Part shown: in pieces, positions 1-64,000 of the stretch
Layout of the letters: each line of letters starts with the position of its first letter
Numbering within the stretch: position 1 is the first letter of the stretch
Source: Xylanimonas protaetiae
GTDB taxonomy: Bacteria; Actinomycetota; Actinomycetes; Actinomycetales; Cellulomonadaceae
Assembly: GCF_004135385.1 (NCBI RefSeq)
Contig: NZ_CP035493.1
Span: 2,547,440 to 2,611,439, forward strand
Reading direction: 5' to 3'
DNA: 64,000 nucleotides
Translations under genes and position numbers: made by a program
Notes under the pieces: model-generated
What the model saw: the letters and a program-made list of their open reading frames with translations, nothing else
What the model was told of the DNA's origin: nothing
The model's database searches: none

Positions 1-1114
1 CCGTGACCACGTAGCCGATGTCGCCACGCGTGGCGAGCATCTGGCCCTCGATGTTGGCGCCGTGCTCCGCGAACACCTGGTTGATCGCCGCGAGCACGCC
101 GGGCACGTTGCGGTGCAGGACCATGATGCGGCCCACGCCCGTGGGGGCGAGCTGGAGGTTCGGCAGGTTCACCGAGAGCATCGTGGACCCCGTGCTGAGG
201 TAGTCGCGCAGCTTGCCGGCCACGAACTCGCCGATCGCCTCCTGCGCCTCCTCGGTCGACCCGCCCACGTGCGGGGTCAGGATCACGTTCGGCAGGCCGC
301 GCAGCGGCGAGTCGAAGTGGTCGCCGCGCTTCTTCGGCTCGGTGGGGAACACGTCGACGGCGGCACCGGCGATGTGGCCCGACTCGATGTGGGCGCGCAG
401 GGCCTCGACGTCGACGACGAAGCCGCGCGACAGGTTGAGGAAGATGGCGCCGGGCTTCATCTTCTCGAACAGGTCGGCCCCGAAGAAGCCGGCGTTGCCC
501 GGGCGGCCGTCCACGTGGATCGTGACGGCGTCGGACATCGCGAGGAGCTCGTCGAGCGACTTCGCGCGGTGCGCGTTGCCGAGCGAGAGGCGCTCCTGCA
601 CGTCGAAGAACACGACGCGCATGCCGAGGTTCTCGGCGAGCACGGACAGCTGCGAGCCGATGTTGCCGTAGCCGATGATGCCGAGCGTGCGGCCGCGCAC
701 CTCGTGCGCGCCGTCGGCCGTCTTGTCCCAGACGCCGTCGTGCAGCGCCTTGTCGCGCACGGGCAGGCGGCGGGTCAGCGAGATGATCTCGGCCAGCGCG
801 AGCTCGACCACCGAGCGGGTGTTCGAGTACGGCGCGTTGAACACGGCGACGCCGTGCGACGCGGCGGCGGCCAGGTCGATCTGGTTGGTGCCGATCGAGA
901 AGGTCCCGACGGCCTGGAGCTCGGGGGACGACTCGATGACCTTGCGGGTCACGTTGGTCTTGGACCGGATGCCGAGCACGTGGACGCCCTCGAGCGCCTC
1001 GATCAGCTCGGCCTCGTCGAGGGCGCCGGAGCGCAGCTCGACCTCGAGGCCCGCGTTGCGCAGGATCTCGACGGCGACAGGGTGGACGTTCTCGAGGAGG
1101 AGGACTCGCAGCAC
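1..1114 (-). CDS. serA: D-3-phosphoglycerate dehydrogenase, C-terminus cut by window edge
   Basis: Catalyses the first step of serine synthesis, NAD-dependent oxidation of 3-phosphoglycerate, in the cytosol. About 371 residues are visible, read leftward from a GTG at 1114 (start VLRVLLLENVHP). The Rossmann motif GIIGYGNIGS lies near residues 141-151, followed by a typical dehydrogenase body (LNLSRGFVVD, LTPHVGGSTEEAQ). A C-terminal ACT regulatory domain begins near residue 300 and the visible end, RGDIGYVVT, is the usual ACT tail, so only a few residues are missing. The length fits the short, E. coli-like class of about 400 residues. The reading frame is intact. The GTG start has only a weak upstream GGGGG, so the exact start is less sure than the identity. 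Confidence 0.93.
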   Translation of the reverse strand, partial: MLRVLLLENVHPVAVEILRNAGLEVELRSGALDEAELIEALEGVHVLGIRSKTNVTRKVIESSPELQAVGTFSIGTNQIDLAAAASHGVAVFNAPYSNTRSVVELALAEIISLTRRLPVRDKALHDGVWDKTADGAHEVRGRTLGIIGYGNIGSQLSVLAENLGMRVVFFDVQERLSLGNAHRAKSLDELLAMSDAVTIHVDGRPGNAGFFGADLFEKMKPGAIFLNLSRGFVVDVEALRAHIESGHIAGAAVDVFPTEPKKRGDHFDSPLRGLPNVILTPHVGGSTEEAQEAIGEFVAGKLRDYLSTGSTMLSVNLPNLQLAPTGVGRIMVLHRNVPGVLAAINQVFAEHGANIEGQMLATRGDIGYVVT

Positions 1115-1256
1115 GCCCCCATGGTGCGCCCGATGCCGAGCCACGGACAAACTCGTCTCACGCCTGGCTCGCCGTGGACGGTCCCCGGGCCGCGATGGTC
1201 AGACCACGCCGGCGGGACTCCGCCGCACCTCCGGCTCAGGACGTGTCGACGCCGGC

Positions 1257-3533
1257 TCAGCCGGAGAACCCGTCCGGCAGCGGTTCCGTGTGCACGACGA
1301 CGAGGCGCTGCGTCGGGCGCGTCATCGCGACGTACAGGTCGGACCACCCGCCCGCCCCGCGCGCGACGCCCGCGGGCTCGACGAGCACGACGGCGTCGTA
1401 CTCGAGGCCCTTGACCTCGCGCGGTGCGAGCACCGTGACCTGCTGGTCCTCGAGGCGCTGCGCCGCGAGGCGCTCGGCCTCGGCGGTGCCGAGCGCGCCC
1501 GGCAGCGCGGCGTCGAGCGCCGCCCGCAGCGCCGCCACGGACGCCGCCGGCGCGATGACGGCGACACGGCCCGCGTCGTCCGGCCCGACGAACTCGACGG
1601 CCAAGGCCGCGGCGTGCGACGCCACCGCTGCCGCGACGTCGGCGGGCGAGCCGACCGGGACGTCGACGATGGCGCCCGGCACCTCGCGTGCCGCCGTGAG
1701 CGGCGACGCCGGCAGGCCTGCCGCCTTGGCGACGCGCTGCGCGGCGTCGGCCACCTCGGCCGGCGTGCGGTAGGACACGGTGAGCTCCTCGAGCCGCCAC
1801 CCGTCACCCAGCACGGGTGTCAGGGCGGTCGCCCAGGAGCGCGCCCCGGCGTGCGAGGACGTCTGTGCGACGTCGCCGACGATGGTCATCGACCGCGTCG
1901 GCACGCGGCGGGCGAGCATGCGCCACGCCATGGGGGAGAGCTCCTGCGCCTCGTCGACCACGACGTGCCCGTACGTCCAGGCGCGGTCCCCGGCGGCGCG
2001 CTCGGCCGTCGTCAGGCGCGGGCCGGAGGTCGCGAAGCGCTCCGCGAGGGTCTCGGCGTCGACCTGGATCATCGACCCGGCCGCGGCGCCCGAGGCGAGC
2101 ACCGACCGGGCGTGCGCGAGCGCCTCGGCGCGCTCGGCGGCCTCGGCCTTGGCCTCGGCGCGCGCGACGGCGTCGTCCTCACCGAGCAGCTCTGCGGCCT
2201 CGTCGAGCAGCGGCACGTCGGACTCGGTCCACGGCGCCCAGGGCGCGCGCAGCACCGCGGCGCGCTCGGTGTCGGTGAGCTCCGGGGCGGCCTCCGCGAG
2301 GCGGTGCGGGCGCGAGAGCAGGTCGTCGACGAGCTTCTTGGGCGAGATGGGGAACCAGGCCAGGTTGAGCGCGACACGCACCTCGCGCAGCGAGCGAAGG
2401 TCCTCGAGGACGATGGCGCGGTCCTCGGGCGTCAGGTCGCCGCCGTCGGCCCGCTGGTACTGCTCGACCAGCCGGGCCAGCATGTCGCGGACGAAGCCCA
2501 CACGGGCTTCGTTGTGCGGCTTGTGGGTGCGGCGGGCACGCCCGATGGCGTCGCGCACGTCGCGCGGGCGGATCACGAGGCTGTGCCCGTCGAGGCGGAA
2601 GCGCACCTCACGCTCGGGGACGCGCTCGCGGGCGCGCACGGCACGGCGGACGACGTCGGCCCACAGCAGGCGACCCTTGACCTCGGCGGCCACGCCGTCG
2701 TCGACGGCCGCGGCGCTGATGCCGGGGACGAGGTCGCCCAGCGTCGTCGAGACGACGCCGGTCTCGCCCAGCGAGGGGAGCACCTGGTCGATGTAGCGCA
2801 GGAACGAGCGCGACGGCCCGACCAGCAGCACGCCCGACTTCTCGAGCGTGCGGCGGTGCGCGTAGAGCAGGTACGCGGCGCGGTGCAGCGCGACGGCCGT
2901 CTTGCCCGTGCCCGGCCCGCCCTGCACCACGAGGGCGCCGGCGAGCTCGGAGCGGATGATGCGGTCCTGCTCGGCCTGGATGGTCGCCACGATGTCGGAC
3001 ATGCGGCCCGTGCGGCGTGACGCCAGCGCCGCGAGCAGCGCGCCCTCGCCCGAGAGCGCCGACGCGTCGAGCTCGCCGTCGTCGTCGGCGCCGGACAGGT
3101 CGAGGAGCTCGTCCTCGAGGCCGGTCACCTTGCGGCCGGTCGTGACCAGGTGCCGACGACGGCGCACGCCGGCGGGGCGCAGGGCGGTCGCGCGGTAGAA
3201 CGCCTCGGCCGCCGGGGCGCGCCAGTCCGTCAGGAGCGAGCGCTGCTCGTCGTCGGTCAGGCCGATGCGTCCCACGTAGCGGACGCCCGCGTCGTCGAGG
3301 TCGAGGCGGCCGAACGCCAGCCGGTCCTCGACGGCGTCGAGCTGCGCCGCGCGGTCCTCGTAGAGGGTCGCGAAGGCGTCGCGCTCGGAGCGGTTCTGCG
3401 GCGACCCGGACGGTCCCTCGCGTCGCACCGCCGTCAGCCGGCCCCGCGCCCGCCGCCGCAGCTCGTCGAGGCGGGCGTAGAGATCGTCGACGACGGACTG
3501 CTCGTGCGCCAGCTCGTCCTGCCTGCCCGCCAC
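1257..3533 (-). CDS. helR: HelR/HelD-like superfamily 1 helicase
   Basis: 758-residue UvrD-like ATPase of the HelD/HelR type, a family that binds RNA polymerase and clears stalled complexes; actinobacterial HelR contributes to rifamycin tolerance. The N-terminus has the charged coiled-coil start typical of HelD (ELAHEQSVVDDLYARLDELR). Walker A GGPGTGKTA is near residue 205, DEAQELSPMAW near 528, and the C-terminal helicase motif EVKGLEYDAVVLVEP near 710. The GTG at 3533 is chosen because GGGAGA sits about 6 bases upstream; the frame stays open to 3782, but that extension only reads through a tandem DNA repeat. Transcribed toward serA, away from the signalling genes. Identity as HelR rather than another UvrD-like protein is a family-level call. 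Confidence 0.85.
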   Translation of the reverse strand: MAGRQDELAHEQSVVDDLYARLDELRRRARGRLTAVRREGPSGSPQNRSERDAFATLYEDRAAQLDAVEDRLAFGRLDLDDAGVRYVGRIGLTDDEQRSLLTDWRAPAAEAFYRATALRPAGVRRRRHLVTTGRKVTGLEDELLDLSGADDDGELDASALSGEGALLAALASRRTGRMSDIVATIQAEQDRIIRSELAGALVVQGGPGTGKTAVALHRAAYLLYAHRRTLEKSGVLLVGPSRSFLRYIDQVLPSLGETGVVSTTLGDLVPGISAAAVDDGVAAEVKGRLLWADVVRRAVRARERVPEREVRFRLDGHSLVIRPRDVRDAIGRARRTHKPHNEARVGFVRDMLARLVEQYQRADGGDLTPEDRAIVLEDLRSLREVRVALNLAWFPISPKKLVDDLLSRPHRLAEAAPELTDTERAAVLRAPWAPWTESDVPLLDEAAELLGEDDAVARAEAKAEAAERAEALAHARSVLASGAAAGSMIQVDAETLAERFATSGPRLTTAERAAGDRAWTYGHVVVDEAQELSPMAWRMLARRVPTRSMTIVGDVAQTSSHAGARSWATALTPVLGDGWRLEELTVSYRTPAEVADAAQRVAKAAGLPASPLTAAREVPGAIVDVPVGSPADVAAAVASHAAALAVEFVGPDDAGRVAVIAPAASVAALRAALDAALPGALGTAEAERLAAQRLEDQQVTVLAPREVKGLEYDAVVLVEPAGVARGAGGWSDLYVAMTRPTQRLVVVHTEPLPDGFSG

Positions 3534-3575
3534 CGGATCTCCCTGCCCTTCGTCGACCTGCGACCCGTCGGGACG

Positions 3576-3587
3576 GGTCGGCCGACC
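3576..3587. promoter_or_regulatory. 12-bp palindrome upstream of helR
   Basis: GGTCGGCCGACC is a perfect palindrome 43-54 bases upstream of the helR GTG. It sits beside an AT-richer AATAAT on the minus strand that could be a -10 element. It may be an operator or part of the helR promoter; no regulator is identified. Confidence 0.35.
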
Positions 3588-3633
3588 ATTATTGCCGAAC
3601 CTGAGGGTCCGCGGGACCGTCCTGACCCGGTTC

Positions 3634-3705
3634 CGCCGAGGGGTGGGCACGACCCGGTCTCGCCGAGGGGTGGGCACGACCCGGTCTCGCCGAGGGGTGG
3701 GCACG
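3634..3705. repeat. 27-bp tandem repeat, 2.7 copies
   Basis: Two perfect 27-base copies (3634-3660 and 3661-3687, beginning CGCCGAGGGGTGGGCACG) are followed by an 18-base partial copy (3688-3705). The copies are contiguous with no spacers. They lie in the 247-base divergent region between helR and the REC-PP2C gene, so copy number could affect expression of either side. Confidence 0.9.
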
Positions 3706-3767
3706 CGGGGCGCGGGCCACCGGCTGCGACACGCCCCGCGACCCTGCCCGCGGTCCGGGCGCCGGTC

Positions 3768-3773
3768 TACCAT
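3768..3773 (+). promoter_or_regulatory. -10 element of REC-PP2C gene (leaderless)
   Basis: TACCAT ends 7 bases before the ATG at 3781 and there is no Shine-Dalgarno sequence, so transcription probably starts at the ATG itself. Confidence 0.55.
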
Positions 3774-3780
3774 CCCTGCC

Positions 3781-5058
3781 ATGGTCAGCGGCGTGGCGGG
3801 TCAGGGGGTTCCCGTGGTGCTGCTCGTGGAGGACGACGACGGCGACGCGCTCCTGGTCACGGAGCTCCTCGTCGACGCGGCGATCGACGTCGACCTGCGC
3901 CGGGCGCGTTCCGTCGAGGAGGCCGAGGCGGAGCTGGCCCGCGACGACGTCGAGTGCCTGCTGATCGACCTCGGCCTGCCGGACGCCGTCGGCCTCACCG
4001 CCGTGGAACGGCTGCGCGCCCTGGCCGCGGCGCGCGCCGACCCGCCTGCGCTCGTCGTCCTGACGGGCAACGCCGACGTGGACCAGGGCGTGCGCGCGGT
4101 CGCCGCGGGTGCTGACGACTACCTCGTCAAGGGCGAGACCGACCCGGCCCTGCTGGGCCGGTCCCTGCGCTACGCCCTCCAGCGCCGCCACGTGGTCACG
4201 CAGCGCCGCGCCCTGTTCCGCAGCGAGGTGCGGGCGGCCGAGACCGCGCGCCTCGAGCGGGCCCTGCTCCCGACGCCGCTCGTCGCCGACGAGCACGTGT
4301 CGGTCATGGTCGGCTACCTGCCGGGACGTGACGGCCTGCTCGGCGGCGACTTCTTCGACACGGTCGAGCGGGCGGACGGCACCGTGCTGTCGGTCATCGG
4401 CGACGTCTCGGGGCACGGCCCGGACGAGGCGGCGCTCGGCGCCACGCTGCGCACGGCGTGGCGCACGCTCGTGCTCACCGACACCCCCGCCGCCCGGATC
4501 CTGCCGCTGCTCGAGCGGGTGCTGCTGACCGAGCGCGCGGGCCCCGACGTCTTCGTGACCCTGTGCATGCTCGTGATCGAGCCCGGCCGCACCGCGGTCG
4601 ACGTGTACCTCGCGGGCCACCTGGCACCCCTGCTCATCACCGGCCCGGCAGGCGGGGCGCGGTGCGCGCCGGTAGTGCCGAGCGCGCGCGGGCGGGCGCT
4701 CGGCATCCCGGTCGAGGGCGGCTGGCAGCCGCAGCGGCTCGAGCTCGAGGGCCCGTTCTCCGTCGTGCTGTACACCGACGGCCTCGTCGAGGCCGAGGTC
4801 ACGCCCGACGCCGCGCCCGTCCTCCCGCGCCGCGGCGTACCGCGCCTCGGGGTCGAGGGGCTGCTCCGCGTGTTCGAGGCGGAGCTCGCGAACGAGGTCA
4901 CCGGCGTCGTCGAGCGCGTCCTGCGTCGCGTCCGCGAGCTGCACGGTGGCCCGCTCGTCGACGACGCCGCCGTGCTGTCGGTCGGCTGGACCGCCGACGA
5001 CGCCGTCGCCGGGGAGCGCTCCTCCACGCTCGCCGACTCGGTCGAGTGGGCGCGATGA
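3781..5058 (+). CDS. Response regulator with PP2C (SpoIIE/RsbU-type) phosphatase output
   Basis: 425-residue cytosolic signalling protein. An N-terminal receiver domain (about residues 12-125) has the acidic pocket EDDDGD, a phospho-acceptor Asp in LLIDLGLPD and the conserved Lys in DYLVKGE. A PP2C-family phosphatase domain fills the C-terminal half, with GGDFFD near residue 187, DVSGHG near 207 and YTDGLVEA near 325. In related proteins phosphorylation of the receiver controls dephosphorylation of an anti-sigma antagonist; no such partner is encoded nearby. The ATG at 3781 is preceded by a -10-like hexamer rather than an RBS. Its TGA overlaps the ATG of the histidine kinase (ATGA), so the two are translationally coupled. 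Target is unknown. Confidence 0.85.
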   Translation: MVSGVAGQGVPVVLLVEDDDGDALLVTELLVDAAIDVDLRRARSVEEAEAELARDDVECLLIDLGLPDAVGLTAVERLRALAAARADPPALVVLTGNADVDQGVRAVAAGADDYLVKGETDPALLGRSLRYALQRRHVVTQRRALFRSEVRAAETARLERALLPTPLVADEHVSVMVGYLPGRDGLLGGDFFDTVERADGTVLSVIGDVSGHGPDEAALGATLRTAWRTLVLTDTPAARILPLLERVLLTERAGPDVFVTLCMLVIEPGRTAVDVYLAGHLAPLLITGPAGGARCAPVVPSARGRALGIPVEGGWQPQRLELEGPFSVVLYTDGLVEAEVTPDAAPVLPRRGVPRLGVEGLLRVFEAELANEVTGVVERVLRRVRELHGGPLVDDAAVLSVGWTADDAVAGERSSTLADSVEWAR

Positions 5059-6329
5059 CGCCGCCCGACGGCGTCGCCCGCCGCCGGTCCGTGCTCGGCC
5101 ACCACACGCTGCTCGGCGCCTCGCTGCGCGGCCGCGTCGCCCGCCTGCTCACGCTCAGCGCCGTCCTGCTGGCCGTCGTCTACGCCGTCGCCGTGCTCGT
5201 CCTGGTCCGCGCCGACGCCTTCCTCGACGGCGTCCGGCCGGACCCGGGCTCCTCCGCCGAGACCTCCCACTACGACGACGCCGTCGGCGGTCTGCGGCTC
5301 CTGATCGTCGTCCTGGCCGTGCTCGCCGGCGTGGCCGTGCTGCTCGGGACGTTCGTGTGGAAGGCCCTCGAGCGCGACGTGCTCGCCCCCTTGGCCGCCC
5401 TGGCCGCCACCGCGCGCGCGGCCGCCGAGGGCGACCTGCGCCGGCCCGTGCCGCGCGTCGGCATGGGCGAGATCGCGGCGCTCGCGGCCGACGTCGAGCA
5501 CATGCGCGCGGAGCTGGCCACGCAGCTGGAAGAGCTCCGCGCGCTGCACGAGGAGACGGCCGAGGCGCACGAGCAGCTCACCGCCCAGGCGGCCGAGCTG
5601 GAGCGGTCCAACCGCGACCTGGAGCAGTTCGCCTACGTGGCCTCGCACGACCTCCAGGAGCCGCTGCGCAAGGTCGCGAGCTTCACGCAGCTGCTCGGCA
5701 AGCGGTACCGCGGCCGGCTCGACGAGAACGCCGACCAGTACATCGACTTCGCCGTCGACGGCGCCAAGCGCATGCAGCAGCTCATCCAGGACCTCCTGCT
5801 CTTCTCGCGCGTGGGGCGCGCCGAGGTCCGCGACGTCGCGGTGGACCTCGAGCAGGTGCTGACCGAGGTGCTCGGCGAGCTCGCGGAGCGCGTCGACGCC
5901 GCGGACGCGACCGTCACGCACGACCCGCTGCCCACCGTGCAGGGCGACCCCACGCTGCTGCGCCTGGTCCTGGCCAACGTCGTGGGCAACGCGCTGAAGT
6001 TCCGGCGGGCGGACGTCCCGGCGCGTGTGCACGTGGGGACCCGCGACACGGGCGACGCCTGGCACCTGAGCGTCACGGACAACGGCATCGGCATCGACCC
6101 GCGGTACGCCGACCGCGTCTTCGTGATCTTCCAGCGGCTGCACCCCAAGGAGGTCTATCCGGGCACGGGCATCGGGCTGGCCCTGGTGCAGCGCATCGTC
6201 GAGTACCACGGCGGCCGCGCCTGGGTGGCGCCCGCCGCCGACGGCGGGACGACCGTGGCGTGGACGCTCCCGCACCGGCGCGTGAGACGCCGCGCAGGCG
6301 ACTCCCGGGCGGCGGGGTCGATCGGTTAG
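5055..6329 (+). CDS. Membrane sensor histidine kinase with HAMP domain
   Basis: 424-residue sensor kinase. Transmembrane segments at about residues 31-52 and 81-102 enclose a short extracellular loop of about 28 residues, too small for a classical ligand domain. HAMP follows (about 100-155) with a coiled-coil linker. The phospho-acceptor His lies in YVASHDLQEPLRKV near residue 197, the phytochrome-like class. The ATPase domain shows the N box NVVGNALKF, then DNGIGIDP and GTGIGLALV. It overlaps the upstream REC-PP2C gene by ATGA and is followed by a single-domain response regulator, so the three genes probably form one pathway. The kinase subclass SHDLQEPLR is commonly paired with Rcp1-like regulators such as the next gene. 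Confidence 0.9.
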   Translation: MTPPDGVARRRSVLGHHTLLGASLRGRVARLLTLSAVLLAVVYAVAVLVLVRADAFLDGVRPDPGSSAETSHYDDAVGGLRLLIVVLAVLAGVAVLLGTFVWKALERDVLAPLAALAATARAAAEGDLRRPVPRVGMGEIAALAADVEHMRAELATQLEELRALHEETAEAHEQLTAQAAELERSNRDLEQFAYVASHDLQEPLRKVASFTQLLGKRYRGRLDENADQYIDFAVDGAKRMQQLIQDLLLFSRVGRAEVRDVAVDLEQVLTEVLGELAERVDAADATVTHDPLPTVQGDPTLLRLVLANVVGNALKFRRADVPARVHVGTRDTGDAWHLSVTDNGIGIDPRYADRVFVIFQRLHPKEVYPGTGIGLALVQRIVEYHGGRAWVAPAADGGTTVAWTLPHRRVRRRAGDSRAAGSIG

Positions 6330-6332
6330 TCT
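6327..6332 (+). promoter_or_regulatory. -10 element upstream of Rcp1-like regulator
   Basis: TAGTCT overlaps the stop of the kinase gene. Transcription would start near 6339, giving either a leaderless GTG at 6338 (in frame) or a leader of about 60 bases to the GTG at 6401. Confidence 0.4.
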
Positions 6333-6400
6333 GGCCTGTGTTGGCCCTGACCTGCGGCGATGCTCGCCGTGCCGGGAGGGGTCGGGAGGGCGGGGCCATC

Positions 6401-6847
6401 GTGAGACGCGGTGACGACCGGGGCGTCGTGCAGGTCCTGCTGGTCGAGGACGACCCGGGCGACGTCCTCATGACGCGCGAGGCGCTCGACGACCACCACG
6501 TGCCCAACCAGCTCCACGTGGTGCCCGACGGCGTCGCGGCCATCGACTTCCTGCGCAAGCAGGGCGCCTACGCGGGCGCCCCCACGCCGGACCTGGTGCT
6601 GCTGGACCTCAACCTGCCCCGCATGCACGGCCACGAGGTGCTCGGCGCGATCAAGGGCGACCCGGCGCTCGCCCGCATCCCGGTCGTCGTCCTGACCACG
6701 TCGGACGCCGAGGACGACATCGTCGCCTCGTACTCGCTGCACGCGAACGCCTACGTGACCAAGCCGGTCGACTTCGACCAGTTCGTCGAGGTCGTCCGCA
6801 AGATCGACGACTTCTTCGTCTCGGTGGTGCGGCTCCCCGCCCGCTGA
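6401..6847 (+). CDS. Rcp1-like single-domain response regulator
   Basis: 148-residue receiver-only protein. It shows VEDDPGDVLMT (acidic pocket), the phospho-Asp in LLDLNLPRMHG near residue 68, the switch residue in VVLTTSD and the conserved Lys in AYVTKPVDFDQF. This is the Rcp1/CheY-like class that accepts phosphate from phytochrome-type kinases such as the one just upstream. There is no DNA-binding output, so it acts by protein contact, perhaps as a phosphate shuttle to the REC-PP2C protein (inference). The GTG at 6401 is chosen for GGGAGGG about 10 bases upstream; an in-frame GTG at 6338 would add 21 residues. Confidence 0.85.
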   Translation: MRRGDDRGVVQVLLVEDDPGDVLMTREALDDHHVPNQLHVVPDGVAAIDFLRKQGAYAGAPTPDLVLLDLNLPRMHGHEVLGAIKGDPALARIPVVVLTTSDAEDDIVASYSLHANAYVTKPVDFDQFVEVVRKIDDFFVSVVRLPAR

Positions 6848-6876
6848 CGCGCCTGCGGGGCTGACGCGCCTGCGGG
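6843..6876. repeat. 17-bp tandem duplication after the response regulator
   Basis: GCTGACGCGCCTGCGGG occurs twice back to back (6843-6859, 6860-6876). The first copy includes the stop codon of the response regulator. It looks like a recent slippage duplication. Confidence 0.9.
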
Positions 6877-6953
6877 CCTGGGAAGCATTCGCGTCCCGTC
6901 CGGGTTGACGCGGTACGACGGCGAGACGCGCCGCCAGACCGAGAGGAGCCGGA

Positions 6954-7898
6954 GTGCTCGACCCGCAGGGCATCGTGACCGTCGACGAGGCGGCCGTGGC
7001 AGCCACGCTCGGCCCGATCCTGACCGCCGAGGGCCCGGCCTCCGAGGCCGGCGGCCCCGTGCTGCTGCACGCGCTGCGCGGGTTCGTCGACGCCGGGAGC
7101 ACCGGCGAGATCGCGACGGCGCACCTGGTCCAGAGCCTCGCCACGACGCGGCTGGCGACCTTCGACGTCGACCAGCTCCTCGACTACCGGTCCAAGAGGT
7201 CGCTCATGACCTTCGAGACGGACCGGTGGACGGCCTACGACGAGCCGTTCCTCGCGCTGGACCACGTGCGCGACGCCGACGGCGCCGGGTTCCTGCTGCT
7301 GCACGGCTCCGAGCCGGACCTGCAGTGGGAACGCGTGATCGCCGCGGTGCGCGGGCTGGTCGAGCGGTTCCGCGTCTCGCTGACGATCGGCTTCCACGGC
7401 ATCCCCATGGGGGTGCCGCACACCCGCCCGATCACGCTCACCGCGCACGGGACGCGCGCCGGGCTCACGGAGGACTACACGTCGTTCTTCGGCTCGGTCC
7501 AGGTGCCGTCCTCGATCTCCGCGCTGCTCGAGTACCGGCTCGGCGAGGCCGGGCACGACGCGCTCGGCTTCGTGGTGCACGTGCCGCACTACCTGGCGCA
7601 GTCGCAGTACACGCCGGCCGCCGTCGTCGCGCTGCAGCACGTCGAGCGGGCGACCGGGCTGGACCTGCTCACGGGGCGGCTGGCAGCGGCCGCCGCCGAC
7701 GCCACGATCGAGGTGGAGAAGCAGGTCGCCGAGTCCGGCGAGGTGCTCGCCGTCGTGCGGGCGCTCGAGGAGCAGTACGACCGGTTCGCCAGCCGCCTGG
7801 GCCGCCCGAGCCTGCTCGCCCAGGAGGCCCCGATCCCGACGGCCGACGAGCTGGGAGCCGAGTTCGAGCGCTACCTGGCCCAGCAGGACGACGACTGA
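6954..7898 (+). CDS. PAC2-family protein
   Basis: 314 residues. Belongs to the PAC2 family, named for eukaryotic proteasome assembly chaperones and widespread in actinobacteria; the bacterial function is not settled. Recognised from the N-terminal fold GPVLLHALRGFVDAGSTGEIATAHL, the central VSLTIGFHGIPMGVPHTRP and the helical C-terminus with an AEFERYLAQQ tail. It has no signal peptide or membrane segment and is probably cytosolic. The GTG at 6954 has GAGAGGAG ending 4-6 bases upstream. It stands alone between the signalling genes and the cold-shock gene. Family call is solid, role is not. Confidence 0.85.
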   Translation: MLDPQGIVTVDEAAVAATLGPILTAEGPASEAGGPVLLHALRGFVDAGSTGEIATAHLVQSLATTRLATFDVDQLLDYRSKRSLMTFETDRWTAYDEPFLALDHVRDADGAGFLLLHGSEPDLQWERVIAAVRGLVERFRVSLTIGFHGIPMGVPHTRPITLTAHGTRAGLTEDYTSFFGSVQVPSSISALLEYRLGEAGHDALGFVVHVPHYLAQSQYTPAAVVALQHVERATGLDLLTGRLAAAAADATIEVEKQVAESGEVLAVVRALEEQYDRFASRLGRPSLLAQEAPIPTADELGAEFERYLAQQDDD

Positions 7899-8017
7899 GA
7901 CACGCCCGCGCGTCTGTGGAGAATCCGTGACGTGCCAGGCTGTGACGTGCAACACTCTGGTCCGACGGCGCACCAGCAGGTCCGCCTGAAGGCTGCAGGG
8001 AAGGTCGAAGGAACAGC

Positions 8018-8221
8018 ATGGCGCAGGGTTCTGTGAAGTGGTTCAACGCTGAGAAGGGCTACGGGTTCATCGCCCAGGACGGCGGCGGCGCCGACGTCTT
8101 CGTCCACTACTCGGCGATCGTGTCGAACGGGTACCGCACGCTCGAGGAGGCCCAGCGGGTCGAGTTCGAGATCACGCAGGGTCCCAAGGGCCCTCAGGCG
8201 GAGCAGGTCGTCCCGCTCTGA
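8018..8221 (+). CDS. Cold-shock protein (CspA family)
   Basis: 67-residue single cold-shock domain, an RNA chaperone that binds single-stranded nucleic acid. RNP-1-like KGYGFI and RNP-2-like VFVHYSAI are both present, and [18 protein letters not shown] is the canonical start. Expressed alone: about 120 bases of upstream DNA precede it and a strong terminator follows at once. The RBS is GGAA-like, 8-12 bases upstream of the ATG. The upstream region probably holds a long 5' leader, as is common for csp genes, though no cold box is recognised. Confidence 0.95.
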
Positions 8222-8234
8222 TCTACCCAGGCTC

Positions 8235-8266
8235 GTGGCCCGGTCTCGTCTGCGAGACCGGGCCAC
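8235..8266 (+). terminator. Strong hairpin terminator after csp
   Basis: Perfect 14-bp inverted repeat, GTGGCCCGGTCTCG and its complement, with a TCTG loop and no U tract. It starts 13 bases after the csp stop and lies between convergent genes, so it can serve both strands. Confidence 0.85.
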
Positions 8267-8292
8267 GGCCGTGCAGGCCCCGGTCGTCCCGT

Positions 8293-9195
8293 TCAGTACG
8301 GGCGGGCCGTACCCACGAACCGGGCCAGCTCGTCGGCGGTGAGCACCTGGGCCGGGACCGGGAGGGCGCGCAGCGCCCGCGCCAGGGCGGGCGCGCCGAG
8401 ATCGGGTGCGGCGTTGTCGGCGTCATCAGTGTCCGCGGCGTCCTCGGGAAGCGGGCGGACCGCGGCGAGCACGAGGTTGCCGTAGCGGCGGCCCTTGAGG
8501 ATGCCCGGCTCCGCGACGAGCGCGAGCCGGCCGCTCGCGACGGCGTCCGGGCCGAAGGCGGCGGCGAGCGTCGCGAGCTCGCGCCGCGCCCGGTCGAGCG
8601 GCGGCCGGTCCGCGCAGTTGACGAGGTACAGCCCCCCGGGCCGCAGCGCGGCCGCCACGCGCTCGGCCACCTGCCGCGTCACGAGGTGCTCCGGCGTCGC
8701 GTCCCCCGCGAACACGTCCCGCACGACGACGTCGTACGACGCCGGGGGAGCGGTCGCGACGGCGGCCGCGGCGTCGTCGGCGCGCAGGCGCAGCCGCGGG
8801 GCGCGCGGCAGGTCGAACCACGCGCGCACGAGCGTCACGAGGCGCGCGTCGACGTCGATCGCGAGCTGCCGCGAGCCCGGTCGCTCCACGTCCCAGCGTC
8901 GCGCGAGCGCGCAGCCCGCGGCGCCCAGGTGGAGGGCGCGCAGCGGCCCGTCGGTGGTCGCGGCGACGACGGCGTCCATCTGCTGCATGTACTCGAACGC
9001 GAGGAAGCCGGGGTCGTCGAGGTCGAGGTAGGAGCTCGGGACGCCGTTGACCTGCAGCGTCACGCGGCCGGAGTGGTCGAGGTCCGGGACCACCTCGGCG
9101 GTGCCGGTGTCGATGGGCACGGGCCCCACGGGGAGTGTCGGTGGCTCGGCGGAGGATGAGGGTCGCTTCGAGGAGCGCACGCTGCGGCGGGCCAT
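8293..9195 (-). CDS. Spermidine-synthase-like methyltransferase-fold protein
   Basis: 300 residues with the Rossmann-like fold of spermidine synthases and SAM-dependent methyltransferases. A nucleotide-binding segment (ALHLGAAGCALARRW) is near residues 85-98, an acidic AIDVDARLV follows, and YDVVVRDVFAGDATPEHL matches the spermidine synthase active-site region. The glycine loop reads GAAGC rather than GGGDG, so authentic polyamine synthesis is doubtful; this group in actinobacteria is usually labelled a fused or spermidine-synthase-like protein. A Ser/Arg-rich N-terminus precedes the domain. Reads toward the csp terminator and diverges from the SOS-controlled HEPN-dinB operon; the two starts are about 90 bases apart. 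Confidence 0.75.
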   Translation of the reverse strand: MARRSVRSSKRPSSSAEPPTLPVGPVPIDTGTAEVVPDLDHSGRVTLQVNGVPSSYLDLDDPGFLAFEYMQQMDAVVAATTDGPLRALHLGAAGCALARRWDVERPGSRQLAIDVDARLVTLVRAWFDLPRAPRLRLRADDAAAAVATAPPASYDVVVRDVFAGDATPEHLVTRQVAERVAAALRPGGLYLVNCADRPPLDRARRELATLAAAFGPDAVASGRLALVAEPGILKGRRYGNLVLAAVRPLPEDAADTDDADNAAPDLGAPALARALRALPVPAQVLTADELARFVGTARPY

Positions 9196-9219
9196 GGCGG
9201 GAGTCTACGGCGGCCGCGG

Positions 9220-9249
9220 TTGACACGACTCGAACACGTGTTCGACACT
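9220..9249 (+). promoter_or_regulatory. SOS (LexA) box within the HEPN-dinB promoter
   Basis: TCGAACACGTGTTCGA at 9230-9245 is a perfect 16-bp palindrome matching the actinobacterial LexA consensus TCGAAC(N4)GTTCGA. It sits between a consensus -35 TTGACA at 9220-9225 and a possible -10 GACACT at 9244-9249 (18-base spacing), so LexA would block RNA polymerase directly. The first gene starts 38 bases downstream at 9287. Confidence 0.92.
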
Positions 9250-9286
9250 GGTGATGCGGGAGGACCCCGCGGACGGGAGGTGCGAG

Positions 9287-9781
9287 ATGACTCTCAAGCA
9301 CACGGCACGACGCCGGACGGCGTTGCCTGCCGTCGCAGCGCCACCCACCGCGGGCCTCCCGACCACCGTCGTCCCGGCGGCCGTCGAGCGCCTCCTCGCG
9401 CGGGCGGACGCCGAGCTCGCCGAGGCGGCCGGCGCCGCCGACCCGGCCGACCGGTTCCTGCACGCGCACCTGGCGGCGCTGCGCAGCGCCGCCGCCGTCG
9501 TCGAGCTGCGCGGCCGCCCCGGCCCGCGGTCCGGCGCCCGGACGGTCTGGGAGATGCTCGCCAAGGTCGAGCCTGCCCTGGCCGCCTGGTCGGTGTACTT
9601 CGCCGCGGGGGCGCGGCTGCGGGCCGCCGTCGACGCCGGGCACGGCGAGGTCGTCGACCCGTCGCGCGCCGCGGAGCTGGTCGCCTGCGCCGAGGACTTC
9701 CGCGACGAGGTCGCGATGCTCGTCGACCCGGACGCCGGGTTCTCCCGGCCGCTGCGCTGGGCCGCGACGGCGGCGTCATGA
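9287..9781 (+). CDS. SAV_6107-family HEPN-domain protein, SOS-controlled
   Basis: 164-residue all-helical protein that I assign to the SAV_6107 HEPN family from its central segment ADRFLHAHLAALRSAAAVVE and its position before dinB. HEPN domains often act as RNases or as partners of nucleotidyltransferases; the R-x4-H motif (RFLHAH) is present here, compatible with catalysis but not proof. ATG 9287 has an excellent RBS (GGGAGGT, about 6 bases upstream); an upstream in-frame ATG at 9254 lacks one. The TGA overlaps the dinB ATG (ATGA), so the two are co-translated under the same SOS box. Its role in DNA damage is unknown. Confidence 0.75.
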   Translation: MTLKHTARRRTALPAVAAPPTAGLPTTVVPAAVERLLARADAELAEAAGAADPADRFLHAHLAALRSAAAVVELRGRPGPRSGARTVWEMLAKVEPALAAWSVYFAAGARLRAAVDAGHGEVVDPSRAAELVACAEDFRDEVAMLVDPDAGFSRPLRWAATAAS

Positions 9782-11070
9782 GCAAGGCGCCGCGGTCCGC
9801 GACGGCGTACCGCGACTGGGGCTCCGACGAGTCGCGGACGTCGATCATGCACGTCGACATGGACGCCTTCTTCGCGGCGTGCGAGCTCGCCCGGCGACCG
9901 GAGCTGCGCGGGCTGCCGGTCATCGTCGGGGGCCGGGGCCGCGGGGTGGTCCTCGCGGCCACGTACGAGGCGCGCGCGTTCGGCGTCCGGTCCGCGATGC
10001 CCATGGTCTCGGCCGTCCGGCTGTGCCCGCAGGCGGTGATCGTCCCGCCCGACCACCGGCGCTACACGGACGTCTCGCGCTCCGTGATGGCGACGATGGC
10101 GGAGATCACGCCCATCGTGGAGCAGATCAGCATCGACGAGGCCTTCCTCGACGTCTCGGGCGCCCGGCGCCGGCTCGGCCCGCCCACCGCGATCGGGGCG
10201 CGGCTGCGGGCGCACGTCCAGAAGGTGCACGGCGTGACGTGCTCGGTCGGCATCGCCAAGAACAAGTTCCTGGCCAAGCTCGCCTCCACGCACGCCAAGC
10301 CCGACGGGATGCTCCTCGTGCCGGACGAGTCGTCGGTGCCGTTCCTGCGCACCCTGCCCGTCGGGGCGCTGTGGGGTGTGGGGGAGAAGACCGAGGCCGT
10401 GCTCGCCCGCTGGGGTGTCACGACGGTCGCCCAGCTCGCCGACACCGACGTGGCGACGCTCCAGGCGGCCGTCGGGCGGGTGTCCGGGGCCCACCTGCAC
10501 GACCTCGCCTGGGGCCGCGACCCCCGGCCCGTCGTCCCGACGAACCGGGAGCGGTCCATCGGCAACGAGACCACCTTCGGCTCCGACCAGGACGACCTGG
10601 TCGCCGTCGAGGCGCGCCTCCTCGAGCTGTGCGACCAGGTCGCAGGGCGGTGCCGCGAGGCGGGCGTGGTGACGCGCACCGTCGCGCTCAAGGTGCGCAC
10701 CAACGACTTCCGCACCCTGACGCGGTCGCGCACCCTCGACGGGCCGACCGACGTCGCCCGCGACCTGTACCGCGTGGCGCGCGAGCTGCTCGCCGCGGTC
10801 GACCTGCGGGGCCTGCCCGTGCGGCTCGTGGGCGTGCGCGCCGAGAACCTCCAGGACCGGGCCGGCTTCGCGGAGCAGCTCACGCTGGACGAGGCAAGCT
10901 CCGCGAGGCCGTCGGCCCGGCGCGAGGCCGAGCTCGCGCTCGACGCCGTGCGCGAGCGGTTCGGGTCGAGCGCGATCGGCCTCGGGGCGGGCGGCATGGC
11001 CGCCGCGCGCCAGCGCGCCTTCGAGGACGCCGACCGGCTGCGCGACTCGCGGCACGCTCCGGCGGGGTGA
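9778..11070 (+). CDS. dinB: DNA polymerase IV (Y-family)
   Basis: 430-residue error-prone translesion polymerase. The first catalytic carboxylates are in HVDMDAFFA near residue 25 and the second pair in QISIDEAFLDVSG near residue 118. GVTCSVGIAKNKFLAKLAS is the palm motif, a helix-hairpin-helix thumb (PVGALWGVGEKT) follows, and the C-terminal little-finger domain runs from about residue 255. No obvious beta-clamp peptide (QLxLF type) is seen apart from AEQLTLDE near residue 360, which could serve. Second gene of the SOS operon, overlapping the HEPN gene by ATGA. All catalytic residues are intact, so it should be active. Confidence 0.95.
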   Translation: MSKAPRSATAYRDWGSDESRTSIMHVDMDAFFAACELARRPELRGLPVIVGGRGRGVVLAATYEARAFGVRSAMPMVSAVRLCPQAVIVPPDHRRYTDVSRSVMATMAEITPIVEQISIDEAFLDVSGARRRLGPPTAIGARLRAHVQKVHGVTCSVGIAKNKFLAKLASTHAKPDGMLLVPDESSVPFLRTLPVGALWGVGEKTEAVLARWGVTTVAQLADTDVATLQAAVGRVSGAHLHDLAWGRDPRPVVPTNRERSIGNETTFGSDQDDLVAVEARLLELCDQVAGRCREAGVVTRTVALKVRTNDFRTLTRSRTLDGPTDVARDLYRVARELLAAVDLRGLPVRLVGVRAENLQDRAGFAEQLTLDEASSARPSARREAELALDAVRERFGSSAIGLGAGGMAAARQRAFEDADRLRDSRHAPAG

Positions 11071-11161
11071 GCGGCGCGACGCGATCGCCTCGACTACCCC
11101 ATTGCCGAAGAGCGGGCCTATCCTGGAGGGAAGAAGAACTTCACCAGACGAGGGGGTCTCG

Positions 11162-11569
11162 ATGCCTCTGTCCGAGTACGAGCAGCGCGTCCTGGAGCAG
11201 ATGGAGCGTGCGCTCACGAGTGACGATCCCCGTCTGGCCAACACGCTCCAGTCGTCGGGTCGGCGACCCGTGGTGCGTTACGTCATCGCCGGGGTCGGCC
11301 TCGCCGTCGGCCTGCTCGTGCTCGTCCTGGGCGCGGCGAGCTCGAACGTGTGGCTGGGAGTCGTCGGCTTCGCCGTGATGTTCGGCGCCGTCGGCTGGGC
11401 CTTCGCCTTCGCGCCGCGCGCCAAGCGCGGACCCGGGGGCGTCGTCCGACCGGACGGCCGCGTGGGCCACCGTCCCGCCGGCGGCAGGACCAAGGGCGCG
11501 TCGGGCGGGCCGGGCCTCATGTCCCGCCTCGAGGCCCGCTGGGACCGCCGCCGCGACCAGGGGCGCTGA
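11162..11569 (+). CDS. DUF3040 membrane protein
   Basis: 135 residues. Begins MPLSEYEQRVLEQMERAL, the hallmark of the DUF3040 family, which is restricted to actinobacteria and usually sits near mraZ or dinB. Two transmembrane helices lie at about residues 40-62 and 64-84 (YVIAGVGLAVGLLVLVLG, then WLGVVGFAVMFGAVGWAFAF). A basic cytoplasmic tail follows. The RBS GAGGGGG lies 5-8 bases before the ATG. Function unknown; location suggests a link with envelope growth but that is only association. It is followed by a bidirectional terminator facing tgpA. Confidence 0.88.
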   Translation: MPLSEYEQRVLEQMERALTSDDPRLANTLQSSGRRPVVRYVIAGVGLAVGLLVLVLGAASSNVWLGVVGFAVMFGAVGWAFAFAPRAKRGPGGVVRPDGRVGHRPAGGRTKGASGGPGLMSRLEARWDRRRDQGR

Positions 11570-11651
11570 GGACCCGCGCCAACGCGTCCGCCGGGAGCGC
11601 GGCGCAGCGGAGCCTGAGCCCGAACCGGGAACGGCGAGAACAGAGAACGTC

Positions 11652-11684
11652 AGAGCCGCAGCGACAAGCAGCCGCTGCGGCTCT
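11652..11684. terminator. Hairpin between convergent DUF3040 and tgpA genes
   Basis: Perfect 12-bp inverted repeat (AGAGCCGCAGCG and complement) with a 9-base loop. It lies between converging genes and can end transcription from both sides. Confidence 0.8.
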
Positions 11685-11726
11685 GCTGCGTGTCGGTGCG
11701 TGTCCAGGTCCGACAGGTACGGGCGG

Positions 11727-14027
11727 TCAGTGCCGCCCCGCGGCCTTCCCCGCCGTCGCCAGCCCCGTCGTGACCGCGCGCGTGAGGTCCGCGAGCCGCT
11801 CGAGACGCTCGGCCCGTTCCTCGTCGCCGACCTCGGCCGGCGCGGCATAGCGCTCGGACTCGAGCTCGCCGGCGAGGGCCGTGAGGCCGTCACGCACCGG
11901 CCACGGCAGCTCGGCGCCCGTGCGTTCCTCCCACGCCGTCGCGGTCTCGCTGGGCGCCCGCCGCGGCGTCGTCGCCGTCGGCAGCGTCACGCCGGACCTC
12001 GTCAGCGCGCCGACCACCCGGTACCACGCCTCCTCGGCGTCGCGCGGTGGCCGCGCGCCACGGCGGCGCAGCAGGAGGACCGCGGCGCCGGCCGCGAGCA
12101 CGAGGAGCACCACGGTGCCGACGAGCCAGCGCTGCGTCACGTCGTCCTCGCCCGGACCGGCTGTCGTGCCGGTCGTGGGCGACGCGCTCGGGGCGGCGGC
12201 GGCCCCGGTGGCGCCCGGCCGGGGGAGCTCGTCCTCCGGCGTCGGCGCGACCGTCGGCCCGGGCCCGCCCAGCAGCGGGTTCGCGTACGCGGGGACGGCG
12301 CCGGTCTGGACGGCGGGCGTCGGCTCGAACCGCACCCAGCCGACGCCGGTGAAGTAGAGCTCCGGCCACGCGTGGGAGTCGCGGCCAGTGATCGTGAAGG
12401 TATTCGGGTCGCCGCTCCCGGTGCCGGGGAGGTATCCGATCGCGAACCGCGCGGGGATCCCGAGCGTGCGCGCGAGCACCATCATCGTCGTGGCGAACTG
12501 CACGCAGTAGCCCTGACGCTGCTGGAGGAAGTCCCACACGGCGTCGCCGGTCTGGCCCGGCGGGACCTGCGGGTCGTACGTGAAGCGCGACGGCGAGCGC
12601 AGGTAGGCCTGGAGCGCGACGGCGCGGTCGTAGTCGGTGGCCGCGTTCCCGACGATCTGGCGGGCGAGCGCGGCGATGTCGTCCGCGTGCGCGGTCCGCG
12701 GGACGTCGAGGAACGCGTCGTCGACCTCGCTGCGGCCCGGGGGAGCCGCGCGCAGGACCTCGGCCGACAGCTCGCGCGGGCGGACGAGCATCGTGAAGGT
12801 GTCGCCCTCCTGCGTCGTGTCGTCGCCCACCACCTCGTCACGGTCGGCGACGTAGCGCCAGCCGTCGCCGGCGTCGGCGATCGAGCGCGGCTCGACCGCC
12901 ACGGGCAGCTCCTTCTCGCGCATCGACCCGACGGTGAGCTCGACACGCGTCGGCTCCGCGGTGAGCTCGGCGCCGGAGGGGAACAGGACCTCGTCCGGCC
13001 CGAAGCCGTCGCCGCCCTGCGGGCGTCCGTGGTCCCACTTGCGCCCGTCGAACCGGGAGAGCGTCAGGAGCCGCAGGGGGCCGACGTCCGAGCCGGTCGA
13101 CGTCGTGTAGGTGAGCACCGTCGCGCCCGAGCGGGTGCTCAGCGACCGGTACATGTCGAGGTTGTCGGCCAGCCGCGCGGCCTTGGACGCCGTGGTGAAC
13201 AGGCTGGTCCAGCCGCCGCCGACGCCCTCGACGCCGGCCGCCGCCGTGGAGGCGACGAGCGCGATCGCGGTGATGCCCGCGGCGGTCGCCGTCGTGCGGA
13301 CCGCCCGGCGCCGCTCCGCGCGCCGCACCTGCGCGCCGACGACGGCGTCGCGCACGGCGCGCCGGCCCCCGGGCGCCCCGTCGAGCGTGAGCCCCAGCAG
13401 CAGCGCGACGACGGTGACGGCGAAGCTCGTCCACGGCATCTGGTAGGTCAGCACGAGCGGCGGGAACCACAGCACGAGCACCGCGGCCGAGGCGAGCAGC
13501 GGGTGGCGCGCGCCGACGGCGAGCGCGTCCGCGACCAGCAGCACGAGCAGCGACCCGCCGACGCACAGCAGCGCGATGGGCGGCGTCCCCGCGACGGGGG
13601 CGACCTCCTGACGGATGATCTCGCCCGCGAGGCCGAGCTGGTCGACGAGGTGACCGACGGACGACGGGCTGACGATCCAGTCGGTCGTGCCGCCGAGCCC
13701 GCCGAACCGGGCGAGGAGGTACCAGGACGCGACCGCGGCGCCGACGACCGTCGGCCACGCGGACGACGTGCCGCCGTCGTCGGCGGAGAGCCGGCTGACG
13801 GTGGCGCCCGCGCGAGCGGCGGCGGCGACCCGCGCGCGGCGGCCGCCGATGATGCCGCGCGTGACGACGAGCGCGGCGCCGACGAGCAGCACGCCCAGGA
13901 CGCCGGCCGCGGGCCACGGCGGCGCCACGACGCTGCGCAGCGCGAGCATCGAGGCGAGGACGGCGACGACGACGAGCCCCGTCGCGAGCGCGAGGCGCGC
14001 GGTCGCGGGGGTGCGGGCCGGGATCAT
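11727..14027 (-). CDS. TgpA-like membrane transglutaminase
   Basis: 766 residues. The N-terminal part has several membrane segments (for example LATGLVVVAVLASML, VLGVLLVGAALVV, SFAVTVVALLLGLT). A large periplasm-side transglutaminase-like domain follows, with the catalytic Cys in QGYCVQFATTMM near residue 508 and the His in DSHAWPELYF near residue 551, then a proline/threonine linker, one more transmembrane helix (LVGTVVLLVLAAGAAVLLL) and a cytoplasmic DUF4129-like tail. This is the third gene of the widespread MoxR-DUF58-TgpA triad. Its ATG at 14027 overlaps the stop of the DUF58 gene (ATGA), so it is translated with it. Substrate is unknown; envelope remodelling is the usual proposal. Confidence 0.88.
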   Translation of the reverse strand: MIPARTPATARLALATGLVVVAVLASMLALRSVVAPPWPAAGVLGVLLVGAALVVTRGIIGGRRARVAAAARAGATVSRLSADDGGTSSAWPTVVGAAVASWYLLARFGGLGGTTDWIVSPSSVGHLVDQLGLAGEIIRQEVAPVAGTPPIALLCVGGSLLVLLVADALAVGARHPLLASAAVLVLWFPPLVLTYQMPWTSFAVTVVALLLGLTLDGAPGGRRAVRDAVVGAQVRRAERRRAVRTTATAAGITAIALVASTAAAGVEGVGGGWTSLFTTASKAARLADNLDMYRSLSTRSGATVLTYTTSTGSDVGPLRLLTLSRFDGRKWDHGRPQGGDGFGPDEVLFPSGAELTAEPTRVELTVGSMREKELPVAVEPRSIADAGDGWRYVADRDEVVGDDTTQEGDTFTMLVRPRELSAEVLRAAPPGRSEVDDAFLDVPRTAHADDIAALARQIVGNAATDYDRAVALQAYLRSPSRFTYDPQVPPGQTGDAVWDFLQQRQGYCVQFATTMMVLARTLGIPARFAIGYLPGTGSGDPNTFTITGRDSHAWPELYFTGVGWVRFEPTPAVQTGAVPAYANPLLGGPGPTVAPTPEDELPRPGATGAAAAPSASPTTGTTAGPGEDDVTQRWLVGTVVLLVLAAGAAVLLLRRRGARPPRDAEEAWYRVVGALTRSGVTLPTATTPRRAPSETATAWEERTGAELPWPVRDGLTALAGELESERYAAPAEVGDEERAERLERLADLTRAVTTGLATAGKAAGRH

Positions 14028-15322
14028 GCGACACGCTCCGCGAGCGCGGCCCAGGTGCGGTCGTGGGGCGCCCGCGCCTGCGCGGTGGCGACGCGCCAGC
14101 CGGCGGCGCCCAGGGCTGCGACGGTCGCCTCGGCGTCCGACGCCAGGCGGCACACCACGAGCGCCCAGCACGAGGCGGACTCGGTGGACAGGGCGGCCAG
14201 CTCGCGCAGCACGGCGGGCGGCTGGGGGCGCAGCACGGCGACGGTGATCTCGCCGGGCGCCCGGCCGACCCGCAGGGCCTTGGCCGTGGCGGTCGTCGCG
14301 GCGTCGGCGTCCGCCTCCGTGCGGTGCCCGGCGAGGTCGATCGTCGCGTCCAGCAGGGCAGCACGCCCGGTCCGCGCACCCGTGACGAACCCGGCGGTCT
14401 CGCCGAGGCTGCCGCGGGTCGTCGCGACGAGCCGGACGGGGTGGCCCGCGTCCAGGAACGAGCAGGCGAGCGAGGCGACGTGCTCGACGGCCCACTCGCC
14501 GTCGGCGGTCACGGTGCCGGCGACGGCGCGCGGCTCCCCGGGGGCGGGCAGCAGGGCGCGGTCGAGGAGCACGGTCACGGGCCGGACGCCGGCCGCCTCG
14601 TCGGTGCGGACCATGAGGCGGCCCTGGCGCGCGGCGGTCGGCCAGTGGACCCGGCGCGGGTCGTCGCCGGGCACGTACTCGCGCAGCACGGCGTCGTCGG
14701 GGGCGGTGAGCCGCGCGCCCGTGCCCGCGTGCTCGAGGTCGCCCAGCAGGCCGGTGCGCACCGACAGCTCCGTGGTGCGCGGCCACACGGAGACGAGCGT
14801 GGGCTCGCCGAGCGGCTGCGTGGTGCGCACGAGCCCGAACGCGTCGGAGCGCGTGGTCAGCAGCGGGCCCAGCGGCCAGCGCCCGCGCCGGCTCGGCTGG
14901 ACGCCGTAGCGCACCTGGATCCGGTCGGGCTGCGTGGTCACGCGGGCGCGCACGCCGTGCTGGCCGGCGAGCTCGTGGGACGCCTGCTCGGACAGCCGGA
15001 TGCGGGCGAGCCGCTCGAACGCGACGGGGGACGGGCGCTCCGGCCCGACGAGCAGCTGGACCGACGCCTGCTCGCCGCGCACGACGGGGTCGGGCGTGAC
15101 GTGCCGGGAGACGCTCAGCGCGCCACGGCCGACGTCGAGCCGCTGGAGGCCCTGGGAGACCCAGGCGACGGCGACCGCCGCGACCGCCGCCGCGCCGAGC
15201 CCGAGGATGTCGGGCAGGCCGAGCGTGACGCCCAGCGCGACGAGCCCGGCGCCGGCCACGACCAGCGCGAGGCCCCGGCGCGTGGCACGCACGCGCGCGA
15301 TGCGGCGCAGCGCCGCGCGCAT
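14024..15322 (-). CDS. DUF58 (vWA-like) protein
   Basis: 432 residues. Two N-terminal transmembrane helices (about residues 16-52, ALVVAGAGLVALGVTL and ILGLGAAAVAAVAVAWV) are followed by a cytosolic region containing the DUF58 signature LREYVPGDDPRRVHWPTAARQGRLMVR near residues 215-245. A C-terminal vWA-like fold (PVTVLLDRALL) would bind metal or protein partners. Middle gene of the MoxR triad: its ATG overlaps the moxR stop (TGATG) and its own stop overlaps the tgpA start. In known triads DUF58 links the MoxR ATPase to the membrane protein; the role here is inferred from that. Confidence 0.9.
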   Translation of the reverse strand: MRAALRRIARVRATRRGLALVVAGAGLVALGVTLGLPDILGLGAAAVAAVAVAWVSQGLQRLDVGRGALSVSRHVTPDPVVRGEQASVQLLVGPERPSPVAFERLARIRLSEQASHELAGQHGVRARVTTQPDRIQVRYGVQPSRRGRWPLGPLLTTRSDAFGLVRTTQPLGEPTLVSVWPRTTELSVRTGLLGDLEHAGTGARLTAPDDAVLREYVPGDDPRRVHWPTAARQGRLMVRTDEAAGVRPVTVLLDRALLPAPGEPRAVAGTVTADGEWAVEHVASLACSFLDAGHPVRLVATTRGSLGETAGFVTGARTGRAALLDATIDLAGHRTEADADAATTATAKALRVGRAPGEITVAVLRPQPPAVLRELAALSTESASCWALVVCRLASDAEATVAALGAAGWRVATAQARAPHDRTWAALAERVA

Positions 15323-16368
15323 CAGCGCCAGCCCGGGGACGCCGCCGGGACGGGCGTGCGCTCGACGACCTGCGCGACGATGTCCTGCGTCGTGATGCCG
15401 GCCAGGCGGGCCTCGGTGGTGAGGATGAGCCGGTGCGCGACGACGTGCACGGCGAGTTGCTGCACGTCGTCGGGCAGCACGTGCTCGCGCCCCGCCATCG
15501 CGGCGCTCGCCTTGGCCACCTTGAGCAGCTGGAGCGAGGCGCGCGGCGAGCCGCCGAGCCGCAGCGACGGGTGCGTGCGCGTGGCGCCGACGACGTCGAG
15601 GACGTACTGCTTGACCGCGGGCGAGGCGTGCACGTGCCGCACGAGCTCCGCGAGGCGCAGCATCGTCGCCCCGGTGGTCACGGGGGCCAGGTGGGCCAGC
15701 GGGGAGGACGCCTCCTGGCGGTCGAGCATGAGCATCTCGGCCGCGTTGTCCGGGTAGCCGACCGTCAGCCGTGCCATGAAGCGGTCGCGCTGGGCCTCGG
15801 GCAGCGGGTACGTGCCCTCCATCTCGACCGGGTTCTGCGTCGCGACGACGAGGAACGGGTGCGGGAGGCGGTGCGAGGTGCCGTCGACCGTCGTCGTGCC
15901 CTCCTCCATGCACTCGAGCAGCGCGGACTGCGTCTTGGGGGAGGCGCGGTTGATCTCGTCGCCGATGACGATGTTGTTGAACACGGGGCCCGGGCGGAAC
16001 TCGAACTCGTGCGTCTGGGCGCGGAAGATGTTGACGCCCGTCAGGTCGCTCGGCAGCAGGTCGGGCGTGAACTGGATGCGCCCCACCTGGCAGTCGATCG
16101 AGCGGGCGAGCGCCTTGGCGAGCGTCGTCTTGCCGACGCCGGGCACGTCCTCGACCAGCAGGTGGCCCTCGGCGAGCAGCACCGCGACCGTCAGCCAGGC
16201 CAGCGACGGGCGGCCGGAGACGACCGACTCGACGGCCGCGCGGACCCGCGTGGTCACCTCCACGAGCTCGCCGATGCCCGCGCGCAGCGCGCCGGGTTCC
16301 GCCCGCCCGTCGTCCGGTGCGGCGTGGGCGGGCTCGGCCAGCGTGGGGATGGCGGGTTCGGGGTGCAC
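15322..16368 (-). CDS. MoxR-family AAA+ ATPase
   Basis: 348-residue chaperone-like ATPase. Walker A is DVPGVGKTTLAKAL near residue 80, Walker B is NIVIGDEINRA near residue 140, followed by sensor-1 ATQNPVEMEGTYPLPEAQRDRF and sensor-2 GGSPRASLQLLKVAKA. The GTG at 16368 is selected because GGAGGT ends 5 bases upstream; the open frame continues further but without a usable start. First gene of a tightly overlapping operon with the DUF58 and TgpA-like genes. Transcribed away from mraZ; the two share a 268-base region that contains boxes of the MraZ type on both strands. Confidence 0.92.
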   Translation of the reverse strand: MHPEPAIPTLAEPAHAAPDDGRAEPGALRAGIGELVEVTTRVRAAVESVVSGRPSLAWLTVAVLLAEGHLLVEDVPGVGKTTLAKALARSIDCQVGRIQFTPDLLPSDLTGVNIFRAQTHEFEFRPGPVFNNIVIGDEINRASPKTQSALLECMEEGTTTVDGTSHRLPHPFLVVATQNPVEMEGTYPLPEAQRDRFMARLTVGYPDNAAEMLMLDRQEASSPLAHLAPVTTGATMLRLAELVRHVHASPAVKQYVLDVVGATRTHPSLRLGGSPRASLQLLKVAKASAAMAGREHVLPDDVQQLAVHVVAHRLILTTEARLAGITTQDIVAQVVERTPVPAASPGWR

Positions 16369-16424
16369 GAGGACCTCCACGTCGAGGACGACAGCCTGTC
16401 GCGCCCTAGAGAGCGCGTGCTTCG

Positions 16425-16430
16425 AGCCTA
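16425..16430 (-). promoter_or_regulatory. Possible -10 element of the moxR operon
   Basis: Minus-strand TAGGCT, about 57 bases upstream of the moxR GTG. No strong -35 is visible. Placement is tentative. Confidence 0.3.
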
Positions 16431-16483
16431 GTGGACAGGCGACGTGGCCGTGATGACACGTCCCTGCGTGGACGCCGGGCGCT

Positions 16484-16497
16484 CCACCTCCCTCCAC
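16484..16497 (-). promoter_or_regulatory. Two minus-strand GTGG boxes, 10-bp phase (possible MraZ sites)
   Basis: On the minus strand GTGGAG occurs twice exactly 10 bases apart (CCAC on the plus strand at 16484-16487 and 16494-16497). This matches the spacing of the mraZ boxes about 90 bases away but points toward moxR. Only two repeats, so binding is less certain. Confidence 0.35.
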
Positions 16498-16580
16498 TTC
16501 ACCCGTGACCGCCCTGACCTGCGCCGACGGGGGCTCGCGCCGGGGCTGGTGGAGCGTCCAGCGTCATTTCGCCAGGAGCG

Positions 16581-16610
16581 GTGGAGGGAAGTGGAGTAGC
16601 GTGGAGCGCG
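16581..16610 (+). promoter_or_regulatory. MraZ-binding boxes and mraZ promoter
   Basis: Three perfect GTGGAG repeats begin at 16581, 16591 and 16601, exactly one helical turn apart. MraZ is known to bind three or four TGGG/GTGG-type direct repeats with 10-bp periodicity. A -10-like TAGCGT at 16597-16602 lies inside the array, so MraZ bound here would repress its own operon. Confidence 0.8.
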
Positions 16611-16636
16611 CGGGAGCGCTCAGGGAGGTGCAGGCC

Positions 16637-17104
16637 GTGGCAGGGGTGGACTCGTTCGTCGGGACAGGCCTTCTGCTGGGCACGTACACCCCGCGGCTGG
16701 ACGAGAAGGGCCGTCTCATCCTTCCCGCGAAGTTCAGGGCCCGACTCGCTGCTGGGCTGGTCATGACGCGAGGGCAGGAGCGCTGTCTCTTCCTCATGCC
16801 GATGGACGAGTTCAGCCGCATGTACGAGCAGGTCCGGCAGGCGCCCGTGACCTCCCGTCAGGCACGCGACTACCTGCGCGTGCTCCTGTCGGGGGCGAGC
16901 GACGAGGTGCCGGACAAGCAGGGCCGGGTCTCGATCCCGCCGGTCCTGCGCGAGTACGCCGGTCTCGACCGGGACGTCGCCGTGATCGGCGCCGGCACCC
17001 GCGTCGAGATCTGGGACAGGACGGCCTGGGAGGCCTACCTGGCCGAGCAGGAGTCCGCGTACTCCGACACGGCCGAGCAGATCTTCCCGGACCTGGCGTT
17101 CTGA
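16637..17104 (+). CDS. mraZ: Transcriptional regulator MraZ
   Basis: 155-residue DNA-binding repressor of the division and cell-wall cluster. Two SpoVT/AbrB-like halves each carry a conserved core: [13 protein letters not shown] near residues 22-34 and [18 protein letters not shown] near residues 91-108. These are the DXXGR loops that contact DNA as a ring-shaped oligomer. The GTG at 16637 is picked for the strong AGGGAGGT 8 bases upstream; it adds about 14 residues ahead of the usual [13 protein letters not shown] start. The upstream GTGG repeats show autoregulation. A gap of about 180 bases separates it from rsmH. Confidence 0.95.
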
Positions 17105-17173
17105 GCCCGCATGACAGCTGCACAGCACGAGACGCGCAAGGGCCCCGCACCACGAGGCCTCCAGCCGCGAGGG

Positions 17174-17198
17174 TCTGGCGTACTTCCCCGACGCCAGA
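17174..17198 (+). promoter_or_regulatory. Small stem-loop in the mraZ-rsmH gap
   Basis: TCTGGCGT and its complement form an 8-bp stem with a 9-base loop. Further GGCG/CGCC pairs surround it. There is no U tract; it may be an RNA-processing or attenuating structure rather than a terminator. Confidence 0.35.
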
Positions 17199-17287
17199 AC
17201 GACGCGGAGGGAGACCTGGCGGTACGGGGTCCTCGCGCCACCTAGCGCCATCCACCAGCAGGCACCCGGACAGAGACGGAGGAGCAC

Positions 17288-18334
17288 ATGTCCGACGACG
17301 ACGAGCGCAGCACGGCCGACCGCCACCTGCCCGTGCTCCTCCAGCGCTGCATCGACCTGCTCGCCCCGGCGCTGTCCGCACCGGGTAGCGTGCTCGTCGA
17401 CTGCACGCTCGGCATGGGCGGCCACACGGAGGGCGTGCTGGAGCAGCTGCCGCACGCCCGCGTGGTGGGCATCGACCGCGACCCGCAGGCGCTGCGGCTC
17501 GCGAGCGAGCGCCTGGCGCGGTTCGGCGACCGGTTCACGCCCGTGCACGCGGTCTACGACGAGATCGGCGACGTCGTCGCGCGCCTCGGGTACGCCGACG
17601 GCGTCCAGGGCGTGCTCATGGACCTCGGGGTCTCGAGCCTCCAGCTCGACGAGGCCGGGCGCGGCTTCGCGTACGCCCAGGACGCCCCGCTCGACATGCG
17701 CATGGACCAGACCACGGGCCTGACGGCGGCGGACGTGCTCAACACGTACGACGAGCACGAGCTGACCCGCATCCTGCGCGAGTACGGCGAGGAGCGGTTC
17801 GCGGGCAAGATCGCACGCTCGATCGTGCGGCGGCGGGTCGACAAGCCGTGGGAGCGCACGTACGAGCTCGCGGATCTTGTGCGGGCCTGTATCCCGGCGG
17901 CCACGCGCAAGACGGGCGGCAACCCGTCCAAGCGGACCTTCCAGGCGCTGCGGATCGAGGTCAACGGCGAGCTCGAGGTGCTCGAGCGGGCCGTGCCGGC
18001 CGCGATCGAGGCGCTCGCCGTGGGCGGCCGGATCGTCGTCGAGTCCTACCACTCGCTCGAGGACCGCATCGTCAAGCGCGCCATCACGCGCGGCACGACG
18101 TCGTCGGCACCGGCGGGCCTGCCCGTCGAGCCGGAGACGCACAAGGCCTACCTGGAGCCGCTCACGCGCGGCGCCGAGGAGGCCGACGCCGAGGAGCTGG
18201 CCCGCAACCCCCGCTCCGCGTCCGTGCGCCTGCGCGCCGCCGCCCGGCTGCGGCCGACGCCCGACCACCTGCGCACCACCCCGACCAGCAGGACCCGTTC
18301 CACCCGCACCACCCGCCAGGAGGACCGACGATGA
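17288..18334 (+). CDS. rsmH: 16S rRNA (cytosine(1402)-N4)-methyltransferase
   Basis: 348-residue SAM-dependent methyltransferase (formerly MraW) that modifies C1402 in the ribosomal P site. [16 protein letters not shown] opens the protein; the SAM-binding motif is [15 protein letters not shown] near residues 37-51, and the catalytic region [19 protein letters not shown] is intact. [17 protein letters not shown] and [14 protein letters not shown] are family hallmarks. It ends in a Thr/Arg-rich tail. ATG with GGAGG about 5 bases upstream. Its stop overlaps the ftsL ATG (ATGA). Confidence 0.96.
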
Positions 18335-18803
18335 GCGCTCTGCGAGCCCCCGCCTACGCTCCGAGCCGTCCGGCAGCGCCGGCGCGCCGCACCCGGCTGA
18401 CCGCCCTCGACGGCGGGCGCGTCGAGGGGCGGCGGTTCGCCGCCGTCCGCGCGCCCCTGCAGGCGCGTTCGGCGACCCCGTTCCTGGTCATGTGCGGCGC
18501 GCTCCTGGCCGGTGCCCTGCTCACGGTGCTCGTGCTCAACACGTCGATGGCGTACGGGTCGTTCGAGATGTCGCGCCTGCGGGGCGAGTCGAACCGGGTC
18601 GCGCAGGACATCCAGGTCAAGCAGCAGGCGCTCCGGACCGCCGAGAACGGCCTGGACGCGCGGGCGCGACGGCTCGGCATGGTGCCGAGCGAGGGCACCC
18701 AGATGCTCGACGTCACGGGCGCGCTCGCCGCGGCCGCACCGCTCACGGACGCCGGGCAGCCGCTCACGGACGCCGGGCAGCCGGACGCGGGGCGGGGCAG
18801 TGA
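18331..18803 (+). CDS. ftsL: Cell division protein FtsL, frameshifted by one missing base
   Basis: Small bitopic divisome protein that works with FtsQ/FtsB to activate FtsW-FtsI. An Arg-rich cytosolic N-terminus is followed by one transmembrane helix (about residues 50-72, [20 protein letters not shown]) and a short coiled coil ([19 protein letters not shown]). As given, the frame has no stop until 19284, running 0.4 kb into ftsI. Adding one G to the run at 18789-18792 ends the protein as PDAGAGQ at a TGA at 18801-18803, about 157 residues, with a GTGA overlap onto ftsI. Starts by ATGA overlap with rsmH; RBS AGGAGG. A 21-bp tandem duplication lies near the end. Identity is good, the frameshift repair is inference. 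Confidence 0.82.
18738..18779 (+). repeat. 21-bp in-frame tandem duplication in ftsL
   Basis: Two identical contiguous 21-base units encode PLTDAGQ twice in the periplasmic tail of FtsL. Frame is preserved. Confidence 0.85.
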
Positions 18804-20911
18804 CGGGGCGCGAGGCACCCGCGACACGCGGGCGCGCCTCGCGCCCGACGCAGGGGAGCGCCCCGCAGACTCGTGGGGTGAGCGCAGGCAGCGGACGGGC
18901 GACGCCCTCGTCGGCGCGCCCCGCGACAGGTGCTGCCCGGCAGCGCCAGGCCGCGCCCCCACGGCAGGCCGCAGCACCGGCCCGCGCCGCCGCAGGCCAG
19001 CTGCGACAGGGCGCGCGTCCGGCGTCCGCTCGCGACGCCGCGGCCACCGGGCGGACGCGGCAGGCCCGCACCCCCGGGCGCGCGACGGCCGTCTCCCGGT
19101 CCACCGGCACGCTCGAGCGGACCCGGGCACCGCGCCCGCCGCGCCGGGTCCCGGCCCCGGCCAACCCCGTCCGGCGGCAGCGCTGGCTGACCGTCCTCGC
19201 GGCGGTCGTCGTGACGATCTTCGTCGGCCGGCTGGTCCAGGTGCAGGTCTTCGAGGCGCCGGGCCTCGCCGCGCAGGCCCGTGACGGGCGCATGACCACG
19301 GTGAACGTGCCCGCGCACCGCGGCGACATCACGGACCGCAACGGCGTCGTGCTCGCGACGTCCGTGGACCGGTACACGATCTCGGCGGACCCGTGGGCGA
19401 TCCAGAAGTTCCGGGGCGGCAGCCGCACCGACGCGGCCGGCAGCCCCGTGGCCGACGGCGCGCTCGGCGTCGCCCAGCTGCTCGCGCCCGTGCTGGGGCG
19501 CGACCGGGCCGAGCTCGCGGCGCAGATCAACGGCGACAGCCGGTACGTGGTGCTGGCCCGCAACGTGGAGCCGGACAAGCAGCGCGAGATCAGCGCGCTG
19601 CGCCTGGCGGCGGTGATCCGCACCGAGCTCGTCTCCCAGCGGGTCTACCCGCAGAAGACCATCGCGGGCCCGCTCCTCGGCTTCGTCGACGCCGACCAGG
19701 TGGGCCAGGGCGGCCTCGAGCGCGCCTTCGACGACCTGCTCGCGGGCCAGGCCGGGTCGGAGACCTTCGAGCGCTCGCTCGACGGCGTCCGCATCCCGGG
19801 CGGCCAGTCGATGTCGACCCCCGCCGTGCCCGGCGGCGACGTCCAGCTGACGATCGACAGCGAGGTCCAGTGGAAGGCGCAGTCGTCGCTGGACGACATG
19901 GTCCGCAGGTCGGGGGCCGCGTTCGGCATCGCGCTCGTCGTGGACCTCCAGACCGGGGAGATGCTGGCGATCGCGGACTCCGGGTCGGTCGACCCGAACG
20001 ACCGCAGCAACGCCGACGTCGCCCGCGGCTCCCGCGCGGTGCAGGACATCTTCGACCCGGGCTCCACGGCCAAGGTGATCACGATGGCCGCGGCGCTCGA
20101 GACGGGCGCGTGGGCGGTCGACAGCCAGTTCACCGTGCCGTTCCGGTTCACGACGCCGAACGGCCAGTCCTTCCGCGACTCGCACGACCACCCGACGTGG
20201 AACCTCACGCTCGCGGGCATCCTGGCGCGGTCGTCCAACACGGGCACCGTGCAGGTCGCCGAGAAGATCCCGCCGCAGGTCCAGTACGACTTCATGCACA
20301 AGTTCGGCTTCGGCCAGCCCACGGGGCTCAACCTGCCGGGCGAGTCGAACGGCATCCTGCACCCCGTGGACCGCTGGGACGGGCGCACGCGCTACGCCGT
20401 CACGTTCGGCCAGGGCGTCTCCGTCAACGCAGTCCAGGCGCTGGACGTGTTCTCGACCGTCGGCAACGGCGGCGTGAACGTGCCCCCGGTGCTGGTCAAG
20501 GGCACGCGCGTCCCCGGCGGCGAGCTCGTGCCGACGGCGCGGGCCGCCGGCACGCGCGTCATCTCCGCGGAGACCTCCACGACGCTGCTGCACATGATGG
20601 AGGAGGTCACGGGCGAGGACGGCACGGCGGCGAGCGCCCAGATCCCCGGCTACCGCGTCGCGGGCAAGACAGGCACGGCGCAGATCATCATGCCGGGCAA
20701 GGCGACGACGTACATGTCGTCGTTCGTCGGCGTCGCGCCGGCGGACGCCCCGCGGTTCGCCGTCGGCGTGTTCCTCAAGAGCCCGCGGACCTCGATCTAC
20801 GGCGGCGTCGTCGCCGCGCCGGTGTTCCGCGACGTGATGAGCTTCGTCCTCCAGAAGGAGGGCGTCCCGCCGAGCGCGCCGGCCCCGGACCCGCTCCCGC
20901 TGACCTGGTGA
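18800..20911 (+). CDS. ftsI: Peptidoglycan D,D-transpeptidase FtsI (PBP3)
   Basis: Septal class B penicillin-binding protein, 703 residues from GTG 18800. A long Ala/Arg/Pro-rich cytosolic tail (about 128 residues) precedes the transmembrane helix WLTVLAAVVVTIFVGRLVQV. The dimerisation domain has HRGDITDRNGVVLATS. The transpeptidase domain carries all three active-site motifs: SxxK in DPGSTAKVI near residue 421, SSN in ARSSNTGT near 478, and KTG in VAGKTGTAQ near 622. There are no PASTA repeats. GTG 18800 forms a GTGA overlap with the repaired ftsL; GTG 18878 is an alternative start. FtsW, its glycosyltransferase partner, lies downstream in the same cluster. Confidence 0.93.
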   Translation: MTGREAPATRGRASRPTQGSAPQTRGVSAGSGRATPSSARPATGAARQRQAAPPRQAAAPARAAAGQLRQGARPASARDAAATGRTRQARTPGRATAVSRSTGTLERTRAPRPPRRVPAPANPVRRQRWLTVLAAVVVTIFVGRLVQVQVFEAPGLAAQARDGRMTTVNVPAHRGDITDRNGVVLATSVDRYTISADPWAIQKFRGGSRTDAAGSPVADGALGVAQLLAPVLGRDRAELAAQINGDSRYVVLARNVEPDKQREISALRLAAVIRTELVSQRVYPQKTIAGPLLGFVDADQVGQGGLERAFDDLLAGQAGSETFERSLDGVRIPGGQSMSTPAVPGGDVQLTIDSEVQWKAQSSLDDMVRRSGAAFGIALVVDLQTGEMLAIADSGSVDPNDRSNADVARGSRAVQDIFDPGSTAKVITMAAALETGAWAVDSQFTVPFRFTTPNGQSFRDSHDHPTWNLTLAGILARSSNTGTVQVAEKIPPQVQYDFMHKFGFGQPTGLNLPGESNGILHPVDRWDGRTRYAVTFGQGVSVNAVQALDVFSTVGNGGVNVPPVLVKGTRVPGGELVPTARAAGTRVISAETSTTLLHMMEEVTGEDGTAASAQIPGYRVAGKTGTAQIIMPGKATTYMSSFVGVAPADAPRFAVGVFLKSPRTSIYGGVVAAPVFRDVMSFVLQKEGVPPSAPAPDPLPLTW

Positions 20912-20986
20912 CGGCCCGCGCGTCTGCCCTGGCCGCCCCGCGTGGCGCGGTACGTCGAGGGCCTCGGAGGCGGCTCCGGGAACCGT

Positions 20987-20992
20987 TAGGGT
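20987..20992 (+). promoter_or_regulatory. -10 element of murE (leaderless)
   Basis: TAGGGT ends 7 bases before GTG 21000 and there is no RBS. It would give murE and downstream genes an internal promoter within the cluster. Confidence 0.65.
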
Positions 20993-20999
20993 CTACTCC

Positions 21000-22565
21000 G
21001 TGACAACCCCGCTCGAACGGATCCGGCCCGCTGCCACCGCGGCCCGCCGGGTACGGGACCTCGCCCACACGTTCGACCTCCGGGCCACGGGCCCGTGGGG
21101 GGAGGAGACCGTCACGTCGGTCGCCTCCGACAACCGCGTGGTCTCCATCGGCGACCTGTTCGTGGCCCTGCCGGGCGCCAACGCGCACGGCGCCCGGTTC
21201 GCCGCCGACGCGGTCGCGCGCGGCGCCACGGCCGTCCTGACCGACGACGCCGGCGCCGCCCTCCTGGCCGACATGACCGTGCCGGTGCTCGTCGCCGACG
21301 ACCCGCGCGCGATCCTCGGCCTCGTCGCCGCGTGGGTCTACGGCTCGCCCGCCGAGCACCTGACCACGTTCGCGGTCACGGGCACGAACGGGAAGACGAC
21401 CACGGCCTACCAGCTCGACCACCTGCTGCGCTCGCTCGGCTTCACGAGCGGCCTCATCGGCACCGTCGAGATGCGCTCGGGGGACCGCGTGCTGCCCTCG
21501 CGCCTCACGACGCCCGAGGCCGCCGACCTCCAGGCGCTCCTCGCCGCGATGCGCGAGGACGGCGTCCGCACGCTCGCGATGGAGGTCAGCTCGCACGCCC
21601 TGGCGCTGCACCGCGTCGACGGCGTCCGCTACGGCGTCGCCGGGTTCACCAACCTGAGCCAGGACCACCTGGACTTCCACGGCGACATGCAGTCGTACTT
21701 CGAGGCCAAGGCGCTCCTGTTCACGCCCGAGCACTCGCGCCGCGCCGTCGTCGTCGTCGACGACGCCTGGGGCGTGCGCATGGCCGACGCCGCTCAGGTG
21801 CCCGTCGCCACCCTGCGGACGGTCCCGGACGGCCCGGACGCCGACTGGACGGTCTCCGACGTCGCGCCGCACGGCACCGGCTCCGCGTTCACCGTCACGC
21901 ACACGGACGGCCGCACGCTGCGCACCTCGACCACGCTCCCGGGCCACTTCAACGTCGCCAACGCGGCGCTCGCGCTCGTCATGGTGGTCGAGGGCGGCGC
22001 GCACCTGGAGGACGTGGCCGAGGCGCTCGCGACGGGCGGCGGCCTGGCGGGCGTCGTGCCGGGGCGCATGGAGGTCGTCGGGGCGGGCAGCGAGACCGAC
22101 CCGCGCGTCGTCGTCGACTTCGCGCACAACACCGAGGCGCTCGAGCTTGCGCTCGGCGCGCTGCGCGCCACCACGCCGGGCAGGCTCGTCGTCGTCTTCG
22201 GCGCCACGGGCGACCGGGACAAGGGCAAGCGCCCCGCCATGGGGGCGGCCGCCGTCGCGGGCGCCGACGTCGTCGTCGTGACGGACGACGACCCGCACGG
22301 CGAGGACCCGGCCGCCGTCCGCGCCGAGGTGCTCGCCGGCGCGCGTGCCGCCGCCGAGCGGGAGGCCGCGACCCGTACCGTGGAGGTCCGCGAGCAGGCA
22401 CCGCGGGCCGACGCGATCCGGCAGGTGGTCGCCGAGGCGGCCGCGGGGGACACCGTGCTCATCGCGGGACGGGGCCACGAGACCATCCAGGACGTGGCAG
22501 GCGTGGACGTCCTGCTCGACGACCGGGTCGAGGCCCGTGCCGCACTGAACGAGAGGACCGCATGA
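21000..22565 (+). CDS. murE: UDP-MurNAc-tripeptide synthetase
   Basis: 521-residue Mur ligase adding the third stem-peptide residue to UDP-MurNAc-L-Ala-D-Glu. ATP-binding motif AVTGTNGKTTTAYQL is near residue 127, then EVSSHALALHRV, and NLSQDHLDFHGDM. The amino-acid selectivity loop reads DDDPHGEDP near residue 428, not the DNPRxE found in meso-diaminopimelate-adding enzymes. That predicts L-Lys or L-Orn at position 3, as known in several Micrococcales. Starts at GTG 21000, 7 bases after a -10-like TAGGGT. Overlaps murF by ATGA. Substrate is inferred from the motif only. Confidence 0.93.
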   Translation: MTTPLERIRPAATAARRVRDLAHTFDLRATGPWGEETVTSVASDNRVVSIGDLFVALPGANAHGARFAADAVARGATAVLTDDAGAALLADMTVPVLVADDPRAILGLVAAWVYGSPAEHLTTFAVTGTNGKTTTAYQLDHLLRSLGFTSGLIGTVEMRSGDRVLPSRLTTPEAADLQALLAAMREDGVRTLAMEVSSHALALHRVDGVRYGVAGFTNLSQDHLDFHGDMQSYFEAKALLFTPEHSRRAVVVVDDAWGVRMADAAQVPVATLRTVPDGPDADWTVSDVAPHGTGSAFTVTHTDGRTLRTSTTLPGHFNVANAALALVMVVEGGAHLEDVAEALATGGGLAGVVPGRMEVVGAGSETDPRVVVDFAHNTEALELALGALRATTPGRLVVVFGATGDRDKGKRPAMGAAAVAGADVVVVTDDDPHGEDPAAVRAEVLAGARAAAEREAATRTVEVREQAPRADAIRQVVAEAAAGDTVLIAGRGHETIQDVAGVDVLLDDRVEARAALNERTA

Positions 22566-24016
22566 TCCAGCTGACCGCGTCCGAGGTGGCGCAGGCGACG
22601 GGCGGCCGCCTGGCCGCCGACCCCGACGTCCGGGTGACCGGGCCTGTGGTCGCCGACTCGCGGCAGGTGGAGCCCGGCGCGCTCTTCGTGGCCATCCCGG
22701 GCGAGCACGTCGACGGCGCGGACTTCGCCGCCGGCGCGGTCGCCGACGGCGCCGCCCTGGTGCTCGCGTCGCGCGAGGTCGGGGGCCTGCCGGTCGTCGT
22801 CGTCGACGACGTGCCCCGGGCGCTCGGTGACCTGGCCCGTGTGGTGCTGGAGCGCCTGCGGGCCGCGAACCCGGCCGTCAAGGTCTTCAGCATCACGGGA
22901 TCCGCCGGCAAGACCACCACGAAGGACCTGCTGGGCAGGCTCGTGGCGGAGCAGGACGGCGACACGGTCGCGCCCGTCGGGTCGTACAACAGCGAGGTCG
23001 GGCTGCCGCTCACGGTGCTGCGCGGCACCGCGGCGACGCGCAAGCTCGTCCTGGAGCTCGGCGCGGACAAGCCCGGCGACATCGGCTACCTCGCGTCGAT
23101 CGTGCGGCCGCAGGTCGCGGTCATCCTCATGGTCGGCACGGCGCACATCGAGTTCTTCGGCAGCCAGGACGCCATCGCGAACGCCAAGGCGGAGGTGCTG
23201 GAGGGGCTCGTCCCGGGAGGCGTCGCCGTCCTCAACGCGGACGACGAGCGTGTGCTGGGCCTCGCCCCGCGTGCGACCGCCGCGGGGCACCGCGTCGTCA
23301 CGTTCGGCCGCGTGCCCGCCGCCGACGTCCGCGCCGAGGACGTCACCGTGGACGCCACGGGCCGCGCCTCGTTCACGCTGCGCGTGCGCGCCCGCGTCGC
23401 CGCGGCGGGCGAGGTGGCCGACGACCTGCGTCTGCCCGTCTCGCTGCGCCTCGTCGGCGAGCACCACGTCTCCAACGCGCTCGCCGCCGCCACGGCCGCG
23501 ATCCTCGCCGGGACGTCGCCCGCCGTCGTCGCCGAGCGGCTCTCGGCCGCCGAGCCGGGCAGCCCGCACCGCATGGCGGTCACGGAGCGGCCCGACGGCG
23601 TCACGGTCGTCGACGACGCCTACAACGCCAACCCCGAGTCGATGCGGGCCGCGCTGCGCTCCCTGGCCGTCATGGCCGGGCGCGAGCGCCGCTCCGTGGC
23701 GGTGCTGGGGGAGATGCGTGAGCTGGGCGCGAACGCCCGCGTGGCGCACCATGAGATCGGGCTCCTCGCGGTCCGACTGAACATCAAGCTGCTCGTCGTC
23801 GTCGGCGACGGGGCGTACCACATCCACGAGGGGGCCACGCAGGAGGGCTCCTGGGGGGAGGAGACCGTGTTCGTGCCGGACCTCGACGCCGCGCGCACCG
23901 CGCTCGACGAGCTCGTCCGACCGGGCGACGTCGTGCTGGTCAAGGCGTCCAACGGCTCGGGGCTGTGGCGCCTGGGCGACGAGCTGGCCGCCGGCACGCT
24001 GGGCGCCGCCCAGTGA
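22562..24016 (+). CDS. murF: UDP-MurNAc-pentapeptide synthetase (D-Ala-D-Ala ligating)
   Basis: 484-residue Mur ligase that adds D-Ala-D-Ala to the tripeptide, giving the pentapeptide precursor. N-terminal uridine domain [23 protein letters not shown] loop [16 protein letters not shown] near residue 113, then [14 protein letters not shown] and the C-terminal [20 protein letters not shown] at 22562 overlaps the murE stop, and its own TGA overlaps the mraY GTG. All expected motifs are present and the length is normal. Confidence 0.96.
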
Positions 24017-25095
24017 TCGCGATCCTCGTCGCCACGGGCGTCTCGCTCGTCGTGGCCCTGTTCGGCACGCCGCTGTTCATCCGGTTCCTGGTCCGCAAGA
24101 ACTACGGGCAGTTCGTCCGGCAGGACGGCCCGACGGCCCACTTCACCAAGCGCGGCACGCCCACCATGGGCGGTGTCGTCATCATCGGGGCGACGCTCAT
24201 CGGCGTCGGCGCGGCCATGGCGGTGAGCGACAGGTGGCCGAGCGCGACCGTGTGGCTCTCGCTCTACCTCATGACCGGCCTGGGCCTGGTGGGCTTCGCC
24301 GACGACTTCACCAAGATCCGCAAGCAGCGCTCCCTGGGCCTGACGCCGCGGGCCAAGATCATCGGCCAGGGGTTCGTGGGCGTCACGTTCGCGATCCTCG
24401 CGCTGCAGTTCCCGAACTCGAACTGGCGCACGCCCGCGTCGACACGCATCTCGTTCCTGCGCGACACCAACCTGGACCTCGCGTTCGCGGGCGCCACGGT
24501 GGGCCTGATCCTCTTCGTGATCTGGGCGAACTTCCTCATCACCGCCTGGTCGAACGCCGTCAACCTCACGGACGGCCTCGACGGTCTGGCCACCGGCGTC
24601 TCCCTCGTGGTGTTCCTCGGCTACGTGCTCGTGGGCATCTGGCAGCTCAACCAGTCGTGCCAGCGCTTCGCCGTGGCGGGGCCACGCTGCTACGAGGTGC
24701 GCGACCCGCAGGACATCGCGATCGTCGCGGCCGCCGTCGTCGGCGCGTGCTTCGGGTTCCTGTGGTGGAACGCGAGCCCGGCGAAGATCTTCATGGGCGA
24801 CACGGGCGCCCTCGCCCTGGGCGGCGCGCTTGCCGCGCTGTCGATCCTGTCGCGCACGCAGATCCTCGCGGCGATCATCGGCGGCATGTTCGTCATCATC
24901 GTGATGAGCGACATCATCCAGATCGGCTTCTTCAAGATGACCCGCAGGCGGGTGTTCAAGATGGCGCCCCTGCATCACCACTTCGAGCTCTCGGGGTGGG
25001 GCGAGGTCACGATCGTGATCCGGTTCTGGCTCATCGCCGGGCTGTTCGCGGCCCTCGGCATGGGCATCTTCTACGCCGAGTGGGTGGTCTCGTAA
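24013..25095 (+). CDS. mraY: Phospho-N-acetylmuramoyl-pentapeptide transferase
   Basis: 360-residue integral membrane enzyme that moves phospho-MurNAc-pentapeptide to undecaprenyl phosphate, forming lipid I. About ten transmembrane helices. Signature loops: [16 protein letters not shown] (metal-binding aspartates), [24 protein letters not shown] and the cytoplasmic [16 protein letters not shown] 24013 overlaps murF's stop by GTGA; the stop TAA overlaps the murD ATG by one base. An insertion between helices carries two cysteines ([15 protein letters not shown]), external by topology, possibly a disulfide (inference). Confidence 0.96.
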
Positions 25096-26564
25096 TGGCG
25101 TTCGAGCAGCACGGCGCCGTCGAGCCGCGCGTGCCTCTGGCGCAGGCGCGCGTCCTGGTCGCCGGGCTGGGCGTCACGGGGCGCGCCGTGGCCGGCGCGC
25201 TCCCGGGGCACGTCGCGTCCGTGGTCACCACCGCCCCGTCCGGACCGGGTGGCGGCGAGCCCGACGTCCCGCTCCCCGCGGACGACGCCGGGCGTGCCGC
25301 GCTGCTGGCCGACGTCGACGTGCTCGTCACGTCGCCGGGGTTCAAGCCGAGCGACCCGCTGCTCGTGGCGGCGGGCGCGGCGGGCGTGCCGGTGTGGAGC
25401 GAGGTCGAGCTGGCCTGGCGCCTGCGCGTCGACCGCGCCGACGGCCGGGGCCCCGCCCCGTGGCTCGCCGTCACCGGCACCAACGGCAAGACGACCACGG
25501 TCGAGATGCTGGCCGCGATCCTCGACGCCGCCGGGCTGAGCACGCGCGCGGTCGGGAACGTCGGCACCCCGCTCGTCGAGGCGGCCCTCGACCCGACGCT
25601 GGACGTCCTCGCGGTCGAGCTGTCGAGCTTCCAGCTGCACTTCGCGCACACCATGGCCGTCGAGGCGGGGGCGATCCTCAACCTCGCGGACGACCACCTC
25701 GACTGGCACGGCACCATGGCCGCCTACGGCGCCGACAAGGGCCGCATCTTCGAGCGGGCGACCGTCGCGTGCGTCTACAACGCCGCCGACGCCGCCACCG
25801 AGCACGAGGTCCGCGAGGCCGACGTCGCCGACGGCACCCGGGCGGTCGGGTTCTCGCTCGGCGCCCCCGCGCCCGGGCAGCTCGGCGTCGTCGAGGACGT
25901 GCTGGTGGACCGCGCGTTCCACGCGCCCGCCGACGCCGTCGACCGGCTGACCTATGCCGCCGAGCTCGGCACGTTCGCCGACCTCGAGCACCTGGCCCCC
26001 GGCGGGGCGCTGCCGCCGCACGTCGTGGCCAACGCGCTCGCCGCCGCGGCGCTCGCCCGGGCGCACGGCGTGCCCGCCGCCGCCGTGCGCGACGGCCTGC
26101 GCGCGTTCCGCCCCGGCGGGCACCGCATCCAGCAGGTCGGCGCGATCGACGGCGTCACGTACGTCGACGACTCGAAGGCCACGAACGCGCACTCCGCCGC
26201 GGCCTCGCTCGCGGGCTTCCCCGCGGGGTCGGTCGTGTGGGTCGCGGGCGGCCTGGCCAAGGGGTCACGGTTCGACGAGCTCGTCGCCTCGCGCGCGGAC
26301 CGGCTGCGCGCCGCCGTCGTCATCGGCGTCGACCCGGAGCCGTTCACAGACGCGCTCGGCCGACACGCGCCCGAGATCCCCGTGGTCGTGGTCGACCCCG
26401 GAGAGACTGACTCCGTGATGCGCCGCGCCGTCGAGGCGGCACGGTCCCTCGCCCAGCCGGGCGACACCGTGCTCCTCGCCCCGGCCGGCGCCTCGCAGGA
26501 CCAGTTCCGCTCGTACGCGCAGCGGGGCGACGCCTTCGCCGCGGCGGTGGAGGCGATGCGGTAG
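25095..26564 (+). CDS. murD: UDP-MurNAc-L-alanine:D-glutamate ligase
   Basis: 489-residue Mur ligase adding D-Glu to UDP-MurNAc-L-Ala. N-terminal dinucleotide-like fold VLVAGLGVTGRAVAGAL, TSPGFKPSDPLLVAA, ATP loop AVTGTNGKTTTVEML near residue 127, ELSSFQLHF, then HRIQQVGAIDGVTYVDDSKATN in the C-terminal domain. ATG 25095 overlaps the mraY stop (TAATG). It lies upstream of ftsW with a 14-base gap. The order murF-mraY-murD-ftsW is the standard one. Confidence 0.96.
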   Translation: MAFEQHGAVEPRVPLAQARVLVAGLGVTGRAVAGALPGHVASVVTTAPSGPGGGEPDVPLPADDAGRAALLADVDVLVTSPGFKPSDPLLVAAGAAGVPVWSEVELAWRLRVDRADGRGPAPWLAVTGTNGKTTTVEMLAAILDAAGLSTRAVGNVGTPLVEAALDPTLDVLAVELSSFQLHFAHTMAVEAGAILNLADDHLDWHGTMAAYGADKGRIFERATVACVYNAADAATEHEVREADVADGTRAVGFSLGAPAPGQLGVVEDVLVDRAFHAPADAVDRLTYAAELGTFADLEHLAPGGALPPHVVANALAAAALARAHGVPAAAVRDGLRAFRPGGHRIQQVGAIDGVTYVDDSKATNAHSAAASLAGFPAGSVVWVAGGLAKGSRFDELVASRADRLRAAVVIGVDPEPFTDALGRHAPEIPVVVVDPGETDSVMRRAVEAARSLAQPGDTVLLAPAGASQDQFRSYAQRGDAFAAAVEAMR

Positions 26565-26578
26565 CGGGAGAGGTCAGC

Positions 26579-27823
26579 ATGGCGGTCACCACGAGCACGG
26601 GCTCCGGCACCCACGAGCGGCAGTGGCTCGGCCAGTGGAACTCCGCCGTCACGTCCTACTACTCGCTGACCGGCGCGACGGGGCTGCTGCTCGTCGTCGG
26701 CCTGATCATGGTGCTGTCGAGCTCGACCATCACCTCGATCGCCGCGGGCCACTCGCCGTACGCCGAGTTCGTGCGCCAGGGGCAGTTCTTCCTCATGGGG
26801 CTGCCCGTGATGATCGTCGCGGCCCGGCTGCCCGTGCGCTGGTACAAGCGGTTCGCCTGGCCCGCGCTCCTCGTGGCGCTCGGCCTGCAGTCCCTGACCC
26901 TGATCCCCGCGCTGGCCCGCACGCAGGGCGGCAACTCCGGCTGGATCTCCCTGGGCGGCTTCACCATGCAGCCCGCCGAGGTGGGCAAGCTCGCCCTCAC
27001 GATCTGGCTCGGCCACGTCCTGGGGCGCAAGCAGCGGATGCTCGGCAAGTGGAGCCACACGCTGCTCCCCGCCGCCCCGGGCGCCGTGCTCGTCATCGGG
27101 CTCGTCCTGCTCGGGCACGACCTCGGCACGGCGCTCGTCGTCTGCGGGCTCGTGCTCGGGGCGTTCTGGGTGGCGGGCGCACCGGCCCGCCTGCTTGCCC
27201 TCGGTGGTGGCATGGCCGCGGTGATCGTCGGCTACGTGTTCGTCCTGGGCTCCAGCAACCGCGTCAGCCGCATCCTGGCTGCCTACGACCCGAACTGCGA
27301 CGTCACGAGCATCTGCTACCAGACGCAGCACGGCCTCTTCGCGCTCGGCACGGGCGGCCTGTTCGGCGTCGGGCTCGGGGCCAGCCGCGAGAAGTGGCGC
27401 TACCTGCCCGAGGCGCACAACGACTTCATCTACGCCATCATCGGCGAGGAGCTCGGCCTGTTCGGCACCCTCATGGTGCTCGGCCTGTTCGTCGCCCTCG
27501 GCATCGCGATGAGCCGCGTCGTGCGCCGCCACCCCGACCCCTTCGTGAAGATCACGACGGCCGCCGTGGCGTGCTGGGTGGTGGGCCAGGCGTTCATCAA
27601 CATCGGCGTCGTCATCGGGATCATCCCGGTCATCGGCGTGCCGCTGCCGCTCGTGTCCGCGGGCGGCTCCGCCCTGGTGACCACCATGGCCGCGCTCGGC
27701 ATGGTCATCTCGTTCGCGCGCTCCGAGCCGGGCGCCGCCGAGGCGCTCGCGGCGCGGGGCAGCGTGGTGCGCCGCTCGCTGGCCGTGCTCGGCGTCCGGC
27801 GGAGGCCCGGCCGGCGGCGGTGA
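26579..27823 (+). CDS. ftsW: Septal peptidoglycan glycosyltransferase FtsW (SEDS)
   Basis: 414-residue SEDS-family polytopic protein that polymerises lipid II at the septum with FtsI. About ten transmembrane helices. Conserved loops: LIMVLSSSTITS, NSGWISLGGFTMQPAEVGKLAL, LGHDLGTALVV, PEAHNDFIYAIIGEELG (containing the catalytic Asp region) and GVPLPLVSAGGSALVTTM. RBS GGGAGAGG lies 7-9 bases before the ATG. A basic C-terminal tail (RRRPGRRR) stays in the cytosol. The stop precedes the murG promoter by about 18 bases. Confidence 0.95.
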   Translation: MAVTTSTGSGTHERQWLGQWNSAVTSYYSLTGATGLLLVVGLIMVLSSSTITSIAAGHSPYAEFVRQGQFFLMGLPVMIVAARLPVRWYKRFAWPALLVALGLQSLTLIPALARTQGGNSGWISLGGFTMQPAEVGKLALTIWLGHVLGRKQRMLGKWSHTLLPAAPGAVLVIGLVLLGHDLGTALVVCGLVLGAFWVAGAPARLLALGGGMAAVIVGYVFVLGSSNRVSRILAAYDPNCDVTSICYQTQHGLFALGTGGLFGVGLGASREKWRYLPEAHNDFIYAIIGEELGLFGTLMVLGLFVALGIAMSRVVRRHPDPFVKITTAAVACWVVGQAFINIGVVIGIIPVIGVPLPLVSAGGSALVTTMAALGMVISFARSEPGAAEALAARGSVVRRSLAVLGVRRRPGRRR

Positions 27824-27840
27824 CCCCCCGCGGCTCCCGG

Positions 27841-27846
27841 TAGGGT
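27841..27846 (+). promoter_or_regulatory. -10 element of murG (leaderless)
   Basis: TAGGGT ends 8 bases before GTG 27855, with no Shine-Dalgarno sequence between. Confidence 0.6.
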
Positions 27847-27854
27847 CGTCGTCT

Positions 27855-29000
27855 GTGAGTGACAGCCCCGTCCAGTCCGTCGTGCTCGCCGGCGGTGGTA
27901 CCGCCGGCCACGTGAACCCCCTGCTCGCCGTCGCGGACGAGCTCCGCGCCCGGGAGCCCGGGGCCAAGGTGCTCGTGCTCGGCACGACGACGGGCCTTGA
28001 GGCCGACCTCGTGCCCGCGCGCGGCTACCCCCTGTGGCCCGTGCCCCGCGTGCCGCTGCCGCGCCGCCCCTCCGCCGACCTGCTGACGCTGCCCGGCAAG
28101 CTCAGCGCCGCGGTCAAGGCCGCCGAGGCCGCGATCGACCAGATCGACGCGCAGGCCGTCGTCGGGTTCGGCGGGTACGTCTCCACGCCCGCCTACCTCG
28201 CCGCCCGGCGCCGCGGCGTGCCCGTGGTCATCCACGAGCAGAACGCCCGTCCCGGCCTCGCGAACAAGCTCGGCGCCCGCTGGGCCGCGCGCGTGGGCCT
28301 GACGTTCGAGGGCACCGCGCTGCGCGGCGGCGTCGTCACGGGCCTGCCGCTGCGGCGCGAGATCGCCGCGCTCGTGGACCAGCGCGACGCCGACGCCGCG
28401 GGCACGCGCGTCGCGGCCGCCGACGCCCTGGGCCTCGACCCCACCCGGCCCACCCTGCTCGTCACCGGCGGCTCGTCGGGCGCGCTGAGCGTCAACGCGG
28501 CCGTCGTCGGGGCGGCCGCGGAGCTGCTGGCCGCCGGCGCCCAGGTGCTGCACCTGACCGGCCGCGGCAAGGACGGGCCGGTCCGCGAGGCGCTGGCCCG
28601 CATCGACCCGCTCACCGACACCGACCGCTACCACGTGCGTGAGTACCTCTCCGAGATGCACCACGCGCTCGCCGTCGCCGACCTCGTCGTCGCCCGCTCC
28701 GGCGCCGGCACGGTGTGCGAGCTCGCCGCCCTCGGCATCCCGGCCGTGTACGTGCCGCTGCCCGTCGGCAACGGCGAGCAGCGCCTCAACGCGACGCCGC
28801 TCGTCCGCGCCGGCGGCGGCCTGCTGGTCGACGACGCCGACCTCACGCCCGCGTGGGTCGCCGCGCACGTGCCCGCCCTCCTGGCCGACACCGCCCGCCT
28901 CGCCGCGATGGCGGAGGCCGCCCGGTCGACGGGCGTGCGCGACGCCGCCGCCCGCGTCGCCGACCTCGTCGAGCAGGCCGTCGCGGAGGCGGGCCGATGA
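27855..29000 (+). CDS. murG: UDP-GlcNAc transferase to lipid I (lipid II synthesis)
   Basis: 381-residue peripheral membrane GT-B glycosyltransferase converting lipid I to lipid II. G-loops are visible: VLAGGGTAGHVNPLLAV near the N-terminus, VVGFGGYVSTPAYLAA near residue 100 and LVTGGSSGALSVN near 207. HEQNARPGLANKLGA and the UDP-GlcNAc-contacting AVADLVVARSGAGTVCELAALG are conserved, with LPVGNGEQRLNA. Starts GTG 27855 directly after a -10 element; ends overlapping murC by ATGA. Confidence 0.96.
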   Translation: MSDSPVQSVVLAGGGTAGHVNPLLAVADELRAREPGAKVLVLGTTTGLEADLVPARGYPLWPVPRVPLPRRPSADLLTLPGKLSAAVKAAEAAIDQIDAQAVVGFGGYVSTPAYLAARRRGVPVVIHEQNARPGLANKLGARWAARVGLTFEGTALRGGVVTGLPLRREIAALVDQRDADAAGTRVAAADALGLDPTRPTLLVTGGSSGALSVNAAVVGAAAELLAAGAQVLHLTGRGKDGPVREALARIDPLTDTDRYHVREYLSEMHHALAVADLVVARSGAGTVCELAALGIPAVYVPLPVGNGEQRLNATPLVRAGGGLLVDDADLTPAWVAAHVPALLADTARLAAMAEAARSTGVRDAAARVADLVEQAVAEAGR

Positions 29001-30445
29001 GCGCCGCCCTCCCGGTCGAGCACCTCGGCCGCGTCCACCTCATCGGCGTCGGCGGCGCGGGCGTCTCCGTCGTCGCGCGGCTCCTCGCCGCCTGCGGCGT
29101 CGACGTCCAGGGCTCCGACGCCGCCGACGGCCCCGCGCTCGCCGCGCTGCGCGAGGACGGCGTGCGCGTCTGGGTCGGCCACGACGCCGCCCACGTCGTC
29201 GGCGCGGACGGCAGCCCGCTGGTCGACACCGTCGTCGTCTCCTCCGCGGTGCGCGAGACCAACCCCGAGCTCGCCGCCGCGCGCGCCGCCGGGATCCGCG
29301 TGCTGCACCGCTCCGAGGCGCTCGCCTCGCTCATGCTCGGGCAGCGCGCCGTCGCCGTCGCGGGCGCCCACGGCAAGACGACGACGTCCGCGATGGTCGC
29401 CACCGTGCTGCGCGCGGCCGGCGTCGACGCGTCCTTCGCCATCGGGGGCACCGTGCGGGTGCGCGCCGACGACGGGTCCGTCACCGCCGTCCCCGGCGGG
29501 CACCGCGGCACGTCCGACGTGCTCGTCGCCGAGGCCGACGAGTCCGACGGCTCCTTCCTGAACTACGCCCCGACGGTCGCCGTCGTCACCAACGTCGAGC
29601 CCGACCACCTCGACCACTACGGCACGCGTGAGGCCTTCGACGCCGCGTTCGTCGCCTTCGCCGGCCGCCTGCGCCCCGGCGGCGTCCTGGTCGCGTGCGC
29701 GGACGACGCCGGCGCCACGGCGCTCGCGGCCGCGCACCGCGCGAACGGCGGCACCGTCGTCACGTACGGGACGACGCCGGACGCCGACGTCGTGGTGCGC
29801 GACGTCGTCTCGGGCGCGGACGGCGCCTCGGCCACCGTGAGCGGCGGCCCGCTGGGCGATGCGCCGCAGCCGCTGCGCCTGGCGGTCGCCGGCGCGCACA
29901 ACGTCCTCAACGCCGCCGCGGCCGTCGTCACGGCGGCGCTGCTCGGCACGCCGGCCGCCGACGCCGTCGCGGGCGCGTCCGCGTTCGTGGGCACGGGCCG
30001 GCGCTTCGAGCCGCGCGGCGCGGCCGGCGACGTCCGCGTCGTCGACGACTACGCCCACCACCCCACGGAGATCGAGGCGCTGCTGCGCGCGGCGCGGCCC
30101 GTGGCCGGCGACGGCCGCGTGCTGGTGCTGTTCCAGCCGCACCTCTACTCGCGCACGCGCATCTTCGCCGACCGCTTCGCCGCGGCGCTCGCCCTCGCGG
30201 ACGAGGTCGTCGTCACGGGCATCTACAAGGCCCGCGAGGACGTCGACCCGTCGGTCACGGCCCGCACGATCACCGACCTGCTGCCGGCGACGGCGTCGGG
30301 CGGGGGCGTGCGTGCCGTCGATGACAAGCACGAGGCGGCCCGTGTCGTCGCCTCCCTGGCACGGCCCGGAGACCTCGTGATCACCGTGGGTGCGGGCGAC
30401 GTCACGGACCTGGGGCCGGAGATCCTCGCCGCGCTCGCGCGCTGA
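28997..30445 (+). CDS. murC: UDP-MurNAc-L-alanine ligase
   Basis: 482-residue Mur ligase adding L-Ala to UDP-MurNAc, the first stem-peptide step. N-terminal VHLIGVGGAGVSVVARLL, ATP loop VAGAHGKTTTSAMV near residue 121, EADESDGSFLNYAP, NVEPDHLDHYG, and C-terminal VVDDYAHHPTEIEALL and FQPHLYSRT. Start ATG overlaps the murG stop. About 150 bases follow before ftsQ with no recognised gene. Confidence 0.96.
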   Translation: MSAALPVEHLGRVHLIGVGGAGVSVVARLLAACGVDVQGSDAADGPALAALREDGVRVWVGHDAAHVVGADGSPLVDTVVVSSAVRETNPELAAARAAGIRVLHRSEALASLMLGQRAVAVAGAHGKTTTSAMVATVLRAAGVDASFAIGGTVRVRADDGSVTAVPGGHRGTSDVLVAEADESDGSFLNYAPTVAVVTNVEPDHLDHYGTREAFDAAFVAFAGRLRPGGVLVACADDAGATALAAAHRANGGTVVTYGTTPDADVVVRDVVSGADGASATVSGGPLGDAPQPLRLAVAGAHNVLNAAAAVVTAALLGTPAADAVAGASAFVGTGRRFEPRGAAGDVRVVDDYAHHPTEIEALLRAARPVAGDGRVLVLFQPHLYSRTRIFADRFAAALALADEVVVTGIYKAREDVDPSVTARTITDLLPATASGGGVRAVDDKHEAARVVASLARPGDLVITVGAGDVTDLGPEILAALAR

Positions 30446-30594
30446 TCGGGCCCCGGAACGCCGGGAGGCCGGGCCGGTGGACGCGGACGGCCGGAGGTCG
30501 CGCCGCCGGAGGTCTGGACGCCGGACGCCGCCGAGTGCGGGCGGCCCGGCGGGGGATACCCGGATCGGGTGCGGGTCCGCGGCAGGATAGGCGC

Positions 30595-31628
30595 GTGCGT
30601 CCCCCTGCCCGGCCCCGCGTGCCTCCGAAGCCAGCCGTCGCGAAGCCCGCGGCGCCGGCGTCGAGCCCCCGAGGCCCGCGAGGACCGGGACGACGCAGCA
30701 GGGTGCCCGGACCGAGGCGATCCCGCGGCCCGCGACGGGCACGAACCCCCGCACGGGAGCGAACCCGCGCACCGGCGCCGGCCCGCGCACCGAGGCCGTG
30801 CCGCGCCCCCGCACGGGGTCGGTCCCGCGGACGGGCTCCATCCCGCGGACCGGCTCGACCCCGCAGCCGCGCGGCCAGGTCCGCGGCCGCCCCACGGTCT
30901 CGACGGCGATGACGCGCCGTCTCGCCGAGAAGCGGGCGATGCGGCGCCACCGCGTGCTCAAGACGCTCTCCCTGTGGACCGCCGCGGCCGTCGCGCTCGG
31001 CGTCGTCGTCTGGGGTGCGTTCTTCTCGCCGCTGCTCGCCCTGGACGCCCAGCGCGTCGAGATCACCGGCCAGGGAACGACGATCGACGTCGCCCAGGTC
31101 CAGGCCGTCGTGGCCGAGAAGGCGGGCATGCCGATGCCGCGCCTCGACACCATCGACCTGCGCAACCGGATCCTCGAGCTGGGCGGTGTCAAGGACGTCA
31201 GGATCACGCGCGCCTGGCCGCACGGGCTCGGCGTGGCGCTCACGTCGCGCGAGCCCGTTGCGGCGGTCCCGGCCGACGACGGCGTCGCGCTCGTCGACGC
31301 CGACGGCGTCCGCGTGGGCACGGTGCCCGACCGGCCGGAGGGCCTCCCGGAGGTCCGGGTGGGCCTCGGCGCCGACGACGCGCCCGCGCTCCAGGCCGCG
31401 CTGCGCGTGCTCGCAGGCCTGCCGCCCGAGCTCGCGTCGCAGGTCACGCGCGTGACCGCGACCACGCGCGACGACGTCCAGACGACGCTCGCCTCGGGCC
31501 AGACCGTCAAGTGGGGGAGCGACCAGCGCATGGCGCTCAAGGTCGCCGTCGTCCAGACCCTGCAGCAGGCGGCGCCCGACGCGTCGGTGTACGACGTGCG
31601 GTCGCCGGACCTCCCGGTGACCCGTTGA
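30595..31628 (+). CDS. ftsQ: Cell division protein FtsQ, frameshifted by one missing base
   Basis: Bitopic divisome protein. The solid part, from residue 69 in the given frame, runs from GTG 30798 to 31628: basic stretch, transmembrane helix LSLWTAAAVALGVVVWGAFF, a POTRA domain (LLALDAQRVEITGQG, with VQAVVAEKAG) and an FtsQ beta domain. Upstream of 30798 the same frame stays open and continues PRTG-type repeats but has no start codon. Adding one C to the C5 run at 30666-30670 joins it to a GTG at 30595 (VRPPARPRVPPKP), giving about 344 residues with a long Pro/Arg/Thr-rich cytosolic tail. No ftsA follows. The repair is inference; GTG 30798 is the fallback start. Confidence 0.8.
30729..30860 (+). 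repeat. Degenerate 18-bp repeats encoding PRTGxx in ftsQ
   Basis: The cytosolic tail of FtsQ carries about six imperfect PRTG(A/S)x hexapeptides, encoded by 18-base units with synonymous differences. They extend upstream of GTG 30798, which supports an earlier true start. Confidence 0.7.
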
Positions 31629-31759
31629 CCGTCACGCCGCCCGACGCGCGGACCACGCGGAGGCGACACGCCGGACCGCATCCCGCCCGGGTCACACCGG
31701 GCCGCTTACCGTCGGACGCAGCAGCAACCTGACATAACTCTGACCCTCAAGTCGAACCT

Positions 31760-31765
31760 TAGGGT
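31760..31765 (+). promoter_or_regulatory. -10 element of ftsZ
   Basis: TAGGGT about 56 bases upstream of the ftsZ GTG. Transcription from here would give a leader of about 50 bases. The -35 is weak. An independent ftsZ promoter is common in actinobacteria. Confidence 0.5.
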
Positions 31766-31821
31766 TGGCCGACGAGGGCCCGGGGGAGTCGGGGACGAGG
31801 ATCGACCCGAGAGGCATCGAC

Positions 31822-33102
31822 GTGGCAACTCCGCAGAACTACCTGGCAGTGATCAAGGTGGTGGGTATCGGCGGCGGCGGCGTGAACGCTGTGAACCGCA
31901 TGATCGAGGTCGGGCTCAAGGGCGTCGAGTTCATCGCGATCAACACCGACGCCCAGGCGCTGCTGATGTCGGACGCCGACGTCAAGCTCGACGTCGGGCG
32001 CGAGCTCACGCGCGGCCTCGGCGCCGGCGCCGACCCCGAGGTCGGGCGCAAGGCGGCCGAGGACCACCAGGAGGAGATCGAGGAGGTCCTGCGCGGGGCC
32101 GACATGGTCTTCGTGACCGCGGGCGAGGGCGGCGGCACCGGCACGGGCGGCGCGCCCGTCGTCGCGCGCATCGCCCGCTCGCTCGGCGCGCTGACCGTCG
32201 GCGTCGTCACGCGCCCGTTCACGTTCGAGGGCCGCCGCCGCTCGGTCCAGGCCGAGCAGGGCATCGAGGCGCTCCGCGAGGAGGTCGACACCCTCATCGT
32301 CATCCCGAACGACCGGCTGCTGCAGATGTCGGACCGCAACGTCTCGGCGATCGCGGCGTTCCACTCGGCCGACCAGGTGCTGCACTCGGGCGTCCAGGGC
32401 ATCACGGACCTCATCACCACGCCGGGCCTCATCAACCTCGACTTCGCCGACGTCAAGTCGGTCATGCAGGGTGCGGGCTCCGCGCTCATGGGCATCGGCT
32501 CGGCCCGCGGCGAGGACCGCGCGGTCCAGGCCGCCGAGCTCGCCATCTCCAGCCCGCTGCTGGAGGCGTCGATCGACGGCGCCCACGGCGTGCTGCTCTC
32601 CATCCAGGGCGGTTCCGACCTCGGCCTCTTCGAGGTCCACGAGGCCGCCCGCCTGGTCCAGGAGGCCGCGCACCCCGAGGCCAACATCATCTTCGGCACG
32701 GTCATCGACGACGCCCTGGGCGACGAGGTGCGCGTCACCGTCATCGCCGCGGGCTTCGACGGCGGCGTGCCGCAGGTCCGCAAGGGCGGCCTCGGCCAGA
32801 TCGCCGGCCAGCCGGCCCGGCCGACCGTGACGACGACGCCCACCGGGCACGTCGCAGTCGCCGCCGGCCCGGCCACAGTGCCGGTCCCGCAGCCGCCGGT
32901 CACGGGCGCACACACGCTCCCGCGGCCGATCCCTGCCGACCCCGACGACGTGCCCGCGAGCCTGCAGCCCGTCGCGGCCCGCGCGTCCGTCGTGGTCGAG
33001 GAGGCCCAGGGGGTCACCGTCGAGCGCCCGGTCGAGGTGCCGCGCATCTGGAACGAGGCTCCTCCCAAGGAGGAGCTCGACGTCCCCGACTTCCTCAAGT
33101 GA
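31822..33102 (+). CDS. ftsZ: Cell division GTPase FtsZ
   Basis: 426-residue tubulin homologue that forms the Z ring. Canonical start [27 protein letters not shown] from GTG 31822 (GAGAGG upstream). GTP motif [15 protein letters not shown] near residues 100-112, T7 loop [11 protein letters not shown] containing the catalytic aspartate, and the C-terminal peptide ELDVPDFLK that binds SepF and other partners. A linker of about 110 residues rich in Pro/Thr/Val sits before that peptide. An in-frame upstream TTG at 31765 is rejected because homologues start here. Confidence 0.98.
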
Positions 33103-33136
33103 CCGTAGGCGCACCCGTTCTGGAGGGGTGCCGGGG

Positions 33137-33961
33137 ATGACGTCCGTCCTCGGCACCCCTCCGGGCTGGTCGCAGGAGGGTCTCTTCCCGGACGAGGTCG
33201 GCGCGGGGCTGCTCCGGGTCGACCTCGGCGCCGGCGTGGTCGCGGGCTTCACGACGCGGCACGGCGGCGTCAGCCCCGCCCCGTGGTCGTCGCTCGACCT
33301 CGGCGCGTCCACCGGGGACGACGCGGCCCGCGTGCGCGAGAACCGCTCGCGCGTCGGCGCGTGGCTGGGCGCTCCGGTGGCGTTCGCGCACCAGGTGCAC
33401 GGCGACGACGTCCTCGTGCTCGGCGAGTCCGAGCGGGCCGAGTGGGCGTCGGAGGCGCCGCCCGTGGCGGCGGGGGAGGCCGACGCTGTCGTGACGTCGG
33501 CGGCCGGCCTCGGCCTCGGCGTCCTCGTCGCGGACTGCGTGCCCGTGCTGCTGGCCGACCCCGCCGCGCGTGTCGTCGGCGTCGCGCACGCGGGCCGCGG
33601 CGGCGTGCGGCTCGGCGTCGTGCACCGCGTCGTCGACGCGATGCTCGCGGCCGGCGCGACCACGTCGGGCCTGCGGGCCGCCGTCGGCCCCGCCGTGTGC
33701 GGGCGGTGCTACGAGGTCCCGGCCGCGATGCGCGACGACGTCGCCGCCGTCGTGCCCGCCGCGCACGCGACGACGCGGGCCGGGACACCCGCGCTCGACC
33801 TGCCGGCCGCGGTGCTCGCCCAGCTGGCCGCGAGCGGCGTGCGCGACGTCGTCCACGTCGACCGCTGCACCCTCGAGGACCCCGACCTGTTCTCGCACCG
33901 CCGCGCCACCGCCGCCGGGAGCACTACGGGGCGTCAGGCCGGAGTGGTCGTCCTGTCATGA
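33137..33961 (+). CDS. pgeF: Peptidoglycan editing factor PgeF (YfiH / laccase-domain)
   Basis: 274-residue polyphenol-oxidase-family protein; homologues act on purine nucleosides or remove misincorporated residues from peptidoglycan precursors. The Zn-binding triad is visible: His in [10 protein letters not shown], Cys in VADCVPVLL and His in [25 protein letters not shown] and [12 protein letters not shown] are family signatures. ATG 33137 has GGAGGGG about 8-10 bases upstream. Between ftsZ and sepF in nearly all actinobacteria; here the usual yggS gene that follows pgeF is missing. Confidence 0.92.
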
Positions 33962-34015
33962 ACGCGCACGTCCCGGCATCGGCGTGTCGCGCGTTCCTTA
34001 CCGTGTCCACGCGGC

Positions 34016-34021
34016 TAGCGT
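34016..34021 (+). promoter_or_regulatory. Possible -10 element of sepF
   Basis: TAGCGT about 40 bases before the sepF ATG, in the 100-base gap where yggS is usually found. Confidence 0.35.
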
Positions 34022-34061
34022 CAAGACACCGACCACAGGCGCGACGAACGGAGTAGGGGCG

Positions 34062-34550
34062 ATGGCCGGAGCGCTGCGCAAGACGATGCTGTACCTGGGG
34101 CTCGCCGACGACCAGGGACAGTCCGAGAACTACGCCGACGAGTACGGCGACGACTTCGGGGACGAGCTGGAGGCACCCGTGCGTGACCGCGACGAGTACC
34201 CGGCGGAGGTGACGCCTCTGCGTCGCCCCGCGCTGCGTGAGGTCGCACCTGCGTCCGACCTGCGCCGCATCACCACGATCCACCCGCGGTCGTACAACGA
34301 CGCCCGCCTCATCGGCGAGGCGTTCCGCGGCGGCACCCCGGTGATCATGAACCTGTCCGACATGGACGACGCCGACGCCAAGCGCCTCGTCGACTTCTCG
34401 GCCGGCCTGATCTTCGGCCTGCACGGCGCGATCGAGCGGGTCACCAACAAGGTGTTCCTCCTGTCGCCCGAGCACGTCGAGATCACGGGCGAGGAGGACG
34501 TCGAGGGTCCGACGGCCAAGGCGCCCGGCCGCTTCTACAACCAGAGCTGA
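34062..34550 (+). CDS. sepF: Cell division protein SepF
   Basis: 162 residues. SepF anchors FtsZ to the membrane, the role FtsA has elsewhere. Start [17 protein letters not shown] is the amphipathic membrane-binding helix; an acidic, Tyr-rich linker follows ([14 protein letters not shown]), then the conserved SepF core [48 protein letters not shown] and the C-terminal [25 protein letters not shown] before ATG 34062. Followed by a strong terminator. Confidence 0.96.
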
Positions 34551-34575
34551 CGTCCGGTCGGCGCCGCTCGCTCCT

Positions 34576-34613
34576 CCGACGGCGGACACCCGTTCCCGGG
34601 TGCCCGCCGTCGG
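34576..34613 (+). terminator. Hairpin terminator after sepF
   Basis: 17-bp stem with one mismatch (CCGACGGCGGACACCCG against its partner) and a TTCC loop. It ends the ftsZ-pgeF-sepF unit just ahead of the yggT promoter. Confidence 0.8.
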
Positions 34614-34625
34614 CGTCCCAGCCCG

Positions 34626-34631
34626 TAGGGT
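34626..34631 (+). promoter_or_regulatory. -10 element of yggT (leaderless)
   Basis: TAGGGT ends 6 bases before GTG 34638, with no RBS. Confidence 0.65.
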
Positions 34632-34637
34632 GGCGGC

Positions 34638-34925
34638 GTGGCAACCGTCTTTCACGTCATCGGGTTCGTGCTCTGGCTCTACCTGCTGTGCCTCGTGGTG
34701 CGCATGGTGCTCGACTGGGTCCAGTTCTTCGCGCGCGACTGGCGCCCCACGGGCGCGGTCCTGGTGATCGCCGAGGCGGTCTACACGGTCACCGACCCGC
34801 CGCTGCGCCTGGTGCGGCGCCTGATCCCGCCCCTGCGGATCGGGAACGTCGGCCTGGACATCGGGTTCATGCTCGTGTTCTTCGTCGTCCTGATCCTGTC
34901 GAACGTCTTCTCCGGCTGGCGCTGA
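34638..34925 (+). CDS. yggT: YggT-family membrane protein
   Basis: 95 residues with two transmembrane helices (about residues 4-24, FHVIGFVLWLYLLCLVVRMVL, and 74-92, IGFMLVFFVVLILSNVF) and the conserved central loop TVTDPPLRLVRRLIPPLRIGNVGLDIG. YggT proteins accompany division genes in most actinobacteria; the molecular role is unknown. GTG 34638 follows a -10 element directly. Confidence 0.9.
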   Translation: MATVFHVIGFVLWLYLLCLVVRMVLDWVQFFARDWRPTGAVLVIAEAVYTVTDPPLRLVRRLIPPLRIGNVGLDIGFMLVFFVVLILSNVFSGWR

Positions 34926-35004
34926 TCCGGCAGGCACGTGCGCACGACGTGCACGAACCGTGAGCGACCGGCGACGTCGCGGTGCCCCGACCAGTCGTGT
35001 CGGC

Positions 35005-35026
35005 TACCGTGGTCGTTCGAACGACC
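35005..35026 (+). promoter_or_regulatory. divIVA promoter -10 with adjoining 16-bp palindrome
   Basis: TACCGT at 35005-35010 is followed at once by the perfect palindrome GGTCGTTCGAACGACC at 35011-35026, which overlaps the expected transcription start. It could be a repressor operator or form a 5' RNA hairpin. The ATG is 31 bases downstream. Confidence 0.5.
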
Positions 35027-35056
35027 GGACGAACCCTACGAGCGTGAGGTGAAACG

Positions 35057-35676
35057 ATGGCGCTGCTGACCGCAGAGGACATCCTCAACAAGAAGTTCGC
35101 GGCGACGAAGTTCCGCGAGGGTTATGACGTCGAGGAGGTCGACGACTTCCTCGACGAGGTCGTGCGCACCCTCTCCGCCGTGCAGGAGGAGAACGAGGAG
35201 CTGCGGTCCAAGCTTGCCGCTGCCGAGCGCCGCGTCGCGGAGCTCTCGCGGTCCGACGCCGCGGCCGCCGCCGCCCCGGCCCCCGTCGCGGCCGCTCCCG
35301 TGGCCGCCCCCGTGGCCCCGCCCCGAAGACGGCCGAGCCCGAGTCCGCCACCGGCATGCTCCAGCTCGCGCAGAAGCTGCACGACGACTACGTGCGCTCG
35401 GGCCAGGAGGAGGGCGACCGCCTCATCTCCGAGGCCAAGTCTGAGGGCTCCCGCATCGTGCGCGAGGCCGAGGAGACGAGCCACCGCACGCTCTCGCAGC
35501 TCGAGCAGGAGCGCTCGCTCCTGGAGCGCAAGATCGACGAGCTCCGCCTGTTCGAGCGCGACTACCGCACGCGCCTGAAGAGCTTCCTGCAGAACCTCCT
35601 CGGCGACCTCGACGCCCGCGGCTCGGCCCTGCCGTCCCGCAACGCGCAGGCGCAGGGTTCGACCCCGCAGCTCTGA
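35057..35676 (+). CDS. divIVA: Polar growth protein DivIVA/Wag31, frameshifted by one missing base
   Basis: Coiled-coil protein that marks cell poles and directs apical growth. The N-terminal DivIVA domain is in the first frame (MALLTAEDILNKKFAATKF, GYDVEEVDDFLDEVV) with an Ala/Pro linker; the C-terminal coiled coil is in another frame (MLQLAQKLHDDYVRSG, then LEQERSLLERKIDELRLF). One added C in GCCCCGAAG near 35321-35324 joins them as VAPPPKTAEPESATGMLQ, giving 206 residues. Both halves match the family well, so the protein is almost surely whole in the organism. RBS GAGGTGAAACG before ATG 35057. Followed by a large stem-loop. Confidence 0.9.
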
Positions 35677-35700
35677 GGTCGAACCTCGCGCACGACGGTC

Positions 35701-35762
35701 CGGAAGGGCCCGCACGGCAGATGCCCCGCCTGGGCGTGGCATATGTTGTGCGGGCCCTTCCG
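35701..35762 (+). terminator. Large inverted repeat between divIVA and the DksA-like gene
   Basis: Perfect 15-bp arms, CGGAAGGGCCCGCAC and its complement, flank a 32-base loop that itself contains ATGCC/GGCAT pairing. Likely the divIVA terminator. The right arm overlaps a possible -35 (TTGTGC) for the next gene. Confidence 0.75.
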
Positions 35763-35767
35763 TACCT

Positions 35768-35773
35768 CTACGC
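35768..35773 (+). promoter_or_regulatory. Possible -10 element of the DksA-like gene
   Basis: TACGCT, 16 bases after TTGTGC at 35746-35751. Gives a leader of about 25 bases with an AAGGGGA RBS. Confidence 0.4.
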
Positions 35774-35803
35774 TGCGGAGACTCCGAGCGAAGGGGACCG
35801 CGA

Positions 35804-36277
35804 ATGAGCAAGGCCACGCACGCGACCGAGCCCACGGTCAAGGAACTCCTCAAGCAGACCTTCCCCGACCTGGCACGGGACGTGAAGGACTTCCCGGTGC
35901 GCGACGGCGAGGACCCGTGGACGCTCGCGGAGATCCAGGCGCTGGCCGGCGACCTGCTCGCCGACCGCGACCGCCTCGAGCGCGAGCTCGCCGCGGCCGA
36001 CAAGGACCTGTCGGAGCTCCTGCGCAACTCCGGCGACGGCGCCGGCGACGACCAGGCCGACTACGGCTCGAGCGCCCTGGAGCGCGAGCAGGAGCTCACG
36101 CTCGTCAACAACATGCGCGACCTGCTCGCGCAGACCAAGCACGCGATCGACCGCATCAAGGCAGGCACCTACGCGACGTGCGAGGTGACCGGCCTGCCCA
36201 TCGGCAAGGCGCGCCTCCAGGCGTTCCCCCGGGCCACCCTGTCGGTCGAGGCCAAGGCGCGCGAGGAGCGGCGCTGA
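35804..36277 (+). CDS. TraR/DksA-family protein with degenerate zinc finger
   Basis: 157 residues. A helical N-terminal region with a coiled coil (DRLERELAAADKDLSELL) resembles the DksA tip that enters the RNA polymerase secondary channel. The C-terminal finger is recognisable (TYATCEVTGLPIGKARLQAFPRATL) but keeps only one of the four expected cysteines, so it cannot bind zinc in the usual way. Acidic residues DDQADYG precede the second helix. ATG 35804 has AAGGGGA upstream. Family is clear; whether it acts on RNA polymerase here is unknown. Confidence 0.85.
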   Translation: MSKATHATEPTVKELLKQTFPDLARDVKDFPVRDGEDPWTLAEIQALAGDLLADRDRLERELAAADKDLSELLRNSGDGAGDDQADYGSSALEREQELTLVNNMRDLLAQTKHAIDRIKAGTYATCEVTGLPIGKARLQAFPRATLSVEAKAREERR

Positions 36278-36305
36278 CGCGGCCTCGTCGCGGTGACGCG
36301 CACCC

Positions 36306-36311
36306 TAGACT
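36306..36311 (+). promoter_or_regulatory. -10 element of lspA (leaderless)
   Basis: TAGACT ends 8 bases before ATG 36320, with no RBS. Confidence 0.6.
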
Positions 36312-36319
36312 GGCGGGCG

Positions 36320-36934
36320 ATGTCTACCGAACCCGACGCCACGCCCGTCGTCCCTGACCCCGCCGTGCCCGACGACGGTGCGGCGCCGCAGCCCGGCCGG
36401 CCCAGCCGTCGCCTGGTCGTCGCCACCTTCGCGCTCGCCGCGCTGGTGATCGCCGTGGACCAGCTCACGAAGCAGTGGGCGCTGTCCGCGCTCGAGCTCG
36501 GTGCGCCGCAGCGCAACCTCCTGGGCGAGTTCCTCTCGCTGCGCCTCGTGAAGAACCCGGGCGCCGCGCTCAGCATCGGGTACGGGTACACCTGGGTGCT
36601 GACGATCGTGGTGGTGGTCGTCGTGGCCGTCATCGTGCGCGTGATCAGCAGGATCCGCTCGCGGGCCTGGGCGGTGACGCTCGGCCTGCTGCTGGGCGGC
36701 GCCCTGGGCAACCTCGGTGACCGGCTGTTCCGCGAGCCGGGCTTCGCGCACGGGCACGTGGTCGACTTCATCGGCTACTGGAACTGGTTCACCGGGAACG
36801 TCGCAGACATCGCGATCGTCGTGGCCGCGGTCATGCTCGCCCTCCTGTCGCTCATGGGTGTCGGCCTCGACGGGACGCGCGAGTCGCACCAGGCCCCGGC
36901 GAAGGACGCCGCCGAGACCGGGCCCGAGGCCTGA
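36320..36934 (+). CDS. lspA: Lipoprotein signal peptidase (signal peptidase II)
   Basis: 204-residue membrane aspartyl protease that removes lipoprotein signal peptides. Four transmembrane helices; catalytic aspartates lie in [13 protein letters not shown] and [10 protein letters not shown]...FNVADI-type context (here [12 protein letters not shown]). The first helix has [13 protein letters not shown], and [12 protein letters not shown] is conserved. A Pro-rich cytosolic tail precedes the first helix. Its TGA overlaps the rluD ATG (TGATG). Substrates in this window include the lipoprotein at 48.1 kb and the protease at 59.3 kb. Confidence 0.95.
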
Positions 36935-37865
36935 TGGCGCTGCGGACCCTCCCGGTCCCCGACGGGCTCGCGGGCGAGCGCGTCGACGCGGCGCTGGCCC
37001 GCATGCTCGGGTTCTCGCGCACCCAGGCCGCCGACCTGGCCGCCGCGGGGCGGTGCTCCTCGACGGGCGGCCCGTCGGCAAGTCCGACCGCCTGACGGCC
37101 GGCTCGTGGCTCGAGGTGGACGTGCCCGACCCGTCGTCCGCGCCCGTCGTCGAGCCCGAGCCCGTGCCCGGCATGGGCATCGCCTACGAGGACGACGACG
37201 TCGTCGTCGTGGACAAGCCCGTCGGGGTCGCGGCGCACCCGTCGCCCGGCTGGACGGGGCCGACGGTCGTCGGCGCCCTGGCCGCCGCCGGCTACCGCGT
37301 GTCGACGTCGGGGGCCGCCGAGCGGCAGGGGATCGTGCACCGGCTCGACGTCGGGACGTCGGGGCTCATGGTCGTCGCCAAGAGCGAGGCCGCGTACACG
37401 GGGCTCAAGCGGGCCTTCAAGGAGCGGACGGTCGAGAAGGTGTACCACGCGCTCGCGCAGGGGCACCCGGAGCCGACGGTCGGCACGATCGACGCGCCCA
37501 TCGGGCGGCACCCGTCCAACGACTGGCGGTTCGCCGTCGTCGCGGACGGCAAGCCGTCGGTGACGCACTACGAAGTGCTCGAGATGCTCCCCGCGGCGTC
37601 GCTCGTCGAGGTGCACCTCGAGACGGGGCGCACGCACCAGATCCGCGTGCACTTCTCCGCGGTGCGCCACTCGCTGGTGGGCGACCTGACCTACGGCGCC
37701 GACCCGGTGCTCGCCTCGCACACCGGGCTGACCCGGCAGTGGCTGCACGCCGTGCGGCTCGGGTTCGAGCAGCCGGTGACGGGGGAGTGGGTGTCGGTGA
37801 CGTCGGAGTACCCGCAGGACCTGGCGGCCGCGCTCGAGACCGTCCGGGGTGCCTACGGTGGCTGA
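36934..37865 (+). CDS. rluD: RluA/RluD-family 23S rRNA pseudouridine synthase, frameshifted by one missing base
   Basis: Makes pseudouridine in 23S rRNA. The N-terminal S4-like part is in frame with ATG 36934 ([32 protein letters not shown]); the rest is in another frame: [16 protein letters not shown], then the catalytic [16 protein letters not shown] with its essential Asp, and [12 protein letters not shown]. Adding one G to the G4 run at 37047-37050 gives [15 protein letters not shown] and a 310-residue protein. The local context GCGGGGCGG is the same as at the ftsL break. Downstream of lspA, as in most actinobacteria. Confidence 0.9.
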
Positions 37866-38331
37866 CGTGCTCACGGTCGAGCGCGTGACGACGCCCGCGC
37901 AGCTCGCGGAGGCGTTCGCCGTCCGCACGGACGTCTTCGTCGTCGAGCAGCAGGTGCCCGAGGAGCTCGAGCTCGACGAGCTCGACCATGCCGCGACGAC
38001 GACGCACGTCGTCGCGCGCGCGGCGTCCGGGGAGGTGGTCGGCACGGCCCGGCTGCTGACGGACCCGGCGCACCCGGGCGAGGTGCACGTCGGGCGCGTC
38101 GCCGTGCGGGCCGCCGCGCGCGGGAGCGGCGCCGGCGCGGCGCTCATGCGTGCGCTCGAGGAGGTCGCGCTGGCCGAGCACGCCGGGCCGGGCGGGACCG
38201 TGACGGTCCTGCTGTCCGCGCAGGTGCAGGCGATCGGGTTCTACGAGCGGCTCGGGTACGTCGTCGACGGACCCGTGTACCTGGACGCGGGCATCGACCA
38301 CCGGGACGCGGCGAAGGTGCTCGGCGCCTGA
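37858..38331 (+). CDS. GNAT-family N-acetyltransferase
   Basis: 157 residues. GNAT fold with the acetyl-CoA-binding loop [17 protein letters not shown] near residues 83-99 and a C-terminal [24 protein letters not shown], typical of the ElaA-like subgroup ([18 protein letters not shown]). The acceptor is unknown. GTG 37858 overlaps rluD by a few bases; GTG 37867 and 37849 are other options. Often found between rluD and dnaE in relatives. Confidence 0.85.
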
Positions 38332-38409
38332 CCTCGCCGGCGCCCGTCGGCGAGAGGCGCCGTGGCCGTCGACACGCGCTCGCGCGGCCTTCGTGTCGGT
38401 AGGGCGTGG

Positions 38410-38415
38410 AAGACT
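38410..38415 (+). promoter_or_regulatory. -10 element of dnaE (leaderless)
   Basis: AAGACT (a TAGACT variant) ends 6 bases before GTG 38422. There is no Shine-Dalgarno sequence. Confidence 0.5.
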
Positions 38416-38421
38416 CGGTCC

Positions 38422-41400
38422 GTGCCTGCGACCGACGACTTCGTCCACCTTCACGTCCACACCGAGTACTCGATGCTCGACGGCGCGTCGCTGCTCGACG
38501 GTCTCTTCCAGCGCGTGACCGACCAGGGCATGTCGGCCATCGCGATGACCGACCACGGCAACCTGCACGGGGCGTACGACTTCTACTCCAAGGCGAAGCG
38601 GGCCGGCGTCAAGCCGATCATCGGCATCGAGGCGTACCTCACGCCGGGCACCGCGCGCGGGGACCGCACGCGCGTGCGCTGGGGCAAGGGCGAGACGGCG
38701 GAGGAGGGCGGCGACGACGTCTCGGGCGGCGGCGCGTACACCCACCTGACGATGTGGTCGGAGACCACCGAGGGCATGCACAACCTCTTCCGGCTCTCGT
38801 CGCTCGCGAGCCTCGAGGGCTACTACTTCAAGCCGCGCATGGACAAGGAGCTGCTCCAGCGGTACAGCAAGGGGCTCATCGTCTCGACGGGCTGCCCCAG
38901 CGGCGCCGTCCAGACGCGCCTGCGCCTCGGGCAGTACGACGAGGCGGTGCGCGAGGCGGGCGAGCTCCAGGACATCTTCGGGCGCGAGAACGTCTACCTC
39001 GAGCTCATGGACCACGGCATCTCGATCGAGAAGCGGGTCCGTGACGACCTGCTCAGGCTCGGGCGCCAGCTCGGCATCAAGCCCGTGGCCACGAACGACT
39101 CGCACTACAACAACCCGGAGGACGCCAGCGCGCAGGAGGCGCTGCTGTGCGTGAACTCCGGCAGCCGGCTCTCCGAGCCGACGTACGCGCAGGGCGGCAA
39201 GCGGTTCGCGTTCGACGGGAACGGCTACTACATCAAGTCCGCGCAGGAGATGCGCGACCTGTGGGGCAAGCAGGGCCTGGTCGAGGCGTGCGACACGACG
39301 CTCGAGATCGCCGAGCGGTGCGACGTCGAGTTCGTCGAGTCGACCGGCGGGTACATGGCCCGGGCCGACATCCCCGCGGACGAGACCGAGGAGAGCTGGT
39401 TCCGCAAGGAGGTCTGGCGCGGCATCGAGACGCGCTACCCCGGCGACAAGCTCACCCAGGAGGTCCGCGACCGCGTCGAGATGGAGCTCGGCGTCGTCGC
39501 GCAGAAGGGGTACTGCGGGTACTACCTCGTGGTCGCCGACTTCATCCAGTGGTCCAAGCGCAACGGCATCCGCGTCGGGCCTGGCCGTGGCTCCGGTGCC
39601 GGCTCGATCGCCGCGTACGCGCTGCGCATCACCGACCTGGACCCGCTCGAGCACGGGCTCTTCTTCGAGCGCTTCCTCAACCCCGAGCGCCCCTCGATGC
39701 CCGACTTCGACATCGACTTCGACGACCACCGCCGCGGCGAGGTCATCGCGTACGTCACCGAGAAGTACGGCACCGAGCGCGTCGCGCAGATCGCCACGTT
39801 CGGCCGGATCAAGGCCAAGGCCGCGATCAAGGACGCCGCGCGCATCCTCGAGTACGACTTCGCCACGGGCGACCGCATCACCAAGGCGCTCCCGCCGGAC
39901 GTCATGGGCAAGTCGATCAAGCTCAAGGCGATCTTCGACGAGAAGGACCCCCGCTACGCGGAGGCCGCGGAGTTCCGCACCCTGCACGACACGGACCCCA
40001 ACGTCCAGAAGATCTACAAGACCGCGCTGGGCCTCGAGGGCCAGATCCGCCAGACGGGCGTCCACGCCGCCGGCGTCATCATGTCGAGCGAGCCGATCAT
40101 CGACGTTGTCCCGATCATGGACCCCAAGGGCGACGGCCAGGTGATCACGCAGTTCGAGTACCCCATGGCCGAGGCGCTCGGCCTGGTCAAGATGGACTTC
40201 CTCGGCCTGTCCAACCTCCACACGCTCGAGGACGCCCTGGAGAGCATCCGGGCCAACCGCGGCCAGGACCTCGTCCTCGAGGACGTCCCGTTCGACGACC
40301 GGGCGACGTACGAGCTCATGGGCCGCGGCGACACGCTGGGCGTGTTCCAGCTCGATGGCAGCGGCATGCGCGCGCTGCTCCGCTCGATGCAGCCCGACGT
40401 CTTCGCCGACATCACGGCCGTCTCCGCCCTGTACCGCCCGGGCCCGATGGGCGCCGACTCGCACAACAAGTACGCGCACCGCAAGAACGGCCGGCAGCCG
40501 ATCGAGCCGATCCACCCCGAGCTGGCCGAGGCGCTCGAGCCCGTGCTGGGGGAGACCTACGGCCTGATCGTGTACCAGGAGCAGGTCATGGCGATCGCCC
40601 AGGTGCTCGCCGGGTACTCGCTGGGCGCCGCAGACAACATGCGCCGCGTCATGGGCAAGAAGAAGAAGGCCGAGCTCGACAAGCAGTTCGACGGCTTCGA
40701 GGCCGGCATGATCGAGCGCGGCTTCTCGAAGAGTGCGGTCAAGACGCTGTGGGACATCCTCGTCCCGTTCGCCGACTACGCCTTCAACAAGTCGCACTCG
40801 GCGGCGTACGGCGTCGTCACGTACTGGACCGCGTACCTCAAGGCGAACTACCCGGCCGAGTACATGGCCGCGCTCCTGCAGTCCGTCAAGGACGACAAGG
40901 ACAAGATGGCGCTCTACCTCAACGAGTGCCGCCGCATGCGCATCACGGTCCTCCCGCCGGACGTCAACGACTCCGCGGCCAAGTTCACGGCCGTCGGCAC
41001 CGACATCCGGTTCGGCCTGAGCGCCGTGCGCAACGTCGGGACCAACGTCGTCGCCGCGATCGTCGAGGCGCGCGAGACCGCGGGCAAGTTCACCTCGTTC
41101 ACCGACTTCCTGGACAAGGTGCCGGCGGTGGTCTGCAACAAGAGGACCATCGAGTCGCTCATCAAGGCCGGCGCGTTCGACTCGCTCGAGACGTCCCGCC
41201 GCGCGCTGCTCGTGGTGCACGAGCAGGCCGTCGACTCCGTCATCGCGGTCAAGCGCAAGGAGGCCGAGGGTCAGTTCGACCTGTTCGCGGGCTTCGGCGG
41301 TCCCGACGACGCGGGGATGTCGTTCAGCGTCGACGTGCCCGATCTGCCCGACTGGGACAAGAAGCAGAAGCTCGCGTTCGAGCGCGAGATGCTCGGCCTC

Positions 41401-41988
41401 TACGTCTCCGACCACCCGCTGTCCGGGCTGGAGCACGTGCTCGCCCGCTCCGCGGACACGTCCATCGCCGCGCTCGTGGGCGACGAGGGCCGTCCCGAGA
41501 ACTCGACGGTGACCGTCGCGGGGCTCATCACGAGCCTGCAGCGCAAGATGTCCAAGAACGGCAACCCTTGGGCGGCCGTGACCGTCGAGGACCTCGAGGG
41601 CTCCGTCGAGGTGATGTTCTTCGGCGAGACGTACCTGGCGTACTCGACGGCGCTCGCGGAGGACCAGGTGGTCGCCGTGCGCGGCCGGGTCCGGCGCCGC
41701 GACGACCAGCTCTCGCTCCAGGCCATGGAGGTGGCGCTGCCCGACACGTCGGCGGTGGCCGACGCGCCCGTCCAGGTCACCGTGCCGCACACGCGCTGCG
41801 TCGAGCCGGTCATGGTGCGGCTGCGCGAGGTGCTGGGCGCCCACCCCGGGTCGGCGGAGGTGCACCTGACCGTCGTCGAGCCCGGGAAGCGGACCGTGGT
41901 GCGGGCGGCGGACACCCTGCGGGTCGAGAAGTCGCCCGCCCTGTTCGGCGACCTCAAGGCGTTGCTGGGGCCCGCGTGCCTGGGCTGA
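38422..41988 (+). CDS. dnaE: DNA polymerase III alpha subunit DnaE1
   Basis: 1188-residue replicative polymerase. N-terminal PHP domain with FVHLHVHTEYSMLDGAS and TDHGNLHGAYDF (metal-binding histidines, intact, so proofreading-type PHP activity is possible). Palm catalytic aspartates are in MPDFDIDFDDHRRGEV near residue 430; GPGRGSGAGSIAAYAL and YKTALGLEGQIRQTGVHAAGV are conserved. Beta-clamp-binding region near AEGQFDLFAGFGG (residue 950), then an OB fold near 1030. GTG 38422 follows a -10 element directly. The NUDIX gene begins inside its last codons. Confidence 0.96.
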   Translation: MPATDDFVHLHVHTEYSMLDGASLLDGLFQRVTDQGMSAIAMTDHGNLHGAYDFYSKAKRAGVKPIIGIEAYLTPGTARGDRTRVRWGKGETAEEGGDDVSGGGAYTHLTMWSETTEGMHNLFRLSSLASLEGYYFKPRMDKELLQRYSKGLIVSTGCPSGAVQTRLRLGQYDEAVREAGELQDIFGRENVYLELMDHGISIEKRVRDDLLRLGRQLGIKPVATNDSHYNNPEDASAQEALLCVNSGSRLSEPTYAQGGKRFAFDGNGYYIKSAQEMRDLWGKQGLVEACDTTLEIAERCDVEFVESTGGYMARADIPADETEESWFRKEVWRGIETRYPGDKLTQEVRDRVEMELGVVAQKGYCGYYLVVADFIQWSKRNGIRVGPGRGSGAGSIAAYALRITDLDPLEHGLFFERFLNPERPSMPDFDIDFDDHRRGEVIAYVTEKYGTERVAQIATFGRIKAKAAIKDAARILEYDFATGDRITKALPPDVMGKSIKLKAIFDEKDPRYAEAAEFRTLHDTDPNVQKIYKTALGLEGQIRQTGVHAAGVIMSSEPIIDVVPIMDPKGDGQVITQFEYPMAEALGLVKMDFLGLSNLHTLEDALESIRANRGQDLVLEDVPFDDRATYELMGRGDTLGVFQLDGSGMRALLRSMQPDVFADITAVSALYRPGPMGADSHNKYAHRKNGRQPIEPIHPELAEALEPVLGETYGLIVYQEQVMAIAQVLAGYSLGAADNMRRVMGKKKKAELDKQFDGFEAGMIERGFSKSAVKTLWDILVPFADYAFNKSHSAAYGVVTYWTAYLKANYPAEYMAALLQSVKDDKDKMALYLNECRRMRITVLPPDVNDSAAKFTAVGTDIRFGLSAVRNVGTNVVAAIVEARETAGKFTSFTDFLDKVPAVVCNKRTIESLIKAGAFDSLETSRRALLVVHEQAVDSVIAVKRKEAEGQFDLFAGFGGPDDAGMSFSVDVPDLPDWDKKQKLAFEREMLGLYVSDHPLSGLEHVLARSADTSIAALVGDEGRPENSTVTVAGLITSLQRKMSKNGNPWAAVTVEDLEGSVEVMFFGETYLAYSTALAEDQVVAVRGRVRRRDDQLSLQAMEVALPDTSAVADAPVQVTVPHTRCVEPVMVRLREVLGAHPGSAEVHLTVVEPGKRTVVRAADTLRVEKSPALFGDLKALLGPACLG

Positions 41989-42485
41989 GCGAGCGGTGGG
42001 CCGACGACGGGTCAGCCGACCACCGCTTCCGCGTCGTCCCCGCGGCCTACGTGTTCCTGCTGCGGGAGACGCCGAGCGGCCCCGACGAGGTGCTGCTCCA
42101 GCTGCGGCAGGGCACCGGGTTCATGGACGGCCACTGGGCCGCGGGCGCGGCCGGCCACGTCGAGGCGGACGAGTCCGTGCTCGGCGCCGCCGTGCGCGAG
42201 GCGCGCGAGGAGCTCGGCGTCACGATCGACCCCGCCGACCTGAGCCCCCTGACGGTCATGCACCGCGGCCAGCCGGGCGGCCCTGCCCTCGATCAGCGCG
42301 TCGACATGTTCTTCGCGGCGCGGCGCTGGTCGGGCGAGCCGCGCACCGAGGAGGTGACGAAGTCGGCCGACCTGCGCTGGTTCCCGCTCGACGCCCTCCC
42401 CGAGCCCGTCGTGCCGCACGAGCTGCGGGTGCTCCAGGCGCTCGCCGCCGGCGACGTGCCGCGCCTCATGGTGCACGGGTTCTGA
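41976..42485 (+). CDS. NUDIX hydrolase
   Basis: 169 residues. The NUDIX box is complete: GHVEADESVLGAAVREAREELGV spans about residues 58-80 with the metal-binding REAREE core. Such enzymes cleave nucleoside diphosphates linked to another moiety; the substrate is unknown. The GTG at 41976 lies within the dnaE end (13-base overlap) and gives VPGLSERWADDG; no better start is near. Its stop overlaps the ATG of the next gene (TGATG). Confidence 0.88.
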   Translation: MPGLSERWADDGSADHRFRVVPAAYVFLLRETPSGPDEVLLQLRQGTGFMDGHWAAGAAGHVEADESVLGAAVREAREELGVTIDPADLSPLTVMHRGQPGGPALDQRVDMFFAARRWSGEPRTEEVTKSADLRWFPLDALPEPVVPHELRVLQALAAGDVPRLMVHGF

Positions 42486-42889
42486 TGCTGCGCCTGAACC
42501 CCGAGCAGCTCGTCTTCGTCACCGAGCGCCACCTCGCGACGCTCACGACCCTGCGCGCGGACGGCTCCCCGCACGTCACGCCGGTCGCGTTCATGTGGGA
42601 CGCCGCCGCGGGCGCCGCGCTCATGACGACCGAGCGCGGCTCCGCCAAGGCGGTCAACGCCCGTCGCCGCTCGCCAGAGGGCCGTGCGCCGCGCGCCGCG
42701 CTGTGCCAGGTCGACGGCGGCCGCTGGCTGACGATCGAGGGCACCATCGAGCCGGTCGACGACGCCGCGGCCGTCGCGGACGCCGTCGCGCGGCACGCCC
42801 GGCGGTACCACGACGTCGAGCCGAGCGAGGACAGGATCGTGCTGCGCCTGACCGCGGACCGGGTGCTGGCCAGCGACTACATGGCGTGA
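42485..42889 (+). CDS. PNPOx-like, probably F420-dependent, oxidoreductase
   Basis: 134-residue split-barrel flavin/deazaflavin-binding protein. Typical start [36 protein letters not shown], and a C-terminal [10 protein letters not shown]-type segment ([17 protein letters not shown]). Actinobacterial members (PPOX class) often use cofactor F420, but FMN or heme cannot be excluded from sequence. ATG 42485 overlaps the NUDIX stop. The two may be co-expressed with dnaE. Converges on the S4 gene. Confidence 0.8.
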
Positions 42890-42899
42890 CCCGACCGCG

Positions 42900-43124
42900 T
42901 CAGGCGACGACCGCCGACCGCTCGCCCTGCGGGTCCGCCACCGCGACGACGTCGCCGCGCCCGAGCTGGCGTCCGCGCCGCGTCTCGACCTCGCCGTTCA
43001 CCGTGACCTCGCCGTCGGCGATGAGATCGCGGGCCTCGTTGCCCGTGTCGGCGAGGCCGGCGAGCTTGAGGAACTGGCCGAGGCGGATCATGTCGTCGCG
43101 GATCGGGACGGCTTCGGGAGTCAT
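42900..43124 (-). CDS. S4-domain RNA-binding protein (YbcJ-like)
   Basis: 74 residues forming a single S4 domain: [47 protein letters not shown]. This is the YbcJ/YlmH-type stand-alone S4 protein that binds structured RNA. The frame is open much further upstream but nothing there resembles a protein; the ATG at 43124 fits the family length. Divergent from hisD with about 50 bases between starts. Confidence 0.85.
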
Positions 43125-43162
43125 GGAGACATTTTCGCAGGCTCGGCGGTCGCGGCCCCACC

Positions 43163-43168
43163 TAGACT
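43163..43168 (+). promoter_or_regulatory. -10 element of hisD (leaderless)
   Basis: TAGACT ends 7 bases before GTG 43176. No RBS is present. Confidence 0.65.
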
Positions 43169-43175
43169 GGCCTGC

Positions 43176-44501
43176 GTGATCCAGCGCATCGACCTTCGAG
43201 GCCGCACGCTCACGCGCCGCGACCTGCTCGCCGTCCTCCCGCGTGCCGAGGTGGGGGTGGACGAGGCCCTCGCGGTCGTCACCCCGATCGTCCAGGACGT
43301 GCGACACCGCGGCGCCGCGGCGCTGCGCGACATCGCCGAGCGGTTCGACGGCGTGCGCCCCGAGACGCTGCGCGTGCCCGCGGCCGTGCTGGAGGAGGCG
43401 CTCGCGAGCCTGTCGCCGACGGTGCGCGCCGGCCTCGAGGAGGCCATCGTCCGGGTCCGCACGGTCCACACCGCCCAGGTCCCGCCGGAGCACGTCACCG
43501 AGCTCGCGCCCGGCGCCGTCGTGCGTCAGCGCTACGTCCCCGTCGAGCGCGTCGGCCTGTACGCCCCCGGCGGCCTGGCCGTCTACCCGTCGAGTGTCAT
43601 CATGAACGTCGTCGCCGCGCAGGCCGCAGGCGTCGCCGGCATCGCGCTGGCCTCCCCGCCGCAGAAGGACCACGGCGGCCTGCCGCACCCCACGATCCTC
43701 GCCGCGTGCGCGCTGCTCGGCGTCGACGAGGTCTACGCCGTCGGAGGCTCCCAGGCCGTGGCGATGTTCGCCTACGGGGCCGTGGGCTCCGAGCCGCAGG
43801 ACGGCGAGACCCTGTGCGAGCCCGTGGACGTCATCACCGGTCCGGGCAACGTCTACGTCGCGGCGGCGAAGCGCCTGGTGCGCGGCGTCGTCGGCATCGA
43901 CGCCGAGGCCGGACCCACCGAGATCGCCGTCCTGGCCGACGACACCGCCGACGCCGGGCACGTCGCCCTCGACCTCATCAGCCAGGCCGAGCACGACCCG
44001 ATGGCGGCGTCGGTGCTGGTCACGTCGTCGGAGGCGCTCGCGGACGCGGTCGAGGAGCGGCTCGCCGACCTCGCCTCGGCGACGAAGCACTCGGCCCGCG
44101 TGGCGACCGCGCTCGGCGGCCCGCAGTCCGCGGTCGTGCTGGTCGACGACGTCGAGCAGGGCGTCCAGGTGGTCGACGCGTACGGGGCCGAGCACCTCGA
44201 GCTCCAGACCGCCGACGCGCCCGCGCTCGCGGACCGCATCCGCAACGCGGGCGCGATCTTCGTCGGCCCGTGGGCACCGGTCTCCCTCGGCGACTACATG
44301 GCGGGCTCGAACCACGTGCTCCCGACGGGCGGCACCGCCCGCTACGCCAGCGCGCTGAGCGTCCTGTCGTTCCTCAAGTCGGTGCAGGTCATCGAGTACA
44401 CGCGCGACGCGCTCGCGGACCTCGCGGACCGTATCGTCGCCGTCGCCGACGACGAGGACCTGCCCGCGCACGGCGAGGCCGTCCGGGGCCGTTTCGAGTA
44501 G
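43176..44501 (+). CDS. hisD: Histidinol dehydrogenase
   Basis: 441-residue Zn- and NAD-dependent enzyme catalysing the last two oxidations to L-histidine. Visible motifs: [60 protein letters not shown], the metal-binding SQAEHDP and [11 protein letters not shown]. Separated by 10 kb from the hisC-hisB-hisH-priA block at 54-58 kb, so the pathway is split here. Leaderless start at GTG 43176. Confidence 0.96.
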
Positions 44502-44588
44502 CCTCCGGCTGGGGTGCAGGTCTCGCCGCGCGCGTCGCAAGCCCAGGACCTGCTCCTGCGGCGGCGTGACGGCCGGAGAGGAGCGCGG

Positions 44589-45095
44589 GTGCCGGTCTTC
44601 GTGCTTCTGACCGGGATGTCCGGGGCGGGCAAGACGGCGGCGCTGCGCGGGCTCGCGGCCCGCGGGCACGCCACCGTCGACCTCGACTACGACGGCTACT
44701 CGACGCTCGTGCGCGCGCCGGACCAGCCCGTGGGGTGGGCGCAGCTGTGGGACCTGGCCAAGGTCCGGGCACTCATGGACGCGCACCGCGCGGGACCGCT
44801 GTTCCTTGCTGGGACGGCGCGCAACCAGCCGGAGCTCTACGACCGGGTCGACGCCGTCGTCCTCCTCACGGCGCCACGCGACGTGTTGCTCGCGCGGATC
44901 GAGGCGCGCACGGACAACCCGTACGGCAAGGACGCCGCCGGACGCGCGCAGATCGAGCACGACATCGACGTGGTCGAGCCGGTGCTGCGGGCCGGCGCGA
45001 GCCACGTCGTCGCGACCGACCGGCCGGAGGCCGAGGTCGTGGCGGAGCTCGAGCGCCTTGTCGCTCCGTGGGGCGGCGGTACGGCGCCCGCGTAG
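44589..45095 (+). CDS. Small P-loop NTPase (shikimate-kinase-like)
   Basis: 168 residues. Walker A is GMSGAGKTAALRGLAARGH near residue 9, followed by VDLDYDGYSTLVR; the fold resembles small nucleoside/shikimate kinases, with a LID-like PYGKDAAGRAQI. No specific substrate motif is seen. GTG 44589 is chosen for GGAGAGGAG 6 bases upstream; an in-frame GTG at 44514 would add 25 residues. Downstream of hisD by 88 bases; a functional link is not evident. Confidence 0.75.
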   Translation: MPVFVLLTGMSGAGKTAALRGLAARGHATVDLDYDGYSTLVRAPDQPVGWAQLWDLAKVRALMDAHRAGPLFLAGTARNQPELYDRVDAVVLLTAPRDVLLARIEARTDNPYGKDAAGRAQIEHDIDVVEPVLRAGASHVVATDRPEAEVVAELERLVAPWGGGTAPA

Positions 45096-45147
45096 GCGAC
45101 GTACCGCCCCACGCCGCGCGACGAGCCGGTGCGGGTGCGCGGTGTGC

Positions 45148-46230
45148 CTAGACGGTCGTCGGCGCGCGGTCGTCGGCGTCGGCGTCGGTGGACGTGGCGT
45201 CGGTGGCGTCGGCGGGCGAGCCGTCCGCCGACGCGCCCTTGCCTGCCGCTCCTCGGCGGCGTCGCGCCACCACGATCCCGGCGGCGACGAGCACGAGGAG
45301 CACGAGGAGCGGGACCCCGGGCGTCGTCCAGCCGTGCGCGACGCCTGCGACGGCGTCGAGCGGCTGGACGGACCCGCCGGCGTCGGCGAGCAGCGGCGTG
45401 AGCGTGACGGACGCCGCCAACGGCCCGAGCGCCCGGACGCCGTGGACGGGCACGGTGACCTTCCAGGTCTCGCCGGGCAGCAGCTCGGGGGAGTCGTCGA
45501 CCTCCGCGGCGGCGACACGCGCGGCGCCGAACGGGCCGGCGACCGAGACCGCCGAGTGGGCGGCGAGCGCGGCGTCGCCCGAGTTGCGGATCGTGTAGGT
45601 GACCGTGGCGTCCTGCGCACCGATCCCGGCGGTGAGGGCCGGGGCGTGCACGTGCGCGTCCTCGACCGTCAGCCCGGGCCGCAGCGCCCCGCCGACGCGC
45701 ACGCGCACCTCGAGCGCGATCCGACGCTCGACGCGGGTGCCGTCCTGCGCGGTCTCCTCGCGCGAGGTCACGACGCCGCCGACGTGGTCGCCGGGCGTCG
45801 CGCCGGCCGGGACGCGGAGCGTGAAGGGAACGTCGGCGGACTGGCCCGGGGCGACGGTGACCGTCGTGCCTCCGGTGCTCAGCCAGGCGCCGACACCGGT
45901 CGCGTCCTCGCCGTCGGTGCGCAGGTCGAGGTGGCCGTCGGCCGTGGTGAAGGCGTCGGCGGCGTAGACGGCGAGCGTCATGGGGTCGGTGCCCGGGTTG
46001 TGCACCTCGAACCCGTCCGTGATTGCCTCCCCATGGTTCGCGGCGTACTCGAAGTGCTGGCGTCCCGAGCCGAAGTCGTTGTTCGCGGTGGTGACCGACC
46101 ACGGCGGGGTCTCGTCGTCGGCGGCGAGCGCCGGGGCGGCGGTGGCGACGAGTGCGGCGGTGGCGAGGAGCGCGGCGAGCCCGCGGCGGGCGTGCGCCCG
46201 CGCAGGCGCCGGGAAGGTCGTGGTGGACAT
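45148..46230 (-). CDS. DUF916-like secreted, membrane-anchored protein
   Basis: 360 residues. A signal peptide (about 1-40, RRGLAALLATAALVATAAPALAAD) is followed by a beta-rich domain resembling DUF916 (WxL-interacting type): FEVHNPGTDPMTLAVYAADAF, GAWLSTGG, VPFTLRVPAGATPGDHVGGVV. A second beta domain follows, then a transmembrane helix near residue 305 (VPLLVLLVLVAAGIVVARRR) and a cytosolic tail rich in Asp/Ala/Thr. Probably a surface protein that binds peptidoglycan or partners. ATG 46230 has GAGAG 9 bases upstream; ATG 46239 is an alternative. No WxL protein is seen nearby. Confidence 0.75.
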   Translation of the reverse strand: MSTTTFPAPARAHARRGLAALLATAALVATAAPALAADDETPPWSVTTANNDFGSGRQHFEYAANHGEAITDGFEVHNPGTDPMTLAVYAADAFTTADGHLDLRTDGEDATGVGAWLSTGGTTVTVAPGQSADVPFTLRVPAGATPGDHVGGVVTSREETAQDGTRVERRIALEVRVRVGGALRPGLTVEDAHVHAPALTAGIGAQDATVTYTIRNSGDAALAAHSAVSVAGPFGAARVAAAEVDDSPELLPGETWKVTVPVHGVRALGPLAASVTLTPLLADAGGSVQPLDAVAGVAHGWTTPGVPLLVLLVLVAAGIVVARRRRGAAGKGASADGSPADATDATSTDADADDRAPTTV

Positions 46231-46325
46231 GGTCGTCATCTCTCGGGTCGGTGCGGCGGGATGGGCGCCCGGCACGGCAGGCGGAGCGCTGACGCACCCC
46301 GCCCGCCGCGCCGGGAACGGCCGGG

Positions 46326-47897
46326 TCAGGACAGCGAGGTCACCGTGAACCGCGCGTCGCCCCAGCTGCCGAAGCCATGCTTGGTCGAGATCCAGCCGGA
46401 CGGGAACGGCCCACGGAAGTGGTGCTTGTCCCCGGGCTGCTTGATCGTCACCTGGTCGACGACGGAGCCGACCGGGCGGGCAGGGCTGGCGCCCGAGTCC
46501 GGGCCGCACCACGGCACCTTGCCGTTGACGACGGCCGAGTTCGGGTAGGCGCACGTGCCCGAGACGAGGTTCTGGACGACGAGCTTGTCGCCGTGCACCT
46601 CGACCTTGACGTACGTGCGCACGTGCTCCTGGTTCTCCACCGAGTTGGCCCAGTGGTTGTCAGGGTTGAGCGGGTCCGGCCCGTAGCTCGGGTCCGCCGT
46701 CGTGTCGGGGTCGGTCAGGTCGTAGTACTTCGACCCGGACGCCGAGTTGGCCGTCACATAGATGACGCCGCCGGGGCCCTGCGTGACCGAGGTCTGGCCG
46801 GGCTTCTCGTTCGCGTCCGCCTTCGCGCCGTTCTTGATGAGGTACGAGCGCGAGTAGCTGTGGTCGTGGCCCTGGAGCACGAGGTCGACGCCGAGGTTCG
46901 AGAACGCCGTCGGGAAGTCCTGGCGGCGCTGCTGGTTGTCCTTGTCGTTCGCGTGGTCCGCAGGCGAGTAGATCGAGTGGTGGTAGACGAGCACCGTGTA
47001 CTTCGCGTCGTCGCCGTGCTGGCCGATGACGTCGGTGACGTAGCCGATGTGGGCGGCGTCGGCACCGTTGGCGTAGGCGTTGCTGTTCAGGTCGATGAAC
47101 AGCACGTCCTTGTAGATGAACCAGTAGTCGCCGCCGGAGGTGGTGTCCGCGTTGCTCGCGTAGAACGCGCTCGAGCGGTCGGTGTTCGGCGTCCACAGGT
47201 GCTGCTCGTACGCCTTGCCGCCGACGTCGTGGTTGCCGATGGTGGCGACCCACGGGTAGGCGCGCAGCTGGTTCGGGGCCAGGAAGGCGTTCCACTGGTC
47301 CTCGTTGTTGGCGGTCTCGATCTGGTCGCCGCCCGAGACCAGCAGCTCCGACCTGGGGTTGGCCTTGAGCGCGACGTCGAGCGTGTCCGCCCAGCCCGCG
47401 CCGTCCTGAGCCACGTCGCCCGACGACCCGATCTGCGGGTCGCCGAAGAACAGGAAGTCGAAGTCGCCGCTGAACGTCCGGGTCGTGAACGACTGCACCG
47501 GCGACCACGAACCCTCGGCGCCGACGCGGTAGGAGTACGCCGTGTTCTGCTTCAGGCCGTAGATCGTGGCGTGGGCGTTGTAGCCGCCGTTGACCTTGTT
47601 GGCCGCGACGACAGCGGTGAAGGTGGCCGCGTCGTCGGGGAACGCGCCGCGGCGCAGCTTCGACGTCGGCACGACCTGGACGACCTGGGCCGCGAGGCTC
47701 GACGTGTACCAGCTCACGACGCGCTGCGACTCGCTGGCACCGACGCCGAGGATGACCCCGGTCGTCGTGACCGTGGCGTCCGCGGCGGCGGCGCCGGCGC
47801 CGGCGACCCCGCCGAGCACGAGCCCGGCAGCGGTGACTGCTGCGGCGGCGCACGTGGCGATGCGGCGCCGCAGTGAGAGATGGAGATTTCCGTGCAT
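46326..47897 (-). CDS. Secreted purple-acid-phosphatase-like metallophosphoesterase
   Basis: 523 residues with a signal peptide ending near AGAAAADA (about residue 40). An N-terminal fibronectin-like domain (VVSWYTSS, TIYGLKQNTAYSYRVG) is followed by the dinuclear metal phosphoesterase domain with FFGDPQIGSSGD, LLVSGGDQIE, TIGNHDVGG, LVYHHSIYSP and GHDHSYSRSY, the complete metal-ligand set. Likely scavenges phosphate outside the cell. ATG 47897 has GGAGGG 8 bases upstream. Same strand as the DUF916-like gene, 95 bases away. No Pho box was recognised. Confidence 0.88.
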   Translation of the reverse strand: MHGNLHLSLRRRIATCAAAAVTAAGLVLGGVAGAGAAAADATVTTTGVILGVGASESQRVVSWYTSSLAAQVVQVVPTSKLRRGAFPDDAATFTAVVAANKVNGGYNAHATIYGLKQNTAYSYRVGAEGSWSPVQSFTTRTFSGDFDFLFFGDPQIGSSGDVAQDGAGWADTLDVALKANPRSELLVSGGDQIETANNEDQWNAFLAPNQLRAYPWVATIGNHDVGGKAYEQHLWTPNTDRSSAFYASNADTTSGGDYWFIYKDVLFIDLNSNAYANGADAAHIGYVTDVIGQHGDDAKYTVLVYHHSIYSPADHANDKDNQQRRQDFPTAFSNLGVDLVLQGHDHSYSRSYLIKNGAKADANEKPGQTSVTQGPGGVIYVTANSASGSKYYDLTDPDTTADPSYGPDPLNPDNHWANSVENQEHVRTYVKVEVHGDKLVVQNLVSGTCAYPNSAVVNGKVPWCGPDSGASPARPVGSVVDQVTIKQPGDKHHFRGPFPSGWISTKHGFGSWGDARFTVTSLS

Positions 47898-48120
47898 CAG
47901 GAATCCCTCCGGGAAAGTGGCATGACCAGAGGAGACCCCCCGGCCGGTGCCAGGGTCTTGGTCTCCGGTGTCTTCCGGGTGAACCGTCCCTGAAGACTGG
48001 GTGGGTCCGGTGCGAACATTGCCTCCGTCACCGGTCCGTGCGTCATGAGGCGGCGGGAGGGGCCGGTGCGACGGTGTAGAAAGGTGCCGCCCGTCCCGCA
48101 CTCCGAAGGACCTGTGACCC

Positions 48121-48804
48121 GTGCGCCCCATCTCCCTCGTCCGTGTCCTGCCGGGCATCGTCGCGACCGTCGCGCTCGCCGCGGGCTGCGCGTCGCAGGC
48201 CGACTGGTCGGACCCTCACCCCGCGCCGACCGCCGTCGGGGCGCTGGCCCCGGGCTTTCACGACGCGGCGTCGCCGCCCGCGCCCGAGAGCACGATCGCG
48301 CCCGCCGCAGGCTCGTGGGACGACGTCCACCCGCCGCGCGGCTATCGCGTGCTGCTGGTCTCGGCCGCCGACGACACGCCGTCGAGGACGCTCGAGACGG
48401 CCGTCACCCGGTGGGCGTCCGCGGAGCACGTCGACCTGCGCACGATGCACGTGAGCGACCTCGGCGAGCACTCGCGCGCGCCGCTCGAGGCCGTCATGAC
48501 GGCGACCGAGCAGCACGCGGACCTGGTGGTGACCGTCGGAAACGTGCTCGTCACGCCGGTCGCGCTCGTGGCCGCCGACCACCTCGACCAGCAGTATCTC
48601 GTCGTCGGCGCGCAGCTGGACGAGCCGACGGGCAACGTCACGGCCGCCGTCTGGGACGGGGCCGGGTTCCGCGGCGACGGCCTGGACCCGTCGTCGAAGG
48701 ACGACCCGGCGTCCTTCACCTCGCAGCGCACGGCCGCCGCCCTGCGCGCCGGGGTCGCCAGCGTGCTGTCGGGGCTCCGGGGCATCGTCGTCTGGCTCCG
48801 GTAG
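48121..48804 (+). CDS. Lipoprotein of unknown function (BMP/PnrA-like)
   Basis: 227 residues. Signal peptide with a lipobox at VALAAGC (LAAG-C near residue 22), so a lipid-anchored protein processed by LspA. The mature part begins with a Pro/Ala-rich stretch and a Rossmann-like region (YRVLLVSAADDTPSRTLETAV, ATEQHADLVVTVGNVL, LDQQYLVVGAQLDEPTGN) weakly resembling substrate-binding proteins of the BMP/PnrA class. It is shorter than a normal periplasmic binding protein. Start GTG 48121 is in a poor RBS context (AGGA 10 bases away). Role unknown. Confidence 0.7.
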   Translation: MRPISLVRVLPGIVATVALAAGCASQADWSDPHPAPTAVGALAPGFHDAASPPAPESTIAPAAGSWDDVHPPRGYRVLLVSAADDTPSRTLETAVTRWASAEHVDLRTMHVSDLGEHSRAPLEAVMTATEQHADLVVTVGNVLVTPVALVAADHLDQQYLVVGAQLDEPTGNVTAAVWDGAGFRGDGLDPSSKDDPASFTSQRTAAALRAGVASVLSGLRGIVVWLR

Positions 48805-48886
48805 GGCGACGTTCTCCCGGCGGTCGCCCCGCGGACGCCCCGGGTTCACGTGCGTCGGGCACTGTCGGGGCGACCGAAGGAGCACG

Positions 48887-50338
48887 ATGACCACCCAGCC
48901 CGTCCGCACGCCGTCCGCCTCGCGCCGCCCCGCGCGGACCCTGCTCGCCCTGCTCGGGGCGGCGCTCGCGACGGCGGCCGCCGTCGTCGGGCCGTCCGCC
49001 CCCGCGACCGCGCACGGCTTCTCGTCCGTCGCCTACGTCGACGCGACCACGACACCCGACGGCGTCGTGCGTACCGCGATCGACCTCGAGTACGACCTGC
49101 TCGTGGTCTCGGCGGCCGACGCCCAGCACGACGACGCGCTGTTCGAGGACGGCGACGGGGCGTTCCAGGCGACCGACGACGCCACGGCCCTCGCCGCAGC
49201 GCTGCACCGCCACGCCGAGACCGTCGTCGCCTACGTGACGCGACGCTTCTCGGTCGAGACGCCGCAGGACGCGTGCACACCCGACCCTGCGGGCGACCTG
49301 ACCGTGCACTGGCGCGACGTGCCGTACGCGACGCTCACGCTGGACTGGACCTGCCCGGCCGGCTTCGCTGCGAACCGGCAGCTCGAGGAGGGCGCGCACG
49401 TCGTCCACGGCGGGCACGTCGTGCGCAGCGGGCTGTTCCCCGACGCCGAGGGTTACGTCACCGGGACCAAGACGATCGTCACCTATGACCTCGACGACCG
49501 GACGGGCAGCGCCGCGCTGGACGCGTCGCGGCCGGAGTTCTCCACCGAGCAGACCCTGCCCCAGCGGTTCGCGGAGTTCTTCTCGCTCGGGGCCTTGCAC
49601 CTGCTGACCGGGCTCGACCACATCCTGTTCCTGGTCGCCCTCATCGTCGGCTCGCGGCGGCTGCGCGACGTCGTGCTCGCCGCGACGTCGTTCACCGTGG
49701 CGCACTCGGTGACGTTCGTGCTCGCCGCGCTCGGCGCGGTGCACGTGTCGTCGGACTTCGTGGAGCCGACCATCGCGCTGTCCATCTCCGCCGTGGCGGC
49801 CTGGCACCTGTGGCGGACGTGGGCGCGCCGCCGCCCCGTGCAGGACTCTCTCGCCGCGCCCACGGGACCGCTCGGCCTGGACGGCGCGGACTGGTTGCGG
49901 TTGGCGGTCGTCTTCTGCTTCGGCCTGGTGCACGGCCTCGGCTTCGCCGGTGCCCTGGGCATCGACGCCGCCTGGTCCTGGTCGCTGCTGTGGTCGCTGC
50001 TCGTGTTCAACGTGGGGATCGAGGCGGTGCAGCTCGGCATCATCGCCGTCGTGTTCCCGCTGCTCGCACTCCTGGGCCGCCGCTCGCCGGTAGTGGGCAC
50101 GGTGGTCGGTGCGGTGGTCGCCGCCGCGGTGAGCGTGGTCGGGCTGGTGTGGTTCGGCGAGCGGGTCACGTGGACGACACCGTGGCCGCAGCTCGCCGGG
50201 GTGGCCGCCGCAGCCCTGCTCGCCGGGGGCGTCGTGCTCGTCAGGCGCCGCACGCGGGCCCGGGCCGGAGCGGCGGCGGACGTCGCGCCGGCGCGAGAGC
50301 TGCCCAAGCCGACCGTGGGTGCCGCGCCCCGTCCGTGA
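48887..50338 (+). CDS. HupE/UreJ-like membrane protein
   Basis: 483 residues. A signal peptide (about 1-42, ending ATAHG) is followed by an extracellular region of about 180 residues with two cysteines (DACTP, WTCPAG) and then about seven transmembrane helices. The HupE/UreJ-type motif is HLLTGLDHILFLVAL near residue 236, with TVAHSVTFVLAALG and LVHGLGFAGALG. Relatives are implicated in nickel/cobalt uptake, but no hydrogenase or urease genes are in the window, so the substrate is unknown. ATG 48887 has AAGGAG 5-8 bases upstream. Confidence 0.8.
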   Translation: MTTQPVRTPSASRRPARTLLALLGAALATAAAVVGPSAPATAHGFSSVAYVDATTTPDGVVRTAIDLEYDLLVVSAADAQHDDALFEDGDGAFQATDDATALAAALHRHAETVVAYVTRRFSVETPQDACTPDPAGDLTVHWRDVPYATLTLDWTCPAGFAANRQLEEGAHVVHGGHVVRSGLFPDAEGYVTGTKTIVTYDLDDRTGSAALDASRPEFSTEQTLPQRFAEFFSLGALHLLTGLDHILFLVALIVGSRRLRDVVLAATSFTVAHSVTFVLAALGAVHVSSDFVEPTIALSISAVAAWHLWRTWARRRPVQDSLAAPTGPLGLDGADWLRLAVVFCFGLVHGLGFAGALGIDAAWSWSLLWSLLVFNVGIEAVQLGIIAVVFPLLALLGRRSPVVGTVVGAVVAAAVSVVGLVWFGERVTWTTPWPQLAGVAAAALLAGGVVLVRRRTRARAGAAADVAPARELPKPTVGAAPRP

Positions 50339-50349
50339 CGGCCTCGGGT

Positions 50350-51224
50350 TCAGTCTGTCGCGATCGCGTCCCCCAGCCGGGCGACCGCGTCCGCGACCGT
50401 CGAGCCGAGCCAGATCCCGTCGTTGTGCCGCGCGCCCTCGACGACGACGTGCTCGAACAGGTTCCCGGCCGCCGCCACGGCGTCGCTCTGCGCGGCCGGG
50501 ACCACCTCGTCGGCCGAGCCCTGGATCACGGTCACCGGGACGTCGCTCGCGGCGACCTGCTCGGCGACGGGGAAGTGGTTCCGGTCCATGATGAAGCGGA
50601 CGAGCGGCGGGACGGGGATCAGCGTGGCGCCGACGTCGTGCAGCGAGGTGAAGGGCGAGCGCAGCACCAGGCCGCCCGGCGGCTGCTCGACGGCAAGCCC
50701 GGAGACGACACCGGTGCCGATGGACTCGCCGAGGTAGATGGTCTGGCCGGCGGGGAAGCCGCGCACCTCGAGCTCGCGCTGTCCGGCCAGCGCGTCCCGC
50801 AGCAGCCCGGCCTCGGACGGCGTCCCGGGGTTCTGCGCGTACCCGCGGTACCCCAGCATGAGCACCGCGAAGCCTCGTTCGGCGAGCTCGCGCGCCAGGG
50901 GTGCGCGGCCGGAGGCGTCGCCGCCGTTGCCGTGGGCGAGGAGGACGGCCTGATCGCGCGCGTCCGAACCCGGGTGTGGCGGCACGAACCACGAGGCGAG
51001 GTCGTACCCGTCGGACGTGGTCAGGGTGACGTCCTCGGCCCACGGCAGCACGCTCGCCGCCGGGGGAGGGCCGCCCGTCCCGGGTGGAAGGCGAGGGTGT
51101 GCTGCATCGCGCGGCCACAGAACGCGAGCCCGACGCCGCACAGCACCACCAGGCACGCGGCGATCAGGGCGCGCGAGAGCTTGCCTCGCCGTCTGTCGCC
51201 GGACCGTGTCGTGCTCCGTGCCAC
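50350..51224 (-). CDS. Membrane-anchored alpha/beta hydrolase, frameshifted by one missing base
   Basis: Two frames must be joined. The 5' part (GTG 51224) encodes a basic start, one transmembrane helix LIAACLVVLCGVGLAFC and AMQHTLAFHPG; the remainder gives TGGPPPAASVLPWAEDVTL, then the hydrolase core with oxyanion HGNGGDASGR, nucleophile elbow YLGESIGTGV (GESIG), Asp in QGSADEVVP and His in EGARHND. One base inserted at CCC/GGG near 51079-51084 restores about 291 residues. RBS GAGAGG 6 bases before GTG 51224. Substrate is unknown; the YqkD/BAAT-type family is likely. Confidence 0.8.
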
Positions 51225-51234
51225 CGTGTGCCTC

Positions 51235-53667
51235 TCATCGGATCCCCAGCACCCAGGGGAACACGCGTGCGGCACCACTCTTGCGCAGCAGGCGCGTTGC
51301 GACCGCGAGAGTCCAGCCGGTCTCGGTCCAGTCGTCGACCAGGAGCACCGAACGGCCCGGCAGGCCGCGTAGCGCGGGCTCGGAGAGCTGGAGCTCGAGC
51401 CGCTGGGCGACGCCCGCGAGGCGCATGGCCGAGTTGACGTCATGCCGCCCCGGCGCCTCGCTGCCGGCAGCCGGGCCGACCGCCCCGATCAGGGGGACGC
51501 CCAGGTACCGGGCGAGGCCGTCGGCCAGGTGGTACGTGAGCTGGGGCCGGGTGACCGACCGGACGGCGACGACGGCCTCGACCAGCAGCGGCGCCTGGCT
51601 CGCGTCATCGTCCGGGGCCGGGGCCGGAGGCGCCTCGGCCGGGAGCGTCTCGTCAGGGTCCGGGGCGCCGGGCTGCGCACGCAGCGCGGCCCAGTCGTCC
51701 AGCACCCGCGCGGCCGCCCGCCGCAGAGCCACGGGCAGCTCGCCGTCGGGCGCGCCGGGGGCCAGCAGGTCCCGGAGCGGTCCGGACCAGCCCAGGCCGT
51801 CGAGCCGGGCGATCGCCCGGCCGGGCTCGGCCACCTCGTCCGCACCGATCCTGCCCTTGAGGTCCAGGCCGAGCGCGGCCAGGCCCGACGGCCACAGCTT
51901 GCGCGGCTCCACCTCGACGCCGGGACGGTCCATCTCCTGCCGGGCCGCGGCGACGGCCTCGGCGTCGGGGGCCGCGGGCAGGTCGACGCCGCCGCAGCGG
52001 TCGCAGCGCCCGCACCGCCAGGCCGCGGCCTCCGCCCCGAGTCCCGGACCGGTCAGCTCCGGGTCGTCGAGCTGCCGCCGCAGGAACGCCATCCGGCACC
52101 CGGGCGTGCGGACGTACTCGACCATCGCCTGCTGCTCGGCCTCGCGCGTCGCGGTCACCCGTGCGTAGCGCTCCGCGTCGTACGACCACGGCCGTCCCGT
52201 GGCCGTCCACCCGCCCTGGACCCGGCGCACGGCGCCGTCGACGTCGAGCACCTTGAGCATCGTCTCCAGGCGTGACCGCTTGAGGTCCACGAGCGGCTCC
52301 AGGGCGGGCGTCGACAGCGGGCCGTCCGCCTGCTCCAGGGCGCGCAGCGTCGCCCGGACCTGCCCCTCGGCGGGGAAGGCCTGCGACCCGAACCAGTCCC
52401 AGATCGCGCGGTCCTCCTGCCCGGGCAGCAGCACGACGACCGCCGAGTCGACGCCACGCCCCGCGCGGCCGACCTGCTGGTAGTACGCGATGGGGGACGC
52501 GGGCGCGCCGAGGTGCACGACGAAGCCCAGGTCGGGCTTGTCGAAGCCCATGCCGAGCGCCGACGTCGCGACGAGCGCCTTGACGCGGTTCTCCTTGAGG
52601 TCGACCTCGAGGGCCTCGCGCTGCGTCGGGTCGGTGCGGCCCGTGTACGCCGCGACGGCGAGCCCCGCCGCCCGCAGCTGCTCAGCCACCTGCTCCGCCG
52701 CGGACACCGTGAGGCAGTAGACGATGCCCGAGCCGTCGACGTCCTGGAGCGTCTCGGCGAGCCACGCGACGCGCGTCGGCTGGTCGGGCAGCTCGAGCAC
52801 CGCCAGGTGCAGGGACGCGCGGTCCAGCGCCCCGCGCAGCACGAGCACGTCGGCGTCCGGCAGGCCCGAGGCGTGCACGGCGAGCTGCTCGGCGACGTCG
52901 CGTGTCACACGCTCGTTCGCCGTGGCCGTCGTCGCGAGCACGGGGATGCCCGCGGGCAGGTCGGCCAGCAGGGTGCGGATGCGGCGGTAGTCGGGCCGGA
53001 AGTCGTGGCCCCAGTCCGAGATGCAGTGCGCCTCGTCGATCACCACGAGGCCCGCGTCCGCGGCGAGCCGCGGCAGCACCTCGTCGCGGAACCCGGGGTT
53101 GTTGAGCCGCTCGGGGGAGCACAGCAGCACGTCGACCTCGCCCCGCGAGATCGCCGCGTGCACCTCGTCCCACTCGGTGACGTTGGCCGAGTTGATGGTC
53201 ACGGCCTTGATCCCGGCCCGCGCCGCCGCCGCGATCTGGTCGCGCATGAGCGCGAGCAGCGGCGAGATGATCACCGTGGGTCCGGCCCCGCGCGACCGCA
53301 GCAGCGACGTCGCCACGAAGTACACGGCCGACTTGCCCCACCCGGTGCGCTGCACCACGAGCGCCCGCCGCCGGAACGCGACCAGGGCCTCGATCGCCGT
53401 CCACTGGTCGTCGCGGAGGACGGCGTCGTCGCGCCCGACGAGCGCGCGCAGCGCCGTCTCGGCCTCGCCCCGCAGCGTCGAGCCGCCGTGCTCGCCGTCC
53501 GGCCCGACCGTGTCGATGAGCCCGCGGAGCATGGCCAGCGTCGCGCGCTTCGCCGGGTCGAGAGGGGCGGGGTCGAGGGAAGCACGGTCGAGGGAAGCAC
53601 GGTCGAGGGGAGCGCGGTCGAGCGGGGCCGGGTCGAGCCCGCCGGGCCCGGGGTGCGAGTCGGTCAC
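51235..53667 (-). CDS. RecQ-family DNA helicase fused to phosphoribosyltransferase-like domain
   Basis: 810 residues. Helicase motifs: VQRTGWGKSAVYF (Walker A, near residue 110), VVIDEAHCISDWGHDFRPDYRRI (DEAH), TTATANERV, QVGRAGRGVDSAVV (motif VI), and a RecQ zinc region with PGCRMAFLRRQLDDPE and CGRCDRCGG. The last 90 residues add a ComF-like phosphoribosyltransferase fold (VLLVDDWTETGWTLAVATRLL), usually absent from RecQ. The N-terminus has about six LD(R/P)A pentapeptides encoded by a 15-bp tandem repeat. GTG 53667 start. Domain call is strong; what the PRTase does on a helicase is unknown. Confidence 0.88.
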   Translation of the reverse strand: MTDSHPGPGGLDPAPLDRAPLDRASLDRASLDPAPLDPAKRATLAMLRGLIDTVGPDGEHGGSTLRGEAETALRALVGRDDAVLRDDQWTAIEALVAFRRRALVVQRTGWGKSAVYFVATSLLRSRGAGPTVIISPLLALMRDQIAAAARAGIKAVTINSANVTEWDEVHAAISRGEVDVLLCSPERLNNPGFRDEVLPRLAADAGLVVIDEAHCISDWGHDFRPDYRRIRTLLADLPAGIPVLATTATANERVTRDVAEQLAVHASGLPDADVLVLRGALDRASLHLAVLELPDQPTRVAWLAETLQDVDGSGIVYCLTVSAAEQVAEQLRAAGLAVAAYTGRTDPTQREALEVDLKENRVKALVATSALGMGFDKPDLGFVVHLGAPASPIAYYQQVGRAGRGVDSAVVVLLPGQEDRAIWDWFGSQAFPAEGQVRATLRALEQADGPLSTPALEPLVDLKRSRLETMLKVLDVDGAVRRVQGGWTATGRPWSYDAERYARVTATREAEQQAMVEYVRTPGCRMAFLRRQLDDPELTGPGLGAEAAAWRCGRCDRCGGVDLPAAPDAEAVAAARQEMDRPGVEVEPRKLWPSGLAALGLDLKGRIGADEVAEPGRAIARLDGLGWSGPLRDLLAPGAPDGELPVALRRAAARVLDDWAALRAQPGAPDPDETLPAEAPPAPAPDDDASQAPLLVEAVVAVRSVTRPQLTYHLADGLARYLGVPLIGAVGPAAGSEAPGRHDVNSAMRLAGVAQRLELQLSEPALRGLPGRSVLLVDDWTETGWTLAVATRLLRKSGAARVFPWVLGIR
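53555..53644 (-). repeat. 15-bp tandem repeat (six units) in the recQ 5' end
   Basis: Six contiguous 15-base units of the type GGTCGAGGGAAGCAC (starts at 53555, 53570, 53585, 53600, 53615, 53630). On the coding strand they encode LDRA(S/P) pentapeptides. The size suggests variable copy number between strains. Confidence 0.85.
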
Positions 53668-53775
53668 CCGGCGATCGTAGGCGCGGCCACCGACGCCGGG
53701 CCCCGGGGCCGCGCGGCCTGTGCGCGAGCGTGCCGTGCGTCGGACCGTGGACGGCGTCCGGGCCATGATGTGCCT

Positions 53776-54216
53776 ATGGACGACAGCGCAGCCCAGGGCC
53801 CCACCCGCCGTCAGGTCGTGCTCGGCGCGGGCGCCGGGCTCGCCGCCGCGTGCCTGCTCGCCGGGTGCGTCGAGGCGAAGCCCTCGCCGCAGGACGACGC
53901 GTCGGCCGTCGCCGCCCGCGGCCAGGGCACCAAGGTCGCGGCGCTCGCGGACGTCGCGGTGGGCGCGGCGACGACCGTCGACCTCGACGGCCACGCCCTC
54001 CTGCTGACCCGCCCCGCCGAGCGCGAGGTGCACCTGTTCAGCTCGATCTGCACGCACGCCGGCTGCCAGGTGGCCCCCGCCGACGGCGAGCTCGACTGCC
54101 CGTGCCACGGCTCGCGTTTCGCGCTCGCCGACGGGGCGGTGCTGGGCGGCCCGGCGGGGTCGCCGCTCGCCGAGATCGCCGTCGAGATCCAGGGCGACGA
54201 CGTCGTGCTCGCGTAG
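53776..54216 (+). CDS. Rieske [2Fe-2S] protein, TAT-exported lipoprotein
   Basis: 146 residues. Twin-arginine signal (TRRQVVLGAGAG) followed by a lipobox LLAGC near residue 33. The Rieske cluster ligands are complete: CTHAGC near residue 92 and CPCHGS near residue 110, with a loop of ordinary length. Electron-transfer partner is not in the window. The ATG follows CATGAT by 6 bases, a possible -10, so expression may be leaderless. Divergent from recQ and ahead of hisC. Confidence 0.9.
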   Translation: MDDSAAQGPTRRQVVLGAGAGLAAACLLAGCVEAKPSPQDDASAVAARGQGTKVAALADVAVGAATTVDLDGHALLLTRPAEREVHLFSSICTHAGCQVAPADGELDCPCHGSRFALADGAVLGGPAGSPLAEIAVEIQGDDVVLA

Positions 54217-54301
54217 CGTCGAGGCGCGGCCCCGGGCGACCGGCCGCCGTTCGTGGTCGTTCAGGGCGTGAAATGCGGTCCGACCCGTCCGCTCGCTTTC
54301 G

Positions 54302-54307
54302 TAGACT
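54302..54307 (+). promoter_or_regulatory. -10 element of hisC operon (leaderless)
   Basis: TAGACT ends 6 bases before GTG 54314. No RBS is seen. Confidence 0.65.
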
Positions 54308-54313
54308 GACCGC

Positions 54314-55444
54314 GTGACCACCCCCACTGGGCTGCTCCCGCTGCGCCCGGAGCTCGCCGGCGAGGAGCCGTACGGCGCCCCGCAGCTCGACGTGCCGGTA
54401 CTCCTCAACGTCAACGAGAACCCGTACCCGCCGTCCGACGACGTCGTCGCCACCATCGCGGCCGATGTCGCGGAGGCTGCGCGCAGCCTCAACCGCTACC
54501 CCGACCGCGACGCGCTGGGCCTGCGCGGCGACCTCGCCGCCTACCTGCGCAAGGAGTCGGGCGTCGCGCTGCGCGCCGAGCAGGTCTGGGCCGCGAACGG
54601 CTCGAACGAGGTCATGCTGCACCTGCTCCAGGCGTTCGGCGGGCCGGGCCGCACGGTCGTCTCCTTCGCGCCCACGTACTCGATGTACCCCGAGTACGCG
54701 CGCGACACGCACACCCGCTGGGTCGCGGGCCGCCGCAACGAGGACTTCACGCTCGCCCCCGACCACGCCCGCGAGGTCATCGAGCGCGAGCAGCCCTCGG
54801 TCATCCTGCTGACCAGCCCCAACAACCCCACGGGCACGGCCCTGCCGCTCGACGTCGTCGAGGCCGTCCTCGACGCCGCGACGCGCGTCCGCGTGCCCGG
54901 CGCGCTCGGCGCCTCGGCCGTCGTCGTCGTCGACGAGGCGTACGCCGAGTTCCGCCGCAGCGGCACGCCGTCCGCGCTGGAGCTGCTGGACGCCCACCCG
55001 CACCTGGCCGTCTCCCGCACCATGTCCAAGGCGTTCGGCGCCGCGGGCATGCGGCTCGGCTACCTCGCGGCGAGCGAGCGGCTCGTCGACGCGCTGCGCG
55101 TCGTGCGCCTGCCGTACCACCTGTCGGCGATCACGCAGGCCGCCGCCCGGGCCGCGCTCAAGCACACCGACGCGCTCATGGCCCAGATCGGCTCGCTGCG
55201 CGCCGAGCGCGACGACCTCGTGACGTGGCTGCGCGCGCAGGGGCACACCGTCGCCGACACCGACGCCAACTTCGTCCTCTTCGGCATGTTCGAGGACCGC
55301 CACGCCGTCTGGCAGGGGCTGCTCGAGCGCGGCGTCCTCATCCGCGAGGTCGGCCCGCCCGGCTGGCTGCGCGTCTCCGTCGGCACCCCGGACGAGACCG
55401 CCCGTTTCAAGGACGCCCTCGTAGAAACCCTCAAGGAGAACTGA
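54314..55444 (+). CDS. hisC: Histidinol-phosphate aminotransferase
   Basis: 376-residue PLP enzyme making L-histidinol phosphate. [14 protein letters not shown] at the start, [35 protein letters not shown], the PLP lysine in [17 protein letters not shown], and the C-terminal [19 protein letters not shown] 54314 follows a -10 element. The stop overlaps the hisB ATG (TGATG). First gene of a five- or six-gene operon. Confidence 0.96.
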
Positions 55445-56043
55445 TGGGTCGCACCGCCCGCATCGAACGGTCCACCAGCGAGTCGCGCGTCCTCGTCGAG
55501 ATCGACCTGGACGGCACGGGCCGCACCGACATCTCGACGTCGGTGCCGTTCTACGACCACATGCTCACCGCGCTGGGCAAGCACTCGCTCATCGACCTCA
55601 CGGTCAAGGCGACGGGCGACACGCACATCGACGCGCACCACACCGTCGAGGACACCGCGATCGTGCTGGGCCAGGCGCTCAAGCAGGCGCTCGGCGACAA
55701 GGCGGGCATCAGCCGCTACGGCGACGCCACCGTGCCGCTCGACGAGGCGCTCGCGCTCGCCGTGGTCGACGTGTCCGGGCGCCCCTACCTCGTCCACGAG
55801 GGCGAGCCGGCCGGCCAGGAGTACCACCTCATCGGCGGCCACTTCACCGGCTCGCTGACCCGCCACGTCCTCGAGTCCCTCGCGCACCACGCGGGCATCT
55901 GCCTGCACGTGCGCGTGCTCGCCGGCCGCGACCCGCACCACATCGTCGAGGCCCAGTTCAAGGCCCTCGCGCGCGCCCTGCGCGCCGCCGTCGCCCTCGA
56001 CCCGCGGGTCGAGGGCGTCCCGTCCACCAAGGGAGCACTGTGA
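55444..56043 (+). CDS. hisB: Imidazoleglycerol-phosphate dehydratase
   Basis: 199-residue stand-alone HisB, without the phosphatase domain of the enterobacterial fusion. Metal-binding motifs: [31 protein letters not shown] and [28 protein letters not shown], where the histidine clusters bind Mn. Starts by TGATG overlap with hisC and ends overlapping the next GTG. Confidence 0.96.
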
Positions 56044-56540
56044 CCGAGGACTTCCCGGACGACCTCGTCATCCCTGACGACCTCTCGTCTCTCACCGCCC
56101 CGAAGGGTGCCGAGCTCGCCGTCCTGCTCACGCAGGTCGCCGACGCCGAGGCGCTCGCCGCCGCCTGCGCGCTCGCCGAGCTCGACGTCGACGCCGTCCC
56201 GACGCCCGTGGGCGCGCTCGCGGTGCTGCGCGACCCGTCGGGCGACGCACCCGAGAAGGCCGCCGCGGCCGTCTCGCAGCTCGTGTCCGGCGCCGCGCTC
56301 GTGCTCGTGACGCGTGCCGAGGGGCAGCTCACGTGCGTGCGCTACGACGGCGGCGTCGCCGAGGGGAACCTGCCGCCCGGCCTCGTGCTCTCGGGTGCGC
56401 CCGAGGCGCTCGAGGACCTGCTGACGGGCCAGCTCTCGGTCGCGGACCTGCCCGGGGGCATCGCCTCGGGCGGCATCGGCCGGTTCAAGGCCATGCGCAT
56501 GCTCACGGGCATCGCGCGGAAGGCCAAGAAGTCCCAGTGA
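56040..56540 (+). CDS. Conserved unknown protein in the his operon
   Basis: 166 residues, lacking any recognised domain. It begins acidic ([18 protein letters not shown]), then a repeated alpha/beta pattern ([51 protein letters not shown]), a [16 protein letters not shown] segment and a basic end ([18 protein letters not shown]). No signal peptide or membrane helix. It overlaps both hisB (GTGA) and hisH (GTGA), so it is fully within the operon and probably produced in step with histidine enzymes. I do not recognise a function. Confidence 0.75.
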
Positions 56541-57271
56541 GCCTGCCCCCGCTGCTCCCCGACGGCGGCGCGTCCGCCGAGCTGAACGCCCGCCCCGTGC
56601 GCCCCGCGCGCGACGACCGCCCCGACGTCGTCGTGCTCGACTACGGGTTCGGCAACGTCCGCTCCGCCGTGCGCGCCCTCGAGCGCGTGGGCGCGCAGGT
56701 CGAGCTCACCGCCGATCGCGAGCGGGCGCTCGAGGCCGACGGCCTGGTGGTGCCGGGCGTCGGCGCGTTCGCCGCCTGCATGGCCGGGCTGCGCGCCGTC
56801 CGCGGCGACCAGGTGGTCGGGCGCCGCCTCGCCGGCGGCCGCCCCGTGCTCGGCATCTGCGTCGGCATGCAGGTCATGTTCGCCCACGGCGTCGAGCACG
56901 GCGTCGACACCGCGGGCCTGGGGGAGTGGGACGGCGTCGTCGAGCGCCTCGACGCCCCCGTCGTCCCGCACATGGGCTGGTCCACGGTCGAGGCACCGGC
57001 CGGCACACGCCTGTTCGCGGGCGTCGAGCACGAGCGCTTCTACTTCGTGCACTCCTACGCGGCGCAGGCCTTCACGCAGGGTCACGACGACGCCGCCACC
57101 CCCCGCTTCACCCCGCCGCTCGTGACGTGGGCCCACCACGGCACCCCCGAGCACGGGGCCCGCTTCGTCGCGGCCGTCGAGGACGGCCCGCTCGCCGCCA
57201 CCCAGTTCCACCCCGAGAAGTCGGGCGACGCGGGGGCGACCCTGCTTGAGAACTGGGTCACGTCCCTCTGA
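56537..57271 (+). CDS. hisH: Imidazole glycerol phosphate synthase glutaminase subunit
   Basis: 244 residues. Class I glutamine amidotransferase: [19 protein letters not shown] at the start, [10 protein letters not shown], catalytic Cys in [11 protein letters not shown], and the His/Glu of the triad in [16 protein letters not shown] 56537 gives an N-terminal extension of about 33 residues before the family core. The synthase partner hisF is not in the operon seen here and must be elsewhere. Overlaps the preceding gene by GTGA; priA follows 11 bases later. Confidence 0.94.
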
Positions 57272-57282
57272 TCGGAGATCCC

Positions 57283-58014
57283 ATGATCGACCGCCTCGTG
57301 CTCCTGCCCGCCGTCGACGTCGCCGACGGCCAGGCCGTCCGCCTCGTCCAGGGCGAGGCCGGCTCCGAGACCTCGTACGGCGACCCGCTGACGGCCGCGC
57401 TCGACTGGCAGTCCGGCGGCGCCGAGTGGGTCCACCTCGTGGACCTCGACGCCGCGTTCGGCCGCGGCTCCAACGCGGAGCTGCTCGCCGAGGTGGTCGG
57501 CAAACTCGACGTGCAGGTGGAGCTCTCGGGCGGCATCCGCGACGACGAGTCCCTCGAGCGCGCGCTCGACACGGGCGCCCGCCGCGTCAACATCGGCACG
57601 GCCGCGCTCGAGAACCCGGAGTGGACCGCGAGCATCATCGAGAAGTACGGCGACCTGGTGGCCGTCGGCCTCGACGTGCGCGGCACGACGCTCGCCGCGC
57701 GCGGCTGGACGAAGGAGGGCGGCGACCTCTGGGAGGTGCTCGCCCGCCTCGACGAGGTCGGCTGCGCCCGCTACGTCGTCACCGACGTCACCAAGGACGG
57801 CACGCTGCGCGGCCCGAACGTCGACCTGCTGCGCGAGGTCGCCTCGCGCACCGACGCGGCCGTGGTCGCCTCGGGCGGCATCTCCTCGCTCGACGACCTG
57901 CGCGCGCTGCGCGAGCTCGTCCCGGCGGGCGTCGAGGGCGCCGTCGTCGGCAAGGCGCTGTACGCCGGGGCGTTCACGCTCCCCGAGGCGCTCGACGTCG
58001 CGGGCCGGCCGTGA
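57283..58014 (+). CDS. priA: Phosphoribosyl isomerase PriA (HisA/TrpF bifunctional)
   Basis: 243-residue TIM barrel. Catalytic aspartates are in [15 protein letters not shown] and [12 protein letters not shown], and [12 protein letters not shown] and [11 protein letters not shown] are phosphate loops. The loop [16 protein letters not shown] carries Arg and Trp in RGW, the residues that let actinobacterial PriA also isomerise phosphoribosylanthranilate in tryptophan synthesis. If so, a separate trpF may be absent. Ends overlapping the sseB GTG (GTGA). Confidence 0.93.
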
Positions 58015-58799
58015 CGCACGCGCACGACGAGGCCGCCGAGGGCCGGGCCCTGCCCGGCCACCTGCGGTCCATCCAGCCGACGTCGCAGTTCGCCGGCGAC
58101 GACGGGACGGCGGACCCCGAGCTCGCGGTGCTGCTCGCAGGGTACGAGGGCGGCACGGTTCCGCTGCGCGACGTCGTGGCGCGGCTGGCCGTGACCCGCG
58201 TGCTCGTGCCCGTGCTGGCCGAGATCGAGGTCGCCGAGGCGGTCGTGGTCGACGGGCAGGAGCTGCACGTCGACAAGGAGGCGTCCTCGGGCGTCGTCGC
58301 GCTCGAGGCGCCGGACGGGCGCCGCGCGCTGCCCGTGTTCACGAGCGTCGAGACCATGCGGGCGTGGCGCGCGTCCGCCCGCCCCGTCCCCGTGGAGGCC
58401 GCCCGCGCGGCGCTCTCCGCGGTGGGCGAGGACTGGTCGCTGCTCGTGGTCGACCCGGCCGGCCCGGTCACCGTGACGGTGCCGCGGCCCGCCGTGTGGG
58501 CGCTCGCGCAGGGCAAGGAGTGGGCGCCCGCCCTCGTCCCGACGGCCGACGGCCTGGTCGTCGACGACGAGGTCGTCGCGGCCGTGCGCCTGGCCGCCGA
58601 GCCCGTGCAGCACGTCGTGCGGGTCGGCGCGCAGCCGGGCCGCACGGCCGAGGTCGCCGTCGTGCTGGCCATCGACGCCGGCCTCGACCGCGCGGGGCTC
58701 GACGGCGTCCTCACGCAGGTCAACGCCCGTCTCGGCGCCTCCGACGTCGTCGCCGAGCGCGTCGACTCCCTCGAGCTGCGGATCGCCGCCGCCCGGTGA
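58011..58799 (+). CDS. SseB-family protein
   Basis: 262 residues. SseB-type N-terminal domain, with [46 protein letters not shown] in the conserved part and [27 protein letters not shown] later, and a C-terminal region [20 protein letters not shown]. Commonly annotated SseB in the actinobacterial his region; function is not known. GTG 58011 overlaps the priA stop. Confidence 0.8.
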
Positions 58800-58848
58800 C
58801 CTCGTGCGGCCGCCGTCCGCTGACCTCGTGCCCGCGGTCCGGCGGCGG

Positions 58849-58854
58849 TACGGT
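58849..58854 (+). promoter_or_regulatory. -10 element of VOC gene (leaderless)
   Basis: TACGGT ends 7 bases before ATG 58862. Confidence 0.55.
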
Positions 58855-58861
58855 CCCTCCC

Positions 58862-59278
58862 ATGGTCGCCTTCGTCTCGCACGTCACCGTCGACTGCCGC
58901 AACGCCTACGAGCTCGCCCAGTGGTGGAAGCCCGTGCTCGGCTACCAGGACGACCCCGACGACCCCAACCAGCCGGGCCAGGCCGAGTGCGTCATCGTCG
59001 ACCCGGCGGGCCAGGGCGTGAGCGTCCTCTTCATCGAGGTCCCGGAGCCGCGGACCGTCAAGAACCGCGTGCACCTGGACCTGCGCCCCGCGCAGGACGC
59101 CCGCGACGTCGAGCTGGAGCGCCTGCTGGCCCACGGAGCCACCGTCGTCCAGGACCACCGGGGCATCTCCGGCCCGGGCACGGGCTGGGTGTGGCTCGCC
59201 GACCCGGAGGGCAACGACTTCTGCATCCTGCGCTCCCCGGCCGAGCTGGCCGCAACGGCCCCGCCGAGCGGGTCCTGA
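58862..59278 (+). CDS. VOC (glyoxalase-like) superfamily protein
   Basis: 138 residues with two beta-alpha-beta-beta-beta modules: VSHVTVDCRNAYELAQWWKPVLGY, then RVHLDLRPAQDARDVELERLLAHGA, and WVWLADPEGNDFCILRSP. Possible metal ligands are His in VSHVTVD, His in RVHLDL and Glu in PEGNDFC, but the substrate is unknown. This pattern is typical of small glyoxalase-like proteins in actinobacteria. Leaderless start at ATG 58862. Converges on the protease gene. Confidence 0.85.
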   Translation: MVAFVSHVTVDCRNAYELAQWWKPVLGYQDDPDDPNQPGQAECVIVDPAGQGVSVLFIEVPEPRTVKNRVHLDLRPAQDARDVELERLLAHGATVVQDHRGISGPGTGWVWLADPEGNDFCILRSPAELAATAPPSGS

Positions 59279-59286
59279 GCAAGGTC

Positions 59287-59316
59287 GGTCAGGAGCAGGG
59301 CGGTCAGGAGCAGGGC
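59287..59316. repeat. 15-bp tandem duplication spanning the protease stop codon
   Basis: GGTCAGGAGCAGGGC is repeated twice without spacer (59287-59301, 59302-59316). It duplicates the last codons and stop of the minus-strand protease. Confidence 0.85.
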
Positions 59317-60064
59317 GTCACGGGCGTGAACGCGCTCGTGTCGGCGAGCATCGCCCGCAGGGTCGACACGGGCACCAGCAGCGACCGCCCGTCGTCCGTC
59401 TTGGCGTAGACGACGCCGACGACGCGGCCCGCGGCGTCGAGCGCGGCCGACCCGGAGGACCCCGGCTCCACGCGCGCGTCGGTGACGAGCACCTGGCCGA
59501 GGTTCTCGTGGAGCGGGTCGTTCTGCGTCCCGATGACCTTGCCCTGCGTGACGGTGAGGGCGCCGCCCTCGGGGTACCCGACGACGGTGACCGGGTCGCC
59601 GAGGCGAGGGTCGTCGTCGGCGAGGGTCGGCGCGGACGGCAGCGCGTCGGTGGTGCGCACCACGGCGAGGTCCGCGAGGTTGGCGGTGCTCGCCGTCTCG
59701 ACCTCGACGTCCCGGCCGTCGTACGTGCTGACCTGGAGCGTCGCGGCGTCGGCGACGACGTGGCGGTTGGTGATGAGCGTGTTCGCGTCGATCGCGAACC
59801 CGGAGCCCGTCGACAGCTGCCCGCAGCCGATGTTGCGGACGCGCACGGCCATGCGCTGGACGGCGTCGAACCCGTCGGGGGACAGGGCCGCGGCGTCGGA
59901 CGGGGCGATCGACGGCGCGACGGCGCCGGCGCCCGGCACGAGGTCGCTGGCGGCGACCTGCGACGGCTCGGCGGACGGCAGCGTCGGGAAGGGGGCACGG
60001 CGCCGCACCCGCTGAGGGCGGCGGCCAGCGTCACCCCGAGCAGCGCGCGGGCGCGACGCCTCAC
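59304..60064 (-). CDS. Trypsin-like serine protease lipoprotein, frameshifted by one missing base
   Basis: The GTG at 60064 opens a lipoprotein signal (VRRRARALLGVTLAAALSGCGA) in one frame; the mature protein is in the next, starting PFPTLPSAEPSQ. One added C in the C5 run (plus-strand GGGGG at 59991-59995) unites them as VPPFPTLPS, giving about 253 residues. The protease domain has GSGFAIDANTLITNRHVV (His), Asp in LADLAVVRTTD and Ser in VEPGSSGSAALD, the HtrA/trypsin triad. No PDZ domain. Start overlaps the preceding stop by GTGA. Membrane-anchored substrate processing is inferred. Confidence 0.85.
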
Positions 60065-60774
60065 TGCGCGAGCTCCCGCTGGAGCTGCGCGTTCGCCTCG
60101 GTGGCCTGCCTGCACAGGACGTCGACCTGGTCGGCGAACCGCTGGAGGTCGGCGGCGTCGTACTGCTCGGGCGTGCGCAGGTAGGTGATGAGCTGCGACT
60201 GCCCGTCGGTGCACCGCCCGAGGGCCTGGGCGACCACGCCGGCCGCGTCGCTGACACGCTTCTGGTAGTCGAGGTACTGCTGGGAGGCGGCGTTCGCGTC
60301 GCCGAGCTGCGCCTTCTCGTTGGCGAGCGCGGTGATCCGGTCGGTCGCCGAGGCGAGCTGCTCGCGCGCCGAGCCGAGCTCCTGCGTGGTGGCGGCCAGC
60401 TGCGCCTGCAGCTCCGCGACGCTCGCGCCCTGCGCGCGCGCCTGCCCCTGCCAGGCGTCCGAGTCCGCCCGCCAGGAGTCAGCCGCGTACCAGAGGTAGC
60501 CGGCCAGTCCCAGCGCGGCCGCCAGCAGCACGCCGAGCGTCGCGACGACGACGCCGCGGCGCCGTCGTCGCGACGGGGCGGGCGGTGCGGGCTGCGGGAC
60601 CGCCGGGACCGACCCCGCGGGAGCGGGCGCCGAGGGAACGGGTGCTGCGGGAGCCGGTGCCGCGGAGGCGGACGCGGAGGCGTCCAGCGGCAGGTACGCC
60701 GCCGGCCGCGCGACCGGGGCCGGTCGCCAGGGCGCAGCGGCCGTCGCGTCGTCGCCGGGTCGCTGGTCGCTCAC
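60061..60774 (-). CDS. Membrane protein with Pro/Ala-rich N-terminus and coiled coil
   Basis: 237 residues. N-terminal Pro/Ala/Ser-rich cytosolic stretch, transmembrane helix VVVATLGVLLAAALGLAGYLWY near residues 85-106, then an extracellular coiled coil (GASVAELQAQLAATTQEL, GSAREQLASATDRITAL) and a C-terminal region with two cysteines (GRCTDGQ, VLCRQ). No catalytic motif. GTG 60774 has GGAGGA 4 bases upstream. Its TGA overlaps the protease GTG, so they are co-translated; it may hold or regulate that protease (inference). Confidence 0.7.
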   Translation of the reverse strand: MSDQRPGDDATAAAPWRPAPVARPAAYLPLDASASASAAPAPAAPVPSAPAPAGSVPAVPQPAPPAPSRRRRRGVVVATLGVLLAAALGLAGYLWYAADSWRADSDAWQGQARAQGASVAELQAQLAATTQELGSAREQLASATDRITALANEKAQLGDANAASQQYLDYQKRVSDAAGVVAQALGRCTDGQSQLITYLRTPEQYDAADLQRFADQVDVLCRQATEANAQLQRELAQ

Positions 60775-60788
60775 AGGGTCCTCCGAGG

Positions 60789-61139
60789 TCAGACGACGGA
60801 GCCGGTGTACTTCTCGCCCGGGCCCTCGCCGGGGGCGTCCGGGATCACGGACGCCTCGCGGAACGCCAGCTGGAGCGAGCGCAGGCCGTCGCGCAGCGAG
60901 CGGGCGTGCACGTTGCCGACGTCGGGGGCCGAGGCCGTCACGAGCGCGGCCAGCGCGGTGATGAGCTTGCGGGCCTCGTCGAGGTCGAGGTGACCCTGCT
61001 CGTCGGCGTCCTCGGCCAGGCCGCACTTCACGGCCGCGGCGCTCATGAGGTGCACCGCCGCGGCGGTGATCACCTCCACGGCGGCGACGTCGGCGATGTC
61101 GCGGGTGGCCTGCTCGGTCTCGTCGGGCGCGGTGCTCAT
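60789..61139 (-). CDS. DUF1844 family protein
   Basis: 116 residues, helical, with TRDIADVAAVEVITAAAVHLMSAAAVKCGL and LDLDEARKLITALAALV; the pattern is typical of DUF1844, which sits beside infC in many actinobacteria. No signal peptide. ATG 61139 lies 7 bases after a minus-strand TAGGAT, a leaderless start; ATG 61148 overlaps that hexamer and is rejected. Function unknown. Confidence 0.8.
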   Translation of the reverse strand: MSTAPDETEQATRDIADVAAVEVITAAAVHLMSAAAVKCGLAEDADEQGHLDLDEARKLITALAALVTASAPDVGNVHARSLRDGLRSLQLAFREASVIPDAPGEGPGEKYTGSVV

Positions 61140-61146
61140 ACCTGGC

Positions 61147-61152
61147 ATCCTA
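61147..61152 (-). promoter_or_regulatory. -10 element of DUF1844 gene (leaderless)
   Basis: Minus-strand TAGGAT, 7 bases before ATG 61139. Confidence 0.55.
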
Positions 61153-61410
61153 GGAGGGCTCGGGCCCCCGCAGGGCGCACCGGCGGTGCCGGTGTCGCCG
61201 ACGTCACCGGACCTCGCTTCGGCGTCGGGCGATCTCCGTGCTAGCCTTGACGGCTGACCGACCCGTGGAGTTCCGACACCAGTCTGACGTCACGGGCGCA
61301 TCAAGTGGAGTTCCTCCCACCCGAGTTCCGACAGGCGCACGCCGACAGGGGCCGGGTCCGGTCGCCCGCAGGGGTACGGCGTTCGCCGTGCGCCGTCGTC
61401 GGGCATGCCG

Positions 61411-61445
61411 AAGGCCTCCATCCTGATGCTCAGGACGGGGGCCTT
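61411..61445 (+). terminator. Leader attenuator hairpin upstream of infC
   Basis: 15-bp stem (AAGGCCTCCATCCTG against its partner, one A-C mismatch and one G-U pair) with loop ATGCT, followed by TCCTCGTT. It ends 44 bases before the infC start. Position and strength suggest attenuation of the infC-rpmI-rplT operon. Confidence 0.7.
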
Positions 61446-61489
61446 TCCTCGTTCCTGGTGGTCCACCGACGATTCCTAGGAGCATCACC

Positions 61490-62506
61490 ATCAGCGAGCC
61501 CCGCATCAACGACCGGATCCGCGTCTCCGAGGTCCGGCTCATCGGTCCCGGTGGAGAGCAGGTCGGCGTTGTCGCTACGGCGGTCGCCCTGAAGCTCGCC
61601 CAGGACGCCGACCTCGACCTCGTCGAGGTCGCCCCGGACGCCCGTCCGCCCGTCGCCAAGCTCATGGACTACGGCAAGTTCAAGTACGAGTCCGACATGA
61701 AGGCGCGTGAGGCCCGGCGCAACCAGGCCAACACGGTCCTCAAGGAGATCCGCTTCCGCCTCAAGATCGACCCGCACGACTACGAGACCAAGAAGGGTCA
61801 CGTCGTCCGGTTCCTCGAGGGCGGCGACAAGGTCAAGGTCATGATCATGTTCCGCGGTCGCGAGCAGTCGCGCCCGGAGATGGGCGTGCGCCTGCTGACC
61901 CGTCTCGCCGAGGAGGTCGCGGACCTGGGCTCGGTCGAGTCCATGCCCAAGCAGGACGGCCGCAACATGACCATGGTGCTCGGCCCGGTGAAGAAGAAGG
62001 CCGACGCCAAGGCCGAGCAGCGCAAGCGTGCCGACGAGATCAACTCGCAGCGGATGACCAAGACCGAGGCCCGTCGTGCGGCCGCCGAGCCCCTGGCCCC
62101 GGCCGAGGTCGACGCGCCGGTCGAGATCGACGAGGTCGAGGTCGAGGAGGTCAGCGTGCCGTTCGAGGACGTCGTCGCTGCCGCCACCGAGGCGGTCGCC
62201 GCCGCGCCGGTGGCCCCGGTCGAGCCCGTGGCCCCGGCCGAGCCGGTCGCACCGCGCTCCCCGGCGCCGCGTGCCGCCGCCGCGCGTCCCGCTGCTGCTG
62301 CCGCTCGCCCGGCCGCTGCCCGTCCCGCTGCCGCGCGTCCGGCCGCCGCCAAGCCGGCCACCGCCCGCCCGGCGACGCCCGCGGCGCCGCGTCCCGCGGC
62401 TCCGAAGCCCGCTGCCGCCACGCCGGCCGCGACCCCCCGGCCGGCCGCTCCGAAGCCCGCGGCTCCGAAGCCGGCCCCCAAGCCCAGCCCGCGCAAGCCG
62501 AGCTGA
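61490..62506 (+). CDS. infC: Translation initiation factor IF-3 with long Ala/Pro tail; ATC start
   Basis: 338 residues. The N-domain ([37 protein letters not shown]) and C-domain ([57 protein letters not shown]) are complete. A tail of about 160 residues follows, ending in an Ala/Pro/Lys-rich part ([16 protein letters not shown]). AGGAG at 61478-61482 is 7 bases before ATC 61490 and no ATG/GTG lies in frame nearby. Non-canonical AUU/AUC starts are the known basis of IF-3 autocontrol. Preceded by an attenuator; first gene before rpmI and rplT. Confidence 0.9.
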
Positions 62507-62602
62507 ACCACCACTGATGAACCCGGGCGACGGCAACCCGTCGCCCGCACCACGTCCTCCGCCGCTCGCGGCGGGTGACCGACCCGAGGAGAGACGGCAG
62601 TC

Positions 62603-62797
62603 ATGCCGAAGAACAAGACGCACTCCGGCGCCAAGAAGCGCTTCCGGATCACCGGGAGCGGCAAGGTCATGCGCGAGCAGGCGAACGCCCGCCACCTGTT
62701 CGAGCACAAGCCGAGCACCCGCACGCGCCGTCTGGCCCAGGACCAGGTCGTCGCGCCCGCCGACGTCAAGAAGATCAAGAAGCTGCTCGGTAAGTGA
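62603..62797 (+). CDS. rpmI: Ribosomal protein bL35
   Basis: 64 residues, full length: [35 protein letters not shown] and a C-terminal [10 protein letters not shown]. Positively charged, 50S subunit. RBS GGAGAG about 8 bases before ATG 62603. Between infC and rplT as in most bacteria. Confidence 0.98.
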
Positions 62798-62861
62798 CCT
62801 CGCGCCGCGGTCCTGACGGATCGCGCGGAGCACCCCGACCCAACACTGCAAGGAGCATCAC

Positions 62862-63248
62862 GTGGCACGCGTGAAGCGGGCGGTCAACGCCCAGAAGAAG
62901 CGCCGTACGACCCTCGAGCGCGCCGCCGGCTACCGCGGCCAGCGCTCGCGCCTCTACCGCAAGGCGAAGGAGCAGGTCACCCACTCCCTCGTCTACGCCT
63001 ACCGCGACCGCAAGGTCAAGAAGGGCGACTTCCGCAAGCTGTGGATCCAGCGCATCAACGCCGCCGCGCGTGCGCAGGGCCTCACCTACAACCGCTTCAT
63101 CCAGGGCCTCGGCCTCGCGGGTGTCGAGGTCGACCGCCGCATGCTGGCGGAGCTCGCGGTCAACGACATCGCGGCGTTCAACGCGCTCGTCGAGGTCGCG
63201 AAGGCGGCGCTCCCCGCGGACGTCAACGCGCCCCGCGCTGCGGCCTGA
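62862..63248 (+). CDS. rplT: Ribosomal protein bL20
   Basis: 128 residues: [60 protein letters not shown], ending in a short Ala-rich tail. bL20 also represses its own operon in several bacteria by binding the leader, which may apply to the infC leader here (inference). GTG 62862 with AAGGAG 9-11 bases upstream. Confidence 0.98.
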
Positions 63249-63252
63249 GTCT

Positions 63253-63258
63253 CAGACT
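63253..63258 (+). promoter_or_regulatory. -10 element of TrmH-family gene (leaderless)
   Basis: CAGACT (a TAGACT variant) ends 6 bases before TTG 63265. It is part of a small palindrome AGTCTcAGACT. Confidence 0.45.
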
Positions 63259-63264
63259 GCTGCG

Positions 63265-64000
63265 TTGAGCACCACCCCGGACGCCCGGACGGCCCCGCTG
63301 CCTGACGTGTCGCTCGCGAACCCGCGAGCCGACCGCGTCAAGCAGGTGAGGGCGCTGTCCGGGCGTCCGGCGCGTCTGCGGCACGGCCAGTTCCTCGTCG
63401 AGGGGCCGCAGGGCGTGCGCGAGGCGGTCCGCTGCGCGCCCGACGCCGTCCGCGACGTCTACCTCACCCCGGCCACGGCCGAGCGCTACGACGAGATCGT
63501 GGTCGAGGCCCGCGCCGCCGGGCTGTACGTCCACCTGGGCACCCGCGAGGTGCTCGAGGCGATGAGCCCGGACGCCCAGGGCGTCCTCGCCGTCGTCGAC
63601 ACGCGGCCGCAGACGCTCACCGAGGCGCTGGCCGCGCTGGACGACCCGGACGGCGGCCGCCGCCGGTCGCTGCTCGTCGCCGTGCTCGCCACCGTGCGCG
63701 ACCCCGGGAACGCCGGCACGGTCATCCGGGCCGCCGACGCCGCGGGCGCCGACCTGGTGGTCCTCGCCGGCGACTCCGTCGACGTGCACAACCCCAAGGT
63801 GGTGCGGTCCACGGCCGGCTCGCTGTTCCACCTGTCCGTCGTCGCGGGAGAGCCGCTCTCCGACGTCGTCGACGCCCTGCGCTCGCGCGGGCTGACGGTG
63901 CTCGCCGCCGACGGCGTGGGCGAGCACGACCTGGACGACCTGCTCGACGTCGCCGGGCACGCGGGTGCCCGCGGCGCGGGGACCCCGGACCTCGCGGCGT
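63265..64000 (+). CDS. TrmH/SpoU-family RNA 2'-O-methyltransferase, cut by window edge
   Basis: 245 residues visible; the 3' end is outside the window. N-terminal substrate-binding domain with NPRADRVKQVRALSGRPAR and GQFLVEGPQGVREAV; the SPOUT domain begins with LVAVLATVRDPGNAGTVIRAADAAGAD (motif 1, with the catalytic Arg/Asn context) and DVHNPKVVRSTAGSLFHL (motif 2). Probably modifies rRNA or tRNA ribose. TTG 63265 is favoured because of the -10-like hexamer six bases upstream; GTG 63307 is the alternative. Confidence 0.9.
   Translation, partial: MSTTPDARTAPLPDVSLANPRADRVKQVRALSGRPARLRHGQFLVEGPQGVREAVRCAPDAVRDVYLTPATAERYDEIVVEARAAGLYVHLGTREVLEAMSPDAQGVLAVVDTRPQTLTEALAALDDPDGGRRRSLLVAVLATVRDPGNAGTVIRAADAAGADLVVLAGDSVDVHNPKVVRSTAGSLFHLSVVAGEPLSDVVDALRSRGLTVLAADGVGEHDLDDLLDVAGHAGARGAGTPDLAA

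Follow-up and report, generated by a model that had tools for sequence, protein, structure and literature searches.

Frame breaks near G and C runs in the Xylanimonas protaetiae genome sequence very probably reflect homopolymer under-calling in the assembly

In long-read bacterial assemblies, single-base deletions in homopolymers, mostly after stretches of four to five, fragment genes, as described in the part of the Kastor paper drawn on here (PMC12007338). RefSeq maintains an exclusion class termed 'many frameshifted proteins', over half of which is tied to Ion Torrent in the portion of the RefSeq account used here (PMC7604302). Within the genus, the Xylanimonas cellulosilytica genome is a finished one, built from Sanger and 454 data, with an error of <1 in 100,000 and 42 pseudogenes stated in the relevant section of its report (PMC3035249). 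Searched by title, the Xylanimonas literature yielded a genome report for this species only, among the matches listed.

The genome studied here, that of Xylanimonas protaetiae (G000), is one contig of 3,859,980 bases with a completeness score of 99.88. The window, i.e. the whole 64,000-base stretch that was analysed, spans its positions 2547440-2611439. It was compared with the corresponding syntenic regions (64 kb) in four congeners, the mean identity over aligned parts being 82.8-85.4%; the genus set comprised 10 genomes besides G000. We use the finished X. cellulosilytica genome (G002) and G010 as clean congeners, while G001 is a congener with the same fault as G000. A MurG search of the named records placed Xylanimonas oleitrophica, a Promicromonosporaceae MAG and Xylanimicrobium pachnodae at the top (best 80 of 372).

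A sequence-only reading of the window had proposed that ftsL, ftsQ, divIVA, rluD, a hydrolase gene and a protease gene each require one frame change and are one base short, and this was confirmed for all six. Four of the sites were placed by frameshift-aware protein-to-DNA alignment with open reading frames of the four congeners, and each was one base short. The divIVA gene (35057..35676, + strand) changes frame at 35304-35319 according to 4/4 congeners. The two DivIVA halves were returned as separate matches in a search of the genome itself, and on either side of the break they are 97-100% identical to G002. The gene for the rluD-type pseudouridine synthase (36934..37865, + strand; PseudoU_synth_2) changes frame at 37046 with 3/4 congeners; the fourth, G001, is itself broken, at another codon. 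In the alpha/beta hydrolase gene (50350..51226, - strand, the start probably lying at ~51226; Hydrolase_4), the change maps to 51060-51066 with 4/4 congeners, the G001 query being a fused ORF that arises from G001's own breaks. The trypsin-like protease gene (59304..60064, - strand; Trypsin_2) changes frame at 59987-59990 with 2/4 congeners. One of its frames gives LSGCGAVPP and the neighbouring frame gives FPTLPSAEPSQ; the N-terminus appears to carry a lipobox-like motif. Plain tblastn likewise split divIVA, rluD and the hydrolase gene over two frames each. The break positions quoted earlier stood in so far as the frame changes exist, but the hydrolase break lies 13-19 bases away from the 51079 given for it.

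For ftsL and ftsQ, the frame change was located by frame reading. Neither gene was flagged by the frameshift-aware screen; in both, the break sits in a variable terminus. In ftsL (18331..18803, + strand), the change falls in the C-terminal tail, between ~18735 and 18797: the body frame stays open beyond the expected end, and a GAGQ* ending (stop 18801-18803) is present in a different frame. In the four congeners, FtsL ends in AGQ* or AGR*, and this ending overlaps the start of ftsI. The same tail holds an in-frame tandem 21-base duplication (18739-18780) that is absent from the congeners' FtsL. In ftsQ (30595..31628, + strand), the change falls in the N-terminal linker, within a bracket of ~30640-30790. 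The four congeners share the N-terminus VRPPA(R/K/Q)PRVP in the same frame as the body; by hand reading, the window gene has a start motif of this type at GTG 30595, in a frame that differs from that of its body, where Pfam identifies FtsQ_DivIB_C and POTRA_1. A near-repeat run occupies positions 30760-30870 of the linker (PRTGSVPRTGSIPRTGSTP). Pfam names FtsQ, DivIVA, pseudouridine synthase, Hydrolase_4 and Trypsin_2, but the FtsL piece and the 37-aa N-terminal piece of RluD gave no match in the Pfam search, and the second half of DivIVA scores under the Pfam cut-off.

Two other parts of the window were inspected. The infC gene (61.4-62.5 kb) was considered as a further break and rejected: in G000, as in the four congeners, its open frame extends further upstream than the first ATG. 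This gene (61472-62503; IF3_C) probably uses a start codon other than ATG (ATC or ATT), and ORF callers therefore shorten it. The stretch 44600-50340, with purple acid phosphatase-like, HupE/UreJ and WxLIP_PGBD-domain genes, has no alignment of >800 bases, the only size listed, to the syntenic parts of the congeners, except that G010 aligns to 45040.

The proteins of G000, G001, G002 and G010 were aligned to one another's DNA over 400 kb around the window, excluding proteins >1800 aa or <45% identity. With G000 as target, 16/246 genes needed a frame change using G002 queries, 18/233 using G010 and 22/226 using G001. The corresponding figures for G001 as target were 40/230, 36/232 and 41/253, and for the clean pair G002/G010 they were 1/238 and 2/238. 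Queries from the faulty genomes raised the counts in clean targets (G002: 9/246 and 13/234; G010: 8/232 and 14/256) because a broken query makes an intact target seem broken. A break was accepted only if backed by at least 2 of 3 congeners, which removed most such artefacts and left 15 breaks in G000, 43 in G001, one in G002 and one in G010 (221,817 to 240,156 covered coding bases). All 15 breaks in G000 are of the missing-base type, as are 41/43 in G001; by our arithmetic, 15/15 of one sign has a chance of ~6e-5. The G001 breaks, in its syntenic 400 kb (L168-L187), are ~2.6x denser per covered base than those of G000, and occur at different sites. Clusters backed by a single relative were dropped in about equal number from clean and faulty genomes (G000 25, G002 31, G010 27, G001 30). 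As the two-relative rule also loses ftsL, ftsQ and the protease gene, 15 is a lower bound.

A codon-usage frame model, which is weak near gene ends and misled by overlapping genes, served solely to check dispersed stretches. Across 20 such stretches of 20 kb, missing-type and extra-type events numbered 12/4 in G000, 4/2 in G002, 5/4 in G010 and 40/4 in G001. In the contiguous G000 stretch the model gave 15 missing-type and 5 extra-type events, compared with 2 and 4 extra-type events in the controls.

Comparison with relatives, asked for in the sequence-only reading, revealed that the breaks are not shared: 14/15 sites are backed by all three congeners, and the 15th, in rluD, by two. The ftsL-rluD interval was also scanned in 80 named loci using 1203 gene tests with G010 proteins, G002 proteins being required to agree; short loci cover the interval in part. 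No breaks were found in 79/80 of these loci. The only exception was L019 (Luteimicrobium album NBRC 106348), with 4 breaks at 1345, 3119, 12113 and 18794, all missing-type and near G/C runs of 4-5.

Breaks in G000 lie close to G/C runs. A run of >=4 occurs within 16 bases of 14/15 breaks (random 0.196) and a run of >=5 within 16 bases of 8/15 (random 0.039), leaving 1/15 without any nearby run above 3. For G001, the equivalent counts are 38/41 and 16/41. The runs near G000 breaks are short, from 3 to 5. Intact G/C runs in the same DNA number 22 of length 6, 284 of length 5 and 1324 of length 4, which would imply a loss of ~27% of 6-runs, 2% of 5-runs and 0.1% of 4-runs, on the assumption that whichever nearby run is longest lost the base. 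Per 100 kb, runs of six bases number 13.5 and 12.0 in G000, 22.8 in G002, 18.8 in G010 and 18.2 in G001; this depletion is weak evidence because G001, with more breaks, resembles the clean G010, and A/T runs of 3 are likewise rarer in G000. One-gap placement put 2/15 G000 breaks on a run of >=4 and did not localise another 2/15. Such placement fails because, in relatives, most intact runs are interrupted as well (12/13 placed intact 6-runs are interrupted in G002). The earlier suggestion of an exact missing base for each gene thus stands as regards the one-base deficit, but the base itself cannot be fixed from relatives, and break sites are therefore given as brackets.

The best internal test of run under-calling is a comparison of rRNA copies. 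G000 has 3 LSU and 3 SSU genes, which were aligned together with those of three congeners. Its copies differ at 4 columns (3 LSU, 1 SSU), in each of which a G or C run is one base shorter in 1-2 copies, and there are no substitutions. G001 has 5 run-length columns, confined to the copies from a single operon, as well as 2 substitutions. One of these run-length columns lies in TACCCCGGGGATAA, presumably part of the peptidyl-transferase region. The G010 copies show no differences, and those of the finished G002 genome show 5 substitutions and 1 T indel.

Homopolymer under-calling, as the sequence-only reading had proposed, is supported by breaks that extend beyond the window, have one sign, lie near G/C runs and occupy unshared sites, and by run-length differences among rRNA copies. 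From these sequence comparisons we judge that the frame breaks are very probably absent from the organism, and that the assembly calls G/C runs too short. The consensus would shorten G and C runs, more often in longer runs, and every base dropped from GC-rich coding sequence would shift the frame. The cause may be a consensus left uncorrected, with a single long-read technology as its probable source, and raw reads would be expected to show longer runs. Pointing the other way are the lack of a six-run deficit in G001, the scarcity of A/T runs of 3 in G000, the one-gap placement of only 2/15 breaks on a run of >=4, the single G000 break without a run above 3, and the 5 extra-type events of the frame model. 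The breaks could instead be real mutations, in a lineage that is losing genes or is a mutator, and the frames are indeed broken in the printed sequence. Such true pseudogenes are difficult to reconcile with the genes affected: ftsL, ftsQ and divIVA are usually essential, and a search of G000's own genome found no second divIVA or ftsQ, and no second intact rluD, only a 29% paralogue. A mixture of break kinds is not seen among the 15, the DivIVA halves have remained at their high identity to G002 either side of the break, and the rRNA copies vary solely in run length. We regard true pseudogenes as highly improbable.

The proximity of breaks to runs, together with the continued conservation of both halves, would also suit real breaks that are read across, with programmed frameshifting or RNA polymerase slippage at G/C runs yielding whole proteins. 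The congeners are unbroken at these sites, as is the ftsL-rluD interval of 79/80 named loci, and there is therefore no conserved frameshift signal; moreover, the runs are only 3 to 5 long, and rRNA, which is untranslated, has the same fault. Read-across is thus barely credible, and we give next to no weight to a lineage that crosses short G/C runs by RNA polymerase or ribosome slippage and so tolerates breaks even in division genes. Phase variation was rejected, since no long hypermutable tract is present and the longest G/C run near any G000 break is 5. A reading confined to ftsL, ftsQ and the protease gene is that natural variation of the terminus, with an alternative start or stop, mimics a break. 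Frameshift-aware alignment left ftsL and ftsQ unflagged and 2/4 congeners flagged the protease gene, and the ftsQ body has a GTG of its own at 30798. In all three genes, however, conserved termini sit in the neighbouring frame, making such variation very unlikely. Under-calling thus remains the preferred reading: errors of sequencing or assembly at G/C runs almost certainly produced the breaks, and the genes are therefore probably whole in the living organism.

Extrapolating from 15 breaks in 221,817 bases, and taking the coding DNA to total 3.4 Mb, we expect at least ~230 false frame breaks (Poisson range ~130-380) across the whole G000 genome; this figure, by our own arithmetic, is a lower bound because the two-relative rule misses three of the six genes in the window. 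Any gene list or essential-gene comparison based on G000 or G001 would contain many false pseudogenes, including core division genes, despite the completeness of 99.88 for G000, and the finding is useful as a quality flag for both genomes. Within-genome comparison of rRNA copies, combined with a tally of missing- and extra-type breaks set beside that of clean congeners, offers a quality check that needs no reads.

The phenomenon is an ordinary data-quality problem that belongs to an already-described error class. As in the Kastor example, single-base deletions lead to false frameshifted genes; in that example (59% GC, nanopore), as far as the part of the paper drawn on goes, A/T stretches dominate, whereas the breaks in G000 lie near G/C runs (PMC12007338). 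The RefSeq class of 'many frameshifted proteins', in the portion of its description used here, is similar in that homopolymer length errors give rise to false pseudogenes (PMC7604302). G001 and the Luteimicrobium album locus L019 resemble G000 in having missing-type breaks (41/43 and 4/4, respectively) near G/C runs, at sites that differ.
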